Assembly: GCA_001543395.1 (NCBI GenBank)
Contig: LPNG01000010.1
Location: forward strand, 1 to 64,000
Reading direction: 5' to 3'
Length of the DNA: 64,000 nt
From: Candidatus Alcium sp. F082
GTDB taxonomy: Bacteria > Bacteroidota > Bacteroidia > Bacteroidales > F082
Position 1 is the stretch's first letter. The number at the start of each line of letters is the position of its first letter. The position numbers and the translations under genes were made by a program. Below are positions 1 to 64,000 of the stretch, piece by piece. The notes beneath the pieces were generated by a model. That model saw only the letters and a program-made list of their open reading frames with translations, was not told where the DNA came from and did no database searches.

Positions 1-207
1 AACATCGACATTTCGGGCTTGCCTGAAAACGAAAAGCACCGCATTCAGATTACCGATGCCTTGGGGCACATTTGCATGGACCGCATCATCCGTGGCGAGG
101 GCAATGTGCTCTCGGTGGGCGTTGCCAGCCTCCCCGTTGGAATGTACACCTACCAAATCTATAACGATAAAAAAACGCTTTCCTCGGGAAAGTTTGTAAA
201 AGAATAA
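1..207 (+). CDS. C-terminal end of a T9SS-exported protein (5' partial)
   Basis: The frame is open from the first base, so the start lies outside the window. The visible 68 residues look like a type A T9SS sorting domain: short beta strands, the sequence ITDALGHIC where such domains usually have a V-Y-N-x-x-G-Q-like strand, then LPVGMYTYQIYNDKK and a closing GKFVKE strand. Such domains direct secretion across the outer membrane and are removed by the sortase PorU. The function of the cargo cannot be told. The next gene starts 12 bases downstream on the same strand, so the two are probably cotranscribed. Confidence 0.75.
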   Translation, partial: NIDISGLPENEKHRIQITDALGHICMDRIIRGEGNVLSVGVASLPVGMYTYQIYNDKKTLSSGKFVKE

Positions 208-219
208 AAAAGAACCATC

Positions 220-939
220 ATGAAAAAAACAACCATCATCTTCTTTCTCGCCGCTTTGATGCTCTTCGGCGGCAACGCCCAAGCACAGGGCAAGAAGAAA
301 ATCCGTATCACCTACCGTAGTGCCAAACGCCTGGTGGATAAAATCGAGGCTAATCCCAATGCCGAGACACTCTACCTTTTCCGCAATGGCCTCGACTCGC
401 TGCCCGAAGAGATTGGCCAACTGAAACACCTTAAAAAACTGGTAGTCAGTTCCAACCGCCTCACCTACATCCCGCCCGTCATCGGCGAACTGACCGAGTT
501 GGAGCATATCTCCTTCAAGCATAACGACATCAAGACACTGCCGCCAGAGATAGGCCAACTCAAAAACCTGAAACACTTGGAACTGGACTACAACGACCTA
601 CAGACCTTGCCCAACGAACTGTGCGAATTGAAGAACCTGAATTATCTCTCTGTCACACACAACGCGCTACATCACTTGCCGAATGACATCGGGAAATTGG
701 AGTCGTTGGAGTTTTTCTACATCGGCACCAACCTGCTGCAGGAGCTGCCCGTCGGGCTGGCCCAACTCACGGAGTTGGTGGAACTGAATGTGGCAGGTAG
801 TGGCGGCTTGCTCGTCATCCCCAACCTACGCAACTGCCAACGTCTTGAAAGGCTTTACATCGACAACACCACATTGTTCGATGCCTCCTTCAATCCTCGG
901 ACCATTTCGAGGTTGGAGATTTATATGGTGGGGGGATAA
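220..939 (+). CDS. Secreted leucine-rich repeat protein
   Basis: 239 residues with a signal peptide (MKK, hydrophobic core, cleavage near NAQAQ-G at about residue 23). From about residue 50 to 220 there are about seven repeats of roughly 23 residues of the type LPxxIGxLxxLxxLxLxxNxL, the bacterial relative of Ras-group LRRs. The repeats form a curved binding surface; the ligand is unknown and there is no catalytic domain. There is no T9SS domain or lipobox, so periplasmic or cell-envelope location is likely. It follows the partial T9SS gene by 12 bases. The end is marked by a run of six G at 930-935 just before the stop. Confidence 0.8.
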   Translation: MKKTTIIFFLAALMLFGGNAQAQGKKKIRITYRSAKRLVDKIEANPNAETLYLFRNGLDSLPEEIGQLKHLKKLVVSSNRLTYIPPVIGELTELEHISFKHNDIKTLPPEIGQLKNLKHLELDYNDLQTLPNELCELKNLNYLSVTHNALHHLPNDIGKLESLEFFYIGTNLLQELPVGLAQLTELVELNVAGSGGLLVIPNLRNCQRLERLYIDNTTLFDASFNPRTISRLEIYMVGG

Positions 940-947
940 AGTAAAAT

Positions 948-1142
948 GTAAAACTACTTGCACTTCTTTTGCTGGCGGGATGCCAGCAAAATGACCAAAA
1001 GGAGCCTGCCAAAACCCCTATCCAAAGCGGTAAGGAGCCTGCCGACAGCCTGAAAAAGGACTCGGTGGAGGCCTCCGATGAGCAAATGCAGCGGTGGCAT
1101 GTGTTGCACGGCGGGATGAGCAGGTGGGAGAGCGATAAGTGA
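948..1142 (+). pseudogene. Small lipoprotein reading frame without a start codon
   Basis: From 948 a frame reads V-K-L-L-A-L-L-L-L-A-G-C-Q-Q and runs 64 codons to a TGA at 1140-1142. LLLAGC is a textbook lipobox with the Cys at 981-983, followed by a polar Gln/Lys/Glu-rich mature part. No ATG, GTG or TTG is available in this frame before the hydrophobic core: an in-frame TAA sits at 942-944, and the only nearby ATG (946-948) is out of frame and followed at once by TAA. One extra base after that ATG would restore an intact lipoprotein, so I read this as a gene with a lost start (mutation or sequencing error). Bases 1143-1327 hold nothing else I can support. Confidence 0.5.
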
Positions 1143-1327
1143 GGTTGACGTATAGCCTCCCCGCACAGAGGAGATGTTTAGGCGAACTGAATAAACCACC
1201 CATAGCCAGAACCATCGGGGAAGATTACTGACCATTGGAAATGCACCCAAATAACTATTTTGCCGTTTTCAGACAATAATATGCTAGGTAAAGGGGTTAA
1301 AATGACAATTAACCAAACCAAGCATTC

Positions 1328-1762
1328 ATGCGAAAAACAATTCCTTTTTTATTCCTTCTGCTGCTGTCGTTGTCGGCGATGGCACAGAAGCACTGCATCA
1401 GCGGTTATGTGATGGATGCCGCCATAGAGGCCTCTAACATCCTTTTCGGCAAGTCGACCAAGGAAGGCTTGGAGAAGCTAGACGAAGCCACCTTCTTGGA
1501 CATCTTCGATGGCGTGCCGCAGGAGCATATCACCCGCACCGACCTCGAAGCCGGCATCCCGATCGTCGACTTCATGGCCGTCAACACGCAGATCTTCCCC
1601 TCGAAGGGCGAGGCCCGTAAGATGACCCAAGCCAACGGCGTAAGCGTCAATAAGGAAAAGGTCACTTTGGACAAGATGATGACTCCCGAAGACCTCATCG
1701 ACGGCAAGTATATCTTGATGCAGAAGGGCAAGAAGAACTACTACTTGGTGGTGGTTGAATAA
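1328..1762 (+). CDS. Chimera: TonB-receptor N-terminus fused to tyrosyl-tRNA synthetase C-terminus
   Basis: 144 residues made of two unrelated parts. Residues 1-32 (signal peptide, then KHCISGYVMDAA) are nearly the same as the start of the TonB receptor at 3825, and the DNA matches up to the GCC GCC codons at 1418-1423. From residue 33 (ASNILFGKSTKEG) to the end it is the C-terminal part of bacterial TyrRS: the linker after the catalytic core and the S4 RNA-binding domain with PSKGEARKM and the ending KGKKNYYLVVVE. The catalytic Rossmann domain with HIGH/KMSKS is absent. As written it would export an isolated S4 domain, which makes no obvious sense, so it is probably a rearrangement remnant or an assembly join. 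It is followed by its own terminator. Confidence 0.8.
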   Translation: MRKTIPFLFLLLLSLSAMAQKHCISGYVMDAAIEASNILFGKSTKEGLEKLDEATFLDIFDGVPQEHITRTDLEAGIPIVDFMAVNTQIFPSKGEARKMTQANGVSVNKEKVTLDKMMTPEDLIDGKYILMQKGKKNYYLVVVE

Positions 1763-1789
1763 TCGCCTCATTTTTCTTTTTTTAGTTAG

Positions 1790-1817
1790 GAGGATACCTT
1801 TGTTATCCTCTTTTTTT
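1790..1817 (+). terminator. Rho-independent terminator after the chimeric gene
   Basis: Stem GAGGATA (1790-1796) pairs with TATCCTC (1804-1810) around a 7-base loop and is followed by seven T. It may be the original tyrS terminator carried along with the 3' fragment. Confidence 0.75.
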
Positions 1818-1967
1818 ATTGTCCATAAAAGGTAACATGATTATAAAAACGCAGTGATTCCACATTCTTTTTCAGAAGACCCCTCTAATTTGTCCCGATT
1901 AATTAGGTTAAACGATTCTAAATTAGACTTATTTTTGTTGATATTCTTCTATTTTCGGTTTTTTTAT

Positions 1968-1975
1968 TATCTTTG
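1968..1975 (+). promoter_or_regulatory. Bacteroidales -7 element (TATCTTTG)
   Basis: Exact match to the Bacteroidales housekeeping -7 consensus TAnnTTTG. No TTTG lies at the usual 19-21 base distance upstream, so only half the promoter is supported. It sits 23 bases before the tiny frame at 1999. Confidence 0.4.
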
Positions 1976-1998
1976 CGCATATGACTACTTGACAAAGA

Positions 1999-2088
1999 AT
2001 GAAAAAAACAATGAATATAAGAGACGTATTCTCCTTTAAACCGGGAGGAATTGAATGGCTCGGGAGGTGTAATTTCCTTATATCATAA
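1999..2088 (+). CDS. Possible 29-residue peptide
   Basis: ATG AAA AAA ACA ATG opens a 29-codon frame ending in TAA at 2086-2088. The peptide is basic at its start and contains KPGGIEWLGRC. Support comes only from the -7 element 23 bases upstream and a MKK-type start. I do not recognise it. It could be a leader peptide for the lipoprotein gene at 2203, the 5' stump of a lost gene, or chance. Confidence 0.2.
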   Translation: MKKTMNIRDVFSFKPGGIEWLGRCNFLIS

Positions 2089-2202
2089 TATCAATATTAT
2101 ATTATAAACTAGTTGCCATCAATTTGCTGTTTTGATGTATTGACGAAAACTGAAACAAATAAAACTATAAAAACTAACACTTAACAATTAAACTCAATAG
2201 AA

Positions 2203-3030
2203 ATGAAAAACAAGTATATAATAATCATCGCAACATCATTGCTTATGATGGGATTTGCAGGATGTAACAAAGAAAAAAGCGTCATATCAACCAACACAGA
2301 AGGATTTCATAGGTCTTTATCGACTTATGACAATATAGACAACCCGTATGACTCCATTGGCATTATACATAATGCAATATGCCAATATGTAGACGAACAA
2401 TTCATGACGAATGGATTTGCACTAACTAATGGAGAGAATGACACCCTGGTTTCATACTCTTCTTTTTATCAAAACCCACCATCACAAGACTATCGAGTTC
2501 AAATAGACGTAATAATCAATTACATCGAAAATTATTTATATAACCATGGTCTTGTCAACCAATCTGATGTTTTAAAGAGTTTCTGCCAACAAAACAACTT
2601 GATTGACGGCGAATGTACTATCGATATTGTTTCTGACATCTCTGATTTTCAGGCATTGCTTCAAAACTATACTGGTATTACTCCTCAGTCATTCCAAAAC
2701 CAATTAACTAATTTGGTTTTTAGTACATCTGCTTTGGAAGATAGAATCCTTGCCGCAAAAAGCCTTGAAAGTATTGTCTTATTAGAAGAAGACGCGACGA
2801 GAGAAAAAGAGCTTATGCTTTTGTCTGTATATAGACACAGTAGTGGTTTATGGTATTCACATTCCGAAAACAACCTTGACATGCTTCCACCATGGGTCGG
2901 TTCCGATTTAGGAGGGCTATATAGTATCTTCTGGTATGGAGCTTCCTTACCTGGCCCTATCGGAACTGGTATCATCATCGGATATACGGCTCTTTGTTCT
3001 GCTGTTGCTGCTTATGAATTTTCTAGATAG
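2203..3030 (+). CDS. Lipoprotein of unknown function
   Basis: 275 residues. The start MKNKYIIIIATSLL leads to the lipobox GFAGC, so the mature protein begins at Cys20 and is lipid-anchored. The middle is mostly helical with no motif I recognise. The last about 45 residues are Gly-rich and hydrophobic (from GGLYSIFWYGASLPG on) and could dip into a membrane, like a small pore-forming or bacteriocin-like tail; that is only an impression. Codons are A+T-rich compared with neighbouring genes, which suggests horizontal origin. A membrane protein gene follows after 8 bases and probably shares its mRNA. Confidence 0.7.
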   Translation: MKNKYIIIIATSLLMMGFAGCNKEKSVISTNTEGFHRSLSTYDNIDNPYDSIGIIHNAICQYVDEQFMTNGFALTNGENDTLVSYSSFYQNPPSQDYRVQIDVIINYIENYLYNHGLVNQSDVLKSFCQQNNLIDGECTIDIVSDISDFQALLQNYTGITPQSFQNQLTNLVFSTSALEDRILAAKSLESIVLLEEDATREKELMLLSVYRHSSGLWYSHSENNLDMLPPWVGSDLGGLYSIFWYGASLPGPIGTGIIIGYTALCSAVAAYEFSR

Positions 3031-3038
3031 CTACAATC

Positions 3039-3701
3039 ATGATTACCATTACCATATCCCGTCCTTTTGACTCTCATCGTGTCCCCAAAGGCATAATTGT
3101 TTATTTGGATGGTGTGGAAATAGCCAGATTGGACAGAGGAGATTCTGTCGTTGTTGAGGTGGAACAAGGTGAACATCTGCTTTCAGCAACAGGATTGTGC
3201 CTAAAGGAAGCCGAAAAAAGACTATCTGTTTCCGAAGATTGTTCCTTCTTCGTTTGTGTCGATATTTTCCATCAAAACCAATTCCATATCGCCACAAATG
3301 GTTTGTTTAAATGGAGGCTTCCAATAGGAATCTATGATACGGAAGAAGAAGTGTTTGTAAATCGAAAGAAAAGAGAAATCCCACCGTTTTTTTTATCCAA
3401 ACCATATCAAGTTGGGGTATTATTGCTAATTCTCGCACCAGGAGTATTTTTGTTCTTGACTAAATGCCATACCTTTGTTTCTTTCTTTTTGCTTCTATTA
3501 GATTTGATACCTTTTTTCACAATACCACCAACAAAGGAATTCATCAAAGAAGGTTATCTTGCAGCAGGGTTAGTTTTAGGGGCTGTCGTGTTTTCCTCTT
3601 ATTTAAATCCAACACAACGAATCGTTATTTATACATGTGCCTTGTTCTTAATTGGATTACAAATTGTGAAAATTATGGTTTCTAAAAAAGAACGATTATA
3701 A
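3039..3701 (+). CDS. Membrane protein with N-terminal PEGA-like beta domain
   Basis: 220 residues. Residues 1-75 resemble a PEGA-type beta domain (IIVYLDGVEIARL ... VEVEQGEHLLSA), a small fold often found at the surface side of envelope proteins. Residues from about 125 to 212 contain three to four hydrophobic segments. There is no signal peptide, so the N-terminal domain is probably cytoplasmic or inserted by the first membrane segment. A+T-rich codon use matches the lipoprotein gene just upstream, and the two form a small transcription unit closed by the terminator at 3719. The function is unknown. Confidence 0.65.
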   Translation: MITITISRPFDSHRVPKGIIVYLDGVEIARLDRGDSVVVEVEQGEHLLSATGLCLKEAEKRLSVSEDCSFFVCVDIFHQNQFHIATNGLFKWRLPIGIYDTEEEVFVNRKKREIPPFFLSKPYQVGVLLLILAPGVFLFLTKCHTFVSFFLLLLDLIPFFTIPPTKEFIKEGYLAAGLVLGAVVFSSYLNPTQRIVIYTCALFLIGLQIVKIMVSKKERL

Positions 3702-3718
3702 CCTTTTTGTTTAACAAA

Positions 3719-3744
3719 AAAGGCCGCACTTGCGGCCTTTTTTT
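3719..3744 (+). terminator. Rho-independent terminator
   Basis: AAAGGCCGC (3719-3727), loop ACTT, GCGGCCTTT (3732-3740) and a T run. It closes the 2203-3701 unit. Confidence 0.9.
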
Positions 3745-3802
3745 CGTTTCAAACAATAATACAAACTGTTTAGGGTTTTTTTGTCAGAGAATGATGAACC
3801 TT

Positions 3803-3810
3803 TATCTTTA
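3803..3810 (+). promoter_or_regulatory. Near-consensus -7 element for the TonB receptor
   Basis: TATCTTTA differs from TAnnTTTG only in the last base and lies 14 bases before the ATG at 3825. The 5' leader is partly repeated upstream of the chimeric gene at 1328. Confidence 0.35.
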
Positions 3811-3824
3811 GCAAACGAACCATC

Positions 3825-6245
3825 ATGCGAAAACCAATTCCTTTATTTTTACTTTTACTGCTGTCATTTTCGGCGATGGCGCAGAAGAAGCATTGCATCA
3901 GCGGCTATGTGATGGATGCCGCCAGCCGCGAGACCTTGATTGGGGCGACAGTGCTCGACCGCAACACGGGGCAAGGTTGCGCCACCAACAACTACGGCTA
4001 TTATTCCCTGACCTTGGGCGAAGGTCCCGTCGACCTGCAGTTTTCTTTTGTGGGTTATGACGCTGTGAACCATGCTTTCAACTTGGTCGCCGACACCCTC
4101 ATCACGGTGAAGATGAGCAGCAACATCCAGTTGCAGGAAGTCACGGTGGAGGCCAACCGTGCCACGGTAGGCGCCAACAATCCACAGATGAGCGTCATCG
4201 AGTTACCCATCAAGCAAATCAAAAGCATTCCGACCCTGATGGGCGAAGCCGACGTGCTGAAAGCCATCCAACTGCTGCCGGGCGTGCAGAACGGCTCGGA
4301 AGGCTCGGCCGGACTCTATGTGCGTGGCGGCGGTCCCGACGAGAACCTGCTCCTCATGGATGGCGTGCCGCTCTACAACGTCAACCACATGTTCGGCTTC
4401 TTCTCCGTCTTCAACCCCGATGCACTGAAGAATGTCACCTTATACAAAGGTGGCTTCCCTGCGCGTTACGGTGGCCGCATCTCCTCCGTTGTGGATGTGC
4501 GCATGAAAGACGGCGATATGCAGAAATATCACGGCAACTTCAGCATCGGACTGATTTCTTCAAAACTCAACCTGGAAGGTCCGATTGTGAAAGACAAGCT
4601 CTCGTTCAACCTGTCGTTTCGCCGCACCTATTCCGATGCACTCACTAACCTTTACGGCCTCATCGGAAAGTTGGCCGACCCGAGCATCGACAAGTTCTCG
4701 GTGGGCTATTATTTCTACGACCTCAACGCCAAGCTCAACTGGAAGATTTCGGACAAAGACCGTGTCTATTTGAGTTGGTACAGCGGCGACGACAAGATCT
4801 ACGCCAACGTGAAATGGGACTATACATACGAGGACATGTACGCCGACCACGAGAAACTTGGCCTCAACTGGAAATGGGGCAACAAGGTAGGCGCGCTGCG
4901 TTGGAACCACATCATTTCGCCCAAACTCTTCATGGATGCTTCGATGAGCTACACCCAATACCGACACGACCTCGGCATGAGCCAGAACTACACCTATGAG
5001 GAGTTCAAGCCCAACACCTACACCTCGACCGATGAGATGGCAATGAACTTCCATTCGGGCATCCATGACCTTACGGCACGCACCGATTTCCATTACGCGC
5101 CCAACCCGAGGCACGACATCCGCTTCGGTGGCGGCTACACCTATCATTTCTTCCGTCCCGAGGTGCAGTCGATGAAGATCAACTTCACCGAAGCGGAAGC
5201 CAACACGGACACCGTGGCCAACACAGGCGACGTGCATGCCCACGAAGCCATGCTCTATGTCGAGGATAACATCACGCTGAGCGAAGCCATCAAGATGAAT
5301 GTCGGACTGCACTATTCCGCTTTTGCGGTGCAAGGCAACTTCTACCACTCGTTGCAGCCCCGCTTCAGCATGAGCGCCATGGTGGCACCCCACTTCTCGC
5401 TCAAAGCGGGTTATGCCTACATGACGCAATACATCCACTTGCTTTCCAACAGCAACATCACCATGCCCACCGACCTATGGGTGCCCGTCACAGCACGGAT
5501 TGCACCTGAACGCGGACATCAGTTCTCGCTCGGCGGCTTCTATGAATTGCCCAACCTGTTCGACATCTCGCTTGAAGGCTATTACAAGACGCTGGACAAT
5601 GTGTTGGAATACAAGGACGGCACCAGCTTCTTCGGCACCAGCCAGGGCTGGGAAGACAAGGTGAACATGGGCAAAGGCTGGGCCTACGGTGTGGAACTGC
5701 TTGTGCAACGCTCCTTTGGCAAGACCACGGGCTGGGTTGGCTACACCTGGGCGCGTTCCATGCGCAAATTCGACCGCGAAGGCATGGTGATCAACAACGG
5801 CAATCCTTTCCCCGCCAAATACGACCGTCGCCACGACTTCAGCATCACCGTGCAGCACAAGTTCAGCGACCGCTTCGATATCAGTGGCACTTGGGTCATC
5901 AGCAGCGGCAATTGTGGCACCTTATCCACACAGACCTATCCAGGTATTCCTATCACCTATTATTCACAATATGGTGGCAGCGTCGTAGGCACGCCCAACA
6001 TCGGTTATGTCGAGCGCAACAACTTCAGGATGCCCGTGTATCACCGCCTCGACCTCGGCATGAACTTCCGCAAGCAGAAGAAGCACGGCGAGCGTGTGTG
6101 GAATATCAGCATATATAATGTCTACAACCGACAGAATCCCTTCATCGTCATTCGTGGCTATGACCAAAACACAGGGCTACCGCAGCTGCAGCAGGTCAGC
6201 ATCTTCCCGATTATTCCTTCAGTGTCATACAGTTATAAATTCTAA
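3825..6245 (+). CDS. TonB-dependent outer-membrane receptor with CarboxypepD-like N-domain
   Basis: 806 residues. Signal peptide to about residue 20 (SAMAQ), then a carboxypeptidase-regulatory-like beta domain (HCISGYVMDAASRETLIGAT ..., about 22-105), a plug domain (about 115-225, with LPGVQNGSEGSAGLYVRGGG and LLMDGVPLYNVNHMFG), and a 22-strand-type beta barrel ending in SYSYKF. It imports a ligand across the outer membrane using TonB-ExbBD energy. The length is shorter than SusC proteins (about 1000) and no SusD follows; instead a DUF4249 lipoprotein follows after 53 bases, a pairing common in Bacteroidota. The substrate is unknown. Its first 33 codons are duplicated at 1328. Confidence 0.9.
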   Translation: MRKPIPLFLLLLLSFSAMAQKKHCISGYVMDAASRETLIGATVLDRNTGQGCATNNYGYYSLTLGEGPVDLQFSFVGYDAVNHAFNLVADTLITVKMSSNIQLQEVTVEANRATVGANNPQMSVIELPIKQIKSIPTLMGEADVLKAIQLLPGVQNGSEGSAGLYVRGGGPDENLLLMDGVPLYNVNHMFGFFSVFNPDALKNVTLYKGGFPARYGGRISSVVDVRMKDGDMQKYHGNFSIGLISSKLNLEGPIVKDKLSFNLSFRRTYSDALTNLYGLIGKLADPSIDKFSVGYYFYDLNAKLNWKISDKDRVYLSWYSGDDKIYANVKWDYTYEDMYADHEKLGLNWKWGNKVGALRWNHIISPKLFMDASMSYTQYRHDLGMSQNYTYEEFKPNTYTSTDEMAMNFHSGIHDLTARTDFHYAPNPRHDIRFGGGYTYHFFRPEVQSMKINFTEAEANTDTVANTGDVHAHEAMLYVEDNITLSEAIKMNVGLHYSAFAVQGNFYHSLQPRFSMSAMVAPHFSLKAGYAYMTQYIHLLSNSNITMPTDLWVPVTARIAPERGHQFSLGGFYELPNLFDISLEGYYKTLDNVLEYKDGTSFFGTSQGWEDKVNMGKGWAYGVELLVQRSFGKTTGWVGYTWARSMRKFDREGMVINNGNPFPAKYDRRHDFSITVQHKFSDRFDISGTWVISSGNCGTLSTQTYPGIPITYYSQYGGSVVGTPNIGYVERNNFRMPVYHRLDLGMNFRKQKKHGERVWNISIYNVYNRQNPFIVIRGYDQNTGLPQLQQVSIFPIIPSVSYSYKF

Positions 6246-6253
6246 CCATCATT

Positions 6254-6281
6254 GTAGAGACGTAGCGCGCTACGTCTCTAC
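6254..6281. repeat. 28-bp palindromic repeat, copy 1 (intergenic)
   Basis: Perfect 28-bp palindrome with arms GTAGAGACG...CGTCTCTAC and core TAGCGCGCTA, between the TonB receptor and the DUF4249 gene. Same family as copies at 14466, 14571, 14736 and 60563. Confidence 0.9.
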
Positions 6282-6298
6282 CAGCAACAACAATTCAA

Positions 6299-7351
6299 AT
6301 GAAAAAAACATTAATCCCAATAATTTGCATGGTTCTGTTTTCGGCCTGCACCAAACCTCTGAAATTCAAAGGCGAATACGTTGACCCAAAATTGGTCGTC
6401 AACTGCATCGCTGTTCCTGGCGAGCCCATCAAGGCGGTGGTTTACAAAAGCGACTTCGTTTTCGACACCATCACAGACTACGCCATGCCAGAGGGCACAC
6501 AAGCCTTCCTTTTCGTAAACGGCGAAAGCAAAGGCGAAATGCAGCTGAATAGTGACACAACCTATTATGACTATCTGAATCCTCCCGTGTTCTTTGTCAA
6601 CTATCATTTCACTCACGATTATGTGCCGCAAATCGGCGATGTGGTCAAAATCAGCGTGACGGCACCTGGGTTTGACGAGATAGAAGGCAGTTCGGAGGCT
6701 TTGCCCAACGAGCCCATAGGTAGTTTTGAAGATGCCCGCCTCACGAAGTGGGACACTACGAGCGCGAGCGGCTATAATGTTCCCGTACCTGGCACTGACT
6801 CAACCATATTGGTATGGCTGAAAAACTACCGCAAACACCTCACCGTCACGATAGAAATCACCGACCCCAATCCCGGCGTGTTGGATCTTTATTGCCTTGA
6901 AGCATCGATGCGCACGGAAGGCGACTGGACCTTCCCCGATGGCTTGGAACACTCTGAGCAACCCGCTGAGTTACACCAAGTCTATTTCAACGACCCCATC
7001 ATCGGCACCTCGACGGTCGAATTGGAAGACCAATTCGGCATTGACGTCGGCTTGACCAACCGCTCAAGAAGCACCTTCAACGATGCCACCTTTGACGGGG
7101 GCAGCTATCGAATGGAAATCCCCATGGTCACCAATACGCTTTTCAAGGCCAACGACAGCATCAATGCCTTTGTTGAAATCAAGTTGCGGCATTTGACCGA
7201 AGGGGCGTACAATTACTACACTACCATCACTTCAGGCAATAGCCTGTCACAATACTACAGCGAGCCTGTTGGCGTTTATTCCAATGTGAAGAACGGTTTC
7301 GGCCTTGTGGCGGGAAGCAATGATAAGGTGATTAGTTTCCCGGTTTGGTGA
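6299..7351 (+). CDS. DUF4249-type lipoprotein, partner of the TonB receptor
   Basis: 350 residues. The start MKKTLIPIICMVLFSAC gives a lipobox with Cys17. The following pattern (LVVNCIAVPGEPIKAVVYKS, then a Y-V-P-Q-I-G-D-V-V-K-I-S strand and ASMRTEGDWTFPDG further on) fits the DUF4249 family of lipoproteins that sit next to TonB-dependent receptors. It is probably a surface-exposed partner of the receptor at 3825 in ligand capture. The only thing between the two genes is the 28-bp palindrome. No catalytic motif is seen. Confidence 0.8.
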   Translation: MKKTLIPIICMVLFSACTKPLKFKGEYVDPKLVVNCIAVPGEPIKAVVYKSDFVFDTITDYAMPEGTQAFLFVNGESKGEMQLNSDTTYYDYLNPPVFFVNYHFTHDYVPQIGDVVKISVTAPGFDEIEGSSEALPNEPIGSFEDARLTKWDTTSASGYNVPVPGTDSTILVWLKNYRKHLTVTIEITDPNPGVLDLYCLEASMRTEGDWTFPDGLEHSEQPAELHQVYFNDPIIGTSTVELEDQFGIDVGLTNRSRSTFNDATFDGGSYRMEIPMVTNTLFKANDSINAFVEIKLRHLTEGAYNYYTTITSGNSLSQYYSEPVGVYSNVKNGFGLVAGSNDKVISFPVW

Positions 7352-7374
7352 TTTTTTTCTATGATAAAGGGAAC

Positions 7375-7411
7375 AAAAAAGAAGAGGATGACTTGCGCGG
7401 TCATCCTCTTC
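7375..7411 (-). terminator. Terminator shared by convergent genes
   Basis: GAAGAGGATGAC (7381-7392) pairs with GTCATCCTCTTC (7400-7411). The run of A at 7375-7380 gives a U tract on the - strand for the barrel gene at 7432; it may also stop the + strand unit. Confidence 0.85.
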
Positions 7412-7431
7412 TTGTATTTCAGCTGAGTCTA

Positions 7432-8022
7432 TCAGAAATTATAGTACAAGCCGAATGTGGCTGTAGATGCTGAGAAATCAACACTAAAGCCTGGGTCATA
7501 GGGGAAGGGAAAATTGTCAATACCGCCCAAGCTACCTTTGCTGTAGCCGATGAACCCGATATGGAACACGGCTGCCCATTTCTCTGTGGGATGGAAGGCG
7601 ATGCCTGGCTTGATGCCGGCCTGCCACGTCTTTTGTAAATCTCTGCCGTATGTGATTTCTCCATCAACGTTGTATTTGTCTCTCCAACCAATGAAGTCGA
7701 ATGCTCCGTCAAGGAACAAAGTGAACTTTTCAATATTGTAGACATTGTAACGCACATAAGGCATGACATAGAAGGCATTGACAATATACTTGTTTGTCGG
7801 GCCTCCTATATGCGAAGTGATACCTGATGAGTAACCAAGCGCGGTGGCCACTGACCAGTTACCGAAGCTGTAACCCACTTCGGGACCGAGGAAATAATAC
7901 GTGCCACGAGTATCCTCATACTTGTTGGTGTTGAAAGCCAAACTGCCGCCCAACCATACTTGGGCATTGGCCGCGAAGATGCCTGTAAAGGCAAGGACTA
8001 AGGTTAAGAGAACTTTTTTCAT
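7432..8022 (-). CDS. Outer-membrane beta-barrel protein
   Basis: 196 residues with a clear signal peptide (MKKVLLTLVLAFTGIFAANA, cleavage before QVWLGG). The mature part alternates polar and hydrophobic residues in about eight strands (YYFLGPEVGYSFGNWSVATA and similar) and ends in FGLYYNF, the aromatic-terminal strand typical of BAM-inserted barrels. It resembles the small OmpX/OmpW-like barrel families of Bacteroidota. Its role is unknown. It is a monocistronic gene with its own terminator; the 153 bases before it show no clear promoter. Confidence 0.75.
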   Translation of the reverse strand: MKKVLLTLVLAFTGIFAANAQVWLGGSLAFNTNKYEDTRGTYYFLGPEVGYSFGNWSVATALGYSSGITSHIGGPTNKYIVNAFYVMPYVRYNVYNIEKFTLFLDGAFDFIGWRDKYNVDGEITYGRDLQKTWQAGIKPGIAFHPTEKWAAVFHIGFIGYSKGSLGGIDNFPFPYDPGFSVDFSASTATFGLYYNF

Positions 8023-8175
8023 TTGTTTAATGGTTTAATGTGAAACAATAATGTTTGAATTGTAGAATAAACGGCTTGATATGCCGCTTTATTGCTTACA
8101 AATCAAAATAAGTAGATGCCTGGCGCTCGCAGGTCAGTTTAGCGGCTCTGCCGCGGTACGACAGCCTTAAACAAA

Positions 8176-9291
8176 TCATTTCTTCAATGCTTCCTCAGCC
8201 TGTTTGATGGTGCCGCGTTCGCCGTTGACGAAGGCAACGACGAAGGCGTCTTTGTAGCCCAAAGCTCGCACCTCGGATTGGCGTTTCATGGCCGCAGCCT
8301 TGCTGGTAAACTTGCCAGAGACATAGCGGAAAGCACCGTTGTATTCATAGACATCGACCTCTTTCACGCCGCTGAAGGCCTTGTCGGTGGATGCCACTTT
8401 TTTGTCGCGGCTGGCAAACTGAACGGCGAAATAGGTGTCGCCGACATTGCTGCTGGCAGGCTTCTCACTAACTTCGGGCTGGCCCGAGGTGTGGTTCTCT
8501 GCCTCAAACTCACGTTTGTATTCCTCGAAAGCGCGATAAAGCGCCAGCGCCATCTGGGTTTGGCCTTTCTCGGAGTTGAGGAATTGTTCTTCCTTGGTGT
8601 TGTTTATGAAACCCAATTCAACGAGGATGCTCGGCATGGAGGTCTTCCAAAGCACGAGGAATCCGGCCTGTTGCACGCCACGGTCGTGGCGCCCCACCTT
8701 CTGTGTGAATTGCTTCTGCACTTTGGCGGCAAGATCGAGGCTTTGTTTTTGATACATGCTTTGTGAGAGCGAAAAGAGGATATAGGCCTCGGTGCTGTTG
8801 GGGTCGAAGTTGTCGTAAGCATCCGTGTTGTCTTCCAACAAGATGGCGGCATTTTCCTTCTTTGCTATGGCGAGGTTCTTCTCATTTTTCGATTCACCCA
8901 TGACGAAAGTCTCCGCGCCGTTGGCCGTAGTGCTGCCTTCAGTGGAATTGCAATGGATGGAGATGAACACGTCGGCATTGTTACGGTTGGCAATGGCAGC
9001 GCGTTCGCTCAACTCAACAAACCTGTCCTTATCGCGAGTATAGATGACTTTCACGTCGGGTAGATTCTCCTTGATGTAATTGCCGAATTTCAAGGCAACG
9101 GCCAAATTGAGTGCCTTTTCCGTTGTCACCTTGCCCAAAGCGCCCGTGTCTTTACCACCATGACCCGCATCAATGACAATGGTCTGTATCTTCTCACCCT
9201 TTTGGGAAAAGCCAAACAAAGGCAGCAGAAAAACCAAGAATAAGACACCAAATCGAGAAATCTTTCGTTCTATCATATTGAGTTCGTTCAT
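8176..9291 (-). CDS. N-acetylmuramoyl-L-alanine amidase with SPOR-like domain
   Basis: 371 residues. It cuts the bond between MurNAc and L-Ala in peptidoglycan. Signal peptide to about residue 29 (LPLFGFSQ). Amidase_3 domain about 35-245: zinc ligands His44 (DAGHGG), Glu58 (TTEKAL) and His113 (SIHCN), catalytic Glu225 (VELGFINN). The last about 85 residues (DTYFAVQFASRDKK to the end) look like a SPOR domain, which binds denuded glycan at division sites. The start at 9291 is drawn at the first ATG; MIERK at 9276 is equally good. The gene is divergent from the LptD-like gene. Confidence 0.9.
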   Translation of the reverse strand: MNELNMIERKISRFGVLFLVFLLPLFGFSQKGEKIQTIVIDAGHGGKDTGALGKVTTEKALNLAVALKFGNYIKENLPDVKVIYTRDKDRFVELSERAAIANRNNADVFISIHCNSTEGSTTANGAETFVMGESKNEKNLAIAKKENAAILLEDNTDAYDNFDPNSTEAYILFSLSQSMYQKQSLDLAAKVQKQFTQKVGRHDRGVQQAGFLVLWKTSMPSILVELGFINNTKEEQFLNSEKGQTQMALALYRAFEEYKREFEAENHTSGQPEVSEKPASSNVGDTYFAVQFASRDKKVASTDKAFSGVKEVDVYEYNGAFRYVSGKFTSKAAAMKRQSEVRALGYKDAFVVAFVNGERGTIKQAEEALKK

Positions 9292-9309
9292 TTATGCGCG
9301 AAGAAAAAC

Positions 9310-9317
9310 TATCTTTG
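9310..9317 (+). promoter_or_regulatory. -7 element for the LptD-like gene (TATCTTTG)
   Basis: Exact TAnnTTTG match, 38 bases before the TTG codon chosen as start of the LptD-like gene. It argues against the long open stretch upstream, which overlaps the amidase gene. Confidence 0.55.
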
Positions 9318-9355
9318 CAGCGGATTTCAAGTGTACAAAAGTAATTGTTTTCAAT

Positions 9356-12208
9356 TTGTTAGAACGCAAAACATATAAGAATATTTTTCTACACGTAGCC
9401 ATTTGCCTATTGGCAATGACCGTGGTTTTGTTTTGCAGTTGTAAGCAAATGTCTCATATTGAGAAAGATAAGCATACTTCCGAACCACCCAAAGGAGATA
9501 CCGCCATCACCCCTGTTCGTATCGTTGACACCATTCCTATCGTCTCAGATTCAGCACACCTTGATACGATTGCCACGTTCATCACCGACACGATTGCGCC
9601 TCTTGACTTGATAACACCACTAAAAGATAGCATCAACGAAGCCGACACGCTCCGATATGACACCCTGAAACATACGCGCCGCCACATCACGCCTCACCGC
9701 TCTGAGTCAGCCATCGAGACGAAGGTGATTTGTTCGGCCGCCGACTCGGTGTACCGCGACATGGGCCAGAAAAAAATCTTCTATTATGGCAATGCCGAGG
9801 CCAAATACGACGACATCGTCTTGAAGGCCGACTATCTGGAATTCGACCTCGAGACCAGCACGTGCAAGGCACACGGCACCGTCGACTCATTAGGAAAAAT
9901 ACAAGGCCGTCCCGTCTTCACCCAAGGCGAGTCCACCTTTGAAGCTGTGGAGATGTCGTATAACTTCAAGTCAAAGAAAGGCATCATCAGCAAGGTGTGG
10001 ACCGAGGAAAGCGGTGGCTATCTGCATGGCGAACGCATCAAGCGCATGGATGACAACAGCATCAACATACGTTCGGGGGGCTACACCACCTGCGACCTAA
10101 AAGACCATCCGCATTACCAGTTCAAGTTCACCAAGGCCAAGGTCATCCCTGACGACAAGATCGTTACAGGCCCCATCTATATGACCATCTCCGACATCCC
10201 CTTGCCCATCGTGTTGCCGTTCGCCATGATTCCCAACACCAAAGGCAAAAAGTCGGGACTCATCATACCTACCTATGGCGAGTCGGCCAACCGTGGTTTC
10301 TACCTCGAAAACGGTGGTTACTATTGGGCCATCAACGACAACTACGACTTGCAGATCTTGGGCGACATCTACACCCGTGGCTCATGGGGCATCAAGCCCA
10401 CCTTCCGTTACAACAAACGTTATCGCTTCAACGGTTCGATGGCTTTGGGCTTCGCGGTCAACAAGATCGGCACGAAAGGTGCCGCCGACTACCAGGAAAG
10501 CACTGACTTCAAGATCCACTGGACCCACAAACAAGACCCCAAGTCGCATCCGCGGCGCAACTTCTCTGCCGACGTGAACATCGTGAGCTCCAACTTCAAC
10601 AAATACAACGCCCAGACTGCCACCGACCAGTTGAGCAACACCTTCAGGTCGAGTATCGCCTATCAAACCAACTTCGCTGGCAAGGTCTACCTCACCCTCA
10701 ACGCCAGCCACAGCCAAAACACATTGACACGACAGGTCACCGCATCACTGCCTGAGATGACATTGACGGTCAACACCTTCTATCCCTTGAAGAACGTCGG
10801 CAAGGCGGGCAAAAAACACTGGTACCAAAGTCTCAGCATGGGCTATACAATGAACGGAAAAGCCTACATCAACGATGTGGACACCGTATTGTTCCATGGC
10901 ATCACCGACAATTTCGGAGGTTGGGCGCGAGAAATGATGCGCGACCACATTCAAACCGGCATCTCGCATAGGATTCCCATCAACGCAACCATCAAGCTGT
11001 TCAAACACTTTTCGTGGACCAACTCTTTGACCTTGAACGACTATATGTATTTCAAGCACATCGAGCAGCAATGGATCAACAATAGTGACTCGACAGGGTA
11101 TGTGCAGACCGACACCATACACGGCTTCCGCAACTTGGTCGACTTCAGCGCAAGCTCCAACCTCACTACCAAGATCTATGGTATGGTCAACTTCGCCAAT
11201 GGTCCCATCCGCGCCATACGCCACGTATTCACTCCCACCATCGGTTTCACCTACCGTCCCAACTTCAGCGACCCGAAATGGGGCGTATACGGTTCCTACA
11301 TCGATGGCAACGGGGACGAGAAGACATACAACAAATTCGTAAATGCGCTCTATGGCACACCGTCGCAAAACCAACAAGGTCTACTGACCTATAGCTTGGG
11401 AAACAACTTGGAGATCAAAGTGCCCTCGCGTAGCGACACCATCACCGGTATCAAGAAAATCCCCATTCTGGAATCCTTCAGCATCTCGGGCAACTACGAC
11501 ATCACCAAAGACTCCGTCAATTTCTCCCCCATCTCTGTCAATGGGCGTACCACTTTATTCAAGAAATTGGGCATCAATTACAGCAGTTCTTGGGACCCCT
11601 ATGCCGCCGACTCTTTGGGCCGACGCATCAACCGCTTCGAAGTCATCGACAACGGACGGCTGTTCCGAAAGACGGGCTCGTCGTGGCGCTTCAGCCTGAA
11701 TTACAGCTTCAACCAAAACGACCTCAAGAAATTGCAAGGCAAAAAAGGGAGCCAGGACTTGCGAAACGAGATCAACCAAAACGCCCGACAATCGGGCATG
11801 TTCGACCCCGACGAACTCGATGAGATCCTTGGCAATCCCAATGCCTACATCGACTGGACCACTCCCTGGTCGCTCTCGCTCAGCTACAACCTTACCTACA
11901 CGACATCCTTAGCCTACGCCGCTTTCATGGGTATTGCCACCAACACTTACGTGCATACCATAGGCTTGAATGGCGACATCAGCCTAACACCCAAATGGAA
12001 GTTCACCTTCTCGACGGGCTGGGATTTCGTCAACAACAAGATCTCCTACACCAACCTCAGCGTCTACCGCGACCTACACTGCTGGGAGATGCGTTTCAAT
12101 TGGATTCCTATCGGCAGCTATAAGAGCTGGAACTTCACCATCAACGTGAAGGCTCAGGCGTTGAAGGATCTGAAGTATGAGAAGAAGAAGGATTATCGTG
12201 ATAATTAG
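9356..12208 (+). CDS. LptD-like outer-membrane LPS-assembly protein
   Basis: 950 residues from the TTG at 9356. An OstA/LptD-like periplasmic region (about 110-240: KIFYYGNAEAKYDDIVLKAD, YLEFDLETSTCKAHG) is followed by a large barrel (about 300-950) with many aromatic strands. In Bacteroidota this layout is the putative LptD that places lipopolysaccharide in the outer leaflet. The open frame reaches back to 9173 but overlaps the amidase; a start at TTG 9356 gives a basic n-region (LERKTYK) before the hydrophobic core, and a -7 element lies just upstream. The first ATG in the core is at 9416. A weak hairpin follows the stop. Confidence 0.8.
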   Translation: MLERKTYKNIFLHVAICLLAMTVVLFCSCKQMSHIEKDKHTSEPPKGDTAITPVRIVDTIPIVSDSAHLDTIATFITDTIAPLDLITPLKDSINEADTLRYDTLKHTRRHITPHRSESAIETKVICSAADSVYRDMGQKKIFYYGNAEAKYDDIVLKADYLEFDLETSTCKAHGTVDSLGKIQGRPVFTQGESTFEAVEMSYNFKSKKGIISKVWTEESGGYLHGERIKRMDDNSINIRSGGYTTCDLKDHPHYQFKFTKAKVIPDDKIVTGPIYMTISDIPLPIVLPFAMIPNTKGKKSGLIIPTYGESANRGFYLENGGYYWAINDNYDLQILGDIYTRGSWGIKPTFRYNKRYRFNGSMALGFAVNKIGTKGAADYQESTDFKIHWTHKQDPKSHPRRNFSADVNIVSSNFNKYNAQTATDQLSNTFRSSIAYQTNFAGKVYLTLNASHSQNTLTRQVTASLPEMTLTVNTFYPLKNVGKAGKKHWYQSLSMGYTMNGKAYINDVDTVLFHGITDNFGGWAREMMRDHIQTGISHRIPINATIKLFKHFSWTNSLTLNDYMYFKHIEQQWINNSDSTGYVQTDTIHGFRNLVDFSASSNLTTKIYGMVNFANGPIRAIRHVFTPTIGFTYRPNFSDPKWGVYGSYIDGNGDEKTYNKFVNALYGTPSQNQQGLLTYSLGNNLEIKVPSRSDTITGIKKIPILESFSISGNYDITKDSVNFSPISVNGRTTLFKKLGINYSSSWDPYAADSLGRRINRFEVIDNGRLFRKTGSSWRFSLNYSFNQNDLKKLQGKKGSQDLRNEINQNARQSGMFDPDELDEILGNPNAYIDWTTPWSLSLSYNLTYTTSLAYAAFMGIATNTYVHTIGLNGDISLTPKWKFTFSTGWDFVNNKISYTNLSVYRDLHCWEMRFNWIPIGSYKSWNFTINVKAQALKDLKYEKKKDYRDN

Positions 12209-12306
12209 TTGAGAGTTTAGTGTTTAGAGTTTAGAGTCAGTTGAGAGTTGAGAGTTGACGCTTCGCGTCTTTCTGCATTCAGCATTCCGCATTTATAATT
12301 AATTCT
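12209..12306 (+). repeat. Low-complexity intergenic repeat with weak hairpin
   Basis: Imperfect tandem repeats of GAGAGTT and TTTAGAGT (about 12209-12256), then GACGC-TTC-GCGTC (12257-12269) followed by TTTCT, which may act as a weak terminator for the LptD-like gene. The rest up to the promoter of 12348 is unremarkable. Confidence 0.5.
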
Positions 12307-12314
12307 TATCTTTG
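12307..12314 (+). promoter_or_regulatory. -7 element (TATCTTTG)
   Basis: Exact TAnnTTTG, 33 bases before the ATG at 12348. No matching -33 TTTG at the standard distance. Confidence 0.5.
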
Positions 12315-12347
12315 CATCGGAATCACAACAAATTAATACCATTCATT

Positions 12348-14192
12348 ATGAAAAAACTATTTACCCTTATCCTCGCGCTGGCCTTTGGTTTTGGCCTGAA
12401 AGCGCAATGTCCGCTCACACAAGCCGTCGACTTCACGGCTACTGACGTTCACGGCACAGAAGTCCACCTGTTCGACATCCTCGACAGCGGCCAGTATGTG
12501 CTTATCGACTTCTTCTTCACCACCTGCGGCCCTTGTCAGCAGGCCACCCCGAAAGTTGTCGAATCCTATTACGCCATGGGTTGCAACATGCATGATGTGT
12601 TCTATATGGAAATCGCCACCGGCGACAGCGATGCGGCTTGCCTCAACTGGGTGAACACCTACGGCGTGGAGTACCCCACCATCAGCGGGCAGGCTGGCGG
12701 TACAGGCATTTGCAGCCAATATCAAATCGGTGCCTATCCCACACTCATCGTTATCGCCCCCGACCGTTCCATCGTCATCAACGACTTGTGGCCCATCAAC
12801 AATGCCCAGACCGTCATCAACGCTTTGGAACAACTCGGCCTACAACAGCATGACTGCAATGCGCCAAGCTATGACCCGCAAGTGAGCATTACTATCGACC
12901 AAATTCAGGGCACCGAGGTGACAGCCACCTTCACGCCCAACGAAGACTGCGCCTCCTACGGCTATATGATGGCCACCGAGGCCGAGATTCAGGAATGGAT
13001 GGGCATTGCCGGCCTCGCCTTACCCGAATACCTCTGGACCTATGGCATCCCTGGATCGGGCGAAATGTCGAACACCTTCACCGACCTGACGCCCGACACA
13101 GAATACGTCATCTATGCTGTGCCTGCCGACATCGACGGCAACCTCGGCGAGGTCGTGCAAGTGCCTGTCACCACAACGCCTAGCGGCCCCACCTACGACA
13201 TCATCCCCGACTTCACTGGCACCGACATCGACGGCAACGAGATCCATCTTTATGACATCCTCGATGCTGGCCAACATGTGCTCATCCACTTCTTCTTGGT
13301 CGACGACACCTACGACTTCATGCCCTACATGACGGAATCGTACCACTTCTTCGGCTGCAACACTGGAGATGTGTTCTACATGGAAATGACACCCAACGGC
13401 TATGACGATGCCGCCCGCGCCTGGGCCGAGCGTTATGGCGTGGAATATCCCACCATCAGCCGCACAGGTGGCGCCAACCAATTCGTGCAAGACATTCCGA
13501 TTGGCTGGTATCCCACCGTGATGCTCGTCAACCCCAACCACGAGATCGTCATCCCTGACATCTATCCCATCACCGAGACCCAAACCGTCATCGACGCACT
13601 GATGGGCGAAGGCATCGAGCAACACGACTGCCCTGTGATTTATGACGAAACGCTGACCTTCAGCATGGATACGGTAACGCTGCCTTGGTGTGAAGTGACT
13701 TGGATCACCGTTTACAACAACACCGCCGAAGACGCCACCATTGTGAAAATCTGTGATGATCGCTATGAATTAGGTTTCTACATTGGTTCAGACGCGATTC
13801 TTTCTTGCAATGAAACAGAGATTACCATTCCACAAGGCGGTTCCATTGAACTTGGCATCGAGTGCTGTGTGACTGGCAAGAGCATAGTCCCAGATGTTGT
13901 TACCGTTTCTAGCAATTTGGCTGATGCCCAATTCGTGGTCATGGTGGACGACACTTGGTCAGTGAATGAAAACGAGGCTTCTATTTCTCTCTTCCCCAAC
14001 CCCGCCAACGACTTCGTGACCCTCAAGGGCGAAAGCCTTGGCACGGTGTGCGTCTACAACACGCTCGGGCAGAAGATGGACGAGTTTGAGGCCAGCGGAA
14101 GCGAGCTCCGCATCAACACGACAGGCTATGAGAACGGTGTGTATGTGGTTAAGGCCGGTGAAACAACACTGCGATTTGTGGTGAGACATTAA
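12348..14192 (+). CDS. T9SS-exported protein with two thioredoxin-like domains
   Basis: 614 residues; start MKKLFTLIL gives the signal peptide, cleaved near LKAQ-C. Domain 1 (about 22-168) is a thioredoxin/TlpA-like fold with the redox motif C60-G-P-C63 and cis-Pro region IGAYPTL. A fibronectin-III-like domain follows (about 172-275). Domain 2 (about 282-425) repeats the thioredoxin fold (same GVEYPTIS and IGWYPTV blocks), but the active-site stretch reads L-V-D-D-T-Y, with Asp319 and Tyr322 where the cysteines should be. A Cys-rich beta domain and a type A T9SS sorting domain (SLFPNPANDF ... to the end) complete it. Probably a surface or secreted disulfide enzyme, with domain 2 binding rather than catalysing. 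Confidence 0.85.
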   Translation: MKKLFTLILALAFGFGLKAQCPLTQAVDFTATDVHGTEVHLFDILDSGQYVLIDFFFTTCGPCQQATPKVVESYYAMGCNMHDVFYMEIATGDSDAACLNWVNTYGVEYPTISGQAGGTGICSQYQIGAYPTLIVIAPDRSIVINDLWPINNAQTVINALEQLGLQQHDCNAPSYDPQVSITIDQIQGTEVTATFTPNEDCASYGYMMATEAEIQEWMGIAGLALPEYLWTYGIPGSGEMSNTFTDLTPDTEYVIYAVPADIDGNLGEVVQVPVTTTPSGPTYDIIPDFTGTDIDGNEIHLYDILDAGQHVLIHFFLVDDTYDFMPYMTESYHFFGCNTGDVFYMEMTPNGYDDAARAWAERYGVEYPTISRTGGANQFVQDIPIGWYPTVMLVNPNHEIVIPDIYPITETQTVIDALMGEGIEQHDCPVIYDETLTFSMDTVTLPWCEVTWITVYNNTAEDATIVKICDDRYELGFYIGSDAILSCNETEITIPQGGSIELGIECCVTGKSIVPDVVTVSSNLADAQFVVMVDDTWSVNENEASISLFPNPANDFVTLKGESLGTVCVYNTLGQKMDEFEASGSELRINTTGYENGVYVVKAGETTLRFVVRH

Positions 14193-14226
14193 ACCAGAAT
14201 AAACACCCTTACGCCTCTTGTCCTCA

Positions 14227-14304
14227 TGGCGGAGGAACATCCGCCATCTCCCGAGCCCGAAGGGCACTCCTTTTGCTCGGGAGATTGCGGATCGAGTCCG
14301 CAAT
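14227..14304. repeat. REP-like element with three hairpins
   Basis: Three consecutive inverted repeats: TGGCGGA/TCCGCCA (14227-14246), CTCCCGAGC/GCTCGGGAG (14248-14283) and ATTGCGGA/TCCGCAAT (14284-14304). The last resembles the dispersed element reading CATTGCGGA...TCCGCAAT seen in many Bacteroidota intergenic regions. It may also terminate the 12348 transcript. Confidence 0.7.
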
Positions 14305-14339
14305 GACGTTTGAAGGTGGGGTTTTTAACCCTATAGACA

Positions 14340-15599
14340 ATGAAAATAATCATCCTTCGTTCCTCGTTCCAGAATGATGATTTCGTCAGGAACGAATATG
14401 CCGAATTGATTCAAAGGCTGGAAAATGAATGTAATGCCCAGATTAATATCATTGGCGACGAATCGGTAGAGACGTTGCGCGCAACGTCTCTACAGGCGTT
14501 ACCCGATGCATTTATGATCGCCACCGGCGGTGTCGAAAACCTGTTCAAACGCATCTGGACGATGATTGATGTAGAGACGTGCCATGGCGCGTCTCTACGG
14601 AAAAACGTCACAATGATCGCCGACGGGCGCAACAATTCCTTGGCTGCAGCATTGGAGATATTGACCTATTTGGGCAATGTCGGGGTGGAAGGTAAGATTT
14701 TGCATGGGACGAATGATGAAATTATATCGGCCGTGGTAGAGACGTGCCATGGCGCGTCTCTACAGGGACGAATCGGGTTGTTCGGCAAACCGTCGGACTG
14801 GCTGATTGCCAGCGGCGTGGACCGCGGTTTCCTTCGCCAACATTACGGCATCGAAACCATCGACATCGACCTGCAACGTCTCATCGAGGGCATCAAAACC
14901 GTGTCAAAAACCGAGGCGGAGGAAGTGATGCAGACCTTGCTGAAACGCGCCAAGGCCGTCGAAGAGCCCACCAGTGCCGATTTGCTAGAGGCCGCCAAGG
15001 CCTATCTCGCCATCAAACGCATCTGCCAAGAGGAACGCCTGGATGCCATGACCATCCGCTGCTTCGACATCGTGAAAGCTTGCGGCACGACGAGCTGTTT
15101 GGCGTTGGCCTTGCTCAACGACGAAGGCATCGTGGCAGGTTGCGAAGGCGACATGCAGACGCTGATGAGCATGTATTTGGCCAAACGGATTTGTGGCGAA
15201 ACCGCTTTCATGGCCAACCCGTCCAACCTCACCGACGAGACCTCCATGCTGGCGCATTGCACTATCCCGCTGACGATGTGCGACGAGACCGTGGTGCGAT
15301 CCCACTTTGAGTCAGGCATCGGCGTGGCCGTGCAAGGCCTGCTGCCCTTGACCGACTATACCTTATTTAAATGGGGCGGCCCGAAAATGGACCGTTATTT
15401 CGTTACCGAAGCAAAGGCCATCGAGGCCCCATACAGCAACCATTTCTGTCGCACGCAGATCACGCTCAACGTAAATCTGAAGTCTTATCTACTGCAACAC
15501 TCCATCGGCAACCACCATGTCATCATCCGAGGACGACATGCCAATGAAATCCGTCAGTTTATGTTAGCAAACGGCGTCTCAGAAAGTGTAACCGAATGA
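14340..15599 (+). CDS. L-fucose/arabinose isomerase-like protein with in-frame palindrome insertions
   Basis: 419 residues, cytoplasmic. The arrangement (N-terminal Rossmann-like half; IGLFGKPSDWLIASGVD; then TIRCFDIVKACGTTSCLALALLNDEGIVAGCEGD split by cofactor-type acidic residues) is that of the FucI/AraA-like sugar isomerase superfamily. The exact substrate is unknown and I would not call it fucI. Three copies of the 28-bp palindrome lie in its frame at codons 43, 78 and 133, each adding V-E-T-x4-S-L. They fall in the N-terminal half, between recognisable secondary-structure elements. The 3' end overlaps the convergent patatin gene by 21 bases. Confidence 0.65.
   Translation: MKIIILRSSFQNDDFVRNEYAELIQRLENECNAQINIIGDESVETLRATSLQALPDAFMIATGGVENLFKRIWTMIDVETCHGASLRKNVTMIADGRNNSLAAALEILTYLGNVGVEGKILHGTNDEIISAVVETCHGASLQGRIGLFGKPSDWLIASGVDRGFLRQHYGIETIDIDLQRLIEGIKTVSKTEAEEVMQTLLKRAKAVEEPTSADLLEAAKAYLAIKRICQEERLDAMTIRCFDIVKACGTTSCLALALLNDEGIVAGCEGDMQTLMSMYLAKRICGETAFMANPSNLTDETSMLAHCTIPLTMCDETVVRSHFESGIGVAVQGLLPLTDYTLFKWGGPKMDRYFVTEAKAIEAPYSNHFCRTQITLNVNLKSYLLQHSIGNHHVIIRGRHANEIRQFMLANGVSESVTE
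14466..14493. repeat. 28-bp palindromic repeat, copy 2 (in coding sequence)
   Basis: Arms GTAGAGACG...CGTCTCTAC, core TTGCGCGCAA; starts on a codon boundary and encodes VETLRATSL inside the isomerase-like gene. Confidence 0.9.
14571..14598. repeat. 28-bp palindromic repeat, copy 3 (in coding sequence)
   Basis: Arms GTAGAGACG and CGTCTCTAC with core TGCCATGGCG; in the same codon phase as copy 2, encoding VETCHGASL. Confidence 0.9.
14736..14763. repeat. 28-bp palindromic repeat, copy 4 (in coding sequence)
   Basis: Identical in sequence and codon phase to copy 3, encoding VETCHGASL again 55 codons later. Confidence 0.9.
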
Positions 15600-17939
15600 G
15601 AAATAGGCTCCAAAATGGTTATTCTCGTCGCTGTTGAACCAATGAGCGGTCAATGAAATCGGCCCCAGGAAACTGTTATAGGAATACCTCAACCCTGCAC
15701 CTTGTGCCATGAAATGAATTATATCGGAAAAAGCCATCCCACCGGTACCCAATAGTCCCCACGGCATTGAGACATTATACATCGCCGTCAGGTAATGCTT
15801 GCCATAGAAGTTATAACGCAAATCACAACGGAAAATACTTGCGTTTTGCGTCAGATCAACAGAAGCATCTTCAACGCTGGTCAGGCCGATAAAAGGCATT
15901 TGGTTTTCAAAGTGGCGGCCGGCAATCTCCCCACCGCAAGTATTCCTAATATTATAGTATCCAACAAAGGCATAGGAAGGTTTGATGTGGGTCACAAAAC
16001 GGCCATACACTTGTGGTATGATGGTAAATCGTCCGTTACCTGGAGTGAAATAATATTGGAAAGCATAGCTGAAGTCGAAATACTTATCTTTGGTGGATGG
16101 CATGTAATAGAAATGCGTGCCCAAGTTGGTCAAGATGCCATGGTTGGCAAAATAGGCGTCATCCAAATTGTCATACTGAAACTTGACAAATGGCGCCAAC
16201 ATGGTATTGTTCGCATAATAAACAGAGTCAAAAGCATTATTACCATCAAAGGATGATTTGTCGAATGTCGTATTGATGTATGACACTCCTGCGCTAGTAC
16301 TGAAATTGAGCAGGTGGAACTCAGAAATGTAGGCATTGGCTTTCATTTGTTGATAATGCAAGTTGACGTACTTATTATGAAAACCTCTAGAACGGAAATG
16401 CTCATTCCTATAGTCGAAAGACAGATTGAAGTTGGCCAACGATGACCTTGAATAGGTATAGGTAAGATTGATACGCGGATTGTAACTCAGTTTCGTGCTG
16501 AAATTGAGTTTCGAGCCGTTAAACCTCTTCTCATTCAATCCGATATTGAGTAATATCGCCGCGCCTTCCTCTGTGTCGTAGCGTATACCCAGGCCAAAGA
16601 CATGCGGCTGGGCAGTTTTCATATTAATGCTCAGGTCATAGGCTTCAGACAAACGGCTGTTCCAATGCACGGAATCGCATTCCTTGATTTGATAAGTGAT
16701 TTCATCATAACAGCCTGTGCCGCGATAGATATTCATGGCGCGTTCGATGTCGTCTTTCGTATAGCTGTTCCCGACGGCCAATTCTCCTTTACGGATGAGC
16801 CAGCGGCTATCATGATTACTCACATTATTGACGACGATGGAGCGGAGGAGAACCGAATCGTTGGTCAAGTTTTTGGCATGAGGGGCGCGAAGCGTCTTGC
16901 TGACTGGGTGACCTGCCGAGGCATCCACTGCCTCTTTGATAGCCAATAGTTGGTCATGGAATTCATTCGCTTTTTTATAGCCTCTTCCCACTAATGTGTC
17001 TATGGCATCGGGCGTGAAACTGAGCATGCCGAAGCCACTGATGTCGGGAACGATATGAACATCGCACATGGCACGATTTTCTTGCCTCTTCGCACTCGTG
17101 CTGGTGATGAGCAGACGGGCAAACACCTGAGGCAACGATTTCAAATCATCAGCAGTGACTATTTTGGTGGAGGTGACCTCCACACCGATAATAATGTCGG
17201 CCCCCATATCACGAAGCACGTCGGCAGGGAAATTGTTGACCAAACCGCCATCAACCAACACCTTGTCGCCTATCGTAACAGGCGAGAACACGCCTGGGAT
17301 GGCCATACTGGCGCGCATTGCTGTCGAGATGCTACCGTTACGCAGCACTACCTCTTTGCCTGTAATCATGTCGGTGGCCACGCAAGCGAAAGGTATGGGC
17401 AAGTCGTTGAAGTCCATCTCCTCCTGATAGCCGATACATAAGTCGTTGAACAGATTCACAAGTGAACTATTGTTGACATAAGCGCTTGGCAACTGGCTAA
17501 TAAAACTAGAATTCTTCCTATTGTCCAAAAGACTTTCGAGGCTGAAAGGCACTTGCATAACCATAGTGCTATTGCGCAGCCTCATCTCTTCCGACAACAT
17601 AGGGCGGTCTATCCTATTGCCGATATACTCCGACCACTTCATTTCTGAAATAAGTTTTGTGAGCTCCTCCGGGGAATAACCCAAGGCATAAAAGCCACCA
17701 ATAATGGAGCCCATGCTTGTGCCGGCCACATAGTCAACAGGGATGCCCATCTCTTCAATGTATTTAAGAGCGCCTATATGGGAAGCTCCTTTGGCTCCAC
17801 CGCCACCTAACACCACACCAACCTTTAAGCGGGGCGGACGGATAGTGTCGTTAGAAATATGTATCTTACTTGAGTCATGTTGGGCATGTAACATCATCAA
17901 TGCCGACATAAAAAAGGAAAATAATAAGGCTTTTTTCAT
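15579..17939 (-). CDS. Patatin-like phospholipase with C-terminal Omp85-type barrel
   Basis: 786 residues from the MKK start at 17939 (an ATG four codons earlier is less likely). Signal peptide to Gln20. Patatin domain about 38-330: oxyanion loop GGGGAKG (45-51), nucleophile Ser75 in GTSMG, catalytic Asp230 in VDGG, the RssA/PlpD pattern. A POTRA-like region (about 340-410) and a surface-antigen beta barrel ending in FSFGYTF follow. The layout equals type Vd (PlpD-like) proteins: a lipase held by or released through its own barrel. Bacteroidota members are common and little studied. Upstream -7 element at 17962; the 3' end overlaps the convergent isomerase-like gene. Confidence 0.9.
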   Translation of the reverse strand: MKKALLFSFFMSALMMLHAQHDSSKIHISNDTIRPPRLKVGVVLGGGGAKGASHIGALKYIEEMGIPVDYVAGTSMGSIIGGFYALGYSPEELTKLISEMKWSEYIGNRIDRPMLSEEMRLRNSTMVMQVPFSLESLLDNRKNSSFISQLPSAYVNNSSLVNLFNDLCIGYQEEMDFNDLPIPFACVATDMITGKEVVLRNGSISTAMRASMAIPGVFSPVTIGDKVLVDGGLVNNFPADVLRDMGADIIIGVEVTSTKIVTADDLKSLPQVFARLLITSTSAKRQENRAMCDVHIVPDISGFGMLSFTPDAIDTLVGRGYKKANEFHDQLLAIKEAVDASAGHPVSKTLRAPHAKNLTNDSVLLRSIVVNNVSNHDSRWLIRKGELAVGNSYTKDDIERAMNIYRGTGCYDEITYQIKECDSVHWNSRLSEAYDLSINMKTAQPHVFGLGIRYDTEEGAAILLNIGLNEKRFNGSKLNFSTKLSYNPRINLTYTYSRSSLANFNLSFDYRNEHFRSRGFHNKYVNLHYQQMKANAYISEFHLLNFSTSAGVSYINTTFDKSSFDGNNAFDSVYYANNTMLAPFVKFQYDNLDDAYFANHGILTNLGTHFYYMPSTKDKYFDFSYAFQYYFTPGNGRFTIIPQVYGRFVTHIKPSYAFVGYYNIRNTCGGEIAGRHFENQMPFIGLTSVEDASVDLTQNASIFRCDLRYNFYGKHYLTAMYNVSMPWGLLGTGGMAFSDIIHFMAQGAGLRYSYNSFLGPISLTAHWFNSDENNHFGAYFSFGYTF

Positions 17940-17961
17940 GTGTATGTACAATTACGGACAA

Positions 17962-17969
17962 CAAAATTA
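17962..17969 (-). promoter_or_regulatory. -7 element for the patatin gene (TAATTTTG)
   Basis: Matches TAnnTTTG on the - strand, 22 bases before the ATG. Confidence 0.45.
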
Positions 17970-17991
17970 AGGAATTTTGAAAAAAAGGAAC

Positions 17992-18023
17992 AAAAAAAGA
18001 GGCTGCTTTTAGCAACCTCTTTT
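17992..18023 (-). terminator. Rho-independent terminator
   Basis: Imperfect stem AAAGAGGCTGC / AGCAACCTCTTT with a T run on the - strand, just after the barrel gene at 18047. Confidence 0.75.
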
Positions 18024-18046
18024 GATTTAAAGTCAAACAAGATGTT

Positions 18047-18622
18047 TTAATCCTTGAATTTCATAAGGTTAACAGAAACATTGCCGTAGATGGCACTGGC
18101 TGAGCAAACACCGCCAATTTCGAGCCATTTGATAGGCTTCACCGAAAGGCCGACGCCATAATTGAAGTGATTGTATCTGTGCTCAACATTGTAGTCGTGA
18201 TAGATGGAATGGCTCTCAGTGTCCACGCCGATGGAGTTACCGAGGGTCTTACCTGTGGTTTCATTGCTGTAGCCAATCAACGGGATGATATTCAGCCAAG
18301 GCAACACCGGGACTTTATAGCCCACATTGATGGCAAGAGCCGTATGGTCATCATACTGCGCTTGGGTCACCTTGCGGTCCCAACGATGCTCGGGATTTTG
18401 ATAGATAAAATCGGCATAAAAGCCCACCAAAGAAGCGCTTACGCCAAAACCAAAACCAGCCAGATTCTTTTCGGCTTGGCTATTGCCCATGTGATAGCCC
18501 ACCATACCGAGGTTAACACCGACGGTGGCATCGTACGCGTTTTGTGAGAAATCGAACCATTGTGCTTTGGCGCTGAGGGTCACCATTGAGAACAGCACCG
18601 CGATTAATACTACTTTTTTCAT
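18047..18622 (-). CDS. Outer-membrane beta-barrel protein
   Basis: 191 residues. Signal peptide MKKVVLIAVLFSMVTLSAKA then QWFDFSQ. The mature protein is a series of short amphipathic strands (VGVNLGMVGYHMG, FGFGVSASLVGFYADFIYQ, LAINVGYKVPVLPWLNIIPLIGYS) typical of a small 8-10 strand barrel. The last strand (NVSVNLMKFKD) lacks the usual terminal Phe, so the insertion signal is atypical. The function is unknown. Monocistronic, with its own -7 element at 18689 and terminator at 17992. Confidence 0.7.
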   Translation of the reverse strand: MKKVVLIAVLFSMVTLSAKAQWFDFSQNAYDATVGVNLGMVGYHMGNSQAEKNLAGFGFGVSASLVGFYADFIYQNPEHRWDRKVTQAQYDDHTALAINVGYKVPVLPWLNIIPLIGYSNETTGKTLGNSIGVDTESHSIYHDYNVEHRYNHFNYGVGLSVKPIKWLEIGGVCSASAIYGNVSVNLMKFKD

Positions 18623-18688
18623 GATTGAATAAATTAAGGTTAAAATGTTATTGGTTGTCTATTCTTCAAATTTTCATGAAACAATGTG

Positions 18689-18696
18689 CAAAAGTA
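18689..18696 (-). promoter_or_regulatory. -7 element (TACTTTTG)
   Basis: TAnnTTTG match on the - strand, 66 bases before the barrel start at 18622. Confidence 0.45.
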
Positions 18697-18761
18697 CAAA
18701 AAACGAAGATATCTTTTTCGGTTTGTACTTTTTTATCATAAAATGTGCCCAAACAAAAACA

Positions 18762-20351
18762 TCAGTAGACTGTTTTTTCGGTAAGGCCAACGCCGTATGG
18801 CATCAGTACCGATACCGTAAGACTATGTTGAGGCGCATTTTTTATCCATGCCACTTTCACAGCGTTGCTTTCAGAAGACAGGATGACGCCGCCTTCGACC
18901 TGCCAGCTGGTCTCCAAAGGATAAGGCCTTACATAATAACGGTCAGTTTCTTCAACGATTTCGGGCTTTTGAGGGACAACAAGGTCGTAGAAGAAGTCCG
19001 ACATCTTATCTTGGATGATGAAGAAATTGTCGTTAAAGGCTTTCGTGTTGGGGTCAACATGAGGCGAGTGTTTGTAACCATGAAACGTGACCAGTTGAGC
19101 ATTGTATCCCAACTTGAGAGCGCGGTCGACAATGCACGACGATCCAAACATCGGCTCGACCAACAGCGTCTTCAACGGACCGGCAATGCCGAAAGGATAG
19201 TCGTAGTCGTAAGGGACAATGTTGTCGGCATCACCATGGAAGGCCAACATCGGGATGTTGCTTCTATGGAGAAGGGTTGTATCGGGCATGGCGCCCCACA
19301 TATCGATAATGCCCCTAATTCTGAAATGGGTCCTAATGTTGTTGCCACAGGTATCGATGCTGCCCAAATCGGGACGAAAGAAGTCGCTATGAGTGTATTC
19401 AGGACGGGCCTCATTGGTCATAAAGGCGAGGTTGAGCGCGGTGATGGCTCCCGCACTGGCACCACCAACGAAAATCATAGAAGTGTCGATACAATAGTCT
19501 TGCTGATGCGAAACCAGATAGCGCATGGCCGCATGGGCATCTTGCACGGCACGGTAGCCCGCCCGCCCGATACTGGCCATAAAGGGCAGGAAACCTATGC
19601 GGTAGTCGATAGAGGCCGTCACATAACCCAACGACGCAAGATGCCGGCACCAACGGGTGATGGATACATCGTCTTTCGACCCGAAATAAAAAGCTCCTCC
19701 GTGAATTAACATGACCAAAGGATGTTTCTTCAACGTGTCGTTTTGAGGTCGGAAAATGTCAAGATGGAGATCCAGCGGGACTTCGCTTATGGCATCCGTC
19801 ATTCGGAAAATCTTGCCTGTAACATCGGTTTCGTCACCCATTTCCGACCAGAAACCTGGCACATGGGCATACGTAAGGTCATCGATCTCATCCACTTCAA
19901 ACAAAGTGTCTTGATAGCGCTTGTTTTCAAAATCATGGAAGGCGGGAGTTTCGTGTATGTTGAATTGAAAACGCGCTGTGCCAAACAAACTCAAACGGGC
20001 ATAGCCATTAGCATGCTGACTATCCATTGACTTGATGCGGGGACGGAAGACTTCCTTCTGGTTTTCGTAATAAAGGATGGCATTTCGCCCATTGGCTTCC
20101 AACTTGAAAGGAAGGGTGTCCGTCATCGTCTCTTCCCATGCCATATAGTGTCCCTTCATGGTCAGGCTATCACTGTACTCGATGAAAACAAAAAAGTCCT
20201 TGCCGTCGACAGTGCTTGTGAAAACGGCCGGGGTCTCAACGACAGGGAAAAACACTCTTTTAAAAAACAAACGGGGGTCAGGGATACCATCATCGCCCAA
20301 GAGGTGGAATGACAATAGAGAAAGGAATATGAAAGCAAGAAAGCGACGCAT
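18762..20351 (-). CDS. Secreted alpha/beta-hydrolase (carboxylesterase-like)
   Basis: 529 residues from MRRFLAF at 20351. Signal peptide to about residue 19. A beta-rich N-terminal region (about 30-170) precedes an alpha/beta-hydrolase domain (about 190-455): oxyanion HGG at 217-219, nucleophile Ser299 in GGASAGA, an Asp in AFHGDADNIVPYD and a His in HGYKHSPH. This is the esterase/lipase (HSL or BD-FAE-like) type; a polysaccharide ester such as an acetyl or feruloyl group is a plausible substrate but not shown. The C-terminal 60 residues have no T9SS motif. It sits downstream of the mmd operon terminator and is probably transcribed separately. Confidence 0.8.
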   Translation of the reverse strand: MRRFLAFIFLSLLSFHLLGDDGIPDPRLFFKRVFFPVVETPAVFTSTVDGKDFFVFIEYSDSLTMKGHYMAWEETMTDTLPFKLEANGRNAILYYENQKEVFRPRIKSMDSQHANGYARLSLFGTARFQFNIHETPAFHDFENKRYQDTLFEVDEIDDLTYAHVPGFWSEMGDETDVTGKIFRMTDAISEVPLDLHLDIFRPQNDTLKKHPLVMLIHGGAFYFGSKDDVSITRWCRHLASLGYVTASIDYRIGFLPFMASIGRAGYRAVQDAHAAMRYLVSHQQDYCIDTSMIFVGGASAGAITALNLAFMTNEARPEYTHSDFFRPDLGSIDTCGNNIRTHFRIRGIIDMWGAMPDTTLLHRSNIPMLAFHGDADNIVPYDYDYPFGIAGPLKTLLVEPMFGSSCIVDRALKLGYNAQLVTFHGYKHSPHVDPNTKAFNDNFFIIQDKMSDFFYDLVVPQKPEIVEETDRYYVRPYPLETSWQVEGGVILSSESNAVKVAWIKNAPQHSLTVSVLMPYGVGLTEKTVY

Positions 20352-20389
20352 ATCGTTACGACAAAACAATAACTATTAAATTTAAATCA

Positions 20390-20416
20390 AAACCCGCCTC
20401 GATTGAGGCGGGTTTT
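20390..20416 (-). terminator. Terminator of the mmd operon
   Basis: AAACCCGCCTC-GATT-GAGGCGGGTTTT. On the - strand it ends the gene at 20439 and is followed by GATTTAAATTT. Confidence 0.9.
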
Positions 20417-20438
20417 GGTTATTAATATTAAGGTGTAA

Positions 20439-22181
20439 TTACATCATCAAGAACGACATCATCACACCAGCTGCCACTGCCGAGCCGATAACGCCGGAGA
20501 CGTTCGGGGCCATGGCGTGCATGAGCAGGTGGTTCGACGGGTCATACTTCTGACCTTCCACTTCGACGACGCGGGCACTGTCCGGCACAGCCGAAACGCC
20601 AGCGGCACCAATCATCGGGTTGATCTTCTCCTTCAAGAAGAGGTTCATGAACTTGGCACCGAGCAAACCGCCAGCGGTGGCCACGCAGAACGAAAGGGCA
20701 CCGAGGACGAAGATCTCAATGGAGCTCATAGTCAGGAACACGGAGGCTTGCGTTGAAGCACCCACCGTAAGACCCAGAATCATGGTCACAATGTCAATCA
20801 ACGGGTTGGATGCGGTGTTTTGCAAACGCTTCACCACGCCCGATTCCTTAATGATATTGCCAAAGAACAGCATACCCAACAGCGGCAGGGCCGTGGGGCT
20901 GATGAAGGTGGTCAGGATGAGGCCGACGACAGGGAACATGATCTTTTCGGTCTTGTTCACCATACGCGGGGCGCGCATCTTGATGAGGCGTTCTTCCTTG
21001 GTGGTCAGCAGACGGATGATAGGCGGCTGGATCACGGGCACCAAAGCCATGTAAGAATATGCTGCAATGGCAATGGGGCCAATGAGGTTGCGCGTACCGT
21101 TCATGCCGTTGGCCAGACGCGATGACAGGAAGATGGCGGTGGGACCGTCGGCACCACCAATGATACCGATGGCACCAGCCTCACGCAGGTTGAAACCAAG
21201 ATACAAGGCACCGATGAAGGTGAGGAACACACCCAATTGGGCGGCGGCACCGAGGATCATCAGCTTGGGGTTGGCGATGAGCGACGAGAAGTCGGTCATA
21301 GCGCCGATGCCCAAGAAAATCAAGGGCGGATACACGCCCGAGGTCACGCCGAAGTACAGGTAGTTCAACACGCTGCCCTTCTGGTAAAGACCTGTTTGGA
21401 GGTTCAGCTCTCCGCTTTGGAACACTTCGTTCAAGAAGGCTTTCACGTTCTCCACTTCGGTGGCAGCCAAGCCGTATTCAGTCAGTTTCAAGTGGTCAAC
21501 TTGTTTGATGGCTTCGCTCAACACCATGTGTTTGTTGCCGTCGCCATCAAAGATGGTGAGCAGCATGGCCTTGGCTGTCTCCAAGTCGAAGCTATAGGCC
21601 CCTGAGGCTATGGCGTTTTGCGCAAAGTCGATGGCTTCTTGGAGCGTGACGCCCGTGCCTTGGAAGAACGGGATGTTACCGCAAATGATACCCGTGCCAA
21701 TCGGGATGAGCAGCATGGGTTCAAACTCGAAACGGACGGCCAGGAAGATGAAGAGGATACCCACCAGAATCATGATGAGGTTACCGATCTTGCAGTTGCG
21801 GAAGCCCGTGAGCAACCAGAAGTTGCCCAAGCCTTCCTTCAGGCGTTCGTTGGTCGTCATTTCCTTCACTTCAGCCTTTCCGGTGGCTTGCACCTTGGCA
21901 TTTTTGCTTTCCAAAGCGGTCACGCGGCGGTCCAAGCTTTGCATTTGTTGTCCAAGTTCAGCCGTCTTTGCCGATTCGGCCACGACGGCGTCAGCGATTT
22001 CGGCCAGCTGGGCATTGCTTTGCTCAACGGTCATCTCGCTCACCTGCTCGGTCTTCGCGAGGTCGGCGACCTTGGTGGCGAACATCGGGTTATTGACAAC
22101 CAGCATGTTCAGCAGCATCAGGAGCACCAACGAACCGATGATGACCGCAGGTCTTCTGTAAATACTTTTCTTGCCTAACAT
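20439..22181 (-). CDS. mmdB: Methylmalonyl-CoA decarboxylase beta subunit (Na+-translocating)
   Basis: 580 residues. The beta subunit decarboxylates carboxybiotin and pumps Na+ across the inner membrane. Canonical parts: NFWLLTGF and the first membrane segments from residue 118, GIGAMTDF (Asp297, equivalent to the ion-site Asp of OadB), IIGGADGPTAIF (341-351), GTRNLIGPIAIAAYSYM and the C-terminal segments. The usual length is about 400. This one has an extra N-terminal membrane segment plus a Gln/Ala-rich coiled coil (about 10-110) and an insert of about 90 residues at 178-270. It overlaps nothing and lies 4 bases after the biotin carrier gene. oadB is the alternative name, but the neighbours favour methylmalonyl-CoA. 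Confidence 0.9.
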   Translation of the reverse strand: MLGKKSIYRRPAVIIGSLVLLMLLNMLVVNNPMFATKVADLAKTEQVSEMTVEQSNAQLAEIADAVVAESAKTAELGQQMQSLDRRVTALESKNAKVQATGKAEVKEMTTNERLKEGLGNFWLLTGFRNCKIGNLIMILVGILFIFLAVRFEFEPMLLIPIGTGIICGNIPFFQGTGVTLQEAIDFAQNAIASGAYSFDLETAKAMLLTIFDGDGNKHMVLSEAIKQVDHLKLTEYGLAATEVENVKAFLNEVFQSGELNLQTGLYQKGSVLNYLYFGVTSGVYPPLIFLGIGAMTDFSSLIANPKLMILGAAAQLGVFLTFIGALYLGFNLREAGAIGIIGGADGPTAIFLSSRLANGMNGTRNLIGPIAIAAYSYMALVPVIQPPIIRLLTTKEERLIKMRAPRMVNKTEKIMFPVVGLILTTFISPTALPLLGMLFFGNIIKESGVVKRLQNTASNPLIDIVTMILGLTVGASTQASVFLTMSSIEIFVLGALSFCVATAGGLLGAKFMNLFLKEKINPMIGAAGVSAVPDSARVVEVEGQKYDPSNHLLMHAMAPNVSGVIGSAVAAGVMMSFLMM

Positions 22182-22185
22182 GACC

Positions 22186-22626
22186 TTATCCGATTACGAT
22201 TAAAGTATCACCTTGAAGCACGTTGTCGCCCTGACGGCAGTTGATGGCGGTAATGGTACCGTCAGCCTCAGCCAGCAGGTTGTTTTCCATCTTCATGGCT
22301 TCGTACATAAGCAGCTTGTCGCCCTTCTTCACGGCGTCGCCTTGCTTGACGAAGATCTGCATGATGGTTCCAGGAAGCGGAGCAGCCATCTTGTAGCCGG
22401 CACCACCTGCGGCAGCGGCCGGTTTCGGAGCGGCACTCTGGGCAGGAGCGCTGGCGGCGGGCTTGGCGGCCGGACGGGCCACGGGAGCGATCACCGGAGC
22501 GGCTTGCTCTTCCATCTCCACTTGATATTCAGTGCCATTCACATTGACAGTGGCGATATTGCCTTCAATGTTCTGGACTTCTACTTCGTATGGTTTACCA
22601 CTAATGGTGAATTTGAATTTTTTCAT
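22186..22626 (-). CDS. mmdC: Biotin carboxyl carrier subunit
   Basis: 146 residues. A short N-terminal beta region (1-40), an Ala/Pro-rich linker (about 42-76) and a biotinyl domain (77-146) with the modification site Lys112 in EAMKMEN. It carries the CO2 from the carboxyltransferase to the membrane beta subunit. The linker is of the swinging-arm type. It lies 11 bases after the gamma subunit gene and 4 bases before mmdB, so translation is probably coupled. Confidence 0.9.
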   Translation of the reverse strand: MKKFKFTISGKPYEVEVQNIEGNIATVNVNGTEYQVEMEEQAAPVIAPVARPAAKPAASAPAQSAAPKPAAAAGGAGYKMAAPLPGTIMQIFVKQGDAVKKGDKLLMYEAMKMENNLLAEADGTITAINCRQGDNVLQGDTLIVIG

Positions 22627-22637
22627 GATTGTTCGAT

Positions 22638-23015
22638 TTAACGTTTCCAGTGTCTAACTCCGTAATTCTTGTCGTTCCACGAGGTCTGCCGACGCTCGAT
22701 GGTGATGACGTTGCTCTCCTCGTCGTGGAGGTTGGTCGTAAGGTACAGGGCCATACCGATGGCGGCTTGCACCTCAGCGGGGATTTCGCCTTCGGCCAGC
22801 TTGGTTACAGGCTTCACCGTGGCAGGTTTCAGCTCCTTCACCTCATTCTTCTTGGCGTCCTTTTTCTTGAAATAGGAAGCCACGCCGCTGAAGATCATCG
22901 AAAGGATGGCGAGGGCGAGGATGACAATGAGGAATCCCGCGATGGTGACGATCCAGCCTTTGGTGTAGACCCAGTCTTCGTGAGCCAACAGTAATGTAAA
23001 TTGTAACAGTTTCAT
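22638..23015 (-). CDS. OadG-like gamma (delta) subunit
   Basis: 125 residues with one membrane segment (about 20-45, GWIVTIAGFLIVILALAILS) near the N-terminus and a charged Lys-rich cytoplasmic tail with a conserved C-terminal block (VQAAIGMALYL, then WNDKNYGVRHWKR). OadG/MmdD proteins tether the soluble carboxyltransferase to the beta subunit. Between mmdA (18 bases) and the biotin carrier gene (11 bases). Confidence 0.8.
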   Translation of the reverse strand: MKLLQFTLLLAHEDWVYTKGWIVTIAGFLIVILALAILSMIFSGVASYFKKKDAKKNEVKELKPATVKPVTKLAEGEIPAEVQAAIGMALYLTTNLHDEESNVITIERRQTSWNDKNYGVRHWKR

Positions 23016-23033
23016 CGTTTCAAGGATTTACGG

Positions 23034-24593
23034 TTACAGCGGGATATTCGAATGTTTCTTCTCGGGGTTGGCGAGGCGCTTCGTCTCAAGCGTACGCAAG
23101 GCGCGGATGACACGGAAACGGGTGTTGCGTGGCTCGATCACGTCGTCGATGTAGCCGAACTTGGCGGCCTCATACGGGTTGGCGAACTTCTTGGTGTATT
23201 CATCCACCTTCTGGGCAACGAACTCGGCACGCTCTTCAGGATTGGTGATCTCGGCGATCTTCTTGCCATCGAGCACCTCAACGGCACCGCTGGCACCCAT
23301 GACAGCGATCTCGGCGGTCGGCCAAGCGTAGTTTACGTCGTTGCGCAGCTGCTTGCAGCCCATCACGAGGTGAGAACCACCGTATGACTTACGCAGGGTG
23401 ACGGTGACCTTCGGCACAGTGGACTCGCCGTAAGCATAGAGCAACTTGGCGCCGTGGACGATGATACCGGCATATTCTTGGCCCGTGCCAGGCAGGAAGC
23501 CAGGAACATCGACCAAGGTCACGATCGGGATGTTGAAGGCATCGCAGAAGCGCACGAAACGGGCGCCCTTGCGCGAAGCGTCGCAGTCCAACACGCCAGC
23601 GAAGAAAGCTGGGTTGTTGGCCACGATACCGACCGACATGCCATCGAAGCGGGCGAAGCCGACGATGATGTTCTTGGCGTAGTTCTTGTGGATTTCGAGG
23701 AAGTCGCCGTTGTCGACGATGGCCGTGATGATGTCGGCCACGTTATAAGGCTTGTTCGGGTTATCAGGAATGATTTGGTTCAGAGCATCTTCCATACGGT
23801 CGATGGGGTCGTTGCACTCCACCAGCGGGGCGTTCTCCATGTTGTTTTGCGGGATGAAGGAGAGCAGACGACGGATGAGACCGAGGCCTTCCTCTTCGCT
23901 CTCGACGGCGAAGTGGGCCACGCCCGACTTCTGCGAGTGGATGCGGGCACCACCGAGGTCGTCGGTCGAAACGTCTTCACCGATGACGGTCTTCACCACC
24001 TTCGGACCCGTAAGGAACATGTAGCTGTTCGCGTTGGTCATGATGATGAAGTCGGTCAGTGCAGGCGAATACACGGCACCACCGGCGCAGGGGCCGAAGA
24101 TGGCCGAAATCTGCGGGATGACACCCGAAGCGTTGATGTTGCGTTGGAAGATCTCAGCATAGCCGGCGAGGGAACGTGAGCCTTCCTGGATACGGGCACC
24201 GCCCGAGTCGCAGATGCCGATGACGGGAGCGCCAACTTTCATGGCTTGGTCCATCACCTTGCAGATCTTGAGGGACATGGTCTCGCTCAAGGCACCGCCA
24301 AACACGGTGAAGTCTTGGGCGTAGACATAGACGACGCGGCCGTCGATGGTGCCATGACCGGTGACGACGCCGTCGCCGAGGTACTGTTGCTTGTCGAGAC
24401 CAAAGTCGACGGTGCGATGGGTCACGAACATGTCAGTCTCTTCGAAGCTGCCTTCGTCGAGCAGGATGGCGATACGCTCGCGTGCCGTCATCTTACCTTT
24501 GGCATGTTGGGAGTCGATGCGCTTCTGGCCGCCACCAAGACGGGCCTCGTTGCGCTTCTCCAACAATTCCTGGATTTTCTGTTCAATTAACAT
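23034..24593 (-). CDS. mmdA: Methylmalonyl-CoA decarboxylase alpha subunit (carboxyltransferase)
   Basis: 519 residues, the normal length for acyl-CoA carboxyltransferases. Both crotonase-like halves are present: N-half with [17 protein letters not shown] and [14 protein letters not shown]-half with [13 protein letters not shown] and [13 protein letters not shown], and the typical end [11 protein letters not shown]. It moves the carboxyl group of (S)-methylmalonyl-CoA to biotin and releases propionyl-CoA. The operon with mce, a biotin carrier and a Na+-pumping beta subunit makes this a decarboxylase rather than a carboxylase. No biotin carboxylase gene is nearby. Confidence 0.93.
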
Positions 24594-24644
24594 GGTTATA
24601 TTTGTATTGATTATTACTTGTTTTTAGAGCGTGGTTTTTGGGCA

Positions 24645-24716
24645 ATTAGCTATTAGCTGTTAGCCATTAGCCGCTGTCAAAGCGAGCTAATAGCTAATGG
24701 CTAAAAGCTAACAGCC
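24645..24716. repeat. TTAGC-rich inverted intergenic repeat
   Basis: Repeated ATTAGC/GTTAGCC units (24645-24672) face repeated GCTAA/GGCTAA units (24686-24716). It lies between mce and mmdA in the operon and can fold into a long imperfect stem. It may modulate mRNA of the operon, or be a passive repeat of the kind common in Bacteroidota. Confidence 0.7.
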
Positions 24717-24718
24717 AA

Positions 24719-25135
24719 TCACTTATTCTTGTTTTCACACAGTTCGGTCAGCACGCCAAAGGTCGATTTCGGGTGCAGGAAGGCGATGCTCAGGCCTTCG
24801 GCACCGCCGCGCGGAGCTTGGTCGATGAGGCGGATGCCCAATTCCTTGGCTTCTTCAAGATGGCCTTCGATGTTCTCCACGGCGAAAGCGATGTGGTGCA
24901 TACCACCGCGACCGTTGTTGTTCTCGATGAACTTAGCGATGGTGCTTTCAGGGCTGGTGGGCTCCAAAAGCTCGATTTTGGTCTGGCCGCAGCGCAAGAA
25001 AGCGGTCTTCACCTTTTGGTCGGCGACTTCTTCGATGGCGTAGCACTTGGTGCCAAGCAGCGTTTCAAAGAAAGGAATGGACTCGTCCAAGCTTGTGACG
25101 GCGATTCCAATGTGTTCAATGTGAGAGGGATGCAT
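24719..25135 (-). CDS. mce: Methylmalonyl-CoA epimerase
   Basis: 138 residues, the normal size. VOC (glyoxalase-like) fold with two beta-alpha-beta repeats; metal ligands are His7 region (IEHIGIAV), His (GGMHHIAFAVENI) and the C-terminal Glu (TELCE). It interconverts the R and S forms of methylmalonyl-CoA, feeding the decarboxylase. It is the first gene of the operon, with a -7 element at 25188, and is separated from mmdA by 125 bases holding a repeat. Confidence 0.93.
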   Translation of the reverse strand: MHPSHIEHIGIAVTSLDESIPFFETLLGTKCYAIEEVADQKVKTAFLRCGQTKIELLEPTSPESTIAKFIENNNGRGGMHHIAFAVENIEGHLEEAKELGIRLIDQAPRGGAEGLSIAFLHPKSTFGVLTELCENKNK

Positions 25136-25187
25136 AATTTATTCGAATAATTTATGGTTAAAAAAATACGTATTTATTAAATCGGTG

Positions 25188-25195
25188 CAAAGGTA
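25188..25195 (-). promoter_or_regulatory. -7 element of the mce-mmd operon (TACCTTTG)
   Basis: TAnnTTTG match on the - strand, 52 bases before mce. Confidence 0.5.
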
Positions 25196-25219
25196 TGACA
25201 ATTAATTGAGGTTCACAAC

Positions 25220-25248
25220 AAAAAAAGGAGGCGATTGCCTCCTTTTTT
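25220..25248 (-). terminator. Rho-independent terminator after gatD
   Basis: AAAAAAAGGAGGC-GATT-GCCTCCTTTTTT, symmetrical and therefore usable on both strands; it follows gatD on the - strand. Confidence 0.9.
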
Positions 25249-25270
25249 ACATTTTTCACACAAGCGTTTT

Positions 25271-26659
25271 TTACTTATGTACTTTTCTAACAAACTCCTC
25301 CACCTCGGGCACACCGCCTTGGTAGACCAAGTAGCCGTTGTAAGGCTCTCTCGGGGTGATTTCGCTGTTCACAGGGGTGAGCATGATGTTCTTCACTTCC
25401 TCGCGGTCGTGCGTCTGGCCTAGGGCCCAGCCCAACTTGATGTAGGCGGTCTCGGCAAGCATGTTGCCAGCGGGGATGATGCCACGGTCCATCAGGTCAC
25501 GGCCGGTGTCGTAGACGAACATGTGGGCATAGCCCCAGATGGTCTGTACGGTCATGTACTGGTGCACACCTTTGTCGGTGGCACGCTGGATGGCATCGAA
25601 CATGCCACGGTTGACGTGACCCAAACCGGTGCCGTCCCAAACGATGCCCTGATAGCCGTTGTCGACCAATGCATCAAGCACATCGGGCTTCATGCCGGGA
25701 TAGTAGTAGAGGATGGCCACGCGGTCGTCGAAGGTCGGGATGATCTTCACGTCGCGGTCGGCGCGGCGGTGGTTGTAGACTTCCTTAATCGGCACCACAC
25801 CACGTTTTCTGTCCACGGTGGCGACTGGTGTGTCGCCAATGGTGCGGAAGGTGGAACGGTACGAGGAGTGCATCTTACGCACACGTGTGCCACGGTGCAG
25901 GAAACCGTACTCATCGGAGGTGGGACCAAACATGCAGACCATCACCTCAGCCACGTCGCCGTGACCGGCAGCCGTCATGGCATGCATCAGGTTCAAGGCG
26001 GCGTCGGATGACGGGCGGTCTGATGAACGCTGCGAGCCGACCAAGACAATCGGCACAGGCAGGTTCTGGCACATGAAGGTCAGGGCAGCGGCGGTGTGGG
26101 CCAGCGTGTCGGTGCCATGACCGATGACGATGCCGTCGATGCCATTTTGGATCTCTTCGCCAATCTTCTTGGCCAGGGCGATGTACTCTTTGGGCGACAT
26201 GTTCTCGGAGAACACGGCAAACACCTTCTCGGTGTCGAGGTTGCAGATGTCGGCCAACTCCGGCACGGCGCCATACAACTCACCAGGTGAGAAAGCGGGA
26301 ATCACAGCACCCGTGCGGTAGTCCAGACGCGAGGCGATGGTGCCACCCGTGCCGAGCAGCTTCACATGCGGAAGTCCCTCGGTGTAAGGGAATTCCTTCT
26401 CGGGGATGTGGTAGTTGGCTTTCTTGTAGTCGGTCTCCACCATGCCCGTGATGGTGCTGATGTCGACGCCGATGTTGTAGCCCGTGTTGACTTTCATGAC
26501 GATATGCTGGTCGTCCTGGAAGGCGGCGCGAGGCAGGATCGTGCCTTTGAAGAGGCCACCCGTGGTCTGGCATTCGGCCTGACTCCACACGCGGCAGTTA
26601 TATTTCTTGAGCACCTCAAGCGAGGCACCCCAATATCCTTGGAAAAAATCTTCAGCCAT
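25271..26659 (-). CDS. gatD: Glutamyl-tRNA(Gln) amidotransferase subunit D (archaeal type)
   Basis: 462 residues. An N-terminal small beta domain (1-90) typical of GatD but not of plain asparaginases is followed by the two-domain L-asparaginase fold: TGGT at 104-107 (first catalytic Thr) and HGTDT at 181-185 (second Thr/Asp), with VGSQRSSDRPSSDAALNL and the C-terminal AETAYIKLGWALG. GatD makes ammonia from Gln or Asn for GatE, which amidates Glu-tRNA(Gln). The gatE gene lies 2.8 kb upstream on the same strand, separated by two T9SS genes. A lone cytoplasmic asparaginase is unlikely given the N-domain and gatE. Confidence 0.9.
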   Translation of the reverse strand: MAEDFFQGYWGASLEVLKKYNCRVWSQAECQTTGGLFKGTILPRAAFQDDQHIVMKVNTGYNIGVDISTITGMVETDYKKANYHIPEKEFPYTEGLPHVKLLGTGGTIASRLDYRTGAVIPAFSPGELYGAVPELADICNLDTEKVFAVFSENMSPKEYIALAKKIGEEIQNGIDGIVIGHGTDTLAHTAAALTFMCQNLPVPIVLVGSQRSSDRPSSDAALNLMHAMTAAGHGDVAEVMVCMFGPTSDEYGFLHRGTRVRKMHSSYRSTFRTIGDTPVATVDRKRGVVPIKEVYNHRRADRDVKIIPTFDDRVAILYYYPGMKPDVLDALVDNGYQGIVWDGTGLGHVNRGMFDAIQRATDKGVHQYMTVQTIWGYAHMFVYDTGRDLMDRGIIPAGNMLAETAYIKLGWALGQTHDREEVKNIMLTPVNSEITPREPYNGYLVYQGGVPEVEEFVRKVHK

Positions 26660-26700
26660 AGTTTGCGGTTTAATTAAGTGATTTCATTTTAAATGAGGTG

Positions 26701-26708
26701 CAAATATA
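26701..26708 (-). promoter_or_regulatory. -7 element of gatD (TATATTTG)
   Basis: TAnnTTTG match on the - strand 41 bases before gatD, with TGTG 20 bases further upstream as a possible -33. It shows gatD has its own promoter despite lying downstream of the T9SS genes. Confidence 0.5.
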
Positions 26709-26770
26709 GGGTTATTTCCGATTGAAATCACAATGATGCGCAATTTTTTCGACCAATCCGATAAAGAAAC

Positions 26771-26804
26771 GCCTCTCACTGGTACTGATGGCATGGTGAG
26801 AGGC
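26771..26804 (-). terminator. Terminator after the downstream T9SS gene
   Basis: GCCTCTCAC (26771-26779) pairs with GTGAGAGGC (26796-26804); on the - strand it is followed by GTTTCTTTAT. Confidence 0.75.
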
Positions 26805-26834
26805 ATTTCCTTTGCGCAAATCTCATCTTCTAAC

Positions 26835-28025
26835 TTACTCCAGCACGAGTTTCCTTGTGGCGACAGCCCCATTCTCGTCCGTAATGTGCAGCATATACAC
26901 GCCTTGCGCCAGGCCTTTCAGGTTGATTTCGTTGGCGTTTCGGACGGTTTTAAGCAACTGGCCTATGGCGTTGTAAACCCTGACTTCAGCGGTGGTTGTG
27001 CCTCCGATGTGAACAATGCCGTTTGTTGGGTTAGGCAATACGGTGACACCGTCGTTTTCATATTCTTCTACGACACCCGTTATGGTGGCCGTGGCGCAAA
27101 CAGGTTCCGATTCTTCCTCGCCGTAAACTGCTGTGACACAATATTCAACGTCAAATCCTTTCATAAACTCGGTGTCGGTGAAATGGGTTACCACAGTGTA
27201 TGGGATTTCCTTGATAATCTCACCATCGCGATATACACGATAGCCAGTAAGAGTTCGGCCTTGCGTACCATTTTCATTAGGATTGATGAGGGTTGCAGCG
27301 ACACATAGATTATTGGGTAAAACATATTGATCATACCATCTGTTATCGGGAAAACACTCGTGTAACTCATTGTTGTCATTATGATAAAGTTGTAGGCTCA
27401 AACATCCATTACCTTCTTGAGGCATTGACCGAAAATCACAAGCCCATGTGTAAGACCTGTATCTATCGGTGAAATAGCCAATTCGCAGATTTACGTCTTC
27501 GTCAATAATAACATTGGTGTCTAATGGAATGGTCTGGACAGATCCATAAATGGGATGATTTACATATTGGTCACAAACCAGTAACGGATTGTCCCCTCCT
27601 TTCCATACGCGAATGTAATAGTTAGGATAATCAGGTTGATAGCCCCCAAGGGTATCGTCTGGACAAAATATAACCGAAACATCTTTAATGCCCCATCCTA
27701 CGAAAGGCCTCAACAGCGACGACAAGAACAACTGGCTAATATCGCTGGCACATTGCCCTGCAGCAGTTCCAATATAATCCCAAACTTGCATATTGCTCAT
27801 GGTCAAAACGGCTTCATCCACGTTATTAGGCAAATTCCAAGATAGTGATACTGTGTCATTGTGGCCGACAGAAATTTCTAGATTCGAGATGGATGGCAAA
27901 TCATAATAAATAGGCTTTTCATCTTTCTCCTTTGGCAGCAATGAAAGGGCGTAATCGGTCTGTCTTTGTGCAAAGCCCAAGAACGACAGGGAAAGCATTC
28001 CCAAAAGGAGTAGTGCTTTTTTCAT
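26835..28025 (-). CDS. T9SS-exported surface protein, duplicate B
   Basis: 396 residues from MKKALLLLG at 28025. Signal peptide to GFAQ, an N-terminal beta domain (about 40-250) with a jelly-roll look (IRVWKGGDNP, LRIGYF), a fibronectin-III-like module (TLTGYRVYRDGEII ... DVEYCVTAVYGEEESEP) and a type A T9SS sorting domain (LPNPTNGIVHIGG to the end). It is the paralogue of the gene at 28221: signal peptides and the last 130 residues are nearly the same, while the region between differs widely. A stretch of 140 bases (27019-27158) differs at a single position from 28405-28544. Ligand unknown; probably a surface adhesin. Confidence 0.8.
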   Translation of the reverse strand: MKKALLLLGMLSLSFLGFAQRQTDYALSLLPKEKDEKPIYYDLPSISNLEISVGHNDTVSLSWNLPNNVDEAVLTMSNMQVWDYIGTAAGQCASDISQLFLSSLLRPFVGWGIKDVSVIFCPDDTLGGYQPDYPNYYIRVWKGGDNPLLVCDQYVNHPIYGSVQTIPLDTNVIIDEDVNLRIGYFTDRYRSYTWACDFRSMPQEGNGCLSLQLYHNDNNELHECFPDNRWYDQYVLPNNLCVAATLINPNENGTQGRTLTGYRVYRDGEIIKEIPYTVVTHFTDTEFMKGFDVEYCVTAVYGEEESEPVCATATITGVVEEYENDGVTVLPNPTNGIVHIGGTTTAEVRVYNAIGQLLKTVRNANEINLKGLAQGVYMLHITDENGAVATRKLVLE

Positions 28026-28049
28026 AGGATTATTGTTTTTTGTTCGCTG

Positions 28050-28057
28050 CAAAAATA
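28050..28057 (-). promoter_or_regulatory. -7 element of duplicate B (TATTTTTG)
   Basis: TAnnTTTG match on the - strand, 24 bases before the ATG; the same leader stands before duplicate A. Confidence 0.5.
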
Positions 28058-28130
28058 ATCAAGTTTTTCAAAAAAAGCAAGACAAATGGATCTGTTTTGC
28101 CATAAGTCTTGAAAGGAAAACACTAGAATG

Positions 28131-28167
28131 AAAACCGCCGCACAAGACCGTAAAGTCCTATGCGGCG
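28131..28167 (-). terminator. Terminator copy next to a duplicated gatE tail
   Basis: CGCCGCA (28136-28142) pairs with TGCGGCG (28161-28167) with a further inner stem; the A run at 28131-28134 gives U on the - strand. Same sequence as the gatE terminator at 29427-29463. Confidence 0.8.
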
Positions 28168-28192
28168 ATTCTAACAGTTCGAAATGGGAAAT

Positions 28193-28227
28193 CGCTACTT
28201 GATATTGTTAGCCAATTCTTTCATTTC
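28193..28227 (-). repeat. Duplicated remnant of the gatE 3' end
   Basis: This short stretch repeats the last codons of gatE (29489-29522) with one mismatch in the aligned core and lies between the terminator and duplicate A, running into its final codons. Together with the copied terminator it marks the edge of a tandem duplication. Confidence 0.75.
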
Positions 28228-29321
28228 ACCACAATCCTCCTAGTGACCGTCGCGCCCTCGCCATCCGTAATGCGGAGCAGATACATGCCTTTCGGCCATC
28301 CTTTCAACTCGATCTCATTGGTGTCTTGGACGGTTTTCACTAACTGACCAATGGCATTGTACACCATCACTTCCGCTGCCCCAGCACCTTCGATGTGGAC
28401 ATGACCGTTTGTTGGGTTAGGCAATACGGTGACACCGTCGTTTTCATGTTCTTCTACGACACCCGTTATGGTGGCCGTGGCGCAAACAGGTTCCGATTCT
28501 TCCTCGCCGTAAACTGCTGTGACACAATATTCAACGTCAAATCCCTTAGTGAATTCGGTGTCGGTGAAATAGGTTTGGAACGTGTAAGGGATTTCGGCTA
28601 TCATATTACCGTCGCGATAAACACGATAACCAGTCAAAGCATCGCTGACCGCCTTTGCAACACGATCTTCTTCGTTTTCCAACACTGTAGAAATCATAAA
28701 ATTACCATAATAATATCCCGTTGTCATCCATCCCTGATTGGGATTATACTCAATCAAATCACCTTTATTATGAACCACTGGCTTATCATCCATAGGAAGG
28801 AAATACCCTCCAGGTGCGTATGCCTTGTAACCCATAAAATACTCCTGCCCGTTTTCTATGTATATGTCTTCGTCAATTGCAACAGAAGTCCATCCTTGCA
28901 GTATAGGATATTCAACTACTTTGCTATAAACCAATGAATAGTTTTCCAGCGTACCCTTCCAGATTCGAATCTCATAGACATCAACTTCTCGCCACGGAAT
29001 AATCGAAACCGACTTTATCTTCCATCCGATAAGACCCTCTAAGTCTCTTTCTTCATAACGATGAGCCACGCTCCAATTGCATTCTGCACAAGGACCTCCC
29101 CACTGATCATATACATTCCCAATGCTCCATGAAAGACTTTGTTCATTTTGAGGCTCAAACGATTCAGGATAATACCAATTGAGAGAAATAGTATCGTTTT
29201 CGCCAACTGAAATCTCCAAGTTTGAGACCGAGAGAAATTCTATAGCTTGTTGCTTGCTTATTTGTGCAAAGCCAACAAACGATAAGGAAAGCATTCCCAT
29301 GAGTAGTAGTAGTTTTTTCAT
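28221..29321 (-). CDS. T9SS-exported surface protein, duplicate A
   Basis: 366 residues from MKKLLLLMG at 29321. Layout as in duplicate B: signal peptide, divergent beta domain (about 30-225, IRIWKGTLENYSLVYSK), fibronectin-III-like module (LTGYRVYRDGNMIAEIPYTF) and a type A T9SS domain (LPNPTNGHVHIEG to VTRRIVVK). The gene sits directly downstream of gatE in the same direction, with its own -7 element and the shared terminator. The conserved C-terminal half and variable N-terminal half suggest duplication followed by diversification or gene conversion. Confidence 0.8.
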   Translation of the reverse strand: MKKLLLLMGMLSLSFVGFAQISKQQAIEFLSVSNLEISVGENDTISLNWYYPESFEPQNEQSLSWSIGNVYDQWGGPCAECNWSVAHRYEERDLEGLIGWKIKSVSIIPWREVDVYEIRIWKGTLENYSLVYSKVVEYPILQGWTSVAIDEDIYIENGQEYFMGYKAYAPGGYFLPMDDKPVVHNKGDLIEYNPNQGWMTTGYYYGNFMISTVLENEEDRVAKAVSDALTGYRVYRDGNMIAEIPYTFQTYFTDTEFTKGFDVEYCVTAVYGEEESEPVCATATITGVVEEHENDGVTVLPNPTNGHVHIEGAGAAEVMVYNAIGQLVKTVQDTNEIELKGWPKGMYLLRITDGEGATVTRRIVVK

Positions 29322-29345
29322 ATGATTATGGTTTTGCTGTCGCAG

Positions 29346-29353
29346 CAAAAATA
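29346..29353 (-). promoter_or_regulatory. -7 element of duplicate A (TATTTTTG)
   Basis: TAnnTTTG match on the - strand, 24 bases before the ATG, in a leader shared with duplicate B. Confidence 0.5.
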
Positions 29354-29426
29354 ATCATTTTTTTCAAAGAAAGCAAGAATAGTAACTCTTTTTTGCCCTA
29401 TGTCTTAAAAGGAAAGTATTATAATG

Positions 29427-29463
29427 AAAACCGCCGCACAAGACCGTAAAGTCCTATGCGGCG
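29427..29463 (-). terminator. Terminator of gatE
   Basis: CGCCGCA (29432-29438) pairs with TGCGGCG (29457-29463), followed on the - strand by GTTTTCATT. Original of the copy at 28131. Confidence 0.8.
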
Positions 29464-29490
29464 ATTCTAACAGTTCGAATTAGAAAAACG

Positions 29491-31407
29491 CTACTTGATG
29501 TTGTTAGCCAATTCTTTCATTTCGATGTTGCCCATCGCTTCTTTCATCTGACCCATGATCCAGTTCATGCGGTCGAGATCGGTGCACGACTTCTTCTTCG
29601 GCGCGAAGCCAGCGCAAAGGTTGTCGAGCTTAGTGAGCAGGTCGTCCTTAGCATAGCGCTTGAAGCCCATCTTGTCGAGCACCTGTTGCATCGGCATTGA
29701 AGCGTCGTCCACCAAGGCGGGAGCCATATTCCAAGCCAGACGGCTGTCCAAGCCTTGCTCCTTCAGGAAAGCGAAGAGTTTGTACAAAGTCTCACCGTTG
29801 AACTTCGAAGCAGCGTTCTTGCCCAGCAGGTGCTTGAGCCTCATGCCGACGAAGCGGCCCACGGTGCGGCCATCCACGCCGAGTTTCTCGACAGTCTCGG
29901 CCATGGCGGGGAACCAGTTCTTCGCGAAGATGTAACGGAAGCAGTCCTCCGGCACGTTCCACTCCTTGAGTTTGTAGTAGCGGTCGATGATCTCGGTAGG
30001 CATCTCGGCACGCAAAGCCTTGATGAAAGCCGGGTCGAGCGGGATGGGAGCCGAGTCGGTGTCGGGGTACATACGGTCAGCACCAGGGAGCACGCGCTCG
30101 AAGATGGTGATGCCGTTGCAGACGGCCTTACGGGTCTCCTTCGGCACGCCGTCGAAGGCCATGAGGCAACGCTCTTCGATGGTCTCGATGGCAGTAGGCA
30201 TGTCGTTTTGCGGACCCCAGACGAGGATGAGGGCATCCTCATCGGTGGCATGTACACGCTTGGCCAGCTTGTGCCATTGCGCATGGGTCAAAACGGGTTC
30301 CAGCATCTCGTCGTGGAGCATGTTGGGACGCTCAAGGCAGGCGATGACCTTCAGACGGTCGGCGATTTCGTCGGCGAACATCTTGCCAGGTTGGGTGAAG
30401 TGCGACAGCACGCCACGGAACTTCGGCAGCTTGACGAGTTTCAAGGCGCCGCCTTTGGCTTTGTTGTCGAGGATGGGCAGGTAGTCGGTCGGGAACGACA
30501 CGTCGGCCACTTCCACCTTCCAACCTTCTTTGCCGACCTCGCGGTTGAGGCGCTCTTGCAGTTGCACCAGCGACCACTGGCGGAAGCACTCGTTGTGCGA
30601 CAACTCGGGGATCCACTTGGCATGTTGCACACCCTTCAACTCGATGCGGGTGCCGCCCGTGCAGCTCACGTTCACGTCTTGGCGACCAGCGCCCATGCCC
30701 GTGCGGACCAAACCCGTGCTGCGGCCGAGGAAGCGGATGTATTCGCAGGTCTCGCGCAGCTCGTCGGGGTTCTTGCAGTCGGGATAGGTAACAGTCTCAA
30801 TCAACGGCACGCCGAGACGATCGGTCTGATAGATACGGCGGTGGCCGATGTCGCTAATCTCGCGGCAGGCGTCCTCCTCGATGCTCAACTGAATCAGGCG
30901 GATGTCCTTCTTCGGCAGTTTGAGCAGGCCTTCCACGCCCACGATGGCGGTACGCTGGAAGCCCGTCGGGATGGAGCCGTCGAGGTATTGTTTACGGGTG
31001 ATATGCACCTCGCCCACGATGTTCAGGTTAGAACGCAGGGCGATGATGATGGCGTTGTGCAAGGCCTCACGGTTGATGGGGAACGGCGGGGTGTCGTCGA
31101 TGTCGTAGGTGCAGGCGGTGCCGTTCTTGATGCGGTAGACGATTTCCTTCTTCGTCTTGAACTCCATCAAGGCCGTTCCGTCGTATTCGCCTAATTCTGA
31201 AAGCGTTGGGCGCATGTGACGAATCAGCTCGGCATCGTAGTCCTCAAACTTGTTGAATTGTCCGGCGGGACAGTGGCAAAACAGCTTCTCCTTGGTCTTG
31301 ATCTGCTGGTGCACATAGTCTTCCTGTGTGGCTTTCTTGCGCTCGACGTAGCCGGCCTGTTGCTTGGTCAGCTCGTAGTTGGCGCGTGGGTCAAAGTTGG
31401 TGCTCAT
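29491..31407 (-). CDS. gatE: Glutamyl-tRNA(Gln) amidotransferase subunit E (archaeal type)
   Basis: 638 residues, close to the archaeal GatE length. Family blocks are clear: MRPTLSELGEYDGTALMEF, CTYDIDDTPPFPINREAL, QYLDGSIPTGFQRTAIVG, TDRLGVPLIETVTYPDC and TGLVRTGMGAGRQDVNVS in the cradle domain; the GatE-specific AspRS-like insertion (about 280-430, with IWGPQND-like LVWGPQNDMPTAIE); and a C-terminal helical/YqeY-like tail. GatB of bacteria lacks this insertion. GatE activates Glu-tRNA(Gln) with ATP and uses ammonia from GatD. Archaeal-type GatDE is rare in bacteria. No promoter of the usual type is visible in the 87 bases before it. Confidence 0.93.
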   Translation of the reverse strand: MSTNFDPRANYELTKQQAGYVERKKATQEDYVHQQIKTKEKLFCHCPAGQFNKFEDYDAELIRHMRPTLSELGEYDGTALMEFKTKKEIVYRIKNGTACTYDIDDTPPFPINREALHNAIIIALRSNLNIVGEVHITRKQYLDGSIPTGFQRTAIVGVEGLLKLPKKDIRLIQLSIEEDACREISDIGHRRIYQTDRLGVPLIETVTYPDCKNPDELRETCEYIRFLGRSTGLVRTGMGAGRQDVNVSCTGGTRIELKGVQHAKWIPELSHNECFRQWSLVQLQERLNREVGKEGWKVEVADVSFPTDYLPILDNKAKGGALKLVKLPKFRGVLSHFTQPGKMFADEIADRLKVIACLERPNMLHDEMLEPVLTHAQWHKLAKRVHATDEDALILVWGPQNDMPTAIETIEERCLMAFDGVPKETRKAVCNGITIFERVLPGADRMYPDTDSAPIPLDPAFIKALRAEMPTEIIDRYYKLKEWNVPEDCFRYIFAKNWFPAMAETVEKLGVDGRTVGRFVGMRLKHLLGKNAASKFNGETLYKLFAFLKEQGLDSRLAWNMAPALVDDASMPMQQVLDKMGFKRYAKDDLLTKLDNLCAGFAPKKKSCTDLDRMNWIMGQMKEAMGNIEMKELANNIK

Positions 31408-31494
31408 ATTTGTTTCGTTTGTTTTTCAAAAAAGAATCGGCTAAAATAGGAAAATATTGGATAGGTTTTGAAAAAGAATAAGATTTTTTTGGCT

Positions 31495-33291
31495 TCAATC
31501 CTTTCCATCGTCAATCGTCCGTGCAATCTTTTCAATATTCAGACTTCTTGCAGAGGCGTCGATGATATCCTTGTAGATACCACCTTTCTTGTAGATGCTA
31601 TCGGGGTCGCCGTCCTCCTCAACGCGACCTTGCTGCAAGGCATAGATGTAGTCGGCATCAATGATTTGCGAGATGCTGTGCGAGATGATGATGACGGTGC
31701 GGTCTTTCTTGATGGCATCGATGCTGTTTTTGATCTGCTCGGTGGCGATGGCATCGAGGCTGGCGGTGGGCTCGTCCAAGAAGATGATGGGCGGGTTCTT
31801 GAGGAACATTCGCGCGATGGCCACACGTTGTTGCTGACCGCCCGAGAGGTCGGCGGCATTGTTGTCGAATTGCTTCGGCAGTTCCATCACCTGGTCGTAG
31901 AGATGCGACTTCTTGGCGGCTTCCACCACGTCTTCGTGGGTGGCTTTGGGATTGCCGTAAAGGATGTTCTCCTCGATGGTGCCGTCGAAGATATGGTTCT
32001 TCTGCAGCACGAGGCCGATGTTTTCGCGGAGGTACTGGGTGTCGTATTCGCGCAAATCCACTCCATCCAACAAAATCTGTCCTACTTGTGGTTCATAGAA
32101 CTTATCCAACAGGTTGACGATGGTACTCTTACCTGCACCAGAGAGTCCGACCAAAGCGGTGATCTTGCCCGGGTCGATGGTCATGTTCACATCGAATAGG
32201 GCTTGGTTGCCATTGGGATAGGTGAAGTCGACATGCTTAATCTCGAACTTGCCGTGAATCTTCTCGGGGCGGTAACTACCCGAAGGCTCAATCTCTTTCT
32301 CGGAGTTGAGGATGCCGAAGAAGCCCTCAGCATAAATCAGGGCGTCGTTCACATCGTCGAAGATGCGCTGCAGCTGTGTGATGGGTGCGATGACATTGCT
32401 GAACAGCATCACATGGTACATGATCTTACCGATGGTCATGCCCGGATAGCCTTTCAGCACGAGGTAGGCGGTAAGGATGATGACCAGCACAGTGCCGACC
32501 TGTCTCACAAAGCTCTTCACACCGTTGTAATAGAAGGCCACTCGACGGGTCTTCATTTGGTTTTCAGTCACTTGATTCTGGATATCAAGCTGCTTCTGTG
32601 CCTCAATCTGCTCGCGGTTGAAACTTTTGATGACGTTGATGGAGTCGATGATGTTCTTGATGCCTTGGCTCTTGGTCTCGAGGTGGGAACGCATCTCACG
32701 ACGCCAGCCTTTGAGTCGCTTGGCCTGACGGTAGGTGATCCAGAAATAGATGGGGACGATGCCCAAAGCCACCAGGCCGACATACACATTGGCGGCAAAC
32801 ATCAGTATCAAAGCCAGCAAAGCGCTCGTGAACAGGGGCAAGAGGTCGATGAAGAAGTTCTGCACTGTGCGCGAGAGGCTGCTCACGCCTTGGTCGATAC
32901 GGGCTTGGAGCTTGCCCGTGGCATTGTCGCCCGAGTTAAAGAAGGCCATCTTGAAGGTCAGCACCTTCTCGATGACACTTTGGGCCAAGTCGCGGCTGAC
33001 GAAGATACGCATCCGTTCACCGTAGTAGTTTTGGGCAAAGGTGATGAGGGCCGACAGGATTTCCTTACCCAGCAGCACAACGGTGATGATGGTCATGATG
33101 CGGGCGGCTTGGCTCCAGCTGAAGTCCGTGCCAATGAGCGCATTAATGGCATCGACGGTCCTGTCCAAGACGATGGCGTTGACCTGAGCCATCAGAGAGC
33201 CAACTAGGGTTAGTATCAAAGTAATGAAAACCAACCATTTGTATGGCTTCACGAAGGGTCGGATGTTCTTGAAGAGTTGAAAGAGGTTCAT
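31495..33291 (-). CDS. ABC exporter, membrane domain fused to ATPase (MsbA-like)
   Basis: 598 residues. Membrane domain about 1-320 with six hydrophobic segments; nucleotide-binding domain about 355-590 with Walker A GLSGAGKST, signature LSGGQQQRVAIARM, Walker B IIFLDEPTASLD and the switch His in IISHS. A half-transporter working as a dimer. The family covers lipid A/lipid flippases, peptide and drug exporters; substrate cannot be read from the sequence. It is 16 bases after the U32 peptidase gene, probably one transcript. Confidence 0.88.
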   Translation of the reverse strand: MNLFQLFKNIRPFVKPYKWLVFITLILTLVGSLMAQVNAIVLDRTVDAINALIGTDFSWSQAARIMTIITVVLLGKEILSALITFAQNYYGERMRIFVSRDLAQSVIEKVLTFKMAFFNSGDNATGKLQARIDQGVSSLSRTVQNFFIDLLPLFTSALLALILMFAANVYVGLVALGIVPIYFWITYRQAKRLKGWRREMRSHLETKSQGIKNIIDSINVIKSFNREQIEAQKQLDIQNQVTENQMKTRRVAFYYNGVKSFVRQVGTVLVIILTAYLVLKGYPGMTIGKIMYHVMLFSNVIAPITQLQRIFDDVNDALIYAEGFFGILNSEKEIEPSGSYRPEKIHGKFEIKHVDFTYPNGNQALFDVNMTIDPGKITALVGLSGAGKSTIVNLLDKFYEPQVGQILLDGVDLREYDTQYLRENIGLVLQKNHIFDGTIEENILYGNPKATHEDVVEAAKKSHLYDQVMELPKQFDNNAADLSGGQQQRVAIARMFLKNPPIIFLDEPTASLDAIATEQIKNSIDAIKKDRTVIIISHSISQIIDADYIYALQQGRVEEDGDPDSIYKKGGIYKDIIDASARSLNIEKIARTIDDGKD

Positions 33292-33307
33292 AATATCTAG
33301 TAATTGT

Positions 33308-35077
33308 TTAGTTGTTTTCGGAGAGAACGTACATCAAGCAATTGCGGCAGTCGAACTCAAGGCGAAAGACATTGTTGCCGTTACGGATCCATAATGGCGT
33401 TGCCTTCTGTCCTATTTCCTTGCTGCACATGCCGTTGGCATAACGGATGCAATGGTGGCAGGTCATCAGGTACTCGGGGATGACGTCGGGGTCGGTTATT
33501 GTTGGGGCCATGCATCCGCTTTGGTCTGTATTTGTGGACACACGCGGTGTGTCCGTACAACGCATTTGTCGATTATTCCGATGGCTTTCTATCAATTCCT
33601 CCGTCAATTTCGTCACCAATTGCCGTTTCATCTCACCAATGACGGAGGCGGGGATCAAACGAGGTTCCGTGAATTGCAATTCCAGACGGATCGGGTTGAA
33701 CACCGTGTCGCCCCATTGCAAAGCCTTTTTACGGATGTTTTCGGTGGCCTTCTCGGGGTTGTTGGCCGTGATTTTGTCAATTGAAAATTGATAATTGATA
33801 ATTGATAATTTGGGTTGGGAGATGGGTTGAGCGGATAGTTCATAGCCGGTTTCTGTCTCGGCCAAAGTCAGATTAATGTCGATTTTTCGGTTGCCGTTGG
33901 AGGCGTCTACCTGTTTTTGCCATTCCATGTCGAGGTTGCGGTAGATCTTTGCACCACGATGGGCGCCATGTGGGCGGTTGCACGACACCGTATTGCCGTT
34001 TGCCACATCGGCACGCAATCCAACCAATTCATTGTCTTGATTGAGGAAACATAGGCCGTCGCCATTGTGCAGGGTCTTATCCGTTTCGATTTCCATACGA
34101 AGAGGATTACACCATTCTACCTTGCCAATGTATTCGCCCATCGACTTCGGGGTGAATGGCGAGCCTATGCCCTTCTGCCGTCCGTTGATGAAATAGTCGG
34201 TGAAACCACGGTTGAAGGATTTCTCGGGGTTGACCTCGAAACTATAGCTGCAATGCCCGTGTGAAGCCTGTTGCAGATCGGGACGACGACTGAAGAGGGC
34301 ATCCAGCTTCTGCCTATAATATGCCGTCACATTCTTCACATAGTCAGCGTCTTTCAGTCGGCCCTCGATCTTGAAACTCGTGATGCCCGCATCGATGAGT
34401 TCCTCCAAATGAGCGCTGTTGTTGAGGTCCTTCAAACAAAGCAGATGGCGGTTCTTGATGAGTTCCTTGCCGTCGGCATCAAGCAAATCCCAGGGCAAGC
34501 GGCAGGGCTGGGCACAGGCACCACGGTTGGCGCTACGGTTGCCGATGTATTGGCTTAGATAGCACTGCCCGCTATGGCTGACGCAGAGGGCACCGTGCAC
34601 AAAAAACTCCAAGGGCACCGTGGTCTTCTCACGTATCTCCTTGATTTGCTTTAAGCTCAACTCCCTCCCCAATACAACCTGCTCAAAACCAAGTTGTTCG
34701 AGTTGTTGCACCTTCTCCAACGTCATATTGTCGCACTGCGTGCTGGCATGTAAAGAGATTGGTGGCATGTCAAGCTGCAGCAACTTCATATCCTGCACGA
34801 TGAGGGCGTCAACTCCGGCATTCCAACAGTCGTAGGCCATCTTACGGGCACGTTCCAACTCATTGTCGTACAATAAAGTATTCAACGTCACGTAGACTTT
34901 GGCGTCAAACAAGGCCGCATGCCGGCAAAGCCTTTCGATGTCTTCAATCGTATTGGAGGCTTTTTCGCGCGCACCAAAGTCGGGGCCACCGATATAAACG
35001 GCATCGGCACCGTGGTTGATGGCGGCTATGCCCACCTCGACATCTTTGGCAGGTGAGAGCAGTTCTATCTTCTTCAT
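33308..35077 (-). CDS. U32-family peptidase (RlhA-like) with repeat insertions
   Basis: 589 residues. The N-terminal half is the U32 core: KKIELLSPAKDVEVGIAAINHGADAVYIGG, the signature EFFVHGALCVSHSGQCYLSQ with its Cys residues, and SANRGACAQPCRLPW. A DUF3656-like region and a Cys-rich C-terminus (CHHCIRYANGMCSKEIG, FDCRNCLMYV) follow, probably binding a metal. Related E. coli proteins (RlhA, UbiU/V) act in RNA hydroxylation, so peptidase activity is doubtful. Two repeats lie in frame: ATTGATA units (33786-33812, encoding INYQFSI) and a 19-base palindrome at 33536-33554. The start lies immediately after a -7 element, so the mRNA may be leaderless. Confidence 0.85.
   Translation of the reverse strand: MKKIELLSPAKDVEVGIAAINHGADAVYIGGPDFGAREKASNTIEDIERLCRHAALFDAKVYVTLNTLLYDNELERARKMAYDCWNAGVDALIVQDMKLLQLDMPPISLHASTQCDNMTLEKVQQLEQLGFEQVVLGRELSLKQIKEIREKTTVPLEFFVHGALCVSHSGQCYLSQYIGNRSANRGACAQPCRLPWDLLDADGKELIKNRHLLCLKDLNNSAHLEELIDAGITSFKIEGRLKDADYVKNVTAYYRQKLDALFSRRPDLQQASHGHCSYSFEVNPEKSFNRGFTDYFINGRQKGIGSPFTPKSMGEYIGKVEWCNPLRMEIETDKTLHNGDGLCFLNQDNELVGLRADVANGNTVSCNRPHGAHRGAKIYRNLDMEWQKQVDASNGNRKIDINLTLAETETGYELSAQPISQPKLSIINYQFSIDKITANNPEKATENIRKKALQWGDTVFNPIRLELQFTEPRLIPASVIGEMKRQLVTKLTEELIESHRNNRQMRCTDTPRVSTNTDQSGCMAPTITDPDVIPEYLMTCHHCIRYANGMCSKEIGQKATPLWIRNGNNVFRLEFDCRNCLMYVLSENN
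33536..33554. repeat. Palindrome inside the U32 gene
   Basis: GGACACAC-GCG-GTGTGTCC, encoding DTPRVST-like residues in a stretch between recognisable domains. It resembles dispersed GC-rich palindromes of Bacteroidota intergenic regions. Confidence 0.7.
33786..33812. repeat. ATTGATA tandem repeat inside the U32 gene
   Basis: Three to four 7-base units (ATTGATA), preceded by a related ATTGAAA unit, encode LSIINYQFSI in frame. Such NYQ-type repeat tracts are usually intergenic in Bacteroidota. Confidence 0.8.
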
Positions 35078-35082
35078 GGGTG

Positions 35083-35090
35083 CAAAAGTA
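35083..35090 (-). promoter_or_regulatory. -7 element of the U32-ABC unit (TACTTTTG)
   Basis: TAnnTTTG match on the - strand only 5 bases before the ATG at 35077, which predicts a transcript starting at or very near the start codon. Confidence 0.45.
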
Positions 35091-35116
35091 CGGTTTTTCG
35101 TGTTGATACGGAATAA

Positions 35117-35150
35117 TTTGCCTGCGACGAAGTAAAAATTCCTATTTTTG
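35117..35150 (+). promoter_or_regulatory. Promoter of the O-acyltransferase cluster
   Basis: TTTG (35117-35120), 22 bases, then TATTTTTG (35143-35150), close to the TTTG-N19-21-TAnnTTTG consensus, 25 bases before the first gene. The stretch CCTATTTTTGCAA recurs before the second MBOAT gene at 39657. Confidence 0.6.
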
Positions 35151-35175
35151 CAAGTTAATACCTAACCCGACCGGG

Positions 35176-36432
35176 ATGAGAAGTCGCACCTTGACCATAT
35201 TATTCGCTCTTACAGCGATTCTCCTGTTTGCTTTCATGATACAACAGGCAACAGGGGTCTTTTCATTCAAGGAGTTGAGCGGCGTCACCCAAGAGCAAGC
35301 CAAACCGGAGCTGTCCTTCGATAATCTCCGTGGAGGCCGCTATCAGACCGAAGCCGAGAATTATCTCCAGCAACACTATGGCTTTCGCGAGCCACTGACA
35401 CGGCTATACAACCAAAGTCTTTGGACTGTTTTCCGTTACTCTAAGGTGGTCGAAGACCAACGTATCGCCATTACCGACGACAACTGGATTTTCGAGACGC
35501 CCACGATAGAAGAGTACTATCAAAGCCGCTCATATCATATCGCCAATGACGCTTCGGAAGTCGCCAATAAGTTTGAAGAAGAAGCCCAGAGACTGCGTCA
35601 AATCCAAGCAATCCTTGAACCTTATGGGACCCATGTCTTCGTCGCCCTACTTCCCGGCAAGGAACAAGTTTGTGCCGAACACATGCCCAAAAACACACAG
35701 TTTTTCGAAGAGAAAAAGATCACGGCTTTCGACTTCTACTCCAAGAGACTCAAGGAATTGGGCGTCAACCACATCAACTTCGGCGAGTGGTTCATCCAGC
35801 AGAAAGGTCATACCGACTATCCACTCTTCCCACAAACGGGTGCCCATTGGAGCATCTTGGCAGCCATGCATTCAACTGATAGTTTAATCCGTTACATGGA
35901 GCATCTGAGCGACTCCAACATGATCAACATCACAATAGGAGCTCCTTTCAAGAGGACGATGCGGCCCGATGCCGACGTTGAAAACCTGATGAACTTGATT
36001 TGGCCCCTTCGGAAAGCACCCAACTACCTGGCAGAGGCCAACACCGACCATGACACGACGGCATGGCGACCGCGGCTCCTCACCATCGGCGACTCTTTTT
36101 ATTGGAACATCGCGCATTTCACCCCCGTTGATGACATCTTCACCAAAGCGCCCTATTGGTATTATTTCAGCTCGGTTTATTTCGATGGACCTGAATCCAA
36201 AGTCATTGAGAAAGACCTGCTCAAAGAAGTGCTCATGTCCGACTTCGTGATGCTCTCCTACTCCACCGTCGGCCTATATCAGATGAGCAACACCTTCTCG
36301 TCACGGATACTGCATGAGATCTACTATGATGAAGACGAAACCGGGCCCGTCGATTTCGACAGCATCCCCAACAAACGCTCAAAGAAATTCCTACGCTATA
36401 TTGAACTGAAGCAACATAATGCATTAGAATAA
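35176..36432 (+). CDS. AlgX/AlgJ-like SGNH protein X1
   Basis: 418 residues. An N-terminal hydrophobic segment (about 6-27) anchors it or serves as signal; the rest is periplasmic. Conserved GFREPLTRLYNQ at 70-80. SGNH-type elements as in alginate O-acetylation proteins: His224 in TGAHW and Ser307 in GDSF; the position of the AlgX/AlgJ catalytic Asp two before His is Gly222. These proteins pass an acyl group from an MBOAT partner to an exported glycan. It lacks the tail motif of the other six and is the shortest. It is the first gene of the cluster, 4 bases before MBOAT I1. Confidence 0.82.
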   Translation: MRSRTLTILFALTAILLFAFMIQQATGVFSFKELSGVTQEQAKPELSFDNLRGGRYQTEAENYLQQHYGFREPLTRLYNQSLWTVFRYSKVVEDQRIAITDDNWIFETPTIEEYYQSRSYHIANDASEVANKFEEEAQRLRQIQAILEPYGTHVFVALLPGKEQVCAEHMPKNTQFFEEKKITAFDFYSKRLKELGVNHINFGEWFIQQKGHTDYPLFPQTGAHWSILAAMHSTDSLIRYMEHLSDSNMINITIGAPFKRTMRPDADVENLMNLIWPLRKAPNYLAEANTDHDTTAWRPRLLTIGDSFYWNIAHFTPVDDIFTKAPYWYYFSSVYFDGPESKVIEKDLLKEVLMSDFVMLSYSTVGLYQMSNTFSSRILHEIYYDEDETGPVDFDSIPNKRSKKFLRYIELKQHNALE

Positions 36433-36436
36433 GGAC

Positions 36437-37894
36437 ATGGTATTCAGCAGCAACATATTTCTACTCTATTTTATGCCGGTTTTCTTTCTGGTGTATTTCC
36501 TTATGCCACGAAAGACCCGCAACTATGTGCTGCTGCTTGGCTCACTTGTCTTCTATGCCTGGGGCGCGCCTGAGTTTATCATCCAGCTGGTGCTTTCCAT
36601 TATCGCCAACTTCTTCATTGTCAGGTGGATGTGTAAGACTGAGAAACCTGTGGCGAAGAAATGGCTTTGCGCCTTATCCGTCTTTATCAGCCTTGGGCTG
36701 CTGCTGTTTTACAAATACGGCAACTTCACCATGGAGAACCTAAATGCCCTTTTGGGCATAACAGGCCATGCCCCGCTTTCGTGGAGACGCATCATGTTGC
36801 CTATTGGCATTTCGTTCTTTACTTTCCAAAGCCTCACTTACACCTTGGACACCTACCGCGGTGTTAACAAGCCCTTGGAGAAGCTCAGCGATTACATGCT
36901 GTATATCACCATGTTTCCTCAGCTCATCGCCGGTCCCATCGTGCGCTACTGCGACGTGGCTGACCAGATTCGTCAGCGCGAGTCAACCCTGGTTGATCGC
37001 ATGCAGGGCTTCTACCGTTTCGTCATCGGATTGAGTAAGAAGATCCTCATTGCTGATGTCATCGGCTTGCGCGTCGACGCCATACTTGGCGCTGCCAGCC
37101 AAAACACGGCTCAGCTCTCCGAAATCGCCTCACGCATTGCCACACTCGACACGGGCACGGCTTGGCTCGTCGCCTTGGCCTATACCTTCCAGATCTACTT
37201 CGACTTTGCGGGCTACAGCGATATGGCCATCGGACTTGGACGCATCATGGGCTTCAAGTTCCCCGAGAACTTCGACAATCCCTACACCTCACGCTCCATC
37301 ACGGAGTTTTGGCGCCGTTGGCATAAAACCTTGGGGGCCTTCATCATGAACTACCTCTACATCCCATTGGGTGGCAACCGTAAAGGCACGGGGCGCATGT
37401 ACCTCAACCTCTGGCTATGCTTCCTGCTTTCGGGCTTGTGGCACGGTGCCGCTTGGAACTTCGTTGTATGGGGTGCCTTGCATGGTGTCTTCATCTGCGC
37501 CGACAAACTCTTCCTCGGAAAGGTGATGAAAAAAATCGGCACGGTGCCCTCTGTCATCCTCACTTTCCTCACGGTATGCATCATCTGGATGTTCTTCCGC
37601 ATCGAGGACATCGGCTTGGCCTTGATTTTCGTCACACGAATGTTTGCGTTCGATTTCAACGGGTTTGTCTTCCCCGGCAATGCCCATGTCTACACCACGC
37701 TCGTCGTCGCTGCCCTCTTCTCTTTCATCACACTGACAGGATGGGGCAAACGTCTGGAGCAGAAAACCTTTTACACCGACTTCAGCGAACGTCAACACAT
37801 CTGGGTTTGGATTGCGGCTGCCCTCCTGTTCATCTTCTGTGTTGCCGCTCTCAATGCCACCAGTTTCAGTCCGTTCATCTATTTCCGTTTCTGA
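36437..37894 (+). CDS. MBOAT O-acyltransferase I1 (AlgI-like)
   Basis: 485 residues with about 10-12 membrane segments. MBOAT hallmarks: FPQLIAGPIVRY, YRFVIGLSKKILIAD, FDFAGYSDMAIGLGRIMGF, FWRRWHKTLG and catalytic His336 in SGLWHGAAW. It takes an acyl group (usually from acetyl-CoA) in the cytoplasm and hands it across the inner membrane. The C-terminus ends SPFIYFRF, shared with the other three copies. It has an insertion of about 16 residues (AASQNTAQLSEIASRIATLD) also present in I2 but not in I3 or I4. Four bases after X1, 3 before X2. Confidence 0.93.
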   Translation: MVFSSNIFLLYFMPVFFLVYFLMPRKTRNYVLLLGSLVFYAWGAPEFIIQLVLSIIANFFIVRWMCKTEKPVAKKWLCALSVFISLGLLLFYKYGNFTMENLNALLGITGHAPLSWRRIMLPIGISFFTFQSLTYTLDTYRGVNKPLEKLSDYMLYITMFPQLIAGPIVRYCDVADQIRQRESTLVDRMQGFYRFVIGLSKKILIADVIGLRVDAILGAASQNTAQLSEIASRIATLDTGTAWLVALAYTFQIYFDFAGYSDMAIGLGRIMGFKFPENFDNPYTSRSITEFWRRWHKTLGAFIMNYLYIPLGGNRKGTGRMYLNLWLCFLLSGLWHGAAWNFVVWGALHGVFICADKLFLGKVMKKIGTVPSVILTFLTVCIIWMFFRIEDIGLALIFVTRMFAFDFNGFVFPGNAHVYTTLVVAALFSFITLTGWGKRLEQKTFYTDFSERQHIWVWIAAALLFIFCVAALNATSFSPFIYFRF

Positions 37895-37897
37895 GTC

Positions 37898-39619
37898 ATG
37901 CGAAAGAAGACGACATACGATATCATCCTGTTTGGCATTCTGATGGTGTTGCTTTTCCTTCCTTTGCTACAAGGACGCCTCTTCCGTATCCCATTGAAGC
38001 CCTTGAACGGCGTGACGGAAAAAACCGAAAAGCCCGAGTTCAGCCTTCAGTCCTACCGTTCAGGAGCGTATGCCAAACAAGAAGAAGCCTATCTGGGAGC
38101 GAATTTCGGTTTTCGTGAACCTATCATACGACTCTACAACCAATATCTTTGGGACTGTTACCGAAAGACTTATGCCCACGATGTGGTAGCCGGAAAGAAA
38201 GGCTGGCTCTATAACCCAGAGAGTGTCAACGATTACTACGGCACCGAGATGCTTCGTTGGCAATCATCGCCCGAAGCGGCCCGCCGCCAATATGACCTCA
38301 ACGTGAAATACATGAACTGGGTGCGCACCATACTCAAAGACAATGGTGTCGAACTCTTGGCTTTTGTCGCCCCCGAAAAAAGCTTCCTCTATCCCGAATA
38401 CCTCCCCGAACGCGAACACGACACCACGACCTTCAATGCCTGTGCCTATTTTTTGCACAAGTTCGATGAAAGCGGTTTCCCGTGCATTGACATGAACCAT
38501 TGGTTCCAACAGATGAAAGACACGGTTGACTATCCGCTGATTCCACAAACAGGCGCGCATTGGGTCTTCCCCGCCGTTTATGCCGCCGACTCCCTGTTCC
38601 GTTTCATGGGCGAGCTGAAAAGCATAACGTTGCCTCGACTGAGGATCGGCACGTTGCACGAAAGCGACAACCATGGTGCCGACAACGACTTAGAGCAACT
38701 GCTCAACTTGTCGCTGCCCATCCGAAAACGCCAGGGCTACAGCCCCACGGCCGAGGTCACAGTTGAACGTGACTCGACCTCAGTAAAACCCAAGGTATTG
38801 TTCATTGGCAACTCCTTCATGTGGGGCATCGCCAACCAGGTGCCCATGCAGGAAGTGTTTGACGATGTGGAGTTTTGGTACTACTACTCCACCGCTTATT
38901 ATGGTGACGGACTCTCGCAAACCGTCCCTGTCGCCAGTCTCAACCTAATGGAAAAACTGCTGGATTTCGACTATATCGTATGGTTCACCACTGGCAACCA
39001 ACTGAACAAAGGCACCATGAACTTTGCCCAGTCAGCCATTCTCACCCTCGGCATCGAAGACAGCATCCGAAGAGCTTATGTCAGACGAATTGCCGACACC
39101 CTGTCGTTGCCCTCCGACACCGCACGCCTTTACAAAGCCTATTCCCTTCTGCTCAACCACCCCGAATGGATCCCCGAGCTGAATGCCGACAGCTTGACAA
39201 CCCGAAACAGCGACATACCTTACGCCAAGGTCATCAAGGACATCAAGAAAGACAGTGTTTGGATGGCGGCCCTGAAAGACCAAGCCTTCTTGCGCACCGC
39301 TACGGTGAGCCGCATGCTTCATGCCGAAGTGGACAGAATCAAGGAAGGCAAGCCACTCTATAAAGACCAGACGGACGAGATTTTGTTCTCACAGCAATGC
39401 CAACAAGAAGTTGCAGAATTGATGGAGCAGATGCGTGGCCGCGAGGAGACCATGAAAAAAGTAAAAGAAAAAGCCGAGAAGAATAACAAAACCCTTGAAG
39501 AAGCTCTGGAAGACGATGCCCGTTGGCTCATACGGAAGAAATATGGCCTCGACCGCTGCCGACTCATCGACGACCCTGACGCTAAGATTCCACTGCCCAA
39601 AACAAACCCTAATAAATAA
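37898..39619 (+). CDS. AlgX/AlgJ-like SGNH protein X2, long type
   Basis: 573 residues. Signal anchor at about 8-26, conserved GFREPIIRLYNQYLW (71-85), SGNH core with His221 (TGAHW) and Ser306 in GNSF; Gly219 replaces the AlgX catalytic Asp, and the usual GDS is GNS. After about residue 410 comes a helical, highly charged extension with two copies of the shared tail motif: IKKDSVWMAALKDQ (about 450) and KEKAEKNNKTLEEALEDDARWL (near 545; conserved E-A-x-x-D-A-R-W). The gap of 37 bases to I2 holds an internal promoter. Confidence 0.8.
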   Translation: MRKKTTYDIILFGILMVLLFLPLLQGRLFRIPLKPLNGVTEKTEKPEFSLQSYRSGAYAKQEEAYLGANFGFREPIIRLYNQYLWDCYRKTYAHDVVAGKKGWLYNPESVNDYYGTEMLRWQSSPEAARRQYDLNVKYMNWVRTILKDNGVELLAFVAPEKSFLYPEYLPEREHDTTTFNACAYFLHKFDESGFPCIDMNHWFQQMKDTVDYPLIPQTGAHWVFPAVYAADSLFRFMGELKSITLPRLRIGTLHESDNHGADNDLEQLLNLSLPIRKRQGYSPTAEVTVERDSTSVKPKVLFIGNSFMWGIANQVPMQEVFDDVEFWYYYSTAYYGDGLSQTVPVASLNLMEKLLDFDYIVWFTTGNQLNKGTMNFAQSAILTLGIEDSIRRAYVRRIADTLSLPSDTARLYKAYSLLLNHPEWIPELNADSLTTRNSDIPYAKVIKDIKKDSVWMAALKDQAFLRTATVSRMLHAEVDRIKEGKPLYKDQTDEILFSQQCQQEVAELMEQMRGREETMKKVKEKAEKNNKTLEEALEDDARWLIRKKYGLDRCRLIDDPDAKIPLPKTNPNK

Positions 39620-39624
39620 TTTCC

Positions 39625-39632
39625 TATTTTTG
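39625..39632 (+). promoter_or_regulatory. Internal -7 element (TATTTTTG)
   Basis: TAnnTTTG match 24 bases before I2, inside CCTATTTTTGCAA, which also occurs in the cluster promoter at 35141. It suggests that the X-I unit was copied with its promoter. Confidence 0.45.
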
Positions 39633-39656
39633 CAAACTCAATATTATAAATAAGGT

Positions 39657-41126
39657 ATGGTATTCAGCAGTAACGTATTCCTACTCTATTTTATGCCGAT
39701 TTTCTTCTTGGTGTACTTCATACTACCGAAGAAAATCCGCAACTATTTCCTGCTGTTGGCATCGCTCCTCTTCTATGCCTATGGCGCGCCTGAGTTTATC
39801 ATACAACTAATCGTCAGCACCATAGCCAACTTCTATTTGGTACGCTGGATGAACAAGGTGGAAAAACCAGGCCTGAAAAAACTCCTCTGCGGCATCTCCA
39901 TAGCCATCAGTATCGGACTGCTGTTCTACTTCAAGTACGGCAACTTCACAATGAACAACATCAACTCGGTGTTGGGTTGGTTTGGGGGCAAGCCGCTGCA
40001 ATGGACCAAGATCTTGTTGCCTATCGGCATCTCTTTCTTCTCGTTCCAAAGCGTCACCTACACCTTGGATACCTACCGCGGCGTAAACAAACCTATGGAG
40101 CGTTTGAGCGACTACATGCTCTATATCGTCATGTTCCCACAACTCATCGCCGGTCCCATCGTGCGCTACTGCGACATCGCCGACCAGATCCGCAACCGCG
40201 AGTCACTCTATACCGACCGACTGCATGGCTTCTATCGCTTTGTGATAGGCCTTGCCAAGAAGGTCTTGATTGCCGACGTCATCGGTTTCCAAGTCGACAA
40301 AGTGCTGGGGCCTTCCAACTACGACGTGCTGACTTCAGCACAACTGGCCGACATTGCCAACAAGATTGCCACCATCGACAGCACCACCGCCTGGATTGCC
40401 ATCTTCGCCTTCACCTTCCAAATCTACTTCGATTTTGCCGGTTACTCCGACATGGCCATTGGTTTGGGTCGTATGATGGGATTCAAGTTCCCCGAGAACT
40501 TCGACAACCCTTACGTCTCCACTACCATCTCAGAGTTTTGGCGTCGTTGGCACCAGACCTTCAGCGTGTTCATCAAAAACTACCTCTACTTCCCCTTGGG
40601 CGGTAGCCGTGTGAAGACTGAGGCACGCAAATACTTCAACCTCTGGTTCTGTTTCCTCATCAGCGGTTTGTGGCACGGCGCCGCGTGGAACTTCGTGATA
40701 TATGGTGCCTTGCAAGGTATCTTCATCTGCGCCGATAAGCTGTTCTTGAAAAAATTCAACGAGCGCTTGGGGCGCATCCCTTCGGTGTTCTTCACCTTCC
40801 TCATCATCGTGTTGACCAGATGCTTCTTCCGTATTGAGCGCATCGACCTGTCGTGGCTCTTCATCAAACGCCTTTTCGCCTTCGACTTCGCTCCTTTCCA
40901 CTTCGGCGACAACCCGCACTTGTATGTGACCATGCTTGTGGCCGCCTTCTTCTCCTTCTTCACCCTCACCAAGTTCGGCCTCAAGGTGCAAGACAAGGTC
41001 TACTTTACTGAGTACAACAAAAAGCAGCATATCATCGCGTTCATCATCAGCATACTGGCCTTCGTCTTCTGCCTGGGCGCTTTGAATGCCAGCGGTTTCA
41101 GCCCATTTATCTATTTCAGATTCTGA
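39657..41126 (+). CDS. MBOAT O-acyltransferase I2 (AlgI-like)
   Basis: 489 residues, closest to I1 (same loop insertion, same VNKPMERLSDYMLYI block). Catalytic His340 in SGLWHGAAW; ends SGFSPFIYFRF. It carries SRVKTEARKYF where I1, I3 and I4 have GNR-K/R-GKGR, a difference next to the catalytic region that may affect substrate. The stop overlaps the start of X3 by one base (TGATG). Confidence 0.93.
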   Translation: MVFSSNVFLLYFMPIFFLVYFILPKKIRNYFLLLASLLFYAYGAPEFIIQLIVSTIANFYLVRWMNKVEKPGLKKLLCGISIAISIGLLFYFKYGNFTMNNINSVLGWFGGKPLQWTKILLPIGISFFSFQSVTYTLDTYRGVNKPMERLSDYMLYIVMFPQLIAGPIVRYCDIADQIRNRESLYTDRLHGFYRFVIGLAKKVLIADVIGFQVDKVLGPSNYDVLTSAQLADIANKIATIDSTTAWIAIFAFTFQIYFDFAGYSDMAIGLGRMMGFKFPENFDNPYVSTTISEFWRRWHQTFSVFIKNYLYFPLGGSRVKTEARKYFNLWFCFLISGLWHGAAWNFVIYGALQGIFICADKLFLKKFNERLGRIPSVFFTFLIIVLTRCFFRIERIDLSWLFIKRLFAFDFAPFHFGDNPHLYVTMLVAAFFSFFTLTKFGLKVQDKVYFTEYNKKQHIIAFIISILAFVFCLGALNASGFSPFIYFRF

Positions 41127-42466
41127 TGCAGAAACCCAGCCGTCATATCATCCAGTTTGTATGCATCATGGCCGTGCTTACTGCCATTGCGCTGCAAGGC
41201 TTCACCCATGTGGTGAAGATGAAGCCCTTGGAAGGTGTGGTGGCCAAAGAAAAAGTCGTCGAGCTGAACTTCAACAACTATCTCGACGGTAGCTATCAGG
41301 CTTACCTCGCCGAACACGCCAAGCGCAACACAGGCTTTCGCGAGTTCTTCATCCGCAACTACAACCAAGTTTGCTATTCTATCTTCGGCATATTCAACAA
41401 TGACAATATCGTTGAGGGCAAAAACGGCGAGCTATTCACCAAAATGTATATCGATGACTTGACGGGCAAGCGCATCAAGGACAATTATGGCAGCATCGAC
41501 AGCGTCAAGGCCATAGCACGCGAGAACACCAAACTCACCTTGCGGCTGATGGACACCTTGAAGCAGCACGGCACCGACTTCCTCTTCATCTTCGCCCCTT
41601 CGAAGACGGCAGTCTATCCCGAATACCTCCCCGATAGCTACCGCCAATACTGCTCCGACTCCCTGCTCATCGACTATTACATTGCGTTGTTCAAGGAATA
41701 CGACATCCCCCATATCGATTTCCACAACTATTTCAAGCAGATCAAGGAAAGCTTCCCCTACCCGCTCTACGCCAAATACGGAACGCATTGGGCCTATTCC
41801 ACCATCCCGATGGTGTCGGACTCCATTCTTCGTAAGCTGGAAGCCGTAACGGGCAAGAGCCTGCCTTCGATTGAAATCACCGACATCAACATCACCACCG
41901 ACTATTTTGGTCAGGATCGCGAACTTGAAGGCCAGTTCAATTTGCTGTTTCCCATCGCAAAACCAGCCATCCCCAACCCTAAGTTCATCTTAACCGACAC
42001 CGTTGGCAAGGTCAAGCCCAACCTCGTTGCCATAGCCGACAGCTATTTCGTTGCCTTCGAAAAAACTAGTTTCCTTCATGCCTTCAACACCTGGAGCTAT
42101 TGGAAATATAATGAGGACATCGTCTCAAACGAGCCCAAATACAACTGGAAAAAAGTCAAGTATTTCACTGACACCTACCAAATCCTTGAAGACGCCGACA
42201 TCGTGATGGCGGTCTTCACCTCGCCCATGCTCTACGACTACATGTTCGACTTTCCTGAGACGGCTTTCAACTTGTATTCCCATGGCCAGCTTTGTGAGGA
42301 AGACAAAATTGAGTTGATGATGGAGACCATAAGAGACAATGCCCCTTGGTACGAAGCCGTGGAAAAACAAGCCAAAGAATATGGCCTCACCGTGGAAGAG
42401 AACCTCCGCCGCAACGCTATTTACGTCATCCGTTCGAAAAAAGAAAAAGAAAAAAACAACAAATAA
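41126..42466 (+). CDS. AlgX/AlgJ-like SGNH protein X3, short type
   Basis: 446 residues. Membrane anchor about 8-28 (FVCIMAVLTAIALQGF), conserved NTGFREFFIRNYNQ (68-81), His221 in GTHW with Gly219 where AlgX has Asp, and Ser306 in ADSY. The C-terminus (about 395-440) carries one tail motif: NAPWYEAVEKQAKEYG, then TVEENLRRNAIYVI. X4 is its nearest relative. The end abuts the start of I3 with no gap. Confidence 0.82.
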   Translation: MQKPSRHIIQFVCIMAVLTAIALQGFTHVVKMKPLEGVVAKEKVVELNFNNYLDGSYQAYLAEHAKRNTGFREFFIRNYNQVCYSIFGIFNNDNIVEGKNGELFTKMYIDDLTGKRIKDNYGSIDSVKAIARENTKLTLRLMDTLKQHGTDFLFIFAPSKTAVYPEYLPDSYRQYCSDSLLIDYYIALFKEYDIPHIDFHNYFKQIKESFPYPLYAKYGTHWAYSTIPMVSDSILRKLEAVTGKSLPSIEITDINITTDYFGQDRELEGQFNLLFPIAKPAIPNPKFILTDTVGKVKPNLVAIADSYFVAFEKTSFLHAFNTWSYWKYNEDIVSNEPKYNWKKVKYFTDTYQILEDADIVMAVFTSPMLYDYMFDFPETAFNLYSHGQLCEEDKIELMMETIRDNAPWYEAVEKQAKEYGLTVEENLRRNAIYVIRSKKEKEKNNK

Positions 42467-43882
42467 ATGGTATTCAGTAGTAACATATTCCTCTTCTTCT
42501 TCCTGCCTATCTTTCTGATAGCGTATTTCGTCACGCCCCAGAAGTTCAGGAACTATACATTATTGCTGTTCTCCCTCATCTTCTATGCCTATGGCGCTCC
42601 CGATTTTGTTTTCCTCCTCGTCGGGGAATGCATCATCAACTATTTCATCGTGCGAGGCATGGCCAAGACAGAGAAGACCAGCACGAAGAAATGGCTCTGC
42701 GCCCTCTCCGTCATCATGGCCTTGGGGTTGCTGCTGTATTTCAAGTATGCCAACTTCTTCATGGAGAACCTCAACGCCATTCTCGGCTGGATGCATCACG
42801 AGCCTGTCAGCTGGATGAAGGTGGCCTTGCCCATTGGTATCTCGTTCTTCACTTTCCAAAGCATCACCTACACACTCGATGTGTACCGCGGCACCACACC
42901 GCCGAGCCAAAAACTGACCGACTACGTGCTGTATATCATGATGTTCCCGCAACTCATCGCAGGCCCCATCGTCAACTATAACAGCGTTGCCGCGCAGTTG
43001 GTGGAGCGCACCAGCACCATGGAAGACCGCGTGGTGGGTTTCTATCGCTTCATCATCGGTTTAGGCAAGAAAGTACTCATTGCCAACACCTTGGCTGCTT
43101 ATGCCGACCAAGTTTTCGCCATGAACTACGCCGACCTGGCCACCAGCACGGCTTGGATAGGCATTTTGTCGTATACCTTCCAGATCTACTTCGACTTCTC
43201 TGGCTATAGCGATATGGCCATTGGTCTCGGCAAGATGATGGGCTTTAAGTTCCCCGAAAACTTCAACGACCCGTACACCAGCCGCAGCGTCACTGAGTTC
43301 TGGAAACGCTGGCATATGACGCTTGGTAATTTCATCATGAATTACCTCTACATCCCCCTCGGTGGCAACCGCAAGGGCAAAGGACGCATGTACCTCAACC
43401 TATGGCTCTGCTTCCTCCTCTCGGGCTTGTGGCATGGTGCCAGCTGGACTTTCGTCCTCTGGGGAGCCTTCCATGGCTTATTCATCTGTGCCGACAAACT
43501 CTTCTTGAAGGACCTGCTCAAGAAAGCGGGCAAGTGGCCAGCGGTCATTCTCACCTTCTTTGTCGTCAACATGGGCTGGGTGCTCTTCCGCGTCGACACC
43601 GCCGCCGATGCAGGTGGCTTCTACCAAGCCCTGTTCGCCTTCAAGGGCGGTCTGACCCAACCCGCCGACCTCTTGTTCTGGTTCACCTTTGGTCTGGCAG
43701 TGGTCTTCTCCTTCCTCACCCTTTTCAAAGGAGGACAACGGCTGCAAGACACCATCTTCGCCGACCATTATTCCAAAGGTCTCTCCTGGACCATGTTCGC
43801 CATCTGCCTCGTATTGCTTATCCTCTCCGCCGGCTCGCTCTGCGTCTCCGACTTCAACCCCTTCATCTATTTCAGATTCTAA
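42467..43882 (+). CDS. MBOAT O-acyltransferase I3 (AlgI-like)
   Basis: 471 residues, MVFSSNIFLF start, about 10-12 membrane segments, FPQLIAGPIVNYNS, FDFSGYSDMAIGLGKMMGF, His323 in SGLWHGASW; ends DFNPFIYFRF. It lacks the I1/I2 loop insertion and is closer to I4. It lies between the close pair X3 and X4, which may be its partners. Confidence 0.93.
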   Translation: MVFSSNIFLFFFLPIFLIAYFVTPQKFRNYTLLLFSLIFYAYGAPDFVFLLVGECIINYFIVRGMAKTEKTSTKKWLCALSVIMALGLLLYFKYANFFMENLNAILGWMHHEPVSWMKVALPIGISFFTFQSITYTLDVYRGTTPPSQKLTDYVLYIMMFPQLIAGPIVNYNSVAAQLVERTSTMEDRVVGFYRFIIGLGKKVLIANTLAAYADQVFAMNYADLATSTAWIGILSYTFQIYFDFSGYSDMAIGLGKMMGFKFPENFNDPYTSRSVTEFWKRWHMTLGNFIMNYLYIPLGGNRKGKGRMYLNLWLCFLLSGLWHGASWTFVLWGAFHGLFICADKLFLKDLLKKAGKWPAVILTFFVVNMGWVLFRVDTAADAGGFYQALFAFKGGLTQPADLLFWFTFGLAVVFSFLTLFKGGQRLQDTIFADHYSKGLSWTMFAICLVLLILSAGSLCVSDFNPFIYFRF

Positions 43883-43885
43883 GCC

Positions 43886-45220
43886 ATGAACAAGAAGCCA
43901 CATTTCATCATACAATTTGTCTGCATCTCCGCAGTGTTGGCCGCCATCCTACTGCAGAGCTTCACGCATATTGTCAAGATGAATCCGTTGAAAGGCTTCG
44001 ACAAAGAAGAACAGCCCCCTGTCGAGTTGTCCTTCAAGACTTATTACGACGGTAGTTACCAGGACTATCTGACCGAACACGCCAAGCGAAACACGGGCTT
44101 CCGTGAGTTCTTCATCCGCAACTACAACCAAGTGGCTTATTCATGCTTCAACAAAATCACCAACAAGAACATTGTGAAAGGGCACGACCAAGAGCTCTAT
44201 CTGAAGATGTACCTCAACGAAGCCACGGGGGTGACCTTCAAGCAACACTTTGCCGATGTAGATGAAGCCAAAGCCGAGGCCCGAAAGAATGTAGAGGAAA
44301 CCCTACGGCTGATTGACACGCTGCACCAACACGGCAAAGCCTTCCTTTTCGTCTTTGCACCCACCAAACCTGCGGTTTATCCCGACAAGTTGCCGTCCTA
44401 TTACAAAAACCATCTCTTCGACTTTTCCTTAGAAGAGTACTATATCCAACTCTTCAAGGAGAACCATATCCCGCATATCGACTTCTACCACTATTTTCAG
44501 GATATCAGGGACACTTTCCCCTATCCTTTGTATCCGCGCACGGGTACCCATTGGTCGGAGGCAACCATCCCTTATGTGGCCGATTCCGTCTTGAAGAAAC
44601 TGGCTGAAATCACAGGCTACAAACTGCCTTCGGTCCACTACATCGACGACAACCTCAGCACCGACTATTCGGTGCAAGACGGCGAGTTGGAAGCTTCGAT
44701 GAACCTGCTGTTCCCGTTGAACAAGCCCGCCATCCCGCGGCCCGTGTTCGAGCTGACCGACACCGTGGGGACCGACAAGCCCAACCTGCTTGTAGTGGCC
44801 GACAGCTACTTCACCCAACTTAGAAACTCGACCTTCATCGAAGCGTTTGATGCTTGGGAGTTTTGGGTATATAACCGCGATGTGCAATCGTCGAATCCGC
44901 AGCACCAATGGAAACAACTTGACCAACTGCTTGATGCCGAAAAAGTGTTGGACAATGCCGACATCGTAATGGCTGTTTTCACGGCTCCGATGTACTACAC
45001 ATATATGTTCGGCTTCCCACAAACTGCCCAAAACCTGTTCCAAAATGGAGAGATAAGCGAGGGGGCCAAACTTCAGGCTGTCATACAAATGATCAAGGAC
45101 AACGAGGATTGGATGAAAGCTGTTGAAAAACAAGCCGAAGAACGCGGATTGACCGTTGAGCAGAACTTGCGCCGCAATGCCATTTATGTGCTTGAAAAGA
45201 AAAAACAAAAAGGACAATGA
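43886..45220 (+). CDS. AlgX/AlgJ-like SGNH protein X4, short type
   Basis: 444 residues, very close to X3: anchor FVCISAVLAAILLQSF, NTGFREFFIRNYNQVAY, His222 in GTHW (Gly220 in place of Asp) and Ser307 in ADSY. The tail motif NEDWMKAVEKQAEERG, TVEQNLRRNAIYVL lies at about 396-440. Followed after 4 bases by X5. The pair X3/X4 flanks I3. Confidence 0.82.
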   Translation: MNKKPHFIIQFVCISAVLAAILLQSFTHIVKMNPLKGFDKEEQPPVELSFKTYYDGSYQDYLTEHAKRNTGFREFFIRNYNQVAYSCFNKITNKNIVKGHDQELYLKMYLNEATGVTFKQHFADVDEAKAEARKNVEETLRLIDTLHQHGKAFLFVFAPTKPAVYPDKLPSYYKNHLFDFSLEEYYIQLFKENHIPHIDFYHYFQDIRDTFPYPLYPRTGTHWSEATIPYVADSVLKKLAEITGYKLPSVHYIDDNLSTDYSVQDGELEASMNLLFPLNKPAIPRPVFELTDTVGTDKPNLLVVADSYFTQLRNSTFIEAFDAWEFWVYNRDVQSSNPQHQWKQLDQLLDAEKVLDNADIVMAVFTAPMYYTYMFGFPQTAQNLFQNGEISEGAKLQAVIQMIKDNEDWMKAVEKQAEERGLTVEQNLRRNAIYVLEKKKQKGQ

Positions 45221-45224
45221 CGCC

Positions 45225-47258
45225 ATGAAAAAGCACAGAAACAACATAGTATACGTCATCCTGTTTTGCCTTCTGATGGTCTTCCTGTTCTCGTTTATGA
45301 TACAGGAACAGTTCGGGTTGTTTGAATTTCGGAAACTGAGTGGATACGAGGAGCCTACCCCAAAGCCTGTCTTCAGTCTAAAGGACTACAAGAACGGCGA
45401 TTTCCAATATGACTTGGAGCAATATGTCAGCGAAAACCTTGGTTTTCGGGAGCCCATCATCAGGATGTACAACCAGTATGTCTATGATTTCTATAAGAAA
45501 ACCTATAACCAAGAAGTAGCGATTGAAAAAGACGGTTGGCTCTACCATTCCGATGGCATCAAACAGTATTACGGATGGATGAATGAAAAATTCCACCTTA
45601 CTGACGAAGAATTCCAGCAGCAATTGGATGCCCAAATCCGAAGTCTATATAAAATCAATGAAATCCTTAAGGAGTATGGCGTCGGTTTCCAATGCTTTAC
45701 CCTGCCGACCAAGACCTACATCTTTCCTCAGCATTTGGGCAACCATCGTTTTGCGGACACGGCATTTAAGGCAAACGAACACTTCGAAAAGAGCCTCTCC
45801 GCTCTCGGTGTGCCCAACATCAACATGAACTCGTGGTTCCAAAAAGTACAGGACACCCTGCCCTTTCCATTGTTCCCACAAAAGGGAAGCCATTGGGCCG
45901 CTGGCGCCCCCTTGGCTGTCGACACCATGCTTCGACTGATGGAAAGCACCAATGGAAAGAAATACCCTGACATTACATTGGGTGAGCCTTATCCAGTTTA
46001 CGATGTCCCCAATGACGACAAAGACCTCGAATGTCTACTCAACTTGTGGCGTCCACAGAAAAACGACCCGGTTTATGAGTATCCCGTCAGCCTAAAATTG
46101 GACAACGAGACTCAATTCCCCTCCGTCCTTTTTGTCGGCACCTCTTTCTATTGGTATATGAAACGTCGGGTACCGTTCGATGCTCTATTCACCTCCAGAG
46201 ATTTTTATTTCTACTGCTCCCTCTTCTATTCCGAAAAGGAAACCGTAGTAACTTCAAACAAGGATCAGGTGGATTTGCTGTGGGAAATACTTACGCACGA
46301 CAATGTGGTGTACTTCCTCAATGGACCACAGTTATACATGGATGGCTTTTTCTTTGCCAGCAGGGCGCTGCGCGCTTTGTGTATCAGCGACAGCAGATAC
46401 CAGGAAAAACTTCAAGAGGTCGCAGACAGCTTAATGACTGCCAACCACGCCGATGCAACTGAAAGGGAAAAATACCTGTATAAAGCCAAGTTGGCTTTAG
46501 AGAAAGACCCTGAACTATTCGAAGAACTGCGTGGCGAGGCTGTTCCTACGGCCCGAAACCCAAGGATCGAGAAGATATTGGTCGAACGCGACATCCTCAA
46601 TAACGCTCGCTGGAAGGCTTTGTTGGAAGCCAAGGCAGACAATGATTCACTGCCTTTTAAGCCCGTGCTGTCACTTGAGGCAAGCAACATCCTCACTGGT
46701 GTTCCCTCGCTGACTGAGAACATGTTCCTGACCTCATATCATTTCTTTGACGTAGAGGTGAAAACACTTATCGACAGTTTGCGGCATTCGCCTGTTTATA
46801 TCGACTCCATACTCTCCGCTTCAGCCGGCTCGTTTAATGACAATGTTTTGTTTGAAAGTGCTTGCCAGATCGTCAGACAACGGATAGAACAAGGTGGTTA
46901 TAACGACAACACATCGGCCATTAGGGCTTTTACCATCCAACAGTTTTTGGCAAGCTTGAACAACAAGACTTCGTTGGATAATATGGCACAAAAGGCTCAA
47001 GATCAGCATAAATCACTGAAACGAGCCATAGAAGATGATGCACTTTGGGTTTGGTCTCACCGAGAGAAACCTATAGCGTTCGACGAGGCGCAAATCGGTG
47101 CTCTCTGGGAACAATACCTCATCGAACATCGCATCAGAAACTACCCTGAAAGCGTGAACAGGGTCCGACAAAAGGCCGCCGACAAGGGGAAGCCTTTCCT
47201 GTTCGCGTTGATGGACGACGTGATATACAATTACAACCAAGCAAACAATAATCGATAA
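45225..47258 (+). CDS. AlgX/AlgJ-like SGNH protein X5, long type
   Basis: 677 residues from MKKHRNN at 45225 (an open frame from 45156 overlaps X4 and is not preferred). Anchor about 9-27, NLGFREPIIRMYNQYVY (71-87), His223 in GSHW (Gly221), Ser307 in GTSF: the Asp of GDS is Thr. From about residue 420 a long helical extension carries up to four divergent tail-motif copies (clearest KSLKRAIEDDALWVW and RNYPESVNRVRQKAADKG near the end). It is the longest of the seven and directly precedes I4 by 11 bases. Confidence 0.78.
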   Translation: MKKHRNNIVYVILFCLLMVFLFSFMIQEQFGLFEFRKLSGYEEPTPKPVFSLKDYKNGDFQYDLEQYVSENLGFREPIIRMYNQYVYDFYKKTYNQEVAIEKDGWLYHSDGIKQYYGWMNEKFHLTDEEFQQQLDAQIRSLYKINEILKEYGVGFQCFTLPTKTYIFPQHLGNHRFADTAFKANEHFEKSLSALGVPNINMNSWFQKVQDTLPFPLFPQKGSHWAAGAPLAVDTMLRLMESTNGKKYPDITLGEPYPVYDVPNDDKDLECLLNLWRPQKNDPVYEYPVSLKLDNETQFPSVLFVGTSFYWYMKRRVPFDALFTSRDFYFYCSLFYSEKETVVTSNKDQVDLLWEILTHDNVVYFLNGPQLYMDGFFFASRALRALCISDSRYQEKLQEVADSLMTANHADATEREKYLYKAKLALEKDPELFEELRGEAVPTARNPRIEKILVERDILNNARWKALLEAKADNDSLPFKPVLSLEASNILTGVPSLTENMFLTSYHFFDVEVKTLIDSLRHSPVYIDSILSASAGSFNDNVLFESACQIVRQRIEQGGYNDNTSAIRAFTIQQFLASLNNKTSLDNMAQKAQDQHKSLKRAIEDDALWVWSHREKPIAFDEAQIGALWEQYLIEHRIRNYPESVNRVRQKAADKGKPFLFALMDDVIYNYNQANNNR

Positions 47259-47269
47259 CACAACTCACC

Positions 47270-48697
47270 ATGGTCTTCAGTAGCAGCATATTCCTCTTCT
47301 GGTTCCTGCCCGTCTTCCTCGCGGTGTATTTCATCGTGCCACGGCGCTTGAAGAACCCTGTCGCGCTGCTGGCCAGCTTGGTGTTCTATGGCTTTGGCTC
47401 GCCAAAATTCCTGCTGGTGCTGTTGCTGTCCATCACCATCGACTTCTTTTTGGTGCGGCAGATTGACAAGAGCAATGACACAAAACGCCGGAAACTGTTT
47501 CTCGTCCTTTCTGTCATCCTCAACATCGGGCTGCTGGCCTATTTCAAATACGCCAACTTCTTCGTCGACAATTTCAATGCCATCCTTAGCGCTTTCGGCA
47601 CGCCACCCGTTCGTTGGACCAAAGTGGTGCTGCCCATCGGCATCTCGTTCTTCACCTTCCAGAAGATGAGCTACAGCATCGATGTCTATCGCAAGACCTC
47701 AGCCCCGCTGAAGAGCATCGCCGATTATGCCCTGTTCATCATGCTCTTCCCACAGCTCATCGCAGGTCCCATCGTGCGCTACAACGAGATTGCCGAACAA
47801 ATCACCGACCGCCGCGCCAACGAGACCGCCGACAACCGTGTTTTAGGTTTTTATCGCTTCGTCATAGGCTTATCAAAAAAGATGTTGATTGCCAATATCT
47901 TGGCCGAATATGTCGACCAAGTCTTTGCCTTGCCCACTGCTGAAATTGGCCTCTCCACCGCCTGGCTTGGCATTTTGGCCTATACCTTCCAAATCTATTT
48001 CGACTTCTCGGGCTACAGCGACATGTCCATCGGCATAGGACGGATGATAGGCTTCAAATTCCCTGAAAACTTCAACAACCCCTATATCAGCCAAAGCGTG
48101 TCGGAGTTCTGGAAACGCTGGCACATCACCCTCGGAAGCTGGATGATGGACTACCTCTATATCCCGCTCGGAGGCAATCGTCGTGGTAAGGGCCGCACCT
48201 ATCTCAACCTGTGGATTGTGTTCTTCCTCTCAGGCTTGTGGCACGGTGCCGCTTGGACCTTCGTGGCTTGGGGTGCCTTCCACGGTATCTTCATCGTCAT
48301 CGACAAGATGTTTTGGTTGAAGGCAAGCAAACGCATCGGCAAGATACCGCGCGTACTCATCACCTTTGTCATCGTGATGATTGGCTGGGTGATGTTCCGC
48401 GCCGACACCATAGGCTATGCTGTGCAGTATGTTGGGGCCATGTTCGGCGCCAATGGCTGCACACCCGCCTTGTTTGTCAACAGCCAGTTCGTCTTCACCC
48501 TCATCGTCGCGGTCTTCTTCGCTTTCTTCGGTCTCACCAAAGTGGGCGACAAGGCCTTGGACTTCTTCTTCAACCGCAAAGCCTACAACACCGTGCAAGT
48601 CGTATGGGTCGGCTTACTGATGGTTGTGTTACTCATACTCTCGGCTTCGTTCATCCTCAAAGGCAGTTTCAACCCCTTCATTTACTTTAGGTTCTGA
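47270..48697 (+). CDS. MBOAT O-acyltransferase I4 (AlgI-like)
   Basis: 475 residues; MVFSSSIFLF start, FPQLIAGPIVRYNEIAEQI, FDFSGYSDMSIGIGRMIGF, His325 in SGLWHGAAW; ends KGSFNPFIYFRF. Most divergent of the four (YGFGSPKF for YAYGAPEF, KMSYSIDVY for TYTLDTY). The stop overlaps the start of X6 by one base (TGATG). Confidence 0.93.
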   Translation: MVFSSSIFLFWFLPVFLAVYFIVPRRLKNPVALLASLVFYGFGSPKFLLVLLLSITIDFFLVRQIDKSNDTKRRKLFLVLSVILNIGLLAYFKYANFFVDNFNAILSAFGTPPVRWTKVVLPIGISFFTFQKMSYSIDVYRKTSAPLKSIADYALFIMLFPQLIAGPIVRYNEIAEQITDRRANETADNRVLGFYRFVIGLSKKMLIANILAEYVDQVFALPTAEIGLSTAWLGILAYTFQIYFDFSGYSDMSIGIGRMIGFKFPENFNNPYISQSVSEFWKRWHITLGSWMMDYLYIPLGGNRRGKGRTYLNLWIVFFLSGLWHGAAWTFVAWGAFHGIFIVIDKMFWLKASKRIGKIPRVLITFVIVMIGWVMFRADTIGYAVQYVGAMFGANGCTPALFVNSQFVFTLIVAVFFAFFGLTKVGDKALDFFFNRKAYNTVQVVWVGLLMVVLLILSASFILKGSFNPFIYFRF

Positions 48698-50046
48698 TGA
48701 AAACGTTCAAGAAAATATGGTTCGTCATCTTACTCGCGCTGCTCTTCCTGCCGATGTTGCAGACGTTTTTCCATTTCGTGAACGAAAAGCCCTTGGATGG
48801 CGCCTTCGTGGAAGCGAAAAAGCCTGTCATCACGCCGAAGACCTTGTTCAACGAGACCGCCCAAGACTCACTGATGACTTGGTGCACCGAGCAGACTGGC
48901 TTCCGCAAGCCCATGATCCGTTTGAACAACCAACTGCTCTATTCCGCCTTCGGCAAAGTGTCGGCCATAGGTCCCGTGAAAGGCAACGACGATTACACCT
49001 TCATTGAAGAGTCGTACATCATCAGTTACACCGGCGAGACCTATTTGGGAAATGAGGCCATCGAAAAAAACACAAGGCAAATCAAACTCATCCAAGACAT
49101 GCTCCGCACCAAGGGCATCACTCTTTTGCCTGTCTTTGTACTAGGCAAGGCCTCCTATTACCCCGAACTGATTCCTGAAAAATACATCGTCAAACGCCAC
49201 GAAACCAACAACTACCAAGAGTATCTGAAAGCCTTTGACGAGCAAGGTGTAGAGATGATCGACTTCAACCGCTGGTTGTGCGAACGAAAAGGCACAGAAG
49301 CGCATCCGATCTACTGCAACCTGAGCGCCCACTGGACCGTCTATGCTGCCTCGCTGGCCATGGACTCGCTAGTGCATTACATGGAAAACAAGACACAGCA
49401 GGAACAAGCCCATTTCCATATTGAAGGCTTCGACACCACCTATCTGATGAACCAGGACGACGATCTCTATCGTATGATGAACCTGTTGTTGCCTATGAAG
49501 CACAACACCATCGACCAACCCAAATTCGGTTTCACCGAAGGCTACAAGCCTAGGGTATTGGCCATCTCCGACTCTTACTGGTGGACAGTTTACGCTTGGA
49601 ATGTCGCCCTCCCGCAAAACCTCTTCAGACCGGGCGACTTCTGGTTCTACAACAAAACCATCTATCCCGAGCGCACACCCATACAAAACGTGGAATCTGT
49701 CGACTACAAACAGGAAATCGAAGACCAAGAGTTTGTACTCCTGGTCTGCACCGAAGCCACCAACCACCTATGGCCTTATGGCTTCATCGAACGCTATTTG
49801 AGCGGCTACGACAACGTGTTCCGTTACAAAGAGCCCGAACAATACGATGCCGCCGACAGTCTTTACTTCGTCCACCGCAACGCGGAAATCGAAAAGAACA
49901 TCCAACGCATCAAAGATACACCTGAATGGATGGAGAGCATCACCCGACAGGCCGACGAGAAAGGCATTACTGTTGAGCAGTCGCTGTGGGACAATGCCGA
50001 ATACACCTACCGCATGGACATCGAACCCCAAGGCTTTGTGCGATGA
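48697..50046 (+). CDS. AlgX/AlgJ-like SGNH protein X6, short type
   Basis: 449 residues. Anchor about 6-26, QTGFRKPMIRLNNQLLY (66-82, with K for E in GFRE), His212 in SAHW (Ser210 for Asp), Ser293 in SDSY. One tail motif: DTPEWMESITRQADEKG, TVEQSLWDNAEYTY (about 396-440). The most divergent X protein. Its stop overlaps the start of X7 in ATGA. Confidence 0.8.
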   Translation: MKTFKKIWFVILLALLFLPMLQTFFHFVNEKPLDGAFVEAKKPVITPKTLFNETAQDSLMTWCTEQTGFRKPMIRLNNQLLYSAFGKVSAIGPVKGNDDYTFIEESYIISYTGETYLGNEAIEKNTRQIKLIQDMLRTKGITLLPVFVLGKASYYPELIPEKYIVKRHETNNYQEYLKAFDEQGVEMIDFNRWLCERKGTEAHPIYCNLSAHWTVYAASLAMDSLVHYMENKTQQEQAHFHIEGFDTTYLMNQDDDLYRMMNLLLPMKHNTIDQPKFGFTEGYKPRVLAISDSYWWTVYAWNVALPQNLFRPGDFWFYNKTIYPERTPIQNVESVDYKQEIEDQEFVLLVCTEATNHLWPYGFIERYLSGYDNVFRYKEPEQYDAADSLYFVHRNAEIEKNIQRIKDTPEWMESITRQADEKGITVEQSLWDNAEYTYRMDIEPQGFVR

Positions 50047-51755
50047 AAAAGGGCGATACCATAGTATACAGCATCCTTTTCGGCATCTTGATGGTGTTTT
50101 TGTTCGCCTTTATGGCACAAAAACAATTTCATCTATTCAAGATGAAGCCCTTGGCAGGTTTCATCAAGAACACCGAAGTGCCAGAACTGACCATGGATAG
50201 CTACCGTTCGGGGGAATATCAGGCCAAGCTTGAGAGTCGTCTCAGCGAGACCTTCGGTTTTCGCGAACCCGTCATCAGAGCCTATAACCAATATCTATGG
50301 TGGTGCTATCGCAAGACCTACTGCCATTTCATCGCCCCAGGTAAAGAAGGCTATTTGTTCTACACAGAAGCTGTTGATGACTATTATGGCCTTGAGTCCA
50401 TTAAGATGTATCGTAACTACGACCGAGCGAGGGAATGGGCAAGGAAAAACGTGCTGATGATGGAAAAGCTCAGACATGTCTTGAAAGACTACGGCGTTGA
50501 GTTCCTCTGCTTTATGGGTCCCAACAAAACCCAACTCTATCCCGAATACCTACCTTATCACGAACCTGCACCTACCGACGCTATCAATACAGCCGACTAT
50601 TACGACTCGCTGATGAACGTCATCGGTTTCCCCCACATCGAGATGACACGATGGTATAAGGCGATGAAAGACACTTGCTCTTTCCAGTTGATTCCCAAAC
50701 GCGACACCCATTGGCGCTATGCTGCCGCCTATGGATTCGACAGCCTCTTCTGCTATATGGACCGCCTCAACGATTTCGGCATTCCCGACATCCATGTCAA
50801 TGGCATGATTAAGCTCGACACCAACTATCGCGAAAGCGATGAAAAAAACCTCAACCTCATCTTCCCCATCCCTAACGACGCCCCAAAATATTGGCCCGAT
50901 GTCACCGTCGACTGTGGCGAAGGCTGTCGCAAACCCAAGGTGTTGTTTGTCGGTGATTCCTTCATCTGGGATTTGGAGACTTACCTGCCCTGGAAGGAAA
51001 TCATGGACGATGTGGAGATTTGGTTCTACAACGAATCAGCGTTTGTGGGCTTTGAGAAAGAGTACCATCCCGTTACTGAAATCAACCGGCTGCGGTCCAT
51101 CCTCAACGCCGACTATGTGGTGTGGTATTCCACAGGCAGCCAGTGGTGCCGTTGCTCCTACGACTTCGTAGAAGACGCCCTCCTACGCCTCTGCGTGACC
51201 GACAGCCTCTTCGACGCCCAAATCCCATGGGTAATGGACAGCCTGAGCAATGACAGCAGCTTCAACAAGACCCATTACCAATGGCGCCATTTGGAGCACC
51301 GCGAAGACAGCTTGAGAAAATACGCCATCAAAGCGCTGAGAGACAACCCCTTGTTAATCCCAGGCCTCGACGGCCCCGACATGCCTGTCATCCGTAATAC
51401 GGAAGCCATAGCTTTGGCGCTGCAAGGCAATGCCATCGCTAACGACAAAGAGTGGCGACAAGCCATCAAGATGGCTGCTTTGAAGTCCCAGCGCAGCTTC
51501 GACAAAATGCTTGACGAAGAAGCACATAACGTGCTCGCCGGACGCAGCCTATTACGAGACAGCATCATGATCGACACCGCCACGGTAATTCAGTTTGAAG
51601 TTGAAAAACTCATGAAGCTGTGGAGAAACGATGCCGAAAGCATAAAGTACCTAGAAAACAAAGCGCAAGAACGAGGCTTGTCTTTTGAAGAAATGCTGGA
51701 AGCCGATGCCCGCTGGGTCGTCAACGAACGCCTGAAAAACGGGGAATTGTTTTGA
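50043..51755 (+). CDS. AlgX/AlgJ-like SGNH protein X7, long type
   Basis: 570 residues from MKKGDTI at 50043 (ATGA overlap with X6; a frame from 49986 is open but overlaps X6). Anchor about 7-27, TFGFREPVIRAYNQYLW (70-86). It is the only X protein with the full AlgX-type signature: Asp221-Thr-His223-Trp and Ser306 in GDSF. Two tail motifs: NDKEWRQAIKMAALKSQ (about 460) and NKAQERGLSFEEMLEADARW (about 535-560). It closes the cluster 16 bases before the end of the convergent GH16 gene; no terminator hairpin is seen there. Confidence 0.82.
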   Translation: MKKGDTIVYSILFGILMVFLFAFMAQKQFHLFKMKPLAGFIKNTEVPELTMDSYRSGEYQAKLESRLSETFGFREPVIRAYNQYLWWCYRKTYCHFIAPGKEGYLFYTEAVDDYYGLESIKMYRNYDRAREWARKNVLMMEKLRHVLKDYGVEFLCFMGPNKTQLYPEYLPYHEPAPTDAINTADYYDSLMNVIGFPHIEMTRWYKAMKDTCSFQLIPKRDTHWRYAAAYGFDSLFCYMDRLNDFGIPDIHVNGMIKLDTNYRESDEKNLNLIFPIPNDAPKYWPDVTVDCGEGCRKPKVLFVGDSFIWDLETYLPWKEIMDDVEIWFYNESAFVGFEKEYHPVTEINRLRSILNADYVVWYSTGSQWCRCSYDFVEDALLRLCVTDSLFDAQIPWVMDSLSNDSSFNKTHYQWRHLEHREDSLRKYAIKALRDNPLLIPGLDGPDMPVIRNTEAIALALQGNAIANDKEWRQAIKMAALKSQRSFDKMLDEEAHNVLAGRSLLRDSIMIDTATVIQFEVEKLMKLWRNDAESIKYLENKAQERGLSFEEMLEADARWVVNERLKNGELF

Positions 51756-51771
51756 GTTAAGGTCCCTTCAC

Positions 51772-53742
51772 TTATTCAACCACAATCTCGTAAACCCTAC
51801 CTTCAATATCACTCTTATTGTAAGGGATCAGTCCCTGTTCCCATACGATGGGCGGCCACCACTCGCTGTAATGGTATTCCTGCGTGACGATGGCCTTCAT
51901 CTGGTTGTTGGGAATCGAAGTGAACTCGTTGTTCATGTAGCCCATCACCCGCATCTTGTCGGGGCTGGGTCCAAGACGCCAAATAATCTCCGTAGGCTTC
52001 CACTCGATTTCGTAGTAGTAATACGGCTCCTTGAAGGCTTTGTTGCTCATCGGTGCGCGCTCGGTGAGAGCCTTGTAGAGTTTGTACCAGCGTAAGGTCT
52101 CGAACTTATGCTCTTTGTCGTATGGGATGGAGTCGATGCCCCATGAGAAGTATTTGGGCGAAGGCACAGCCAAGTCCCAATTGGTGCAGCAATACATCAC
52201 ATCGTCGTTCAGGGTCTCGTCTTGCACCACACAGATGCTGTCGGCCCGTTTGCCATAATAGTTCTTCGGCCAGAAACGTGAAGCCTTCACAATCTCGATA
52301 TCGATCTCAGAATAATGGTAGTCGGGACGACGCACAGGGTTCTCCGAGTCGTCGTTCTTGTCCACATAGCCGCCTTCAGCCTCATCGTGACGACGGTTAT
52401 TCCATGCATGGTTATCACTATAAATCAGCCAAAAGGCATAGGTCAAGCCATTCCAGATGTTCTCGTCGTTGAGCATCACGGGGAATTTAATCTTGCCACG
52501 GAACTTACCATAGGTGAAACCCACTCGGGTGCGGATACCCGTCGATTCCTTATGCAGATTGCTCAAGTCATCGTTGCCCGGGTTGATGAGGGATATATAA
52601 CTGCCATCATCAGCAAGCCGCACCGTTTGGCACGGCGTTTCACTCGTCACAGGCCAGTTCATCTGCAATTCGGTGCTGTCGAAACGGCCACGGTTGGCTT
52701 CATAATCCGCTCTCGTATAAGGATTCTCGCCCACAACATCCTGAATCACAGGAATGTTTCGCAACGAGTATTGCCGACTCACCGCGCTGAAGAACTGCTC
52801 GTAGAGGGCGTTACGATACAACGCATCGTCGGTGCCGCAATGACAGCTGGTGGTATCCAACTGATAGTCCTTTTTACTCACTTTTGATTCGTCAACAAAA
52901 ACGCCTTTGTCGACGGCAATCACGGCACGGGTCTTCAATTTGCGCTTCGAGCGGATGACCTTGATGTTTTTCGACTTGTGAGTCTCAAACCAACCATAGG
53001 GATTCACAAACTGCCCGTTTTCGTCGGCTTGTCCGATATATTGCACATACTCAGGGATTTCGTTCAGACCTTCTTCCTTGCAAAGCACGAGGATGAAGCT
53101 GTATTCACCCACACGCGGGTTACGTTTCCATCGGTGATTCACCTCGCCTTGGTTTTTCTTATCGTTGATGACCCAAAGGGCGTCTTTATACAACTGGTCT
53201 TCAACACTGCATCCATTCTTTTCGGCTTTCTCAACGACAGAATTGTACCATTCGGGCACGTTATGGATGGAGTTGATGACCGATTGGATATGCTCAGGGC
53301 TATAGCTGTTCTCGGTAAGGTCAGCACCATAGTATTTCTTTTCGTCGCGCGGGTTGCCCACGATGCGGAAAGCATCGCGAGTGCGATGGTGTTCGATGGG
53401 CTTGAAGCCAATCGTCACGTCCTCCCAGCTGCCGTAGAAATTCTCGTTGGCCAAAGGCAGGGTGTCGGGAAACTTGTACGATTCGTTCTGGTAGTAAATC
53501 TTATAGTACTTGTATTTCTTCGACAGGGTGAAGAATCGGAAACTGAACATCCCTGAACCATCCTTGGTCTGCCTGATCGAAGGCAAGGTGATGCCTTCAA
53601 GCACAGCGTTGTCCATATCCATGTCTAGGGTGACCGTGCGACTACGACCGAAGTTGCTCATCGGGCGGAAATAGTTAGTCTTCAACAAAAAAAGCCCTAA
53701 TAAGAGCAGAAGCCACCAGTATTTTCGTTTTTTATTACCCAT
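51772..53742 (-). CDS. Membrane-anchored GH16-type glycoside hydrolase with shared tail motif
   Basis: 656 residues. Membrane anchor at about 8-21 (KYWWLLLLLGLFLL), a beta region (35-140), then the tail motif of the X proteins at about 150-200 (NVPEWYNSVVEKAEKNG, DQLYKDALWVI). The C-terminal about 400-656 has the GH16 jelly-roll look: GFTYGKFRGKIKFP, WNGLTYAFWLIYSDN, catalytic E479-I-D-I-E483 (E-x-D-x-E), and YYYYEIEWKPTEIIWRLG. GH16 enzymes cut beta-1,3/1,4-glucans or galactans. The gene converges on the O-acyltransferase cluster, so it may trim the same glycan. Five bases after the CotH gene. Confidence 0.75.
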   Translation of the reverse strand: MGNKKRKYWWLLLLLGLFLLKTNYFRPMSNFGRSRTVTLDMDMDNAVLEGITLPSIRQTKDGSGMFSFRFFTLSKKYKYYKIYYQNESYKFPDTLPLANENFYGSWEDVTIGFKPIEHHRTRDAFRIVGNPRDEKKYYGADLTENSYSPEHIQSVINSIHNVPEWYNSVVEKAEKNGCSVEDQLYKDALWVINDKKNQGEVNHRWKRNPRVGEYSFILVLCKEEGLNEIPEYVQYIGQADENGQFVNPYGWFETHKSKNIKVIRSKRKLKTRAVIAVDKGVFVDESKVSKKDYQLDTTSCHCGTDDALYRNALYEQFFSAVSRQYSLRNIPVIQDVVGENPYTRADYEANRGRFDSTELQMNWPVTSETPCQTVRLADDGSYISLINPGNDDLSNLHKESTGIRTRVGFTYGKFRGKIKFPVMLNDENIWNGLTYAFWLIYSDNHAWNNRRHDEAEGGYVDKNDDSENPVRRPDYHYSEIDIEIVKASRFWPKNYYGKRADSICVVQDETLNDDVMYCCTNWDLAVPSPKYFSWGIDSIPYDKEHKFETLRWYKLYKALTERAPMSNKAFKEPYYYYEIEWKPTEIIWRLGPSPDKMRVMGYMNNEFTSIPNNQMKAIVTQEYHYSEWWPPIVWEQGLIPYNKSDIEGRVYEIVVE

Positions 53743-53747
53743 AGAAA

Positions 53748-55571
53748 CTAGTATTTTACAATGCGTTGAGTGTGGTTACCGACTTTTATAATATACACGC
53801 CAGGCGACAAGTTGGGATTAAAGGTGATTTCGTTTCTGCCTTCCTTCAACAAGCAAGGCATCATGAAAACCTTTCTGCCTATCATGTCAAAAATGCCAAC
53901 TTCATGGGCACTCAAGCCCTCAGCATCAAGCCGGAGATGTATCTCACCATAGGAAGGATTTGGATAGATCTCGAAATCATTGATTAACAATGGTTCAATA
54001 GAAAGAAACTCATTTAACGAGGCAAGGATGCTCACAGGACGGTCCATCAAAAAATTATTAATGACGGCCATGCTATAGTAAAGCCAACTGGAATAGCTAC
54101 TGGGGCTACCAAAGCGATGGGTTTGGTTGGGCACTTCGTATTGCAACGCAGCTTTGATGGTATCGAAGTAAGGCTTGGTGTTTGGGTAGGCAAACGTTGT
54201 AATGGCCAGCTCATTGAATCGATTAGCAAAATCCGTCTCAAATTGATCGTTCTCCAACAGTCTCCTGAAAAACAAGGTGGCTCTTCGACTTGAAGGCCAT
54301 ATAGCATCGCCCACATATGTGGCATTGGCAAAAGCGTCGAGCCCCTGCTCTTCGAGGCAAGCGTCTCCGTCATAGAAAATCCAACGCCATTTGCCGTTAC
54401 CCTCTTGCCAACAGCGCAGGTTGGCAGCTGGCCAGTCAAGGTTCTCCACAAAAATCTCAAATACGAAATAATCTATGAAACTCGAGATATCAATATGTGC
54501 TTCAGCGTAGGCATATTGTTCGTCATCGGATAGGTCGGCCTGCTCCATCCAGGCATACAAGGCATCAAAATTGGCAGGGTCACCACAGTCGGTTTCGACC
54601 CATTCCTTAATGATGGTTACATCGTCCTTGTCGACACCCAAATGGTCGGCCAAGTAATGCTCGTCGGGCTTCTCTTCCACGTAATAGATGCCCCAATACT
54701 CACCGTTGATAAACAAGACGCATGGCCGCGATGACAGACTCTCCACGTCTAACGGCTCAACAATACGGTTGCAGATGTAATCCTTGCAGCCCGATCCGTT
54801 CCATGCGCTCATATAGGGTCGTAAAGCCAAGCGTTTGAAGCTGGCTATCGACGTGGTTTCAAACAATTTATAATTGATGCGTTTGTGTCCATATTCTTCC
54901 CTGGCATAGAGCGAATACCCTTTTTGGCTTCGCCAACGCGACTGTTTCCCGTGGGTGCGCAACCCGAGTTGCTGCTTGAAGCCTCTGTTGTCAATCTCAT
55001 AAAACTCGACATTGGTTAACCGCTCCCATTCTCGCCCCTTCATGAAGTAATTGCCTGAAAGATAAGGAGAAAGCGGGTCGAAATGAATACCTGGCACAAA
55101 AATGCCAATCTCGTAATCAAACAAATCCAACGAGTCGGCACAGAGCGAGACTGCGGGCAAGCCATGGGTATCGCAGCCCAAAGCACTGATGAAATAACTA
55201 TTGGTGACCACTTGACTCACACAGCTATCGTTTTCATCAAAAACAGCTGCACGGATGACAATGCAATGCCGAATGGAATCGGGTAGAAAGAAATCTTGTT
55301 CGGGACAGTTTAGAATGGTATAGATTTCGGATCTTGAATACTTGCTACAATCCAACAACAGAGGCTCTTCATACAATGATGATTGTGCTGTTGGCCGATT
55401 TCCGTTGGTCGTAAACCGGATATGATTTTGCGTATTGTTGTTGAAAAGCTGCAAGGCGAACACATCGTCATAAAAGCCACCCTCTGCCGAAAAAACGACT
55501 GTGTCGTTTTGTGCTTTCAATGACATGACGATAAGAAAAACAAACCCTATGAGCCAAAGGCATCTTTTCAT
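53748..55571 (-). CDS. CotH-kinase family protein with T9SS sorting domain
   Basis: 607 residues. Signal peptide to LKAQ (about 20). A chitobiase/FnIII-like beta domain (about 25-120, IRFTTNGNRPT ... SLYEEPL), then the CotH domain (about 165-500): GIRTHG-type block LRTHGKQSRWRSQKGYSLYA, RLALRPYMSAWNGSGCKDYI, NGEYWGIYYVEEKPDE, and the Asp-rich WRWIFYDGDACLEEQ. A type A T9SS domain (IYPNPSYGEIHL to RIVKY) ends it. CotH proteins phosphorylate proteins in spores; in Bacteroidota the role is unknown. It has its own -7 element and the GH16 gene follows after 5 bases. Confidence 0.85.
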   Translation of the reverse strand: MKRCLWLIGFVFLIVMSLKAQNDTVVFSAEGGFYDDVFALQLFNNNTQNHIRFTTNGNRPTAQSSLYEEPLLLDCSKYSRSEIYTILNCPEQDFFLPDSIRHCIVIRAAVFDENDSCVSQVVTNSYFISALGCDTHGLPAVSLCADSLDLFDYEIGIFVPGIHFDPLSPYLSGNYFMKGREWERLTNVEFYEIDNRGFKQQLGLRTHGKQSRWRSQKGYSLYAREEYGHKRINYKLFETTSIASFKRLALRPYMSAWNGSGCKDYICNRIVEPLDVESLSSRPCVLFINGEYWGIYYVEEKPDEHYLADHLGVDKDDVTIIKEWVETDCGDPANFDALYAWMEQADLSDDEQYAYAEAHIDISSFIDYFVFEIFVENLDWPAANLRCWQEGNGKWRWIFYDGDACLEEQGLDAFANATYVGDAIWPSSRRATLFFRRLLENDQFETDFANRFNELAITTFAYPNTKPYFDTIKAALQYEVPNQTHRFGSPSSYSSWLYYSMAVINNFLMDRPVSILASLNEFLSIEPLLINDFEIYPNPSYGEIHLRLDAEGLSAHEVGIFDMIGRKVFMMPCLLKEGRNEITFNPNLSPGVYIIKVGNHTQRIVKY

Positions 55572-55587
55572 TTTGGATTATTTTCCG

Positions 55588-55595
55588 CAAAAATA
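55588..55595 (-). promoter_or_regulatory. -7 element of the CotH-GH16 unit (TATTTTTG)
   Basis: TAnnTTTG match on the - strand, 16 bases before the ATG. Confidence 0.5.
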
Positions 55596-55601
55596 GATAA
55601 A

Positions 55602-55632
55602 AAAACGGCCACCCGCAAAAGATGGCCGTTTT
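55602..55632 (-). terminator. Terminator after the S46 peptidase gene
   Basis: AAAACGGCCA (55602-55611) pairs with TGGCCGTTTT (55623-55632), with A/T runs on both sides. It ends the S46 gene on the - strand. Confidence 0.9.
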
Positions 55633-55651
55633 TTATGAAATTCAAACCAAA

Positions 55652-57865
55652 TCAGATCTTTTCCTCTTCCACGCGCAGCGGCTTGGGCTCGCCACGACGG
55701 ATGTCGAGTTCGTCGATGAGGTTGGTGGCGCCAGCGTACTTGTCGATGATGAAGAGCACGTAGCGGATGTCCACATTGATGGTGCGCTGCAGTTTAGGCT
55801 CAAAGTTGACGTCACCACTCATGGCTTCCCAGTTGCCGTCGAAGGCCAGACCGATAAGTTCGCCCTTGCCGTTCATGATGGGGCTACCAGAGTTGCCGCC
55901 TGTGATGTCGTTGGTCGACAAGAAGCACACCACGAGTTCGCCGTTGTCGTCGGCATAGGCGCCGAAGTCCTTCTTCTCGATGAGTTCGATGAGGCGCTTG
56001 GGGGCGTCAAACTCGTAGTCGCCAGGAACGTACTTCTCAAGGATACCGTTGGCGGTGCACACATAGTCATAATGCACGGCATCAGCAGGCATATAGTCTT
56101 GCACCGAGCCGTAGCTCATACGCATCGTCGAGTTGGCATCGGGATAGAGGCTCTTGCCAGGTTGGGTAGCGGCGTAGTACTCACGCAGACCTTTCACGTA
56201 GACGTGGTCGTTCTCGCTCACCGTCTGCATTGCTGTACGATAATCACCCATGTGGTTCATGATGACCTCCATCATCGAAGTGTTCATGATGTAAGCATAG
56301 TCCTTACCGATCTTCTTCGGGCTGGGCTTGGCCAAGAAAGCCTTGATGTTCTCAGGCGTAGCGAAGATGGAGTTGGTGTAGACTTCCTCAGTAAAGGCAT
56401 CAATGTCACCCTTGAACTTCTTGTCAATGATGTTGTAAATCTCAGGCAGTTCATCGGCCTTGAAGGCATTCTTGTAGGTCTTCAGCATCTCGGCAAAGGT
56501 CTTCTTCTCCACCTGCGGGTCGGTCTCAGCGAAGAGGTCGTCCACATTCATCTGTTGGAGCAGCGACAGGGCCAAGGCTTCAGCGTCTTTGTCCTTTGCA
56601 AGATAAGCTTCGTAGTAAGAGGCAAACTGGGCAGCAACGCCGGCGGCACCGACACTGGAGACGAACTTGGGGTAATAGATATACTTGGCCACGTCGCCAA
56701 GGCTCTTATAAGCAGCCTTCAGGTTCGGGAGGGCGTTTTTATACTCGGTCTTGTTGTTGGCGTTCACCCATTTGGTGAAATCGCGCTCCAAACCGACCTT
56801 GGTCTCACTGACCTTGTTCTTGCGGAGCATCTTGCACTGACCGATGAAGTTCTTCCAAGTGTTGGCCAAGCCAGCGTGGTTGTCGGCATACATCAGGTTG
56901 ATGTGGTCATCGACCTTCATGTATTCTTCCATAACTTCCAACTCTTTGCCGAAGATGTCGATGATGGTGGGATAGAAAGTGTCGACATTATAGTCGATGC
57001 CATAGCTCGACATGTAGCGTTCGGTCGAGCCGGGGAAACCCCAAATCATGGTGAAGTCGTCTTTCTGCACGCCGTCGAGGCTGATGGGCAGGTGGTGCTT
57101 GGGGGTCAACGGCACATTGTCCTTGCTGTAAGCAGCTGGTTGACCGTCCTTGCCAGCATAGACGCGGAAGATCGAGAAGTCGCCGGTGTGGCGGGGCCAC
57201 ATCCAGTTGTCGGTGTCGCCACCGAACTTACCAATCGAAGAGTTGGCCACACCCACAAGACGCACATCGGGGAACACTTGATAGACAAACATGTAGTACT
57301 CGTTGCCTTCGAAGAAGCCCTTGATGACAGGGTTGTACTTGCCGTTTTCCGAAGCAGCAGTTTCGAGTTCCTTGATTTTCTTGCGGATGGCAGCCTGTTG
57401 GTCTTGATAGTCCATATCGTCGGTCACCACACCAAGGATGTCCTTGGTCACATCTTCCATGCGGACGAGGAAGCTGGCGGTCATTTCGGGAGCGGGCAGT
57501 TCCTCGCCGTAGTTCTTGGCCCAGAAACCATCACGCAGATAGTCGTGTTGGTCGGAGCTGAGCTTTTGGATGGCACCATAGCCACAGTGGTGGTTGGTGA
57601 AGAGCAAGCCGTGCTCGCTGACGATTTCACCCGTGCAGAAGAAGCCACGCGGCATGGCATCGCTGCCTAAGCCCACGATAGCGTCTTTCAGACTGCTATG
57701 GTTAATGCTGTAAAGCTCTTCAGGGGTCAGCTGCAGACCCATTTTCTGCATGTCAACATAGTTCAGGCGCTCGACAAACATCGGGAGCCACATGCCTTCA
57801 TCGGCATACACGCGACCCACCGAAACCATGATGGCCATCGCGATGATTCCTAATACTTTCTTCAT
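55652..57865 (-). CDS. S46 dipeptidyl-peptidase, DPP7 type
   Basis: 737 residues with a signal peptide (to about Ala21). A periplasmic serine exopeptidase releasing dipeptides. Catalytic His93 in TNHHCGYGAIQ and Ser659 in GGNSGSP. The residue 18 places after the Ser, which sets the P1 specificity (Arg in the Asp/Glu-specific DPP11, Gly in DPP7), is Gly677 (FDGNWEAMSGD), so it should take hydrophobic P1 residues. Length is normal (about 710-720). It fits an organism that lives on peptides. Own promoter (-7 at 57923) and terminator. Confidence 0.93.
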   Translation of the reverse strand: MKKVLGIIAMAIMVSVGRVYADEGMWLPMFVERLNYVDMQKMGLQLTPEELYSINHSSLKDAIVGLGSDAMPRGFFCTGEIVSEHGLLFTNHHCGYGAIQKLSSDQHDYLRDGFWAKNYGEELPAPEMTASFLVRMEDVTKDILGVVTDDMDYQDQQAAIRKKIKELETAASENGKYNPVIKGFFEGNEYYMFVYQVFPDVRLVGVANSSIGKFGGDTDNWMWPRHTGDFSIFRVYAGKDGQPAAYSKDNVPLTPKHHLPISLDGVQKDDFTMIWGFPGSTERYMSSYGIDYNVDTFYPTIIDIFGKELEVMEEYMKVDDHINLMYADNHAGLANTWKNFIGQCKMLRKNKVSETKVGLERDFTKWVNANNKTEYKNALPNLKAAYKSLGDVAKYIYYPKFVSSVGAAGVAAQFASYYEAYLAKDKDAEALALSLLQQMNVDDLFAETDPQVEKKTFAEMLKTYKNAFKADELPEIYNIIDKKFKGDIDAFTEEVYTNSIFATPENIKAFLAKPSPKKIGKDYAYIMNTSMMEVIMNHMGDYRTAMQTVSENDHVYVKGLREYYAATQPGKSLYPDANSTMRMSYGSVQDYMPADAVHYDYVCTANGILEKYVPGDYEFDAPKRLIELIEKKDFGAYADDNGELVVCFLSTNDITGGNSGSPIMNGKGELIGLAFDGNWEAMSGDVNFEPKLQRTINVDIRYVLFIIDKYAGATNLIDELDIRRGEPKPLRVEEEKI

Positions 57866-57922
57866 TGATTTAAATTATTGTTGTTTGATTGTCACTATTA
57901 ATACTCAGCGATAATGAGTCTG

Positions 57923-57930
57923 CAAAGATA
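57923..57930 (-). promoter_or_regulatory. -7 element of the S46 gene (TATCTTTG)
   Basis: Exact TAnnTTTG on the - strand, 57 bases before the ATG; the + strand promoter of the methyltransferase starts 13 bases away, back to back. Confidence 0.5.
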
Positions 57931-57943
57931 GAAAATAATTCCG

Positions 57944-57951
57944 TACCTTTG
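57944..57951 (+). promoter_or_regulatory. -7 element of the methyltransferase gene (TACCTTTG)
   Basis: Exact TAnnTTTG, 16 bases before the ATG at 57968. Confidence 0.5.
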
Positions 57952-57967
57952 CAGCAAAAATAAAGCC

Positions 57968-59140
57968 ATGGAGGACAATTACCAATTAATAACCAAGACC
58001 GCCGCTGGCCTCGAAGATGTGCTGGCCGCCGAAATCAAGGCTTTAGGTGCCAAAAACGTGCGTCCTATGCACCGCGCCGTCATCTGCGAAGGCAACAAGG
58101 AGCTGATGTACCGCATCAATTACGAGGTGCGGACTGCGCTGAAGGTGCTCAAGCCTTACAAGAACTTCTTCGCCAAGACGCCCGAGGATCTATATAAAAA
58201 CGTGCAGGAAATCAACTGGTTTGAATTGATTCGCACCGACCAGACCTTCTGTATCGACGCTGTCACCAGCGGCCGTTTCTTCACCCACTCGCAATATGCA
58301 AGCCTAAAGATGAAAGACGCCATCGTCGACCAGTTCCGCGACGTCTACGGCATTCGTCCCAACATCAATACCTTGAACCCCGACCTGCGTATCAACCTGC
58401 ACATCCGCGAGGACAAGGTGACCATCCTCTTCGACAGCTCAGGTGAGAGTCTGCACCACCGTGGCTACCGCAAGCAAGTCGACAAGGCCCCGATGAACGA
58501 GGTGCTGGCGGCAGGTCTTATCCAGCTCTCGGGATGGAAGGCCGATTGCAACTTCTTGGACTGCATGTGCGGCTCGGGCACACTGCCCATCGAGGCGGCC
58601 ATGTACGCGATGAAGATCCCGCCGGGATACTATCGCAAGCAATGGGGCTTCATGAAATGGGACGACTACGATGCCGAACTGTGGCAACGCATCCGCCAAG
58701 AAGCTGATGAAAAGATCTGTGATTTCGACTACGAAATCTGGGCTTCCGACCGCTCGCCCAAGGCCGTCGCCATCGCCGAAGGCAACATCAACTACGCCCA
58801 TCTGCAGCACGATATCCACCTGATGAAGAAGGACATGCACGACCTTACCCCTCCCGAAGGCGGCGGCATCGTCATCATCAACCCACCCTACGGCGACCGC
58901 CTGGAGGAAGACGACATCGACCAACTTTATGAGGAAATCGGCCACACGCTGAAACACAACTTCCAGGGCTTCCAATGCTGGCTCATCACCGACGACGCCG
59001 TGGCGTTGCGCCACGTGGGATTGAAGCCGACGGCTAAGATACCGATTTGGAATGGTCCGCTGGAGTGCCGTTTCGTGCGATTCGATATTTTTGAAGGATC
59101 CTTGAAGGAGAAAAAGGCGAGAGAGGCAGAGGAAAAATAA
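57968..59140 (+). CDS. THUMP-domain class I RNA methyltransferase (RlmL N-part-like)
   Basis: 390 residues, cytoplasmic. THUMP RNA-binding domain about 45-155; methyltransferase domain about 160-385 with the SAM-binding LDCMCGSGTLPIEAA (197-211) and the catalytic N-P-P-Y (305-308) in IINPPYGDRL. This is the UPF0020/RlmKL family that makes m2G in 23S rRNA; in E. coli it is the N-terminal half of RlmL (m2G2445). The exact target in Bacteroidota is inferred. Single gene followed by a REP-like element. Confidence 0.85.
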   Translation: MEDNYQLITKTAAGLEDVLAAEIKALGAKNVRPMHRAVICEGNKELMYRINYEVRTALKVLKPYKNFFAKTPEDLYKNVQEINWFELIRTDQTFCIDAVTSGRFFTHSQYASLKMKDAIVDQFRDVYGIRPNINTLNPDLRINLHIREDKVTILFDSSGESLHHRGYRKQVDKAPMNEVLAAGLIQLSGWKADCNFLDCMCGSGTLPIEAAMYAMKIPPGYYRKQWGFMKWDDYDAELWQRIRQEADEKICDFDYEIWASDRSPKAVAIAEGNINYAHLQHDIHLMKKDMHDLTPPEGGGIVIINPPYGDRLEEDDIDQLYEEIGHTLKHNFQGFQCWLITDDAVALRHVGLKPTAKIPIWNGPLECRFVRFDIFEGSLKEKKAREAEEK

Positions 59141-59174
59141 AACATCCATTTGAAGGCATAGATACACTCTCTAC

Positions 59175-59243
59175 GCAGCCCATGTCATACCGACCGAGGG
59201 ACGAGGGAGCGTATCTAAGGGCTGCTCCGCTCGGTATGACATG
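59175..59243. repeat. REP-like element with long inverted arms
   Basis: CATGTCATACCGA (59181-59193) and TCGGTATGACATG (59231-59243) form 13-bp arms around GGGACGAGGGAGCGTATCTAAG, flanked by GCAGCC/GGGCTG. Similar GTCATxCCGACCGAGGGA elements occur in many Bacteroidota genomes. It may also act as the terminator of the methyltransferase gene. Confidence 0.75.
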
Positions 59244-59263
59244 CCTTCAAAAGTAATTGATAA

Positions 59264-59827
59264 TTACTTCTTATTAAACTGATTCATCGTTCTGTCCACC
59301 CCTTGGGTGACAAAGCTCTTGATGATCTCGACGGCCTCGTCGCATTTCTGGTCGACGATAGGCTCTTCGGAGGGCTTCCATTGTCCCAGCACAAAATCCA
59401 CCTGACGGCCACGCGGGAAGTCGTTGCCCAGGCCAAAACGCAGGCGGCAAAACACATTGGTACCCAATTTCTCAATGATGTCGGTCAAGCCGTTGTGGCC
59501 GCCGTCGGCACCCTGCTTACGGAGGCGCAACGTACCCAAAGGCAAAGCAATGTCATCGTTGACGACCAAGAGATTCTCAATCGGAATCTTCTCCTGCTGC
59601 AGCCAGTATTTCACTGCCTTTCCGCTGAGGTTCATGTAGGTCGTCGGCTTGATGACGAGCAGCGTCTTGCCCTTGAATTTCATCTCTGAGGTTTGGGCAA
59701 GACGGTTCGTGGTGAAGGTCCCTTCCAGGTCCTTCGCCAGCCGGTCGGCAATCTTAAATCCGATGTTATGACGGGTCCCATCATATTCGGCGCCGATATT
59801 TCCCAAACACGCAATCAGATATTTCAT
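59264..59827 (-). CDS. pth: Peptidyl-tRNA hydrolase
   Basis: 187 residues from MKYLIACLGN at 59827; the frame is open to 59923 but the family start is here. It releases tRNA from peptidyl-tRNA. The signature G-N-I-G-x-E-Y-x-x-T-R-H-N-I-G-F is at 9-24 with catalytic His20 and Asn10; VVNDDIALPLG, GGHNGL and RFGLGND blocks follow. Length is normal. It follows the L25 gene by about 110 bases with a terminator between. Confidence 0.95.
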   Translation of the reverse strand: MKYLIACLGNIGAEYDGTRHNIGFKIADRLAKDLEGTFTTNRLAQTSEMKFKGKTLLVIKPTTYMNLSGKAVKYWLQQEKIPIENLLVVNDDIALPLGTLRLRKQGADGGHNGLTDIIEKLGTNVFCRLRFGLGNDFPRGRQVDFVLGQWKPSEEPIVDQKCDEAVEIIKSFVTQGVDRTMNQFNKK

Positions 59828-59894
59828 TTCATCGGGTTCGTTTTGTCTTCCTCTTCTGAAAAGACGTGCAAAGATAGATAATTTCATAAATATG

Positions 59895-59917
59895 AAAAAG
59901 GCCGCCCGAAGGCGGCC
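59895..59917 (-). terminator. Terminator after the L25 gene
   Basis: GGCCGCC-CGAA-GGCGGCC (59900-59917 on the + strand) with AAAAA at 59895-59899 giving U on the - strand. Confidence 0.85.
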
Positions 59918-59938
59918 CACCATTATGAAAACAAAAAT

Positions 59939-60517
59939 TTACTCTTCAGTTTCTTCTTCAGCGACAGAAGCGCCACGAGCGGCGTTGACGGCGAAGATGA
60001 CGGTGTAACCAGGAGTGACGGGGGTCACATTCTCAATGTTCAGATCCTTCACCTTAATGGCTTCGTTGATGTTCACATTGCTGATGTTCACCTTCACATA
60101 GTCCGGGAGGTCCTTAATCAGGCCGTTGACCTTAACTTTCTTGATACCCATCTTGGGTTTACCACCACGCATCACACCAGTGGCCGAGCCTTCGAGAGCG
60201 ATAGGCAGCACAACGGTGATGGGTTTGTCTTCCTTCACGATGAGGAAGTCGGCGTGCAACACGCGATCCGTCACAGGATGATATTGGATGTCCTGGAGGA
60301 TGGTCTTGTAAGTCTTGCCGTTCACATCGAAATCGATGATGTAGGTCTCAGGGGTGAAGAGGATCTTGGCAAAGTTCTTGGCGGAAGTGGCGAAGTGCAC
60401 TTGCTCTTCACCAGCACCGTACATGACACAAGGAACCATTTCGGCCTTACGCAAAGCCTTAGTATCCTTTTTCCCTACGTTCTCGCGGAGAGAACCGCTC
60501 AATGATACAGTTTTCAT
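59939..60517 (-). CDS. rplY: 50S ribosomal protein L25/general stress protein Ctc
   Basis: 192 residues. N-terminal L25 5S-rRNA-binding domain about 1-95 (SGSLRENVGKKDTKALRKAEMVPCVMYG, then DIQYHPVTDRVLHADFL) and the TL5/Ctc C-terminal domain (PIALEGSATGVMRGG, LPDYVKVNIS) ending in an acidic tail. The two-domain form is usual in Bacteroidota. Downstream of prs with 84 bases between, which hold a copy of the 28-bp palindrome. Confidence 0.93.
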   Translation of the reverse strand: MKTVSLSGSLRENVGKKDTKALRKAEMVPCVMYGAGEEQVHFATSAKNFAKILFTPETYIIDFDVNGKTYKTILQDIQYHPVTDRVLHADFLIVKEDKPITVVLPIALEGSATGVMRGGKPKMGIKKVKVNGLIKDLPDYVKVNISNVNINEAIKVKDLNIENVTPVTPGYTVIFAVNAARGASVAEEETEE

Positions 60518-60562
60518 TGTGTTAATTGTTTAGTTGTTGATTAATTGAATTGTTTATTGTTG

Positions 60563-60590
60563 GTAGAGTCATGACAAGCCACGACTCTAC
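60563..60590. repeat. 28-bp palindromic repeat, copy 5 (variant)
   Basis: Arms GTAGAGTC...GACTCTAC with an imperfect core; same length and outer arms as copies 1-4. Lies between prs and rplY. Confidence 0.7.
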
Positions 60591-60601
60591 GAGATTGTCA
60601 T

Positions 60602-61537
60602 TTATCTGAACAGCGAGCTAATTGACTCGTACGACTCAACGCGGTGGATGACATCGGCAAACAAGTCAGCGGTACTCACCACGTGGATCTTCTTGGAGGC
60701 GTTGGCTGGCAACGGAATGGAGTCGGTGACCACCACTTCGCTGAACACCGAGTTGTCGAGGCGTTCCATGGCGGGACCGCTACACACGGCGTGGGTGGCG
60801 AAGGCACGCACGCTCTTGGCGCCGTTGTCCATCAAAACCTGGCCAGCCTTAACGATGGTGCCAGCCGTGTCGATGATGTCGTCGACGAGGATCACATTCT
60901 TATCCTTCACATCGCCGATAAGCGTCATGCTATCCACCACATTGGCGCGCGAGCGTTGCTTGTGGCAAATGGCGAGATCGCAACCCAAACGTTTGGCATA
61001 GGCCGAAGCACGCTTCGAGCCACCCACATCGGGCGAAGCCATCATCAAGTCCTTGATTTGCATCTTCTGGATGTAGTCGATGAAGAGGCTTGAGGCATAG
61101 AGGGCGTCCACAGGGATGTCGAAGAAGCCTTGGATCTGGTCGGCATGCAGGTCGAGGGTGATGATACGGTTCACGCCAGCGGCAGTCAGCAGATTGGCCA
61201 CCAACTTCGAGCCGATGCTCACACGCGGCTGGTCCTTACGGTCCTGACGTGCCCAACCGAAATAAGGAATCACGGCGATGATCTTGTGGGCCGAGGCACG
61301 CTTGGCAGCGTCAATCATAAGCAAAAGCTCCATCAGGTTATCGGTGGAGGGCATGGTGGACTGCACGATGAAAACGTGATGGCCACGGATGCTCTCTTCG
61401 TATGAAGGCTGGAACTCGCCATCGGAGAAGACGACGACTTGCGACTTACCCAGTTCTGAACCATAGGCTTTGGCAATCTTAGTACCCAATTCCTTAGTGG
61501 CTCTACCGGCGAAAATGGAAACAAATCTTCCTGACAT
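60602..61537 (-). CDS. prs: Ribose-phosphate pyrophosphokinase
   Basis: 311 residues, the normal length. Makes PRPP from ribose-5-phosphate and ATP for nucleotide, His and Trp synthesis. Family blocks: FSDGEFQPSYEESIRGHHVFIVQS, PYFGWARQDRKDQPR, the Mg site DLHADQIQGFF, and the PRPP loop VDDIIDTAGTI. Upstream -7 element at 61582, divergent from tRNA-Leu. Confidence 0.96.
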   Translation of the reverse strand: MSGRFVSIFAGRATKELGTKIAKAYGSELGKSQVVVFSDGEFQPSYEESIRGHHVFIVQSTMPSTDNLMELLLMIDAAKRASAHKIIAVIPYFGWARQDRKDQPRVSIGSKLVANLLTAAGVNRIITLDLHADQIQGFFDIPVDALYASSLFIDYIQKMQIKDLMMASPDVGGSKRASAYAKRLGCDLAICHKQRSRANVVDSMTLIGDVKDKNVILVDDIIDTAGTIVKAGQVLMDNGAKSVRAFATHAVCSGPAMERLDNSVFSEVVVTDSIPLPANASKKIHVVSTADLFADVIHRVESYESISSLFR

Positions 61538-61581
61538 TTTTGAAGGATATTATATTGATTTTTACTCCGTTTTTCGGGCTG

Positions 61582-61589
61582 CAAAATTA
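61582..61589 (-). promoter_or_regulatory. -7 element of prs (TAATTTTG)
   Basis: TAnnTTTG match on the - strand, 44 bases before the ATG, with CTTG 19 bases further upstream as a possible -33. Confidence 0.5.
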
Positions 61590-61640
61590 GGGAATTAATC
61601 CGTGCAAACAAGAACATTTTCTGATTTTTTTCGCCTTATG

Positions 61641-61671
61641 CTTGCAGTAAACAATTTTTTCCGTATTTTTG
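61641..61671 (+). promoter_or_regulatory. Promoter of tRNA-Leu
   Basis: CTTG (61641-61644), 19 bases, then TATTTTTG (61664-61671), 28 bases before the mature tRNA. Confidence 0.6.
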
Positions 61672-61699
61672 CAGCCGCGTTTGACGCGATGACACCATG

Positions 61700-61783
61700 C
61701 CGAAGTGGCGGAATCGGTAGACGCGTCGGTCTCAAAAACCGATGAGGTAACACTCGTGCCGGTTCGATCCCGGCCTTCGGTAC
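61700..61783 (+). tRNA. tRNA-Leu (CAA)
   Basis: 84 bases forming a class II tRNA: acceptor GCCGAAG/CTTCGGT, anticodon arm TCGGT-CTCAAAA-ACCGA with anticodon CAA, a long variable arm (TGAGGTAACACTCG), and T arm CCGG-TTCGATC-CCGG. No CCA is encoded. First-to-last acceptor pair is G-U. It reads UUG. Confidence 0.95.
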
Positions 61784-61790
61784 GAAAAAA

Positions 61791-61817
61791 AAACAGCTCC
61801 TTTCGGAGCTGTTTTTG
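61791..61817 (+). terminator. Terminator after tRNA-Leu
   Basis: AAACAGCTCC-TTTC-GGAGCTGTTT followed by TTG; lies 8 bases after the tRNA. Confidence 0.9.
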
Positions 61818-61874
61818 TTTAGGGCTCTTGACGTTGATGGATATGGAAAAAATACGTCAATGGATGAGCCCCGT

Positions 61875-62576
61875 TCAGTTCAGATAATTTGGTGCCAGAC
61901 TGGCCACCGTGTCAGCTATCAAGGCATGGCCCCGTTCGTTGGGATGGATGCCGTCGGCACAGAGGTAGTCACTATAGTTCAACGTCTCCAGGAAGGGTGT
62001 CGTTATGTCGATGATCGGCACCTTCAGCTGGTTCGACATCTTGAAAAGTTCCACGTTATACATTTCATGCCATTGGTAGATACGCATGGTCTTGCCGCCA
62101 AGCCATCCCAAAATGTTGTCTTTGTTGAGACCCAACGACAAGAACTCAAAGAAACGGTCGGGGTCGATGAGCGGCATCGACATGATGACCGGACGGATCT
62201 TCATGCTCTTTACCTTATTAATTAAAGCCTCATATTGCCTCACGAAGTTGGCCAGCGTAACTTTGGGCTGATGCGGTTGCCAAGGGGCATCCGCGACGGC
62301 CTTCCAATCGAAGTCGCAGTCGTTGCCGCCATATTCAAACACGGCAATGTCAGTATCCTTCACCTGGTCTTCATAACGGTTGATATACTTCATGCCCTGC
62401 GAGGTGGTGCTGCCAAAACAGGCAAAGTTCAAAATCTTGACCCCCAGTCGGTGCTCACAACGATTCACAAATCCCAAATCAGACACCTTATAAATAGGCT
62501 TGCCGTCGGAGCTCTTTTCGTCCGACACCACACCACGCATGATCGAATCTCCAAAAGTGCAAATCCTGTTTTTCAT
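61875..62576 (-). CDS. Cytoplasmic SGNH/GDSL hydrolase
   Basis: 233 residues from MKNRICTFGDS at 62576 (the frame is open further up but a -7 element lies at 62601-62608). SGNH blocks: block I TFGDSIMRG with nucleophile Ser10, block III GGNDCD, block V DGIHPNERG with the catalytic Asp and His; the Gly of block II is in the LNFACFGSTT region. An esterase/lipase of unknown substrate. No signal peptide. Converges with the tRNA-Leu terminator. Confidence 0.85.
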   Translation of the reverse strand: MKNRICTFGDSIMRGVVSDEKSSDGKPIYKVSDLGFVNRCEHRLGVKILNFACFGSTTSQGMKYINRYEDQVKDTDIAVFEYGGNDCDFDWKAVADAPWQPHQPKVTLANFVRQYEALINKVKSMKIRPVIMSMPLIDPDRFFEFLSLGLNKDNILGWLGGKTMRIYQWHEMYNVELFKMSNQLKVPIIDITTPFLETLNYSDYLCADGIHPNERGHALIADTVASLAPNYLN

Positions 62577-62600
62577 CTTTCTTTGTTCATTTTGACGAGG

Positions 62601-62608
62601 CAAAAATA
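62601..62608 (-). promoter_or_regulatory. -7 element of the SGNH gene (TATTTTTG)
   Basis: TAnnTTTG match on the - strand, 24 bases before the ATG at 62576. Confidence 0.5.
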
Positions 62609-62657
62609 CCACGACAAAACCGTTGCCATGCAACCAAGGTATGGACATTCCCAAAAA

Positions 62658-62746
62658 GTGACGAAAAACGGCGTTTGGGGACGAAAGTGACGAATTTAGT
62701 GACGAAAAACGGCAAATTGTGACGAAAAACACCCTTCGTCACAATT
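62658..62746. repeat. GTGACGAA repeat cluster with hairpin
   Basis: GTGACGAA occurs at 62658, 62687, 62699 and 62719, a near copy GGGACGAA at 62678, and the inverse TTCGTCAC at 62735. The last two form a perfect 12-bp hairpin AATTGTGACGAA/TTCGTCACAATT (62715-62726, 62735-62746) just after glmS, which may serve as its terminator. Confidence 0.75.
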
Positions 62747-62763
62747 AATTGGGATGAAAAACA

Positions 62764-64000
62764 TTACTCAACAGTGACCGATTTGGCCAGATTTCGGGGC
62801 TGGTCGACGTTGCAGCCGCGCATCACCGCGATATGGTAGGCAAGGATCTGCAAAGGCACGGTGGCCAAGAGGGGCGAATAGAGGCATTCCGTCTCGGGAA
62901 TCTCGATGACATAGTCGGCCATCTTACGCGCCAACACATCCTTCTCGCTGATGACGGCGATGATTTTTCCATCGCGAGCCTTCACCTCCTGGATGTTGCT
63001 GAGCACTTTTTCGTAAGTGCTGTGATTGGTGGCAATAAACACAACGGGCATGTCCTTGTCAATCAAGGCGATAGGGCCGTGTTTCATCTCAGCGGCAGGA
63101 TAGCCTTCGGCGTGGATATAGGAAATCTCTTTCAGCTTCAAGGCGCCTTCCAAAGCCACGGGATAGTTCTGCAAACGACCAAGATACAGCATGTTGCGTA
63201 CATCCTTGTATTTCATTGCGATGTCCTTCACATGGCCGCTGTGTTCGAGGGTCCACTGAATCTTTTCGGGAATACGATCCAACTCCTGAATGAAGGCAAG
63301 ACGTTCCTCGTCTTTCATCGAGCCCTTCAACTCGGCGAGGCGCAGGGCCAGCATAGCCATCACGGTCACCTGCGAGGTAAAAGCCTTGGTCGAGGCCACA
63401 CCGATCTCCGGACCGGCATGGGTGTAAATGCCCGCGTCGGTAGCTCTGGAGATGGACGAGCCAATCACGTTGCAGATGCCCAGCACGACCGCGCCTTTCT
63501 CCTTGGCAAGTTGTATGGCAGCCAAGGTGTCGGCGGTCTCGCCCGACTGCGACACGGCAATCACCACATCGTGGGGTGTGATGACGGGATCGCGATAGCG
63601 GAACTCCGAAGCATATTCCACCTTGACACGTATTTTGGCTAGCTTCTCGATGAGGTAGCTGCCTACGAGGCTGGCATGCCACGAGGTGCCGCAAGCCACA
63701 AAGACGATGTTATCGGCATAAAGCAGTTGTTTCTCATATTGAAGTATGCCACCGAGGCGCACCGTGTTATGTTCGGGGAACAGACGACCGCGCATGGTGT
63801 CGCGCACGATGGTGGGCTGTTCGTAGATCTCCTTCATCATGAAATGGTCGAAGCCCGCCTTCTCGATAGAGTCGAGGTTCATCTTCAGCTCCTGCACGTA
63901 GGGCATGGCTTCCACGTCATGAATGGTCTTAATGTGGAGCTCTTCGCCCAACTTGATGCGTACCACCTGCTCATCCTCAAGGTAGACCACCTTCTGGGTG
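62764..64000 (-). CDS. glmS: Glucosamine-6-phosphate synthase, C-terminal part (5' partial)
   Basis: The frame is open to the window edge, so the N-terminal glutaminase domain lies outside. The visible 411 residues hold the linker (MKEIYEQPTIVRDTMRGR) and both SIS isomerase domains (FVACGTSWHASLVGSYLIE, ISQSGETADTLAAI, GRLQNYPVALEGALKLKEISYIHAE, and the C-terminal NVDQPRNLAKSVTVE), which make GlcN-6-P from Fru-6-P and channelled ammonia for peptidoglycan and LPS. The ending DQPRNLAKSVTVE is typical of the family. The GTGACGAA hairpin follows. Confidence 0.97.
   Translation of the reverse strand, partial: TQKVVYLEDEQVVRIKLGEELHIKTIHDVEAMPYVQELKMNLDSIEKAGFDHFMMKEIYEQPTIVRDTMRGRLFPEHNTVRLGGILQYEKQLLYADNIVFVACGTSWHASLVGSYLIEKLAKIRVKVEYASEFRYRDPVITPHDVVIAVSQSGETADTLAAIQLAKEKGAVVLGICNVIGSSISRATDAGIYTHAGPEIGVASTKAFTSQVTVMAMLALRLAELKGSMKDEERLAFIQELDRIPEKIQWTLEHSGHVKDIAMKYKDVRNMLYLGRLQNYPVALEGALKLKEISYIHAEGYPAAEMKHGPIALIDKDMPVVFIATNHSTYEKVLSNIQEVKARDGKIIAVISEKDVLARKMADYVIEIPETECLYSPLLATVPLQILAYHIAVMRGCNVDQPRNLAKSVTVE

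Follow-up and report, generated by a model that had tools for sequence, protein, structure and literature searches.

What would a bacterium do with four MBOAT acyltransferases and seven SGNH partners encoded side by side? To our knowledge, characterised MBOAT-SGNH systems combine a single MBOAT with one to three partners, and our literature search found no description of such arrays. The 64,000-nucleotide stretch of Candidatus Alcium sp. F082 DNA analysed here (the window) carries at 35176-51755, on the plus strand, eleven tightly spaced genes for four MBOATs (I1-I4) and seven AlgX/AlgJ-like SGNH proteins (X1-X7). Their ORF coordinates give the order X-I-X-I-X-I-X-X-I-X-X, with neighbouring genes overlapping by as much as 4 bases or lying up to 37 bases apart, just as a preliminary description of this DNA had stated. 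That description proposed several acyltransferase modules working side by side, a proposal supported by protein families, shuttle motif, fold, non-random pairing and variable content. The best explanation, to which we give a probability of about 0.72, is a set of parallel transmembrane MBOAT-SGNH acyl relays that decorate a periplasmic or surface glycan.

Families and folds of the array proteins

All four I proteins match the Pfam MBOAT family PF03062 above its cut-off of 27 bits: I1 (36437-37894, 485 aa) with 103.2 bits, I2 (39657-41126, 489 aa) with 90.5, I3 (42467-43882, 471 aa) with 119.5 and I4 (47270-48697, 475 aa) with 124.5. A crude scan found 6-8 hydrophobic segments in each. The motif LWHGA[A/S]W, whose His we take to be the catalytic His of MBOATs, and the C-terminus PFIYFRF (preceded by Ser in I1 and I2 and by Asn in I3 and I4) were seen in all four, as previously described. 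FIYFRF fits the acyl-shuttle motif FXYXXF, which is found at the C-terminus of 64 of the 66 I proteins in a genus-centred set (the other two are truncated where a contig or stretch ends) and of 71 of 73 more distant ones. For PatA, a C-terminal Tyr acyl shuttle of the FXYXXF type has been demonstrated (PMC12148441).

The profile PF16822 (ALGX; cut-off 26.5 bits) recognises six of the seven X proteins, namely X1 (35176-36432, 418 aa, type t1; 38.5 bits), X2 (37898-39619, 573 aa, type t2; 33.7 bits), X3 (41126-42466, 446 aa, type B; 36 bits), X4 (43886-45220, 444 aa, type B; 40.1 bits), X5 (45225-47258, 677 aa with an ATG start and a long C-terminal extension; 38.4 bits) and X6 (48697-50046, 449 aa, type t6; 51.5 bits). 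X7 (50043-51755, 570 aa, type t7) scores 25.7 bits alone and 27.3 bits with its neighbours in the frame. All seven have a Ser motif, an xxHW His motif that precedes it, and a hydrophobic segment at the N-terminus, where an anchor was reported earlier; the GFRE/GFRK motif reported earlier was found again in every one (GFRK in X6, GFRE in the others). The structure model of X2, the only X protein modelled (pLDDT 93.5), has the circularly permuted SGNH fold: in a Foldseek search of solved structures, 10 of 10 matches at E≤1e-3 were AlgJ, AlgX or PatB1. The preliminary description had named absence of the SGNH fold as evidence against its proposal, and the X2 model points the other way. By profile, and for X2 also by fold, the nearest known relatives of the X proteins are AlgJ, PatB1 and AlgX.

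The GH16-like neighbour, the R motif and the proposed target glycan

Convergent with the array lies a gene on the minus strand (51772-53742), overlooked in the preliminary description, that encodes a 656-aa GH16-like protein sharing a motif (R, below) with the X proteins. It scores 18.6 bits against Pfam GH16 (cut-off 22; E 0.0014), and two of five homologues scanned also match below the cut-off. No match was found in NCBIfam, in PDB by sequence, or in Pfam once its C-terminal part was cut off. Its model has low confidence (pLDDT 57.7) and was used for fold class only; all 50 matches listed, out of 91 at E≤1e-3 in Foldseek, are GH16-type enzymes. EIDIE occurs at residue 479, and all 11 of the full homologues in the alignment keep ExDxE. 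The predicted fold and the ExDxE motif are thus those of GH16, and the profile score falls short of the cut-off. GH-I-X adjacency recurs at some loci of other Bacteroidota. Because co-occurrence across 118 other genomes of the class was not significant (X in 7/16 with and 30/102 without a GH16-like gene, p=0.26), what links this protein to the X proteins is adjacency at those loci and the shared R motif, and the gene is possibly part of the same system.

The R motif is a helical motif of about 37 residues with the consensus NEIRNDPEWMESIKEKAEENGISLEEQLRLDAEWVLN. It occurs twice at the C-terminus of X2, once each in X3, X4 and X6 and twice in X7, hits that follow by construction from a profile built on this locus; with the A4 model X5 gave a weak match (E 0.036) and X1 none. 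The GH16-like protein has one copy (residues about 154-197). Most X proteins of the genus carry the motif, as do 27 of 74 more distant ones, and in other Bacteroidota it also occurs in PMT-type glycosyltransferases (PMT_2, GT-C) and an O-antigen-ligase-like protein; one R-bearing PMT_2 protein resembles ArnT, far below the model cut-off (121 versus 567 bits). Its distribution is patchy, with hits in 23 of 118 other genomes drawn across the class and in none of 295 others drawn across the phylum, two draws that differ in make-up. L164 counts as PMT-like in the class-wide tally because it resembles L151 and L165; L152 and L169 were judged SGNH-like and L150 lipoprotein-like by eye, and L173 (GDSL) and L175 on the minus strand (EpsG) were assigned from Pfam matches below cut-off; hits in 40 relatives were classified in part. 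Among carriers scanned, no Pfam match above cut-off covered the motif, and one DUF2433 match below it was seen in L171. Its presence in X, GH16-like, PMT-type and O-antigen-ligase-like proteins suggests a shared docking module. We tentatively raise the idea, which we hold to be improbable as it stands, that R is an undescribed periplasmic docking module gathering these Bacteroidota proteins into a glycan-processing complex, with the array supplying species-variable acyl modules that plug into it. The sequence of the motif gives a means of tracing unknown components of the envelope-glycan pathways of Bacteroidota, which are important in gut and rumen ecology.

Which glycan would be modified? 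Among 28 window proteins scanned with Pfam, a subset of the window's genes, neither a glycan synthase in or beside the array nor alginate synthase or export genes were recognised, and no observation points to alginate itself. A shared glycan-synthesis neighbourhood was sought around I-X units at 25 distant loci and was not found in the 95 neighbours scanned (94 of 108 picked, plus one); among the best 25 of 155 families, Por_Secre_tail had six members, glycosyltransferase family 2 had two, and the others had at most two. This result would suit stand-alone, PatAB-like units acting on peptidoglycan, lipid A/core or glycoprotein glycans instead of an exported polysaccharide, as would the existence of PatAB as a characterised MBOAT-SGNH pair (PMC12148441) and the R motif on PMT_2 GT-C proteins, including the distantly ArnT-like one. 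Against such targets, the solved relatives listed for the GH16-like model cut beta-glucans, galactans or O-glycans and not peptidoglycan, and up to four relays with fast-diverging X proteins would better fit a variable glycan. We regard this alternative as the strongest competitor and nevertheless doubtful.

Catalytic residues, divergence and module content

The SGNH core claimed in the preliminary description holds for Ser and His, which all seven X proteins have; that description overlooked that the triad Asp is absent from six, DxHW being intact in X7 only, as DTHW, where X2 reads GAHW. Judged by the Asp-x-His plus Ser triad in their sequences, X1-X6 are AlgX-related proteins outside AlgX/AlgJ, and nearly all sampled Bacteroidota partners likewise lack this Asp. 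Among 119 X proteins (134 entries in the tally by R motif, some loci being repeated), His is conserved in 119, Lys in 118 and Ser in 113, the six exceptions all being type B with Gly instead; the triad Asp occurs in 13, all of type t7. Perhaps, then, only X7-type proteins are acyltransferases and the GxHW and SxHW proteins are non-catalytic glycan-binding or scaffold subunits, leaving fewer active relays. The Asp and Ser losses favour this, as does abolished alginate acetylation in AlgJ D193A (PMC4148444). We think it unlikely, however, since an Asp 10 residues after the His is kept in 119 of 119, along with His and nearly always Ser, since GxHW is also read in X proteins adjoining I at many distant Bacteroidota loci, and since CE2 esterases are described as having Ser-His dyads (PMC9487903). 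The missing Asp raises a question about the enzyme mechanism of Bacteroidota partners.

X2-X7 are 21-31% identical to X1, and I2-I4 are 52-66% identical to I1. The X proteins diverge faster than the MBOATs, which suggests that the SGNH partner faces the variable side. The tandem arrangement and the likeness of the I proteins could indicate redundant duplicates sharing one reaction, with a dosage effect; the low identity of X2-X7 to X1 speaks against this. In a quick tree, I2, I3 and I4, like two other types, each fall into a supported clade common to several species, which marks these types as old and separately kept, and we consider mere dosage quite improbable. In the same tree I1 is unsupported as a clade, with I2 nesting among I1-type rows (supports 89-90).

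Of 23 genomes of the same genus that were searched, 18 contain X genes. The gene types of the array return there in variable mixes, and because they recur the array is not a chance assemblage. Comparison of relatives at the level of sequence and gene order shows a modular array, with variable content, preferred I-X pairing and one exchange. All 7 I4 genes mapped have type t6 immediately downstream, I3 is immediately followed by type B in 10 of 11 cases, and t1 pairs with I1 in 13 of 14, usually directly upstream of the I1-type MBOAT; at more distant loci, X directly follows I in 59 of 72 cases counted from maps, and a single I-X unit is found, for example, in the culturable Brumimicrobium aurantiacum and Taibaiella soli. 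None of 2000 shuffles reached the observed mutual information, upstream or downstream, in a test on 23 hand-typed maps out of 28 map lines that ignored the kinship of genomes, excluded genes that were inverted, cut or of type I5/I6 as well as some outlying X genes, and joined two stretches of one G009 contig; some loci are the same contigs as genomes of the genus set (L024=G002, L027=G009, L030=G007). Pairing is loose, G023 having t6 and t5b without I4, and a strict X-I-X module rule was rejected because types shuffle. G002 and G023 are 99-100% identical across some 1.2 kb, a segment that is in essence a single B-type X gene, and the rest of the locus is mostly 70-93% (91-97% on the I3 side), as expected of a recent exchange between two species. 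The genome assembly (72% complete, 153 contigs) has the array X genes as its only PF16822 matches and two more MBOATs outside the array; its state could invite suspicion of an assembly duplication or chimera, which the preliminary description had raised against itself, and we reject this as contradicted by the strong divergence of I2-I4 and X2-X7 and by arrays of like types in separate relatives.

The proposed relay and known systems

By homology with PatA/PatB, DltB/X/D and AlgI/J/X, we infer that each MBOAT would draw on a donor in the cytoplasm, probably acyl-CoA, and move the acyl group onto the Tyr in its own C-terminal peptide FIYFRF, on the periplasmic side. From this Tyr the group would pass to the Ser of an SGNH partner anchored in the membrane, with one or two such partners per MBOAT, and the partner would transfer it to a glycan beyond the inner membrane. 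The array probably contains the units X1-I1-X2, X3-I3-X4 and X5-I4-X6, with I2 probably served by the t7-type X7 or another nearby X, and the R motif, carried by most X proteins of the genus and by the GH16-like neighbour, may bring the enzymes together on a common partner or glycan. Counting against the relay reading are the triad Asp and Ser losses, the lack of a recognised glycan synthase nearby among the proteins scanned and of a shared glycan cluster at the 25 distant loci, the loose pairing, the co-occurrence result and the restriction of R to about a third of more distant X proteins. The modules may plausibly act at different positions or with different acyl groups. Species differ in the relays they hold, and the way a surface glycan is acylated probably differs with them, so different mixes may vary surface chemistry among the relatives of this gut Bacteroidales bacterium. 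An old, typed and exchangeable array with up to four MBOATs per locus lends itself, as a natural test, to asking whether the choice of acyl group, sugar and position lies with the shuttle MBOAT or with the SGNH partner.

The I profile matches structures of DltB (E 3e-28), from the DltB/DltD D-alanylation system, but I1-I3, the ones scanned, score 151.5-153.8 bits against a 375-bit DltB cut-off, the shuttle peptide is fused to the MBOAT, and neither DltA nor DltC was recognised among proteins scanned. WssFGHI and CcsHI, which acetylate cellulose, are MBOAT-SGNH systems named beside PatAB (PMC12148441), and clostridial cellulose acetylation is reported to have a cognate glycoside hydrolase (PMC7710045); here, however, no cellulose synthase was recognised nearby among the proteins scanned, the neighbouring protein is GH16-like, and the array is expanded. 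With AlgI/AlgJ/AlgX/AlgF the locus shares the combination of an MBOAT and circularly permuted SGNH proteins of AlgJ/AlgX type, and a single I is often flanked by two X, much as AlgI works with both AlgJ and AlgX. It differs in lacking recognised alginate synthase or export genes among the 28 window proteins scanned and, in six X proteins, the triad Asp, and where AlgX has a carbohydrate-binding module (PMC4148444) there is here a helical R extension. The peptidoglycan O-acetyltransferase PatA/PatB also combines an MBOAT bearing a C-terminal FXYXXF-type shuttle with an SGNH partner (PMC12148441), but as one pair, in contrast to the four MBOATs and seven SGNH-type partners encoded here.

Composition and spread of the array

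The eleven + strand genes of the array (35176-51755) are real, and their positions match those in the preliminary description, which read them as four MBOAT acyltransferases (I1-I4) and seven AlgX/AlgJ-like SGNH proteins (X1-X7). All four I proteins exceeded the Pfam cut-off in an HMM search. Membership of the AlgX family held for six of the seven X proteins, which exceeded the PF16822 (ALGX) cut-off; X7 fell slightly under it. The N-terminal anchor proposed for the X proteins was borne out, as each has a single strongly hydrophobic N-terminal segment and no comparable segment further on. X5 and X7 start at the ATG codons at 45225 and 50043, respectively, each within a longer mechanical ORF. 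The source genome (2.36 Mb, 72%-complete, with bases 1-64000 of one contig forming the window) has no PF16822 matches other than the seven array X genes, and it encodes two MBOATs beyond the array.

The nearest named loci come chiefly from Bacteroidales MAGs of ruminant guts (goat, roe deer, yak, water buffalo). Of 23 same-genus genomes, 18 had matches to X; so did 4 of the 16 genomes sampled from the order's other families, one of them solely by the C-terminal motif. In a quick ML tree, I2, I3 and I4 each fell in supported clades common to other species, I1 fell in a small supported clade placed among rows of the I1 type, with I2 nested within these I1-type rows, and two more I types (I5 and I6) occurred outside the window. 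The X types are likewise common to several species. When types were mapped on gene order, I4 was followed directly by t6 (the X6 type) in 7/7 cases, t1 (the X1 type) lay immediately upstream of I1 in 13/14, type B (X3 and X4) immediately downstream of I3 in 10/11, and t7 (the X7 type) adjoined I2 in 9/18. I-X pairing, both up- and downstream, was above all 2000 shuffles, which ignore kinship of the genomes. Among 72 more distant loci counted from gene maps, 59 have an X directly downstream of an I. Units also decay or never were whole, since one relative (G023) has t6 and a further X type, t5b, without I4. The array is a real, old, modular expansion of an MBOAT-SGNH acyl relay; no description of such arrays was found in the literature searched, which left most subscription journals out of reach.

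Between the window and five relatives, the I proteins are 83-96% identical and the X proteins 46-74% (X5 left out). Where synonymous sites were unsaturated, I had a dN/dS of about 0.03-0.11 and X one of 0.07-0.22. Because dS is also higher in X than in I, the X pattern is one of faster divergence and no proof of positive selection. Two relatives, G002 and G023, share 99-100% identity across a tract of about 1.2 kb that is in essence a single B-type X gene, then 91-97% onward over I3 and the next X, versus mostly 70-93% in the rest of the locus; this pattern is the signature of a recent exchange.

Another relative (G020, L128:2227-12012) has an array of a second kind. Its four MBOATs are more distant and end in FIYFQF or FVYFQF, and downstream of each comes a partner of 302-334 aa; none of these four partners had a Pfam match at E<=0.01. 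MBOAT-partner pairs of this kind occur at three further loci (L129-L131), and in two of them (L130, L131) a nearby gene has a C-terminus resembling that of the window's GatE-like protein.

The C-terminal R motif and neighboring genes

R, a helical motif of ~37 residues close to the C-terminus, is clear in five of the window's X proteins, as a single copy or a pair; the copy in X5 is weak, and X1 has none. Besides X genes, the only carrier in the source genome is the next gene downstream of the array, which is GH16-like (51772-53742, minus strand). A profile built from the window's own carriers found R in 117 of 134 X entries of the genus-centered set but just 27 of 74 X proteins farther afield, in 23 of 118 other genomes of the class (30 distinct ORFs) and in 0 of 295 other genomes of a phylum draw; reversed sequences gave 0 matches in 3557 ORFs. 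The 30 ORFs comprise 12 X, seven GH16-like, five PMT-like GT-C (one assigned by likeness) and three SGNH/GDSL-like proteins (one by weak Pfam match, two by eye), and one each of a Wzy_C ligase-like, a multi-pass and a small lipoprotein-like protein. The families recognized are membrane-bound or extracytoplasmic and mostly glycan-related. In X and in the other non-GH carriers, the median distance between the last copy and the C-terminus is 8-9 residues. We infer that R is a docking or glycan-binding module.

Two further R-bearing loci were observed. In G069 (L178:6451-15352), a GH16-like protein with R and two membrane proteins with R are encoded inside 9 kb, with further PMT_2-like genes (one under cut-off) in the surroundings; this is possibly a glycan-assembly locus. 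At L084:3-776, R occurs at the C-terminus of a partial membrane protein encoded 1.4 kb upstream of an I-X pair; genes resembling those of a HAD phosphatase and of UbiA (the latter under cut-off) are nearby.

The GH16-like protein of the window scores under the Pfam GH16 cut-off and had no match by PDB sequence search or NCBIfam. ExDxE is present in 11/11 full homologues, and all 50 matches listed for its low-confidence model are GH16-type structures. GH16-like genes lie within the fetched cluster stretches of 8/18 same-genus genomes and directly upstream of I-X at four distant loci (L073, L074, L062 (partial) and L186). A tight link with X is disfavored because co-occurrence by genome was not significant (X in 7/16 genomes with a GH16-like gene versus 30/102 without). 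Adjoining the GH16-like gene is one for a CotH-kinase protein with a secretion-system C-terminal sorting domain (53748-55571), and a CotH gene likewise lies beside an R-bearing gene at L192; this adjacency may be chance. Elsewhere in the window (20439-24593), a sodium-pumping decarboxylase beta subunit and a carboxyltransferase are encoded; these are possibly propionyl-CoA related, and a tie to an acyl donor is speculation.

Catalytic residues of the X proteins

In PMC4148444, the catalytic residues of AlgJ are given as D190-x-H192 and S288, and in vivo acetylation was lost in Asp variants. Among 119 X proteins, mostly of the window's genus, the His is invariant (119/119), a conserved Lys is found in 118 and the Ser in 113. 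The remaining six, all type B from relatives, have Gly instead of Ser and are probable non-catalytic partners. The triad Asp occurs in just 13/119, all of type t7, X7 included. It is absent from all more distant X partners shown in the alignment, nearly all of which, where they have letters there, read GxH. An Asp 10 residues past the His is present in 119/119 and in all of a 48-row alignment, with a few exceptions more distantly. Because the triad Asp is rare while His, Ser and this later Asp are kept, either a Ser-His dyad is sufficient in the Asp-less proteins, for which PMC9487903 on CE2 esterases offers a precedent, or the later Asp substitutes for that of the triad, or many X proteins are non-catalytic.

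Fold and comparison with known acyl shuttles

Against solved structures, the X profile matched AlgJ (3e-13), PatB1 (3e-10) and AlgX (7e-6), and the I profile matched DltB (3e-28). The SGNH fold that had been predicted for the X proteins was recovered in a confident model of X2 (pLDDT 93.5, pTM 0.88), for which AlgJ, AlgX and PatB1 were the sole structural matches at E<=1e-3. I1-I4 all end in FIYFRF, and an FXYXXF ending is found in 64/66 I proteins of the genus-centered set (a contig or stretch end truncates the remaining two) and in 71/73 more distant ones. As described in PMC12148441, the Tyr of the C-terminal hexapeptide of PatA is auto-acetylated, its SGNH partner PatB receives acetyl from an acetylated peptide of this kind, and the authors expect a PatA-like Tyr shuttle in the alginate and cellulose systems. 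Given the PatA precedent, the FXYXXF ending and the profile and X2 fold matches, acyl groups would by homology pass from the MBOAT to the Tyr, then to the Ser of the SGNH partner and on to the glycan.
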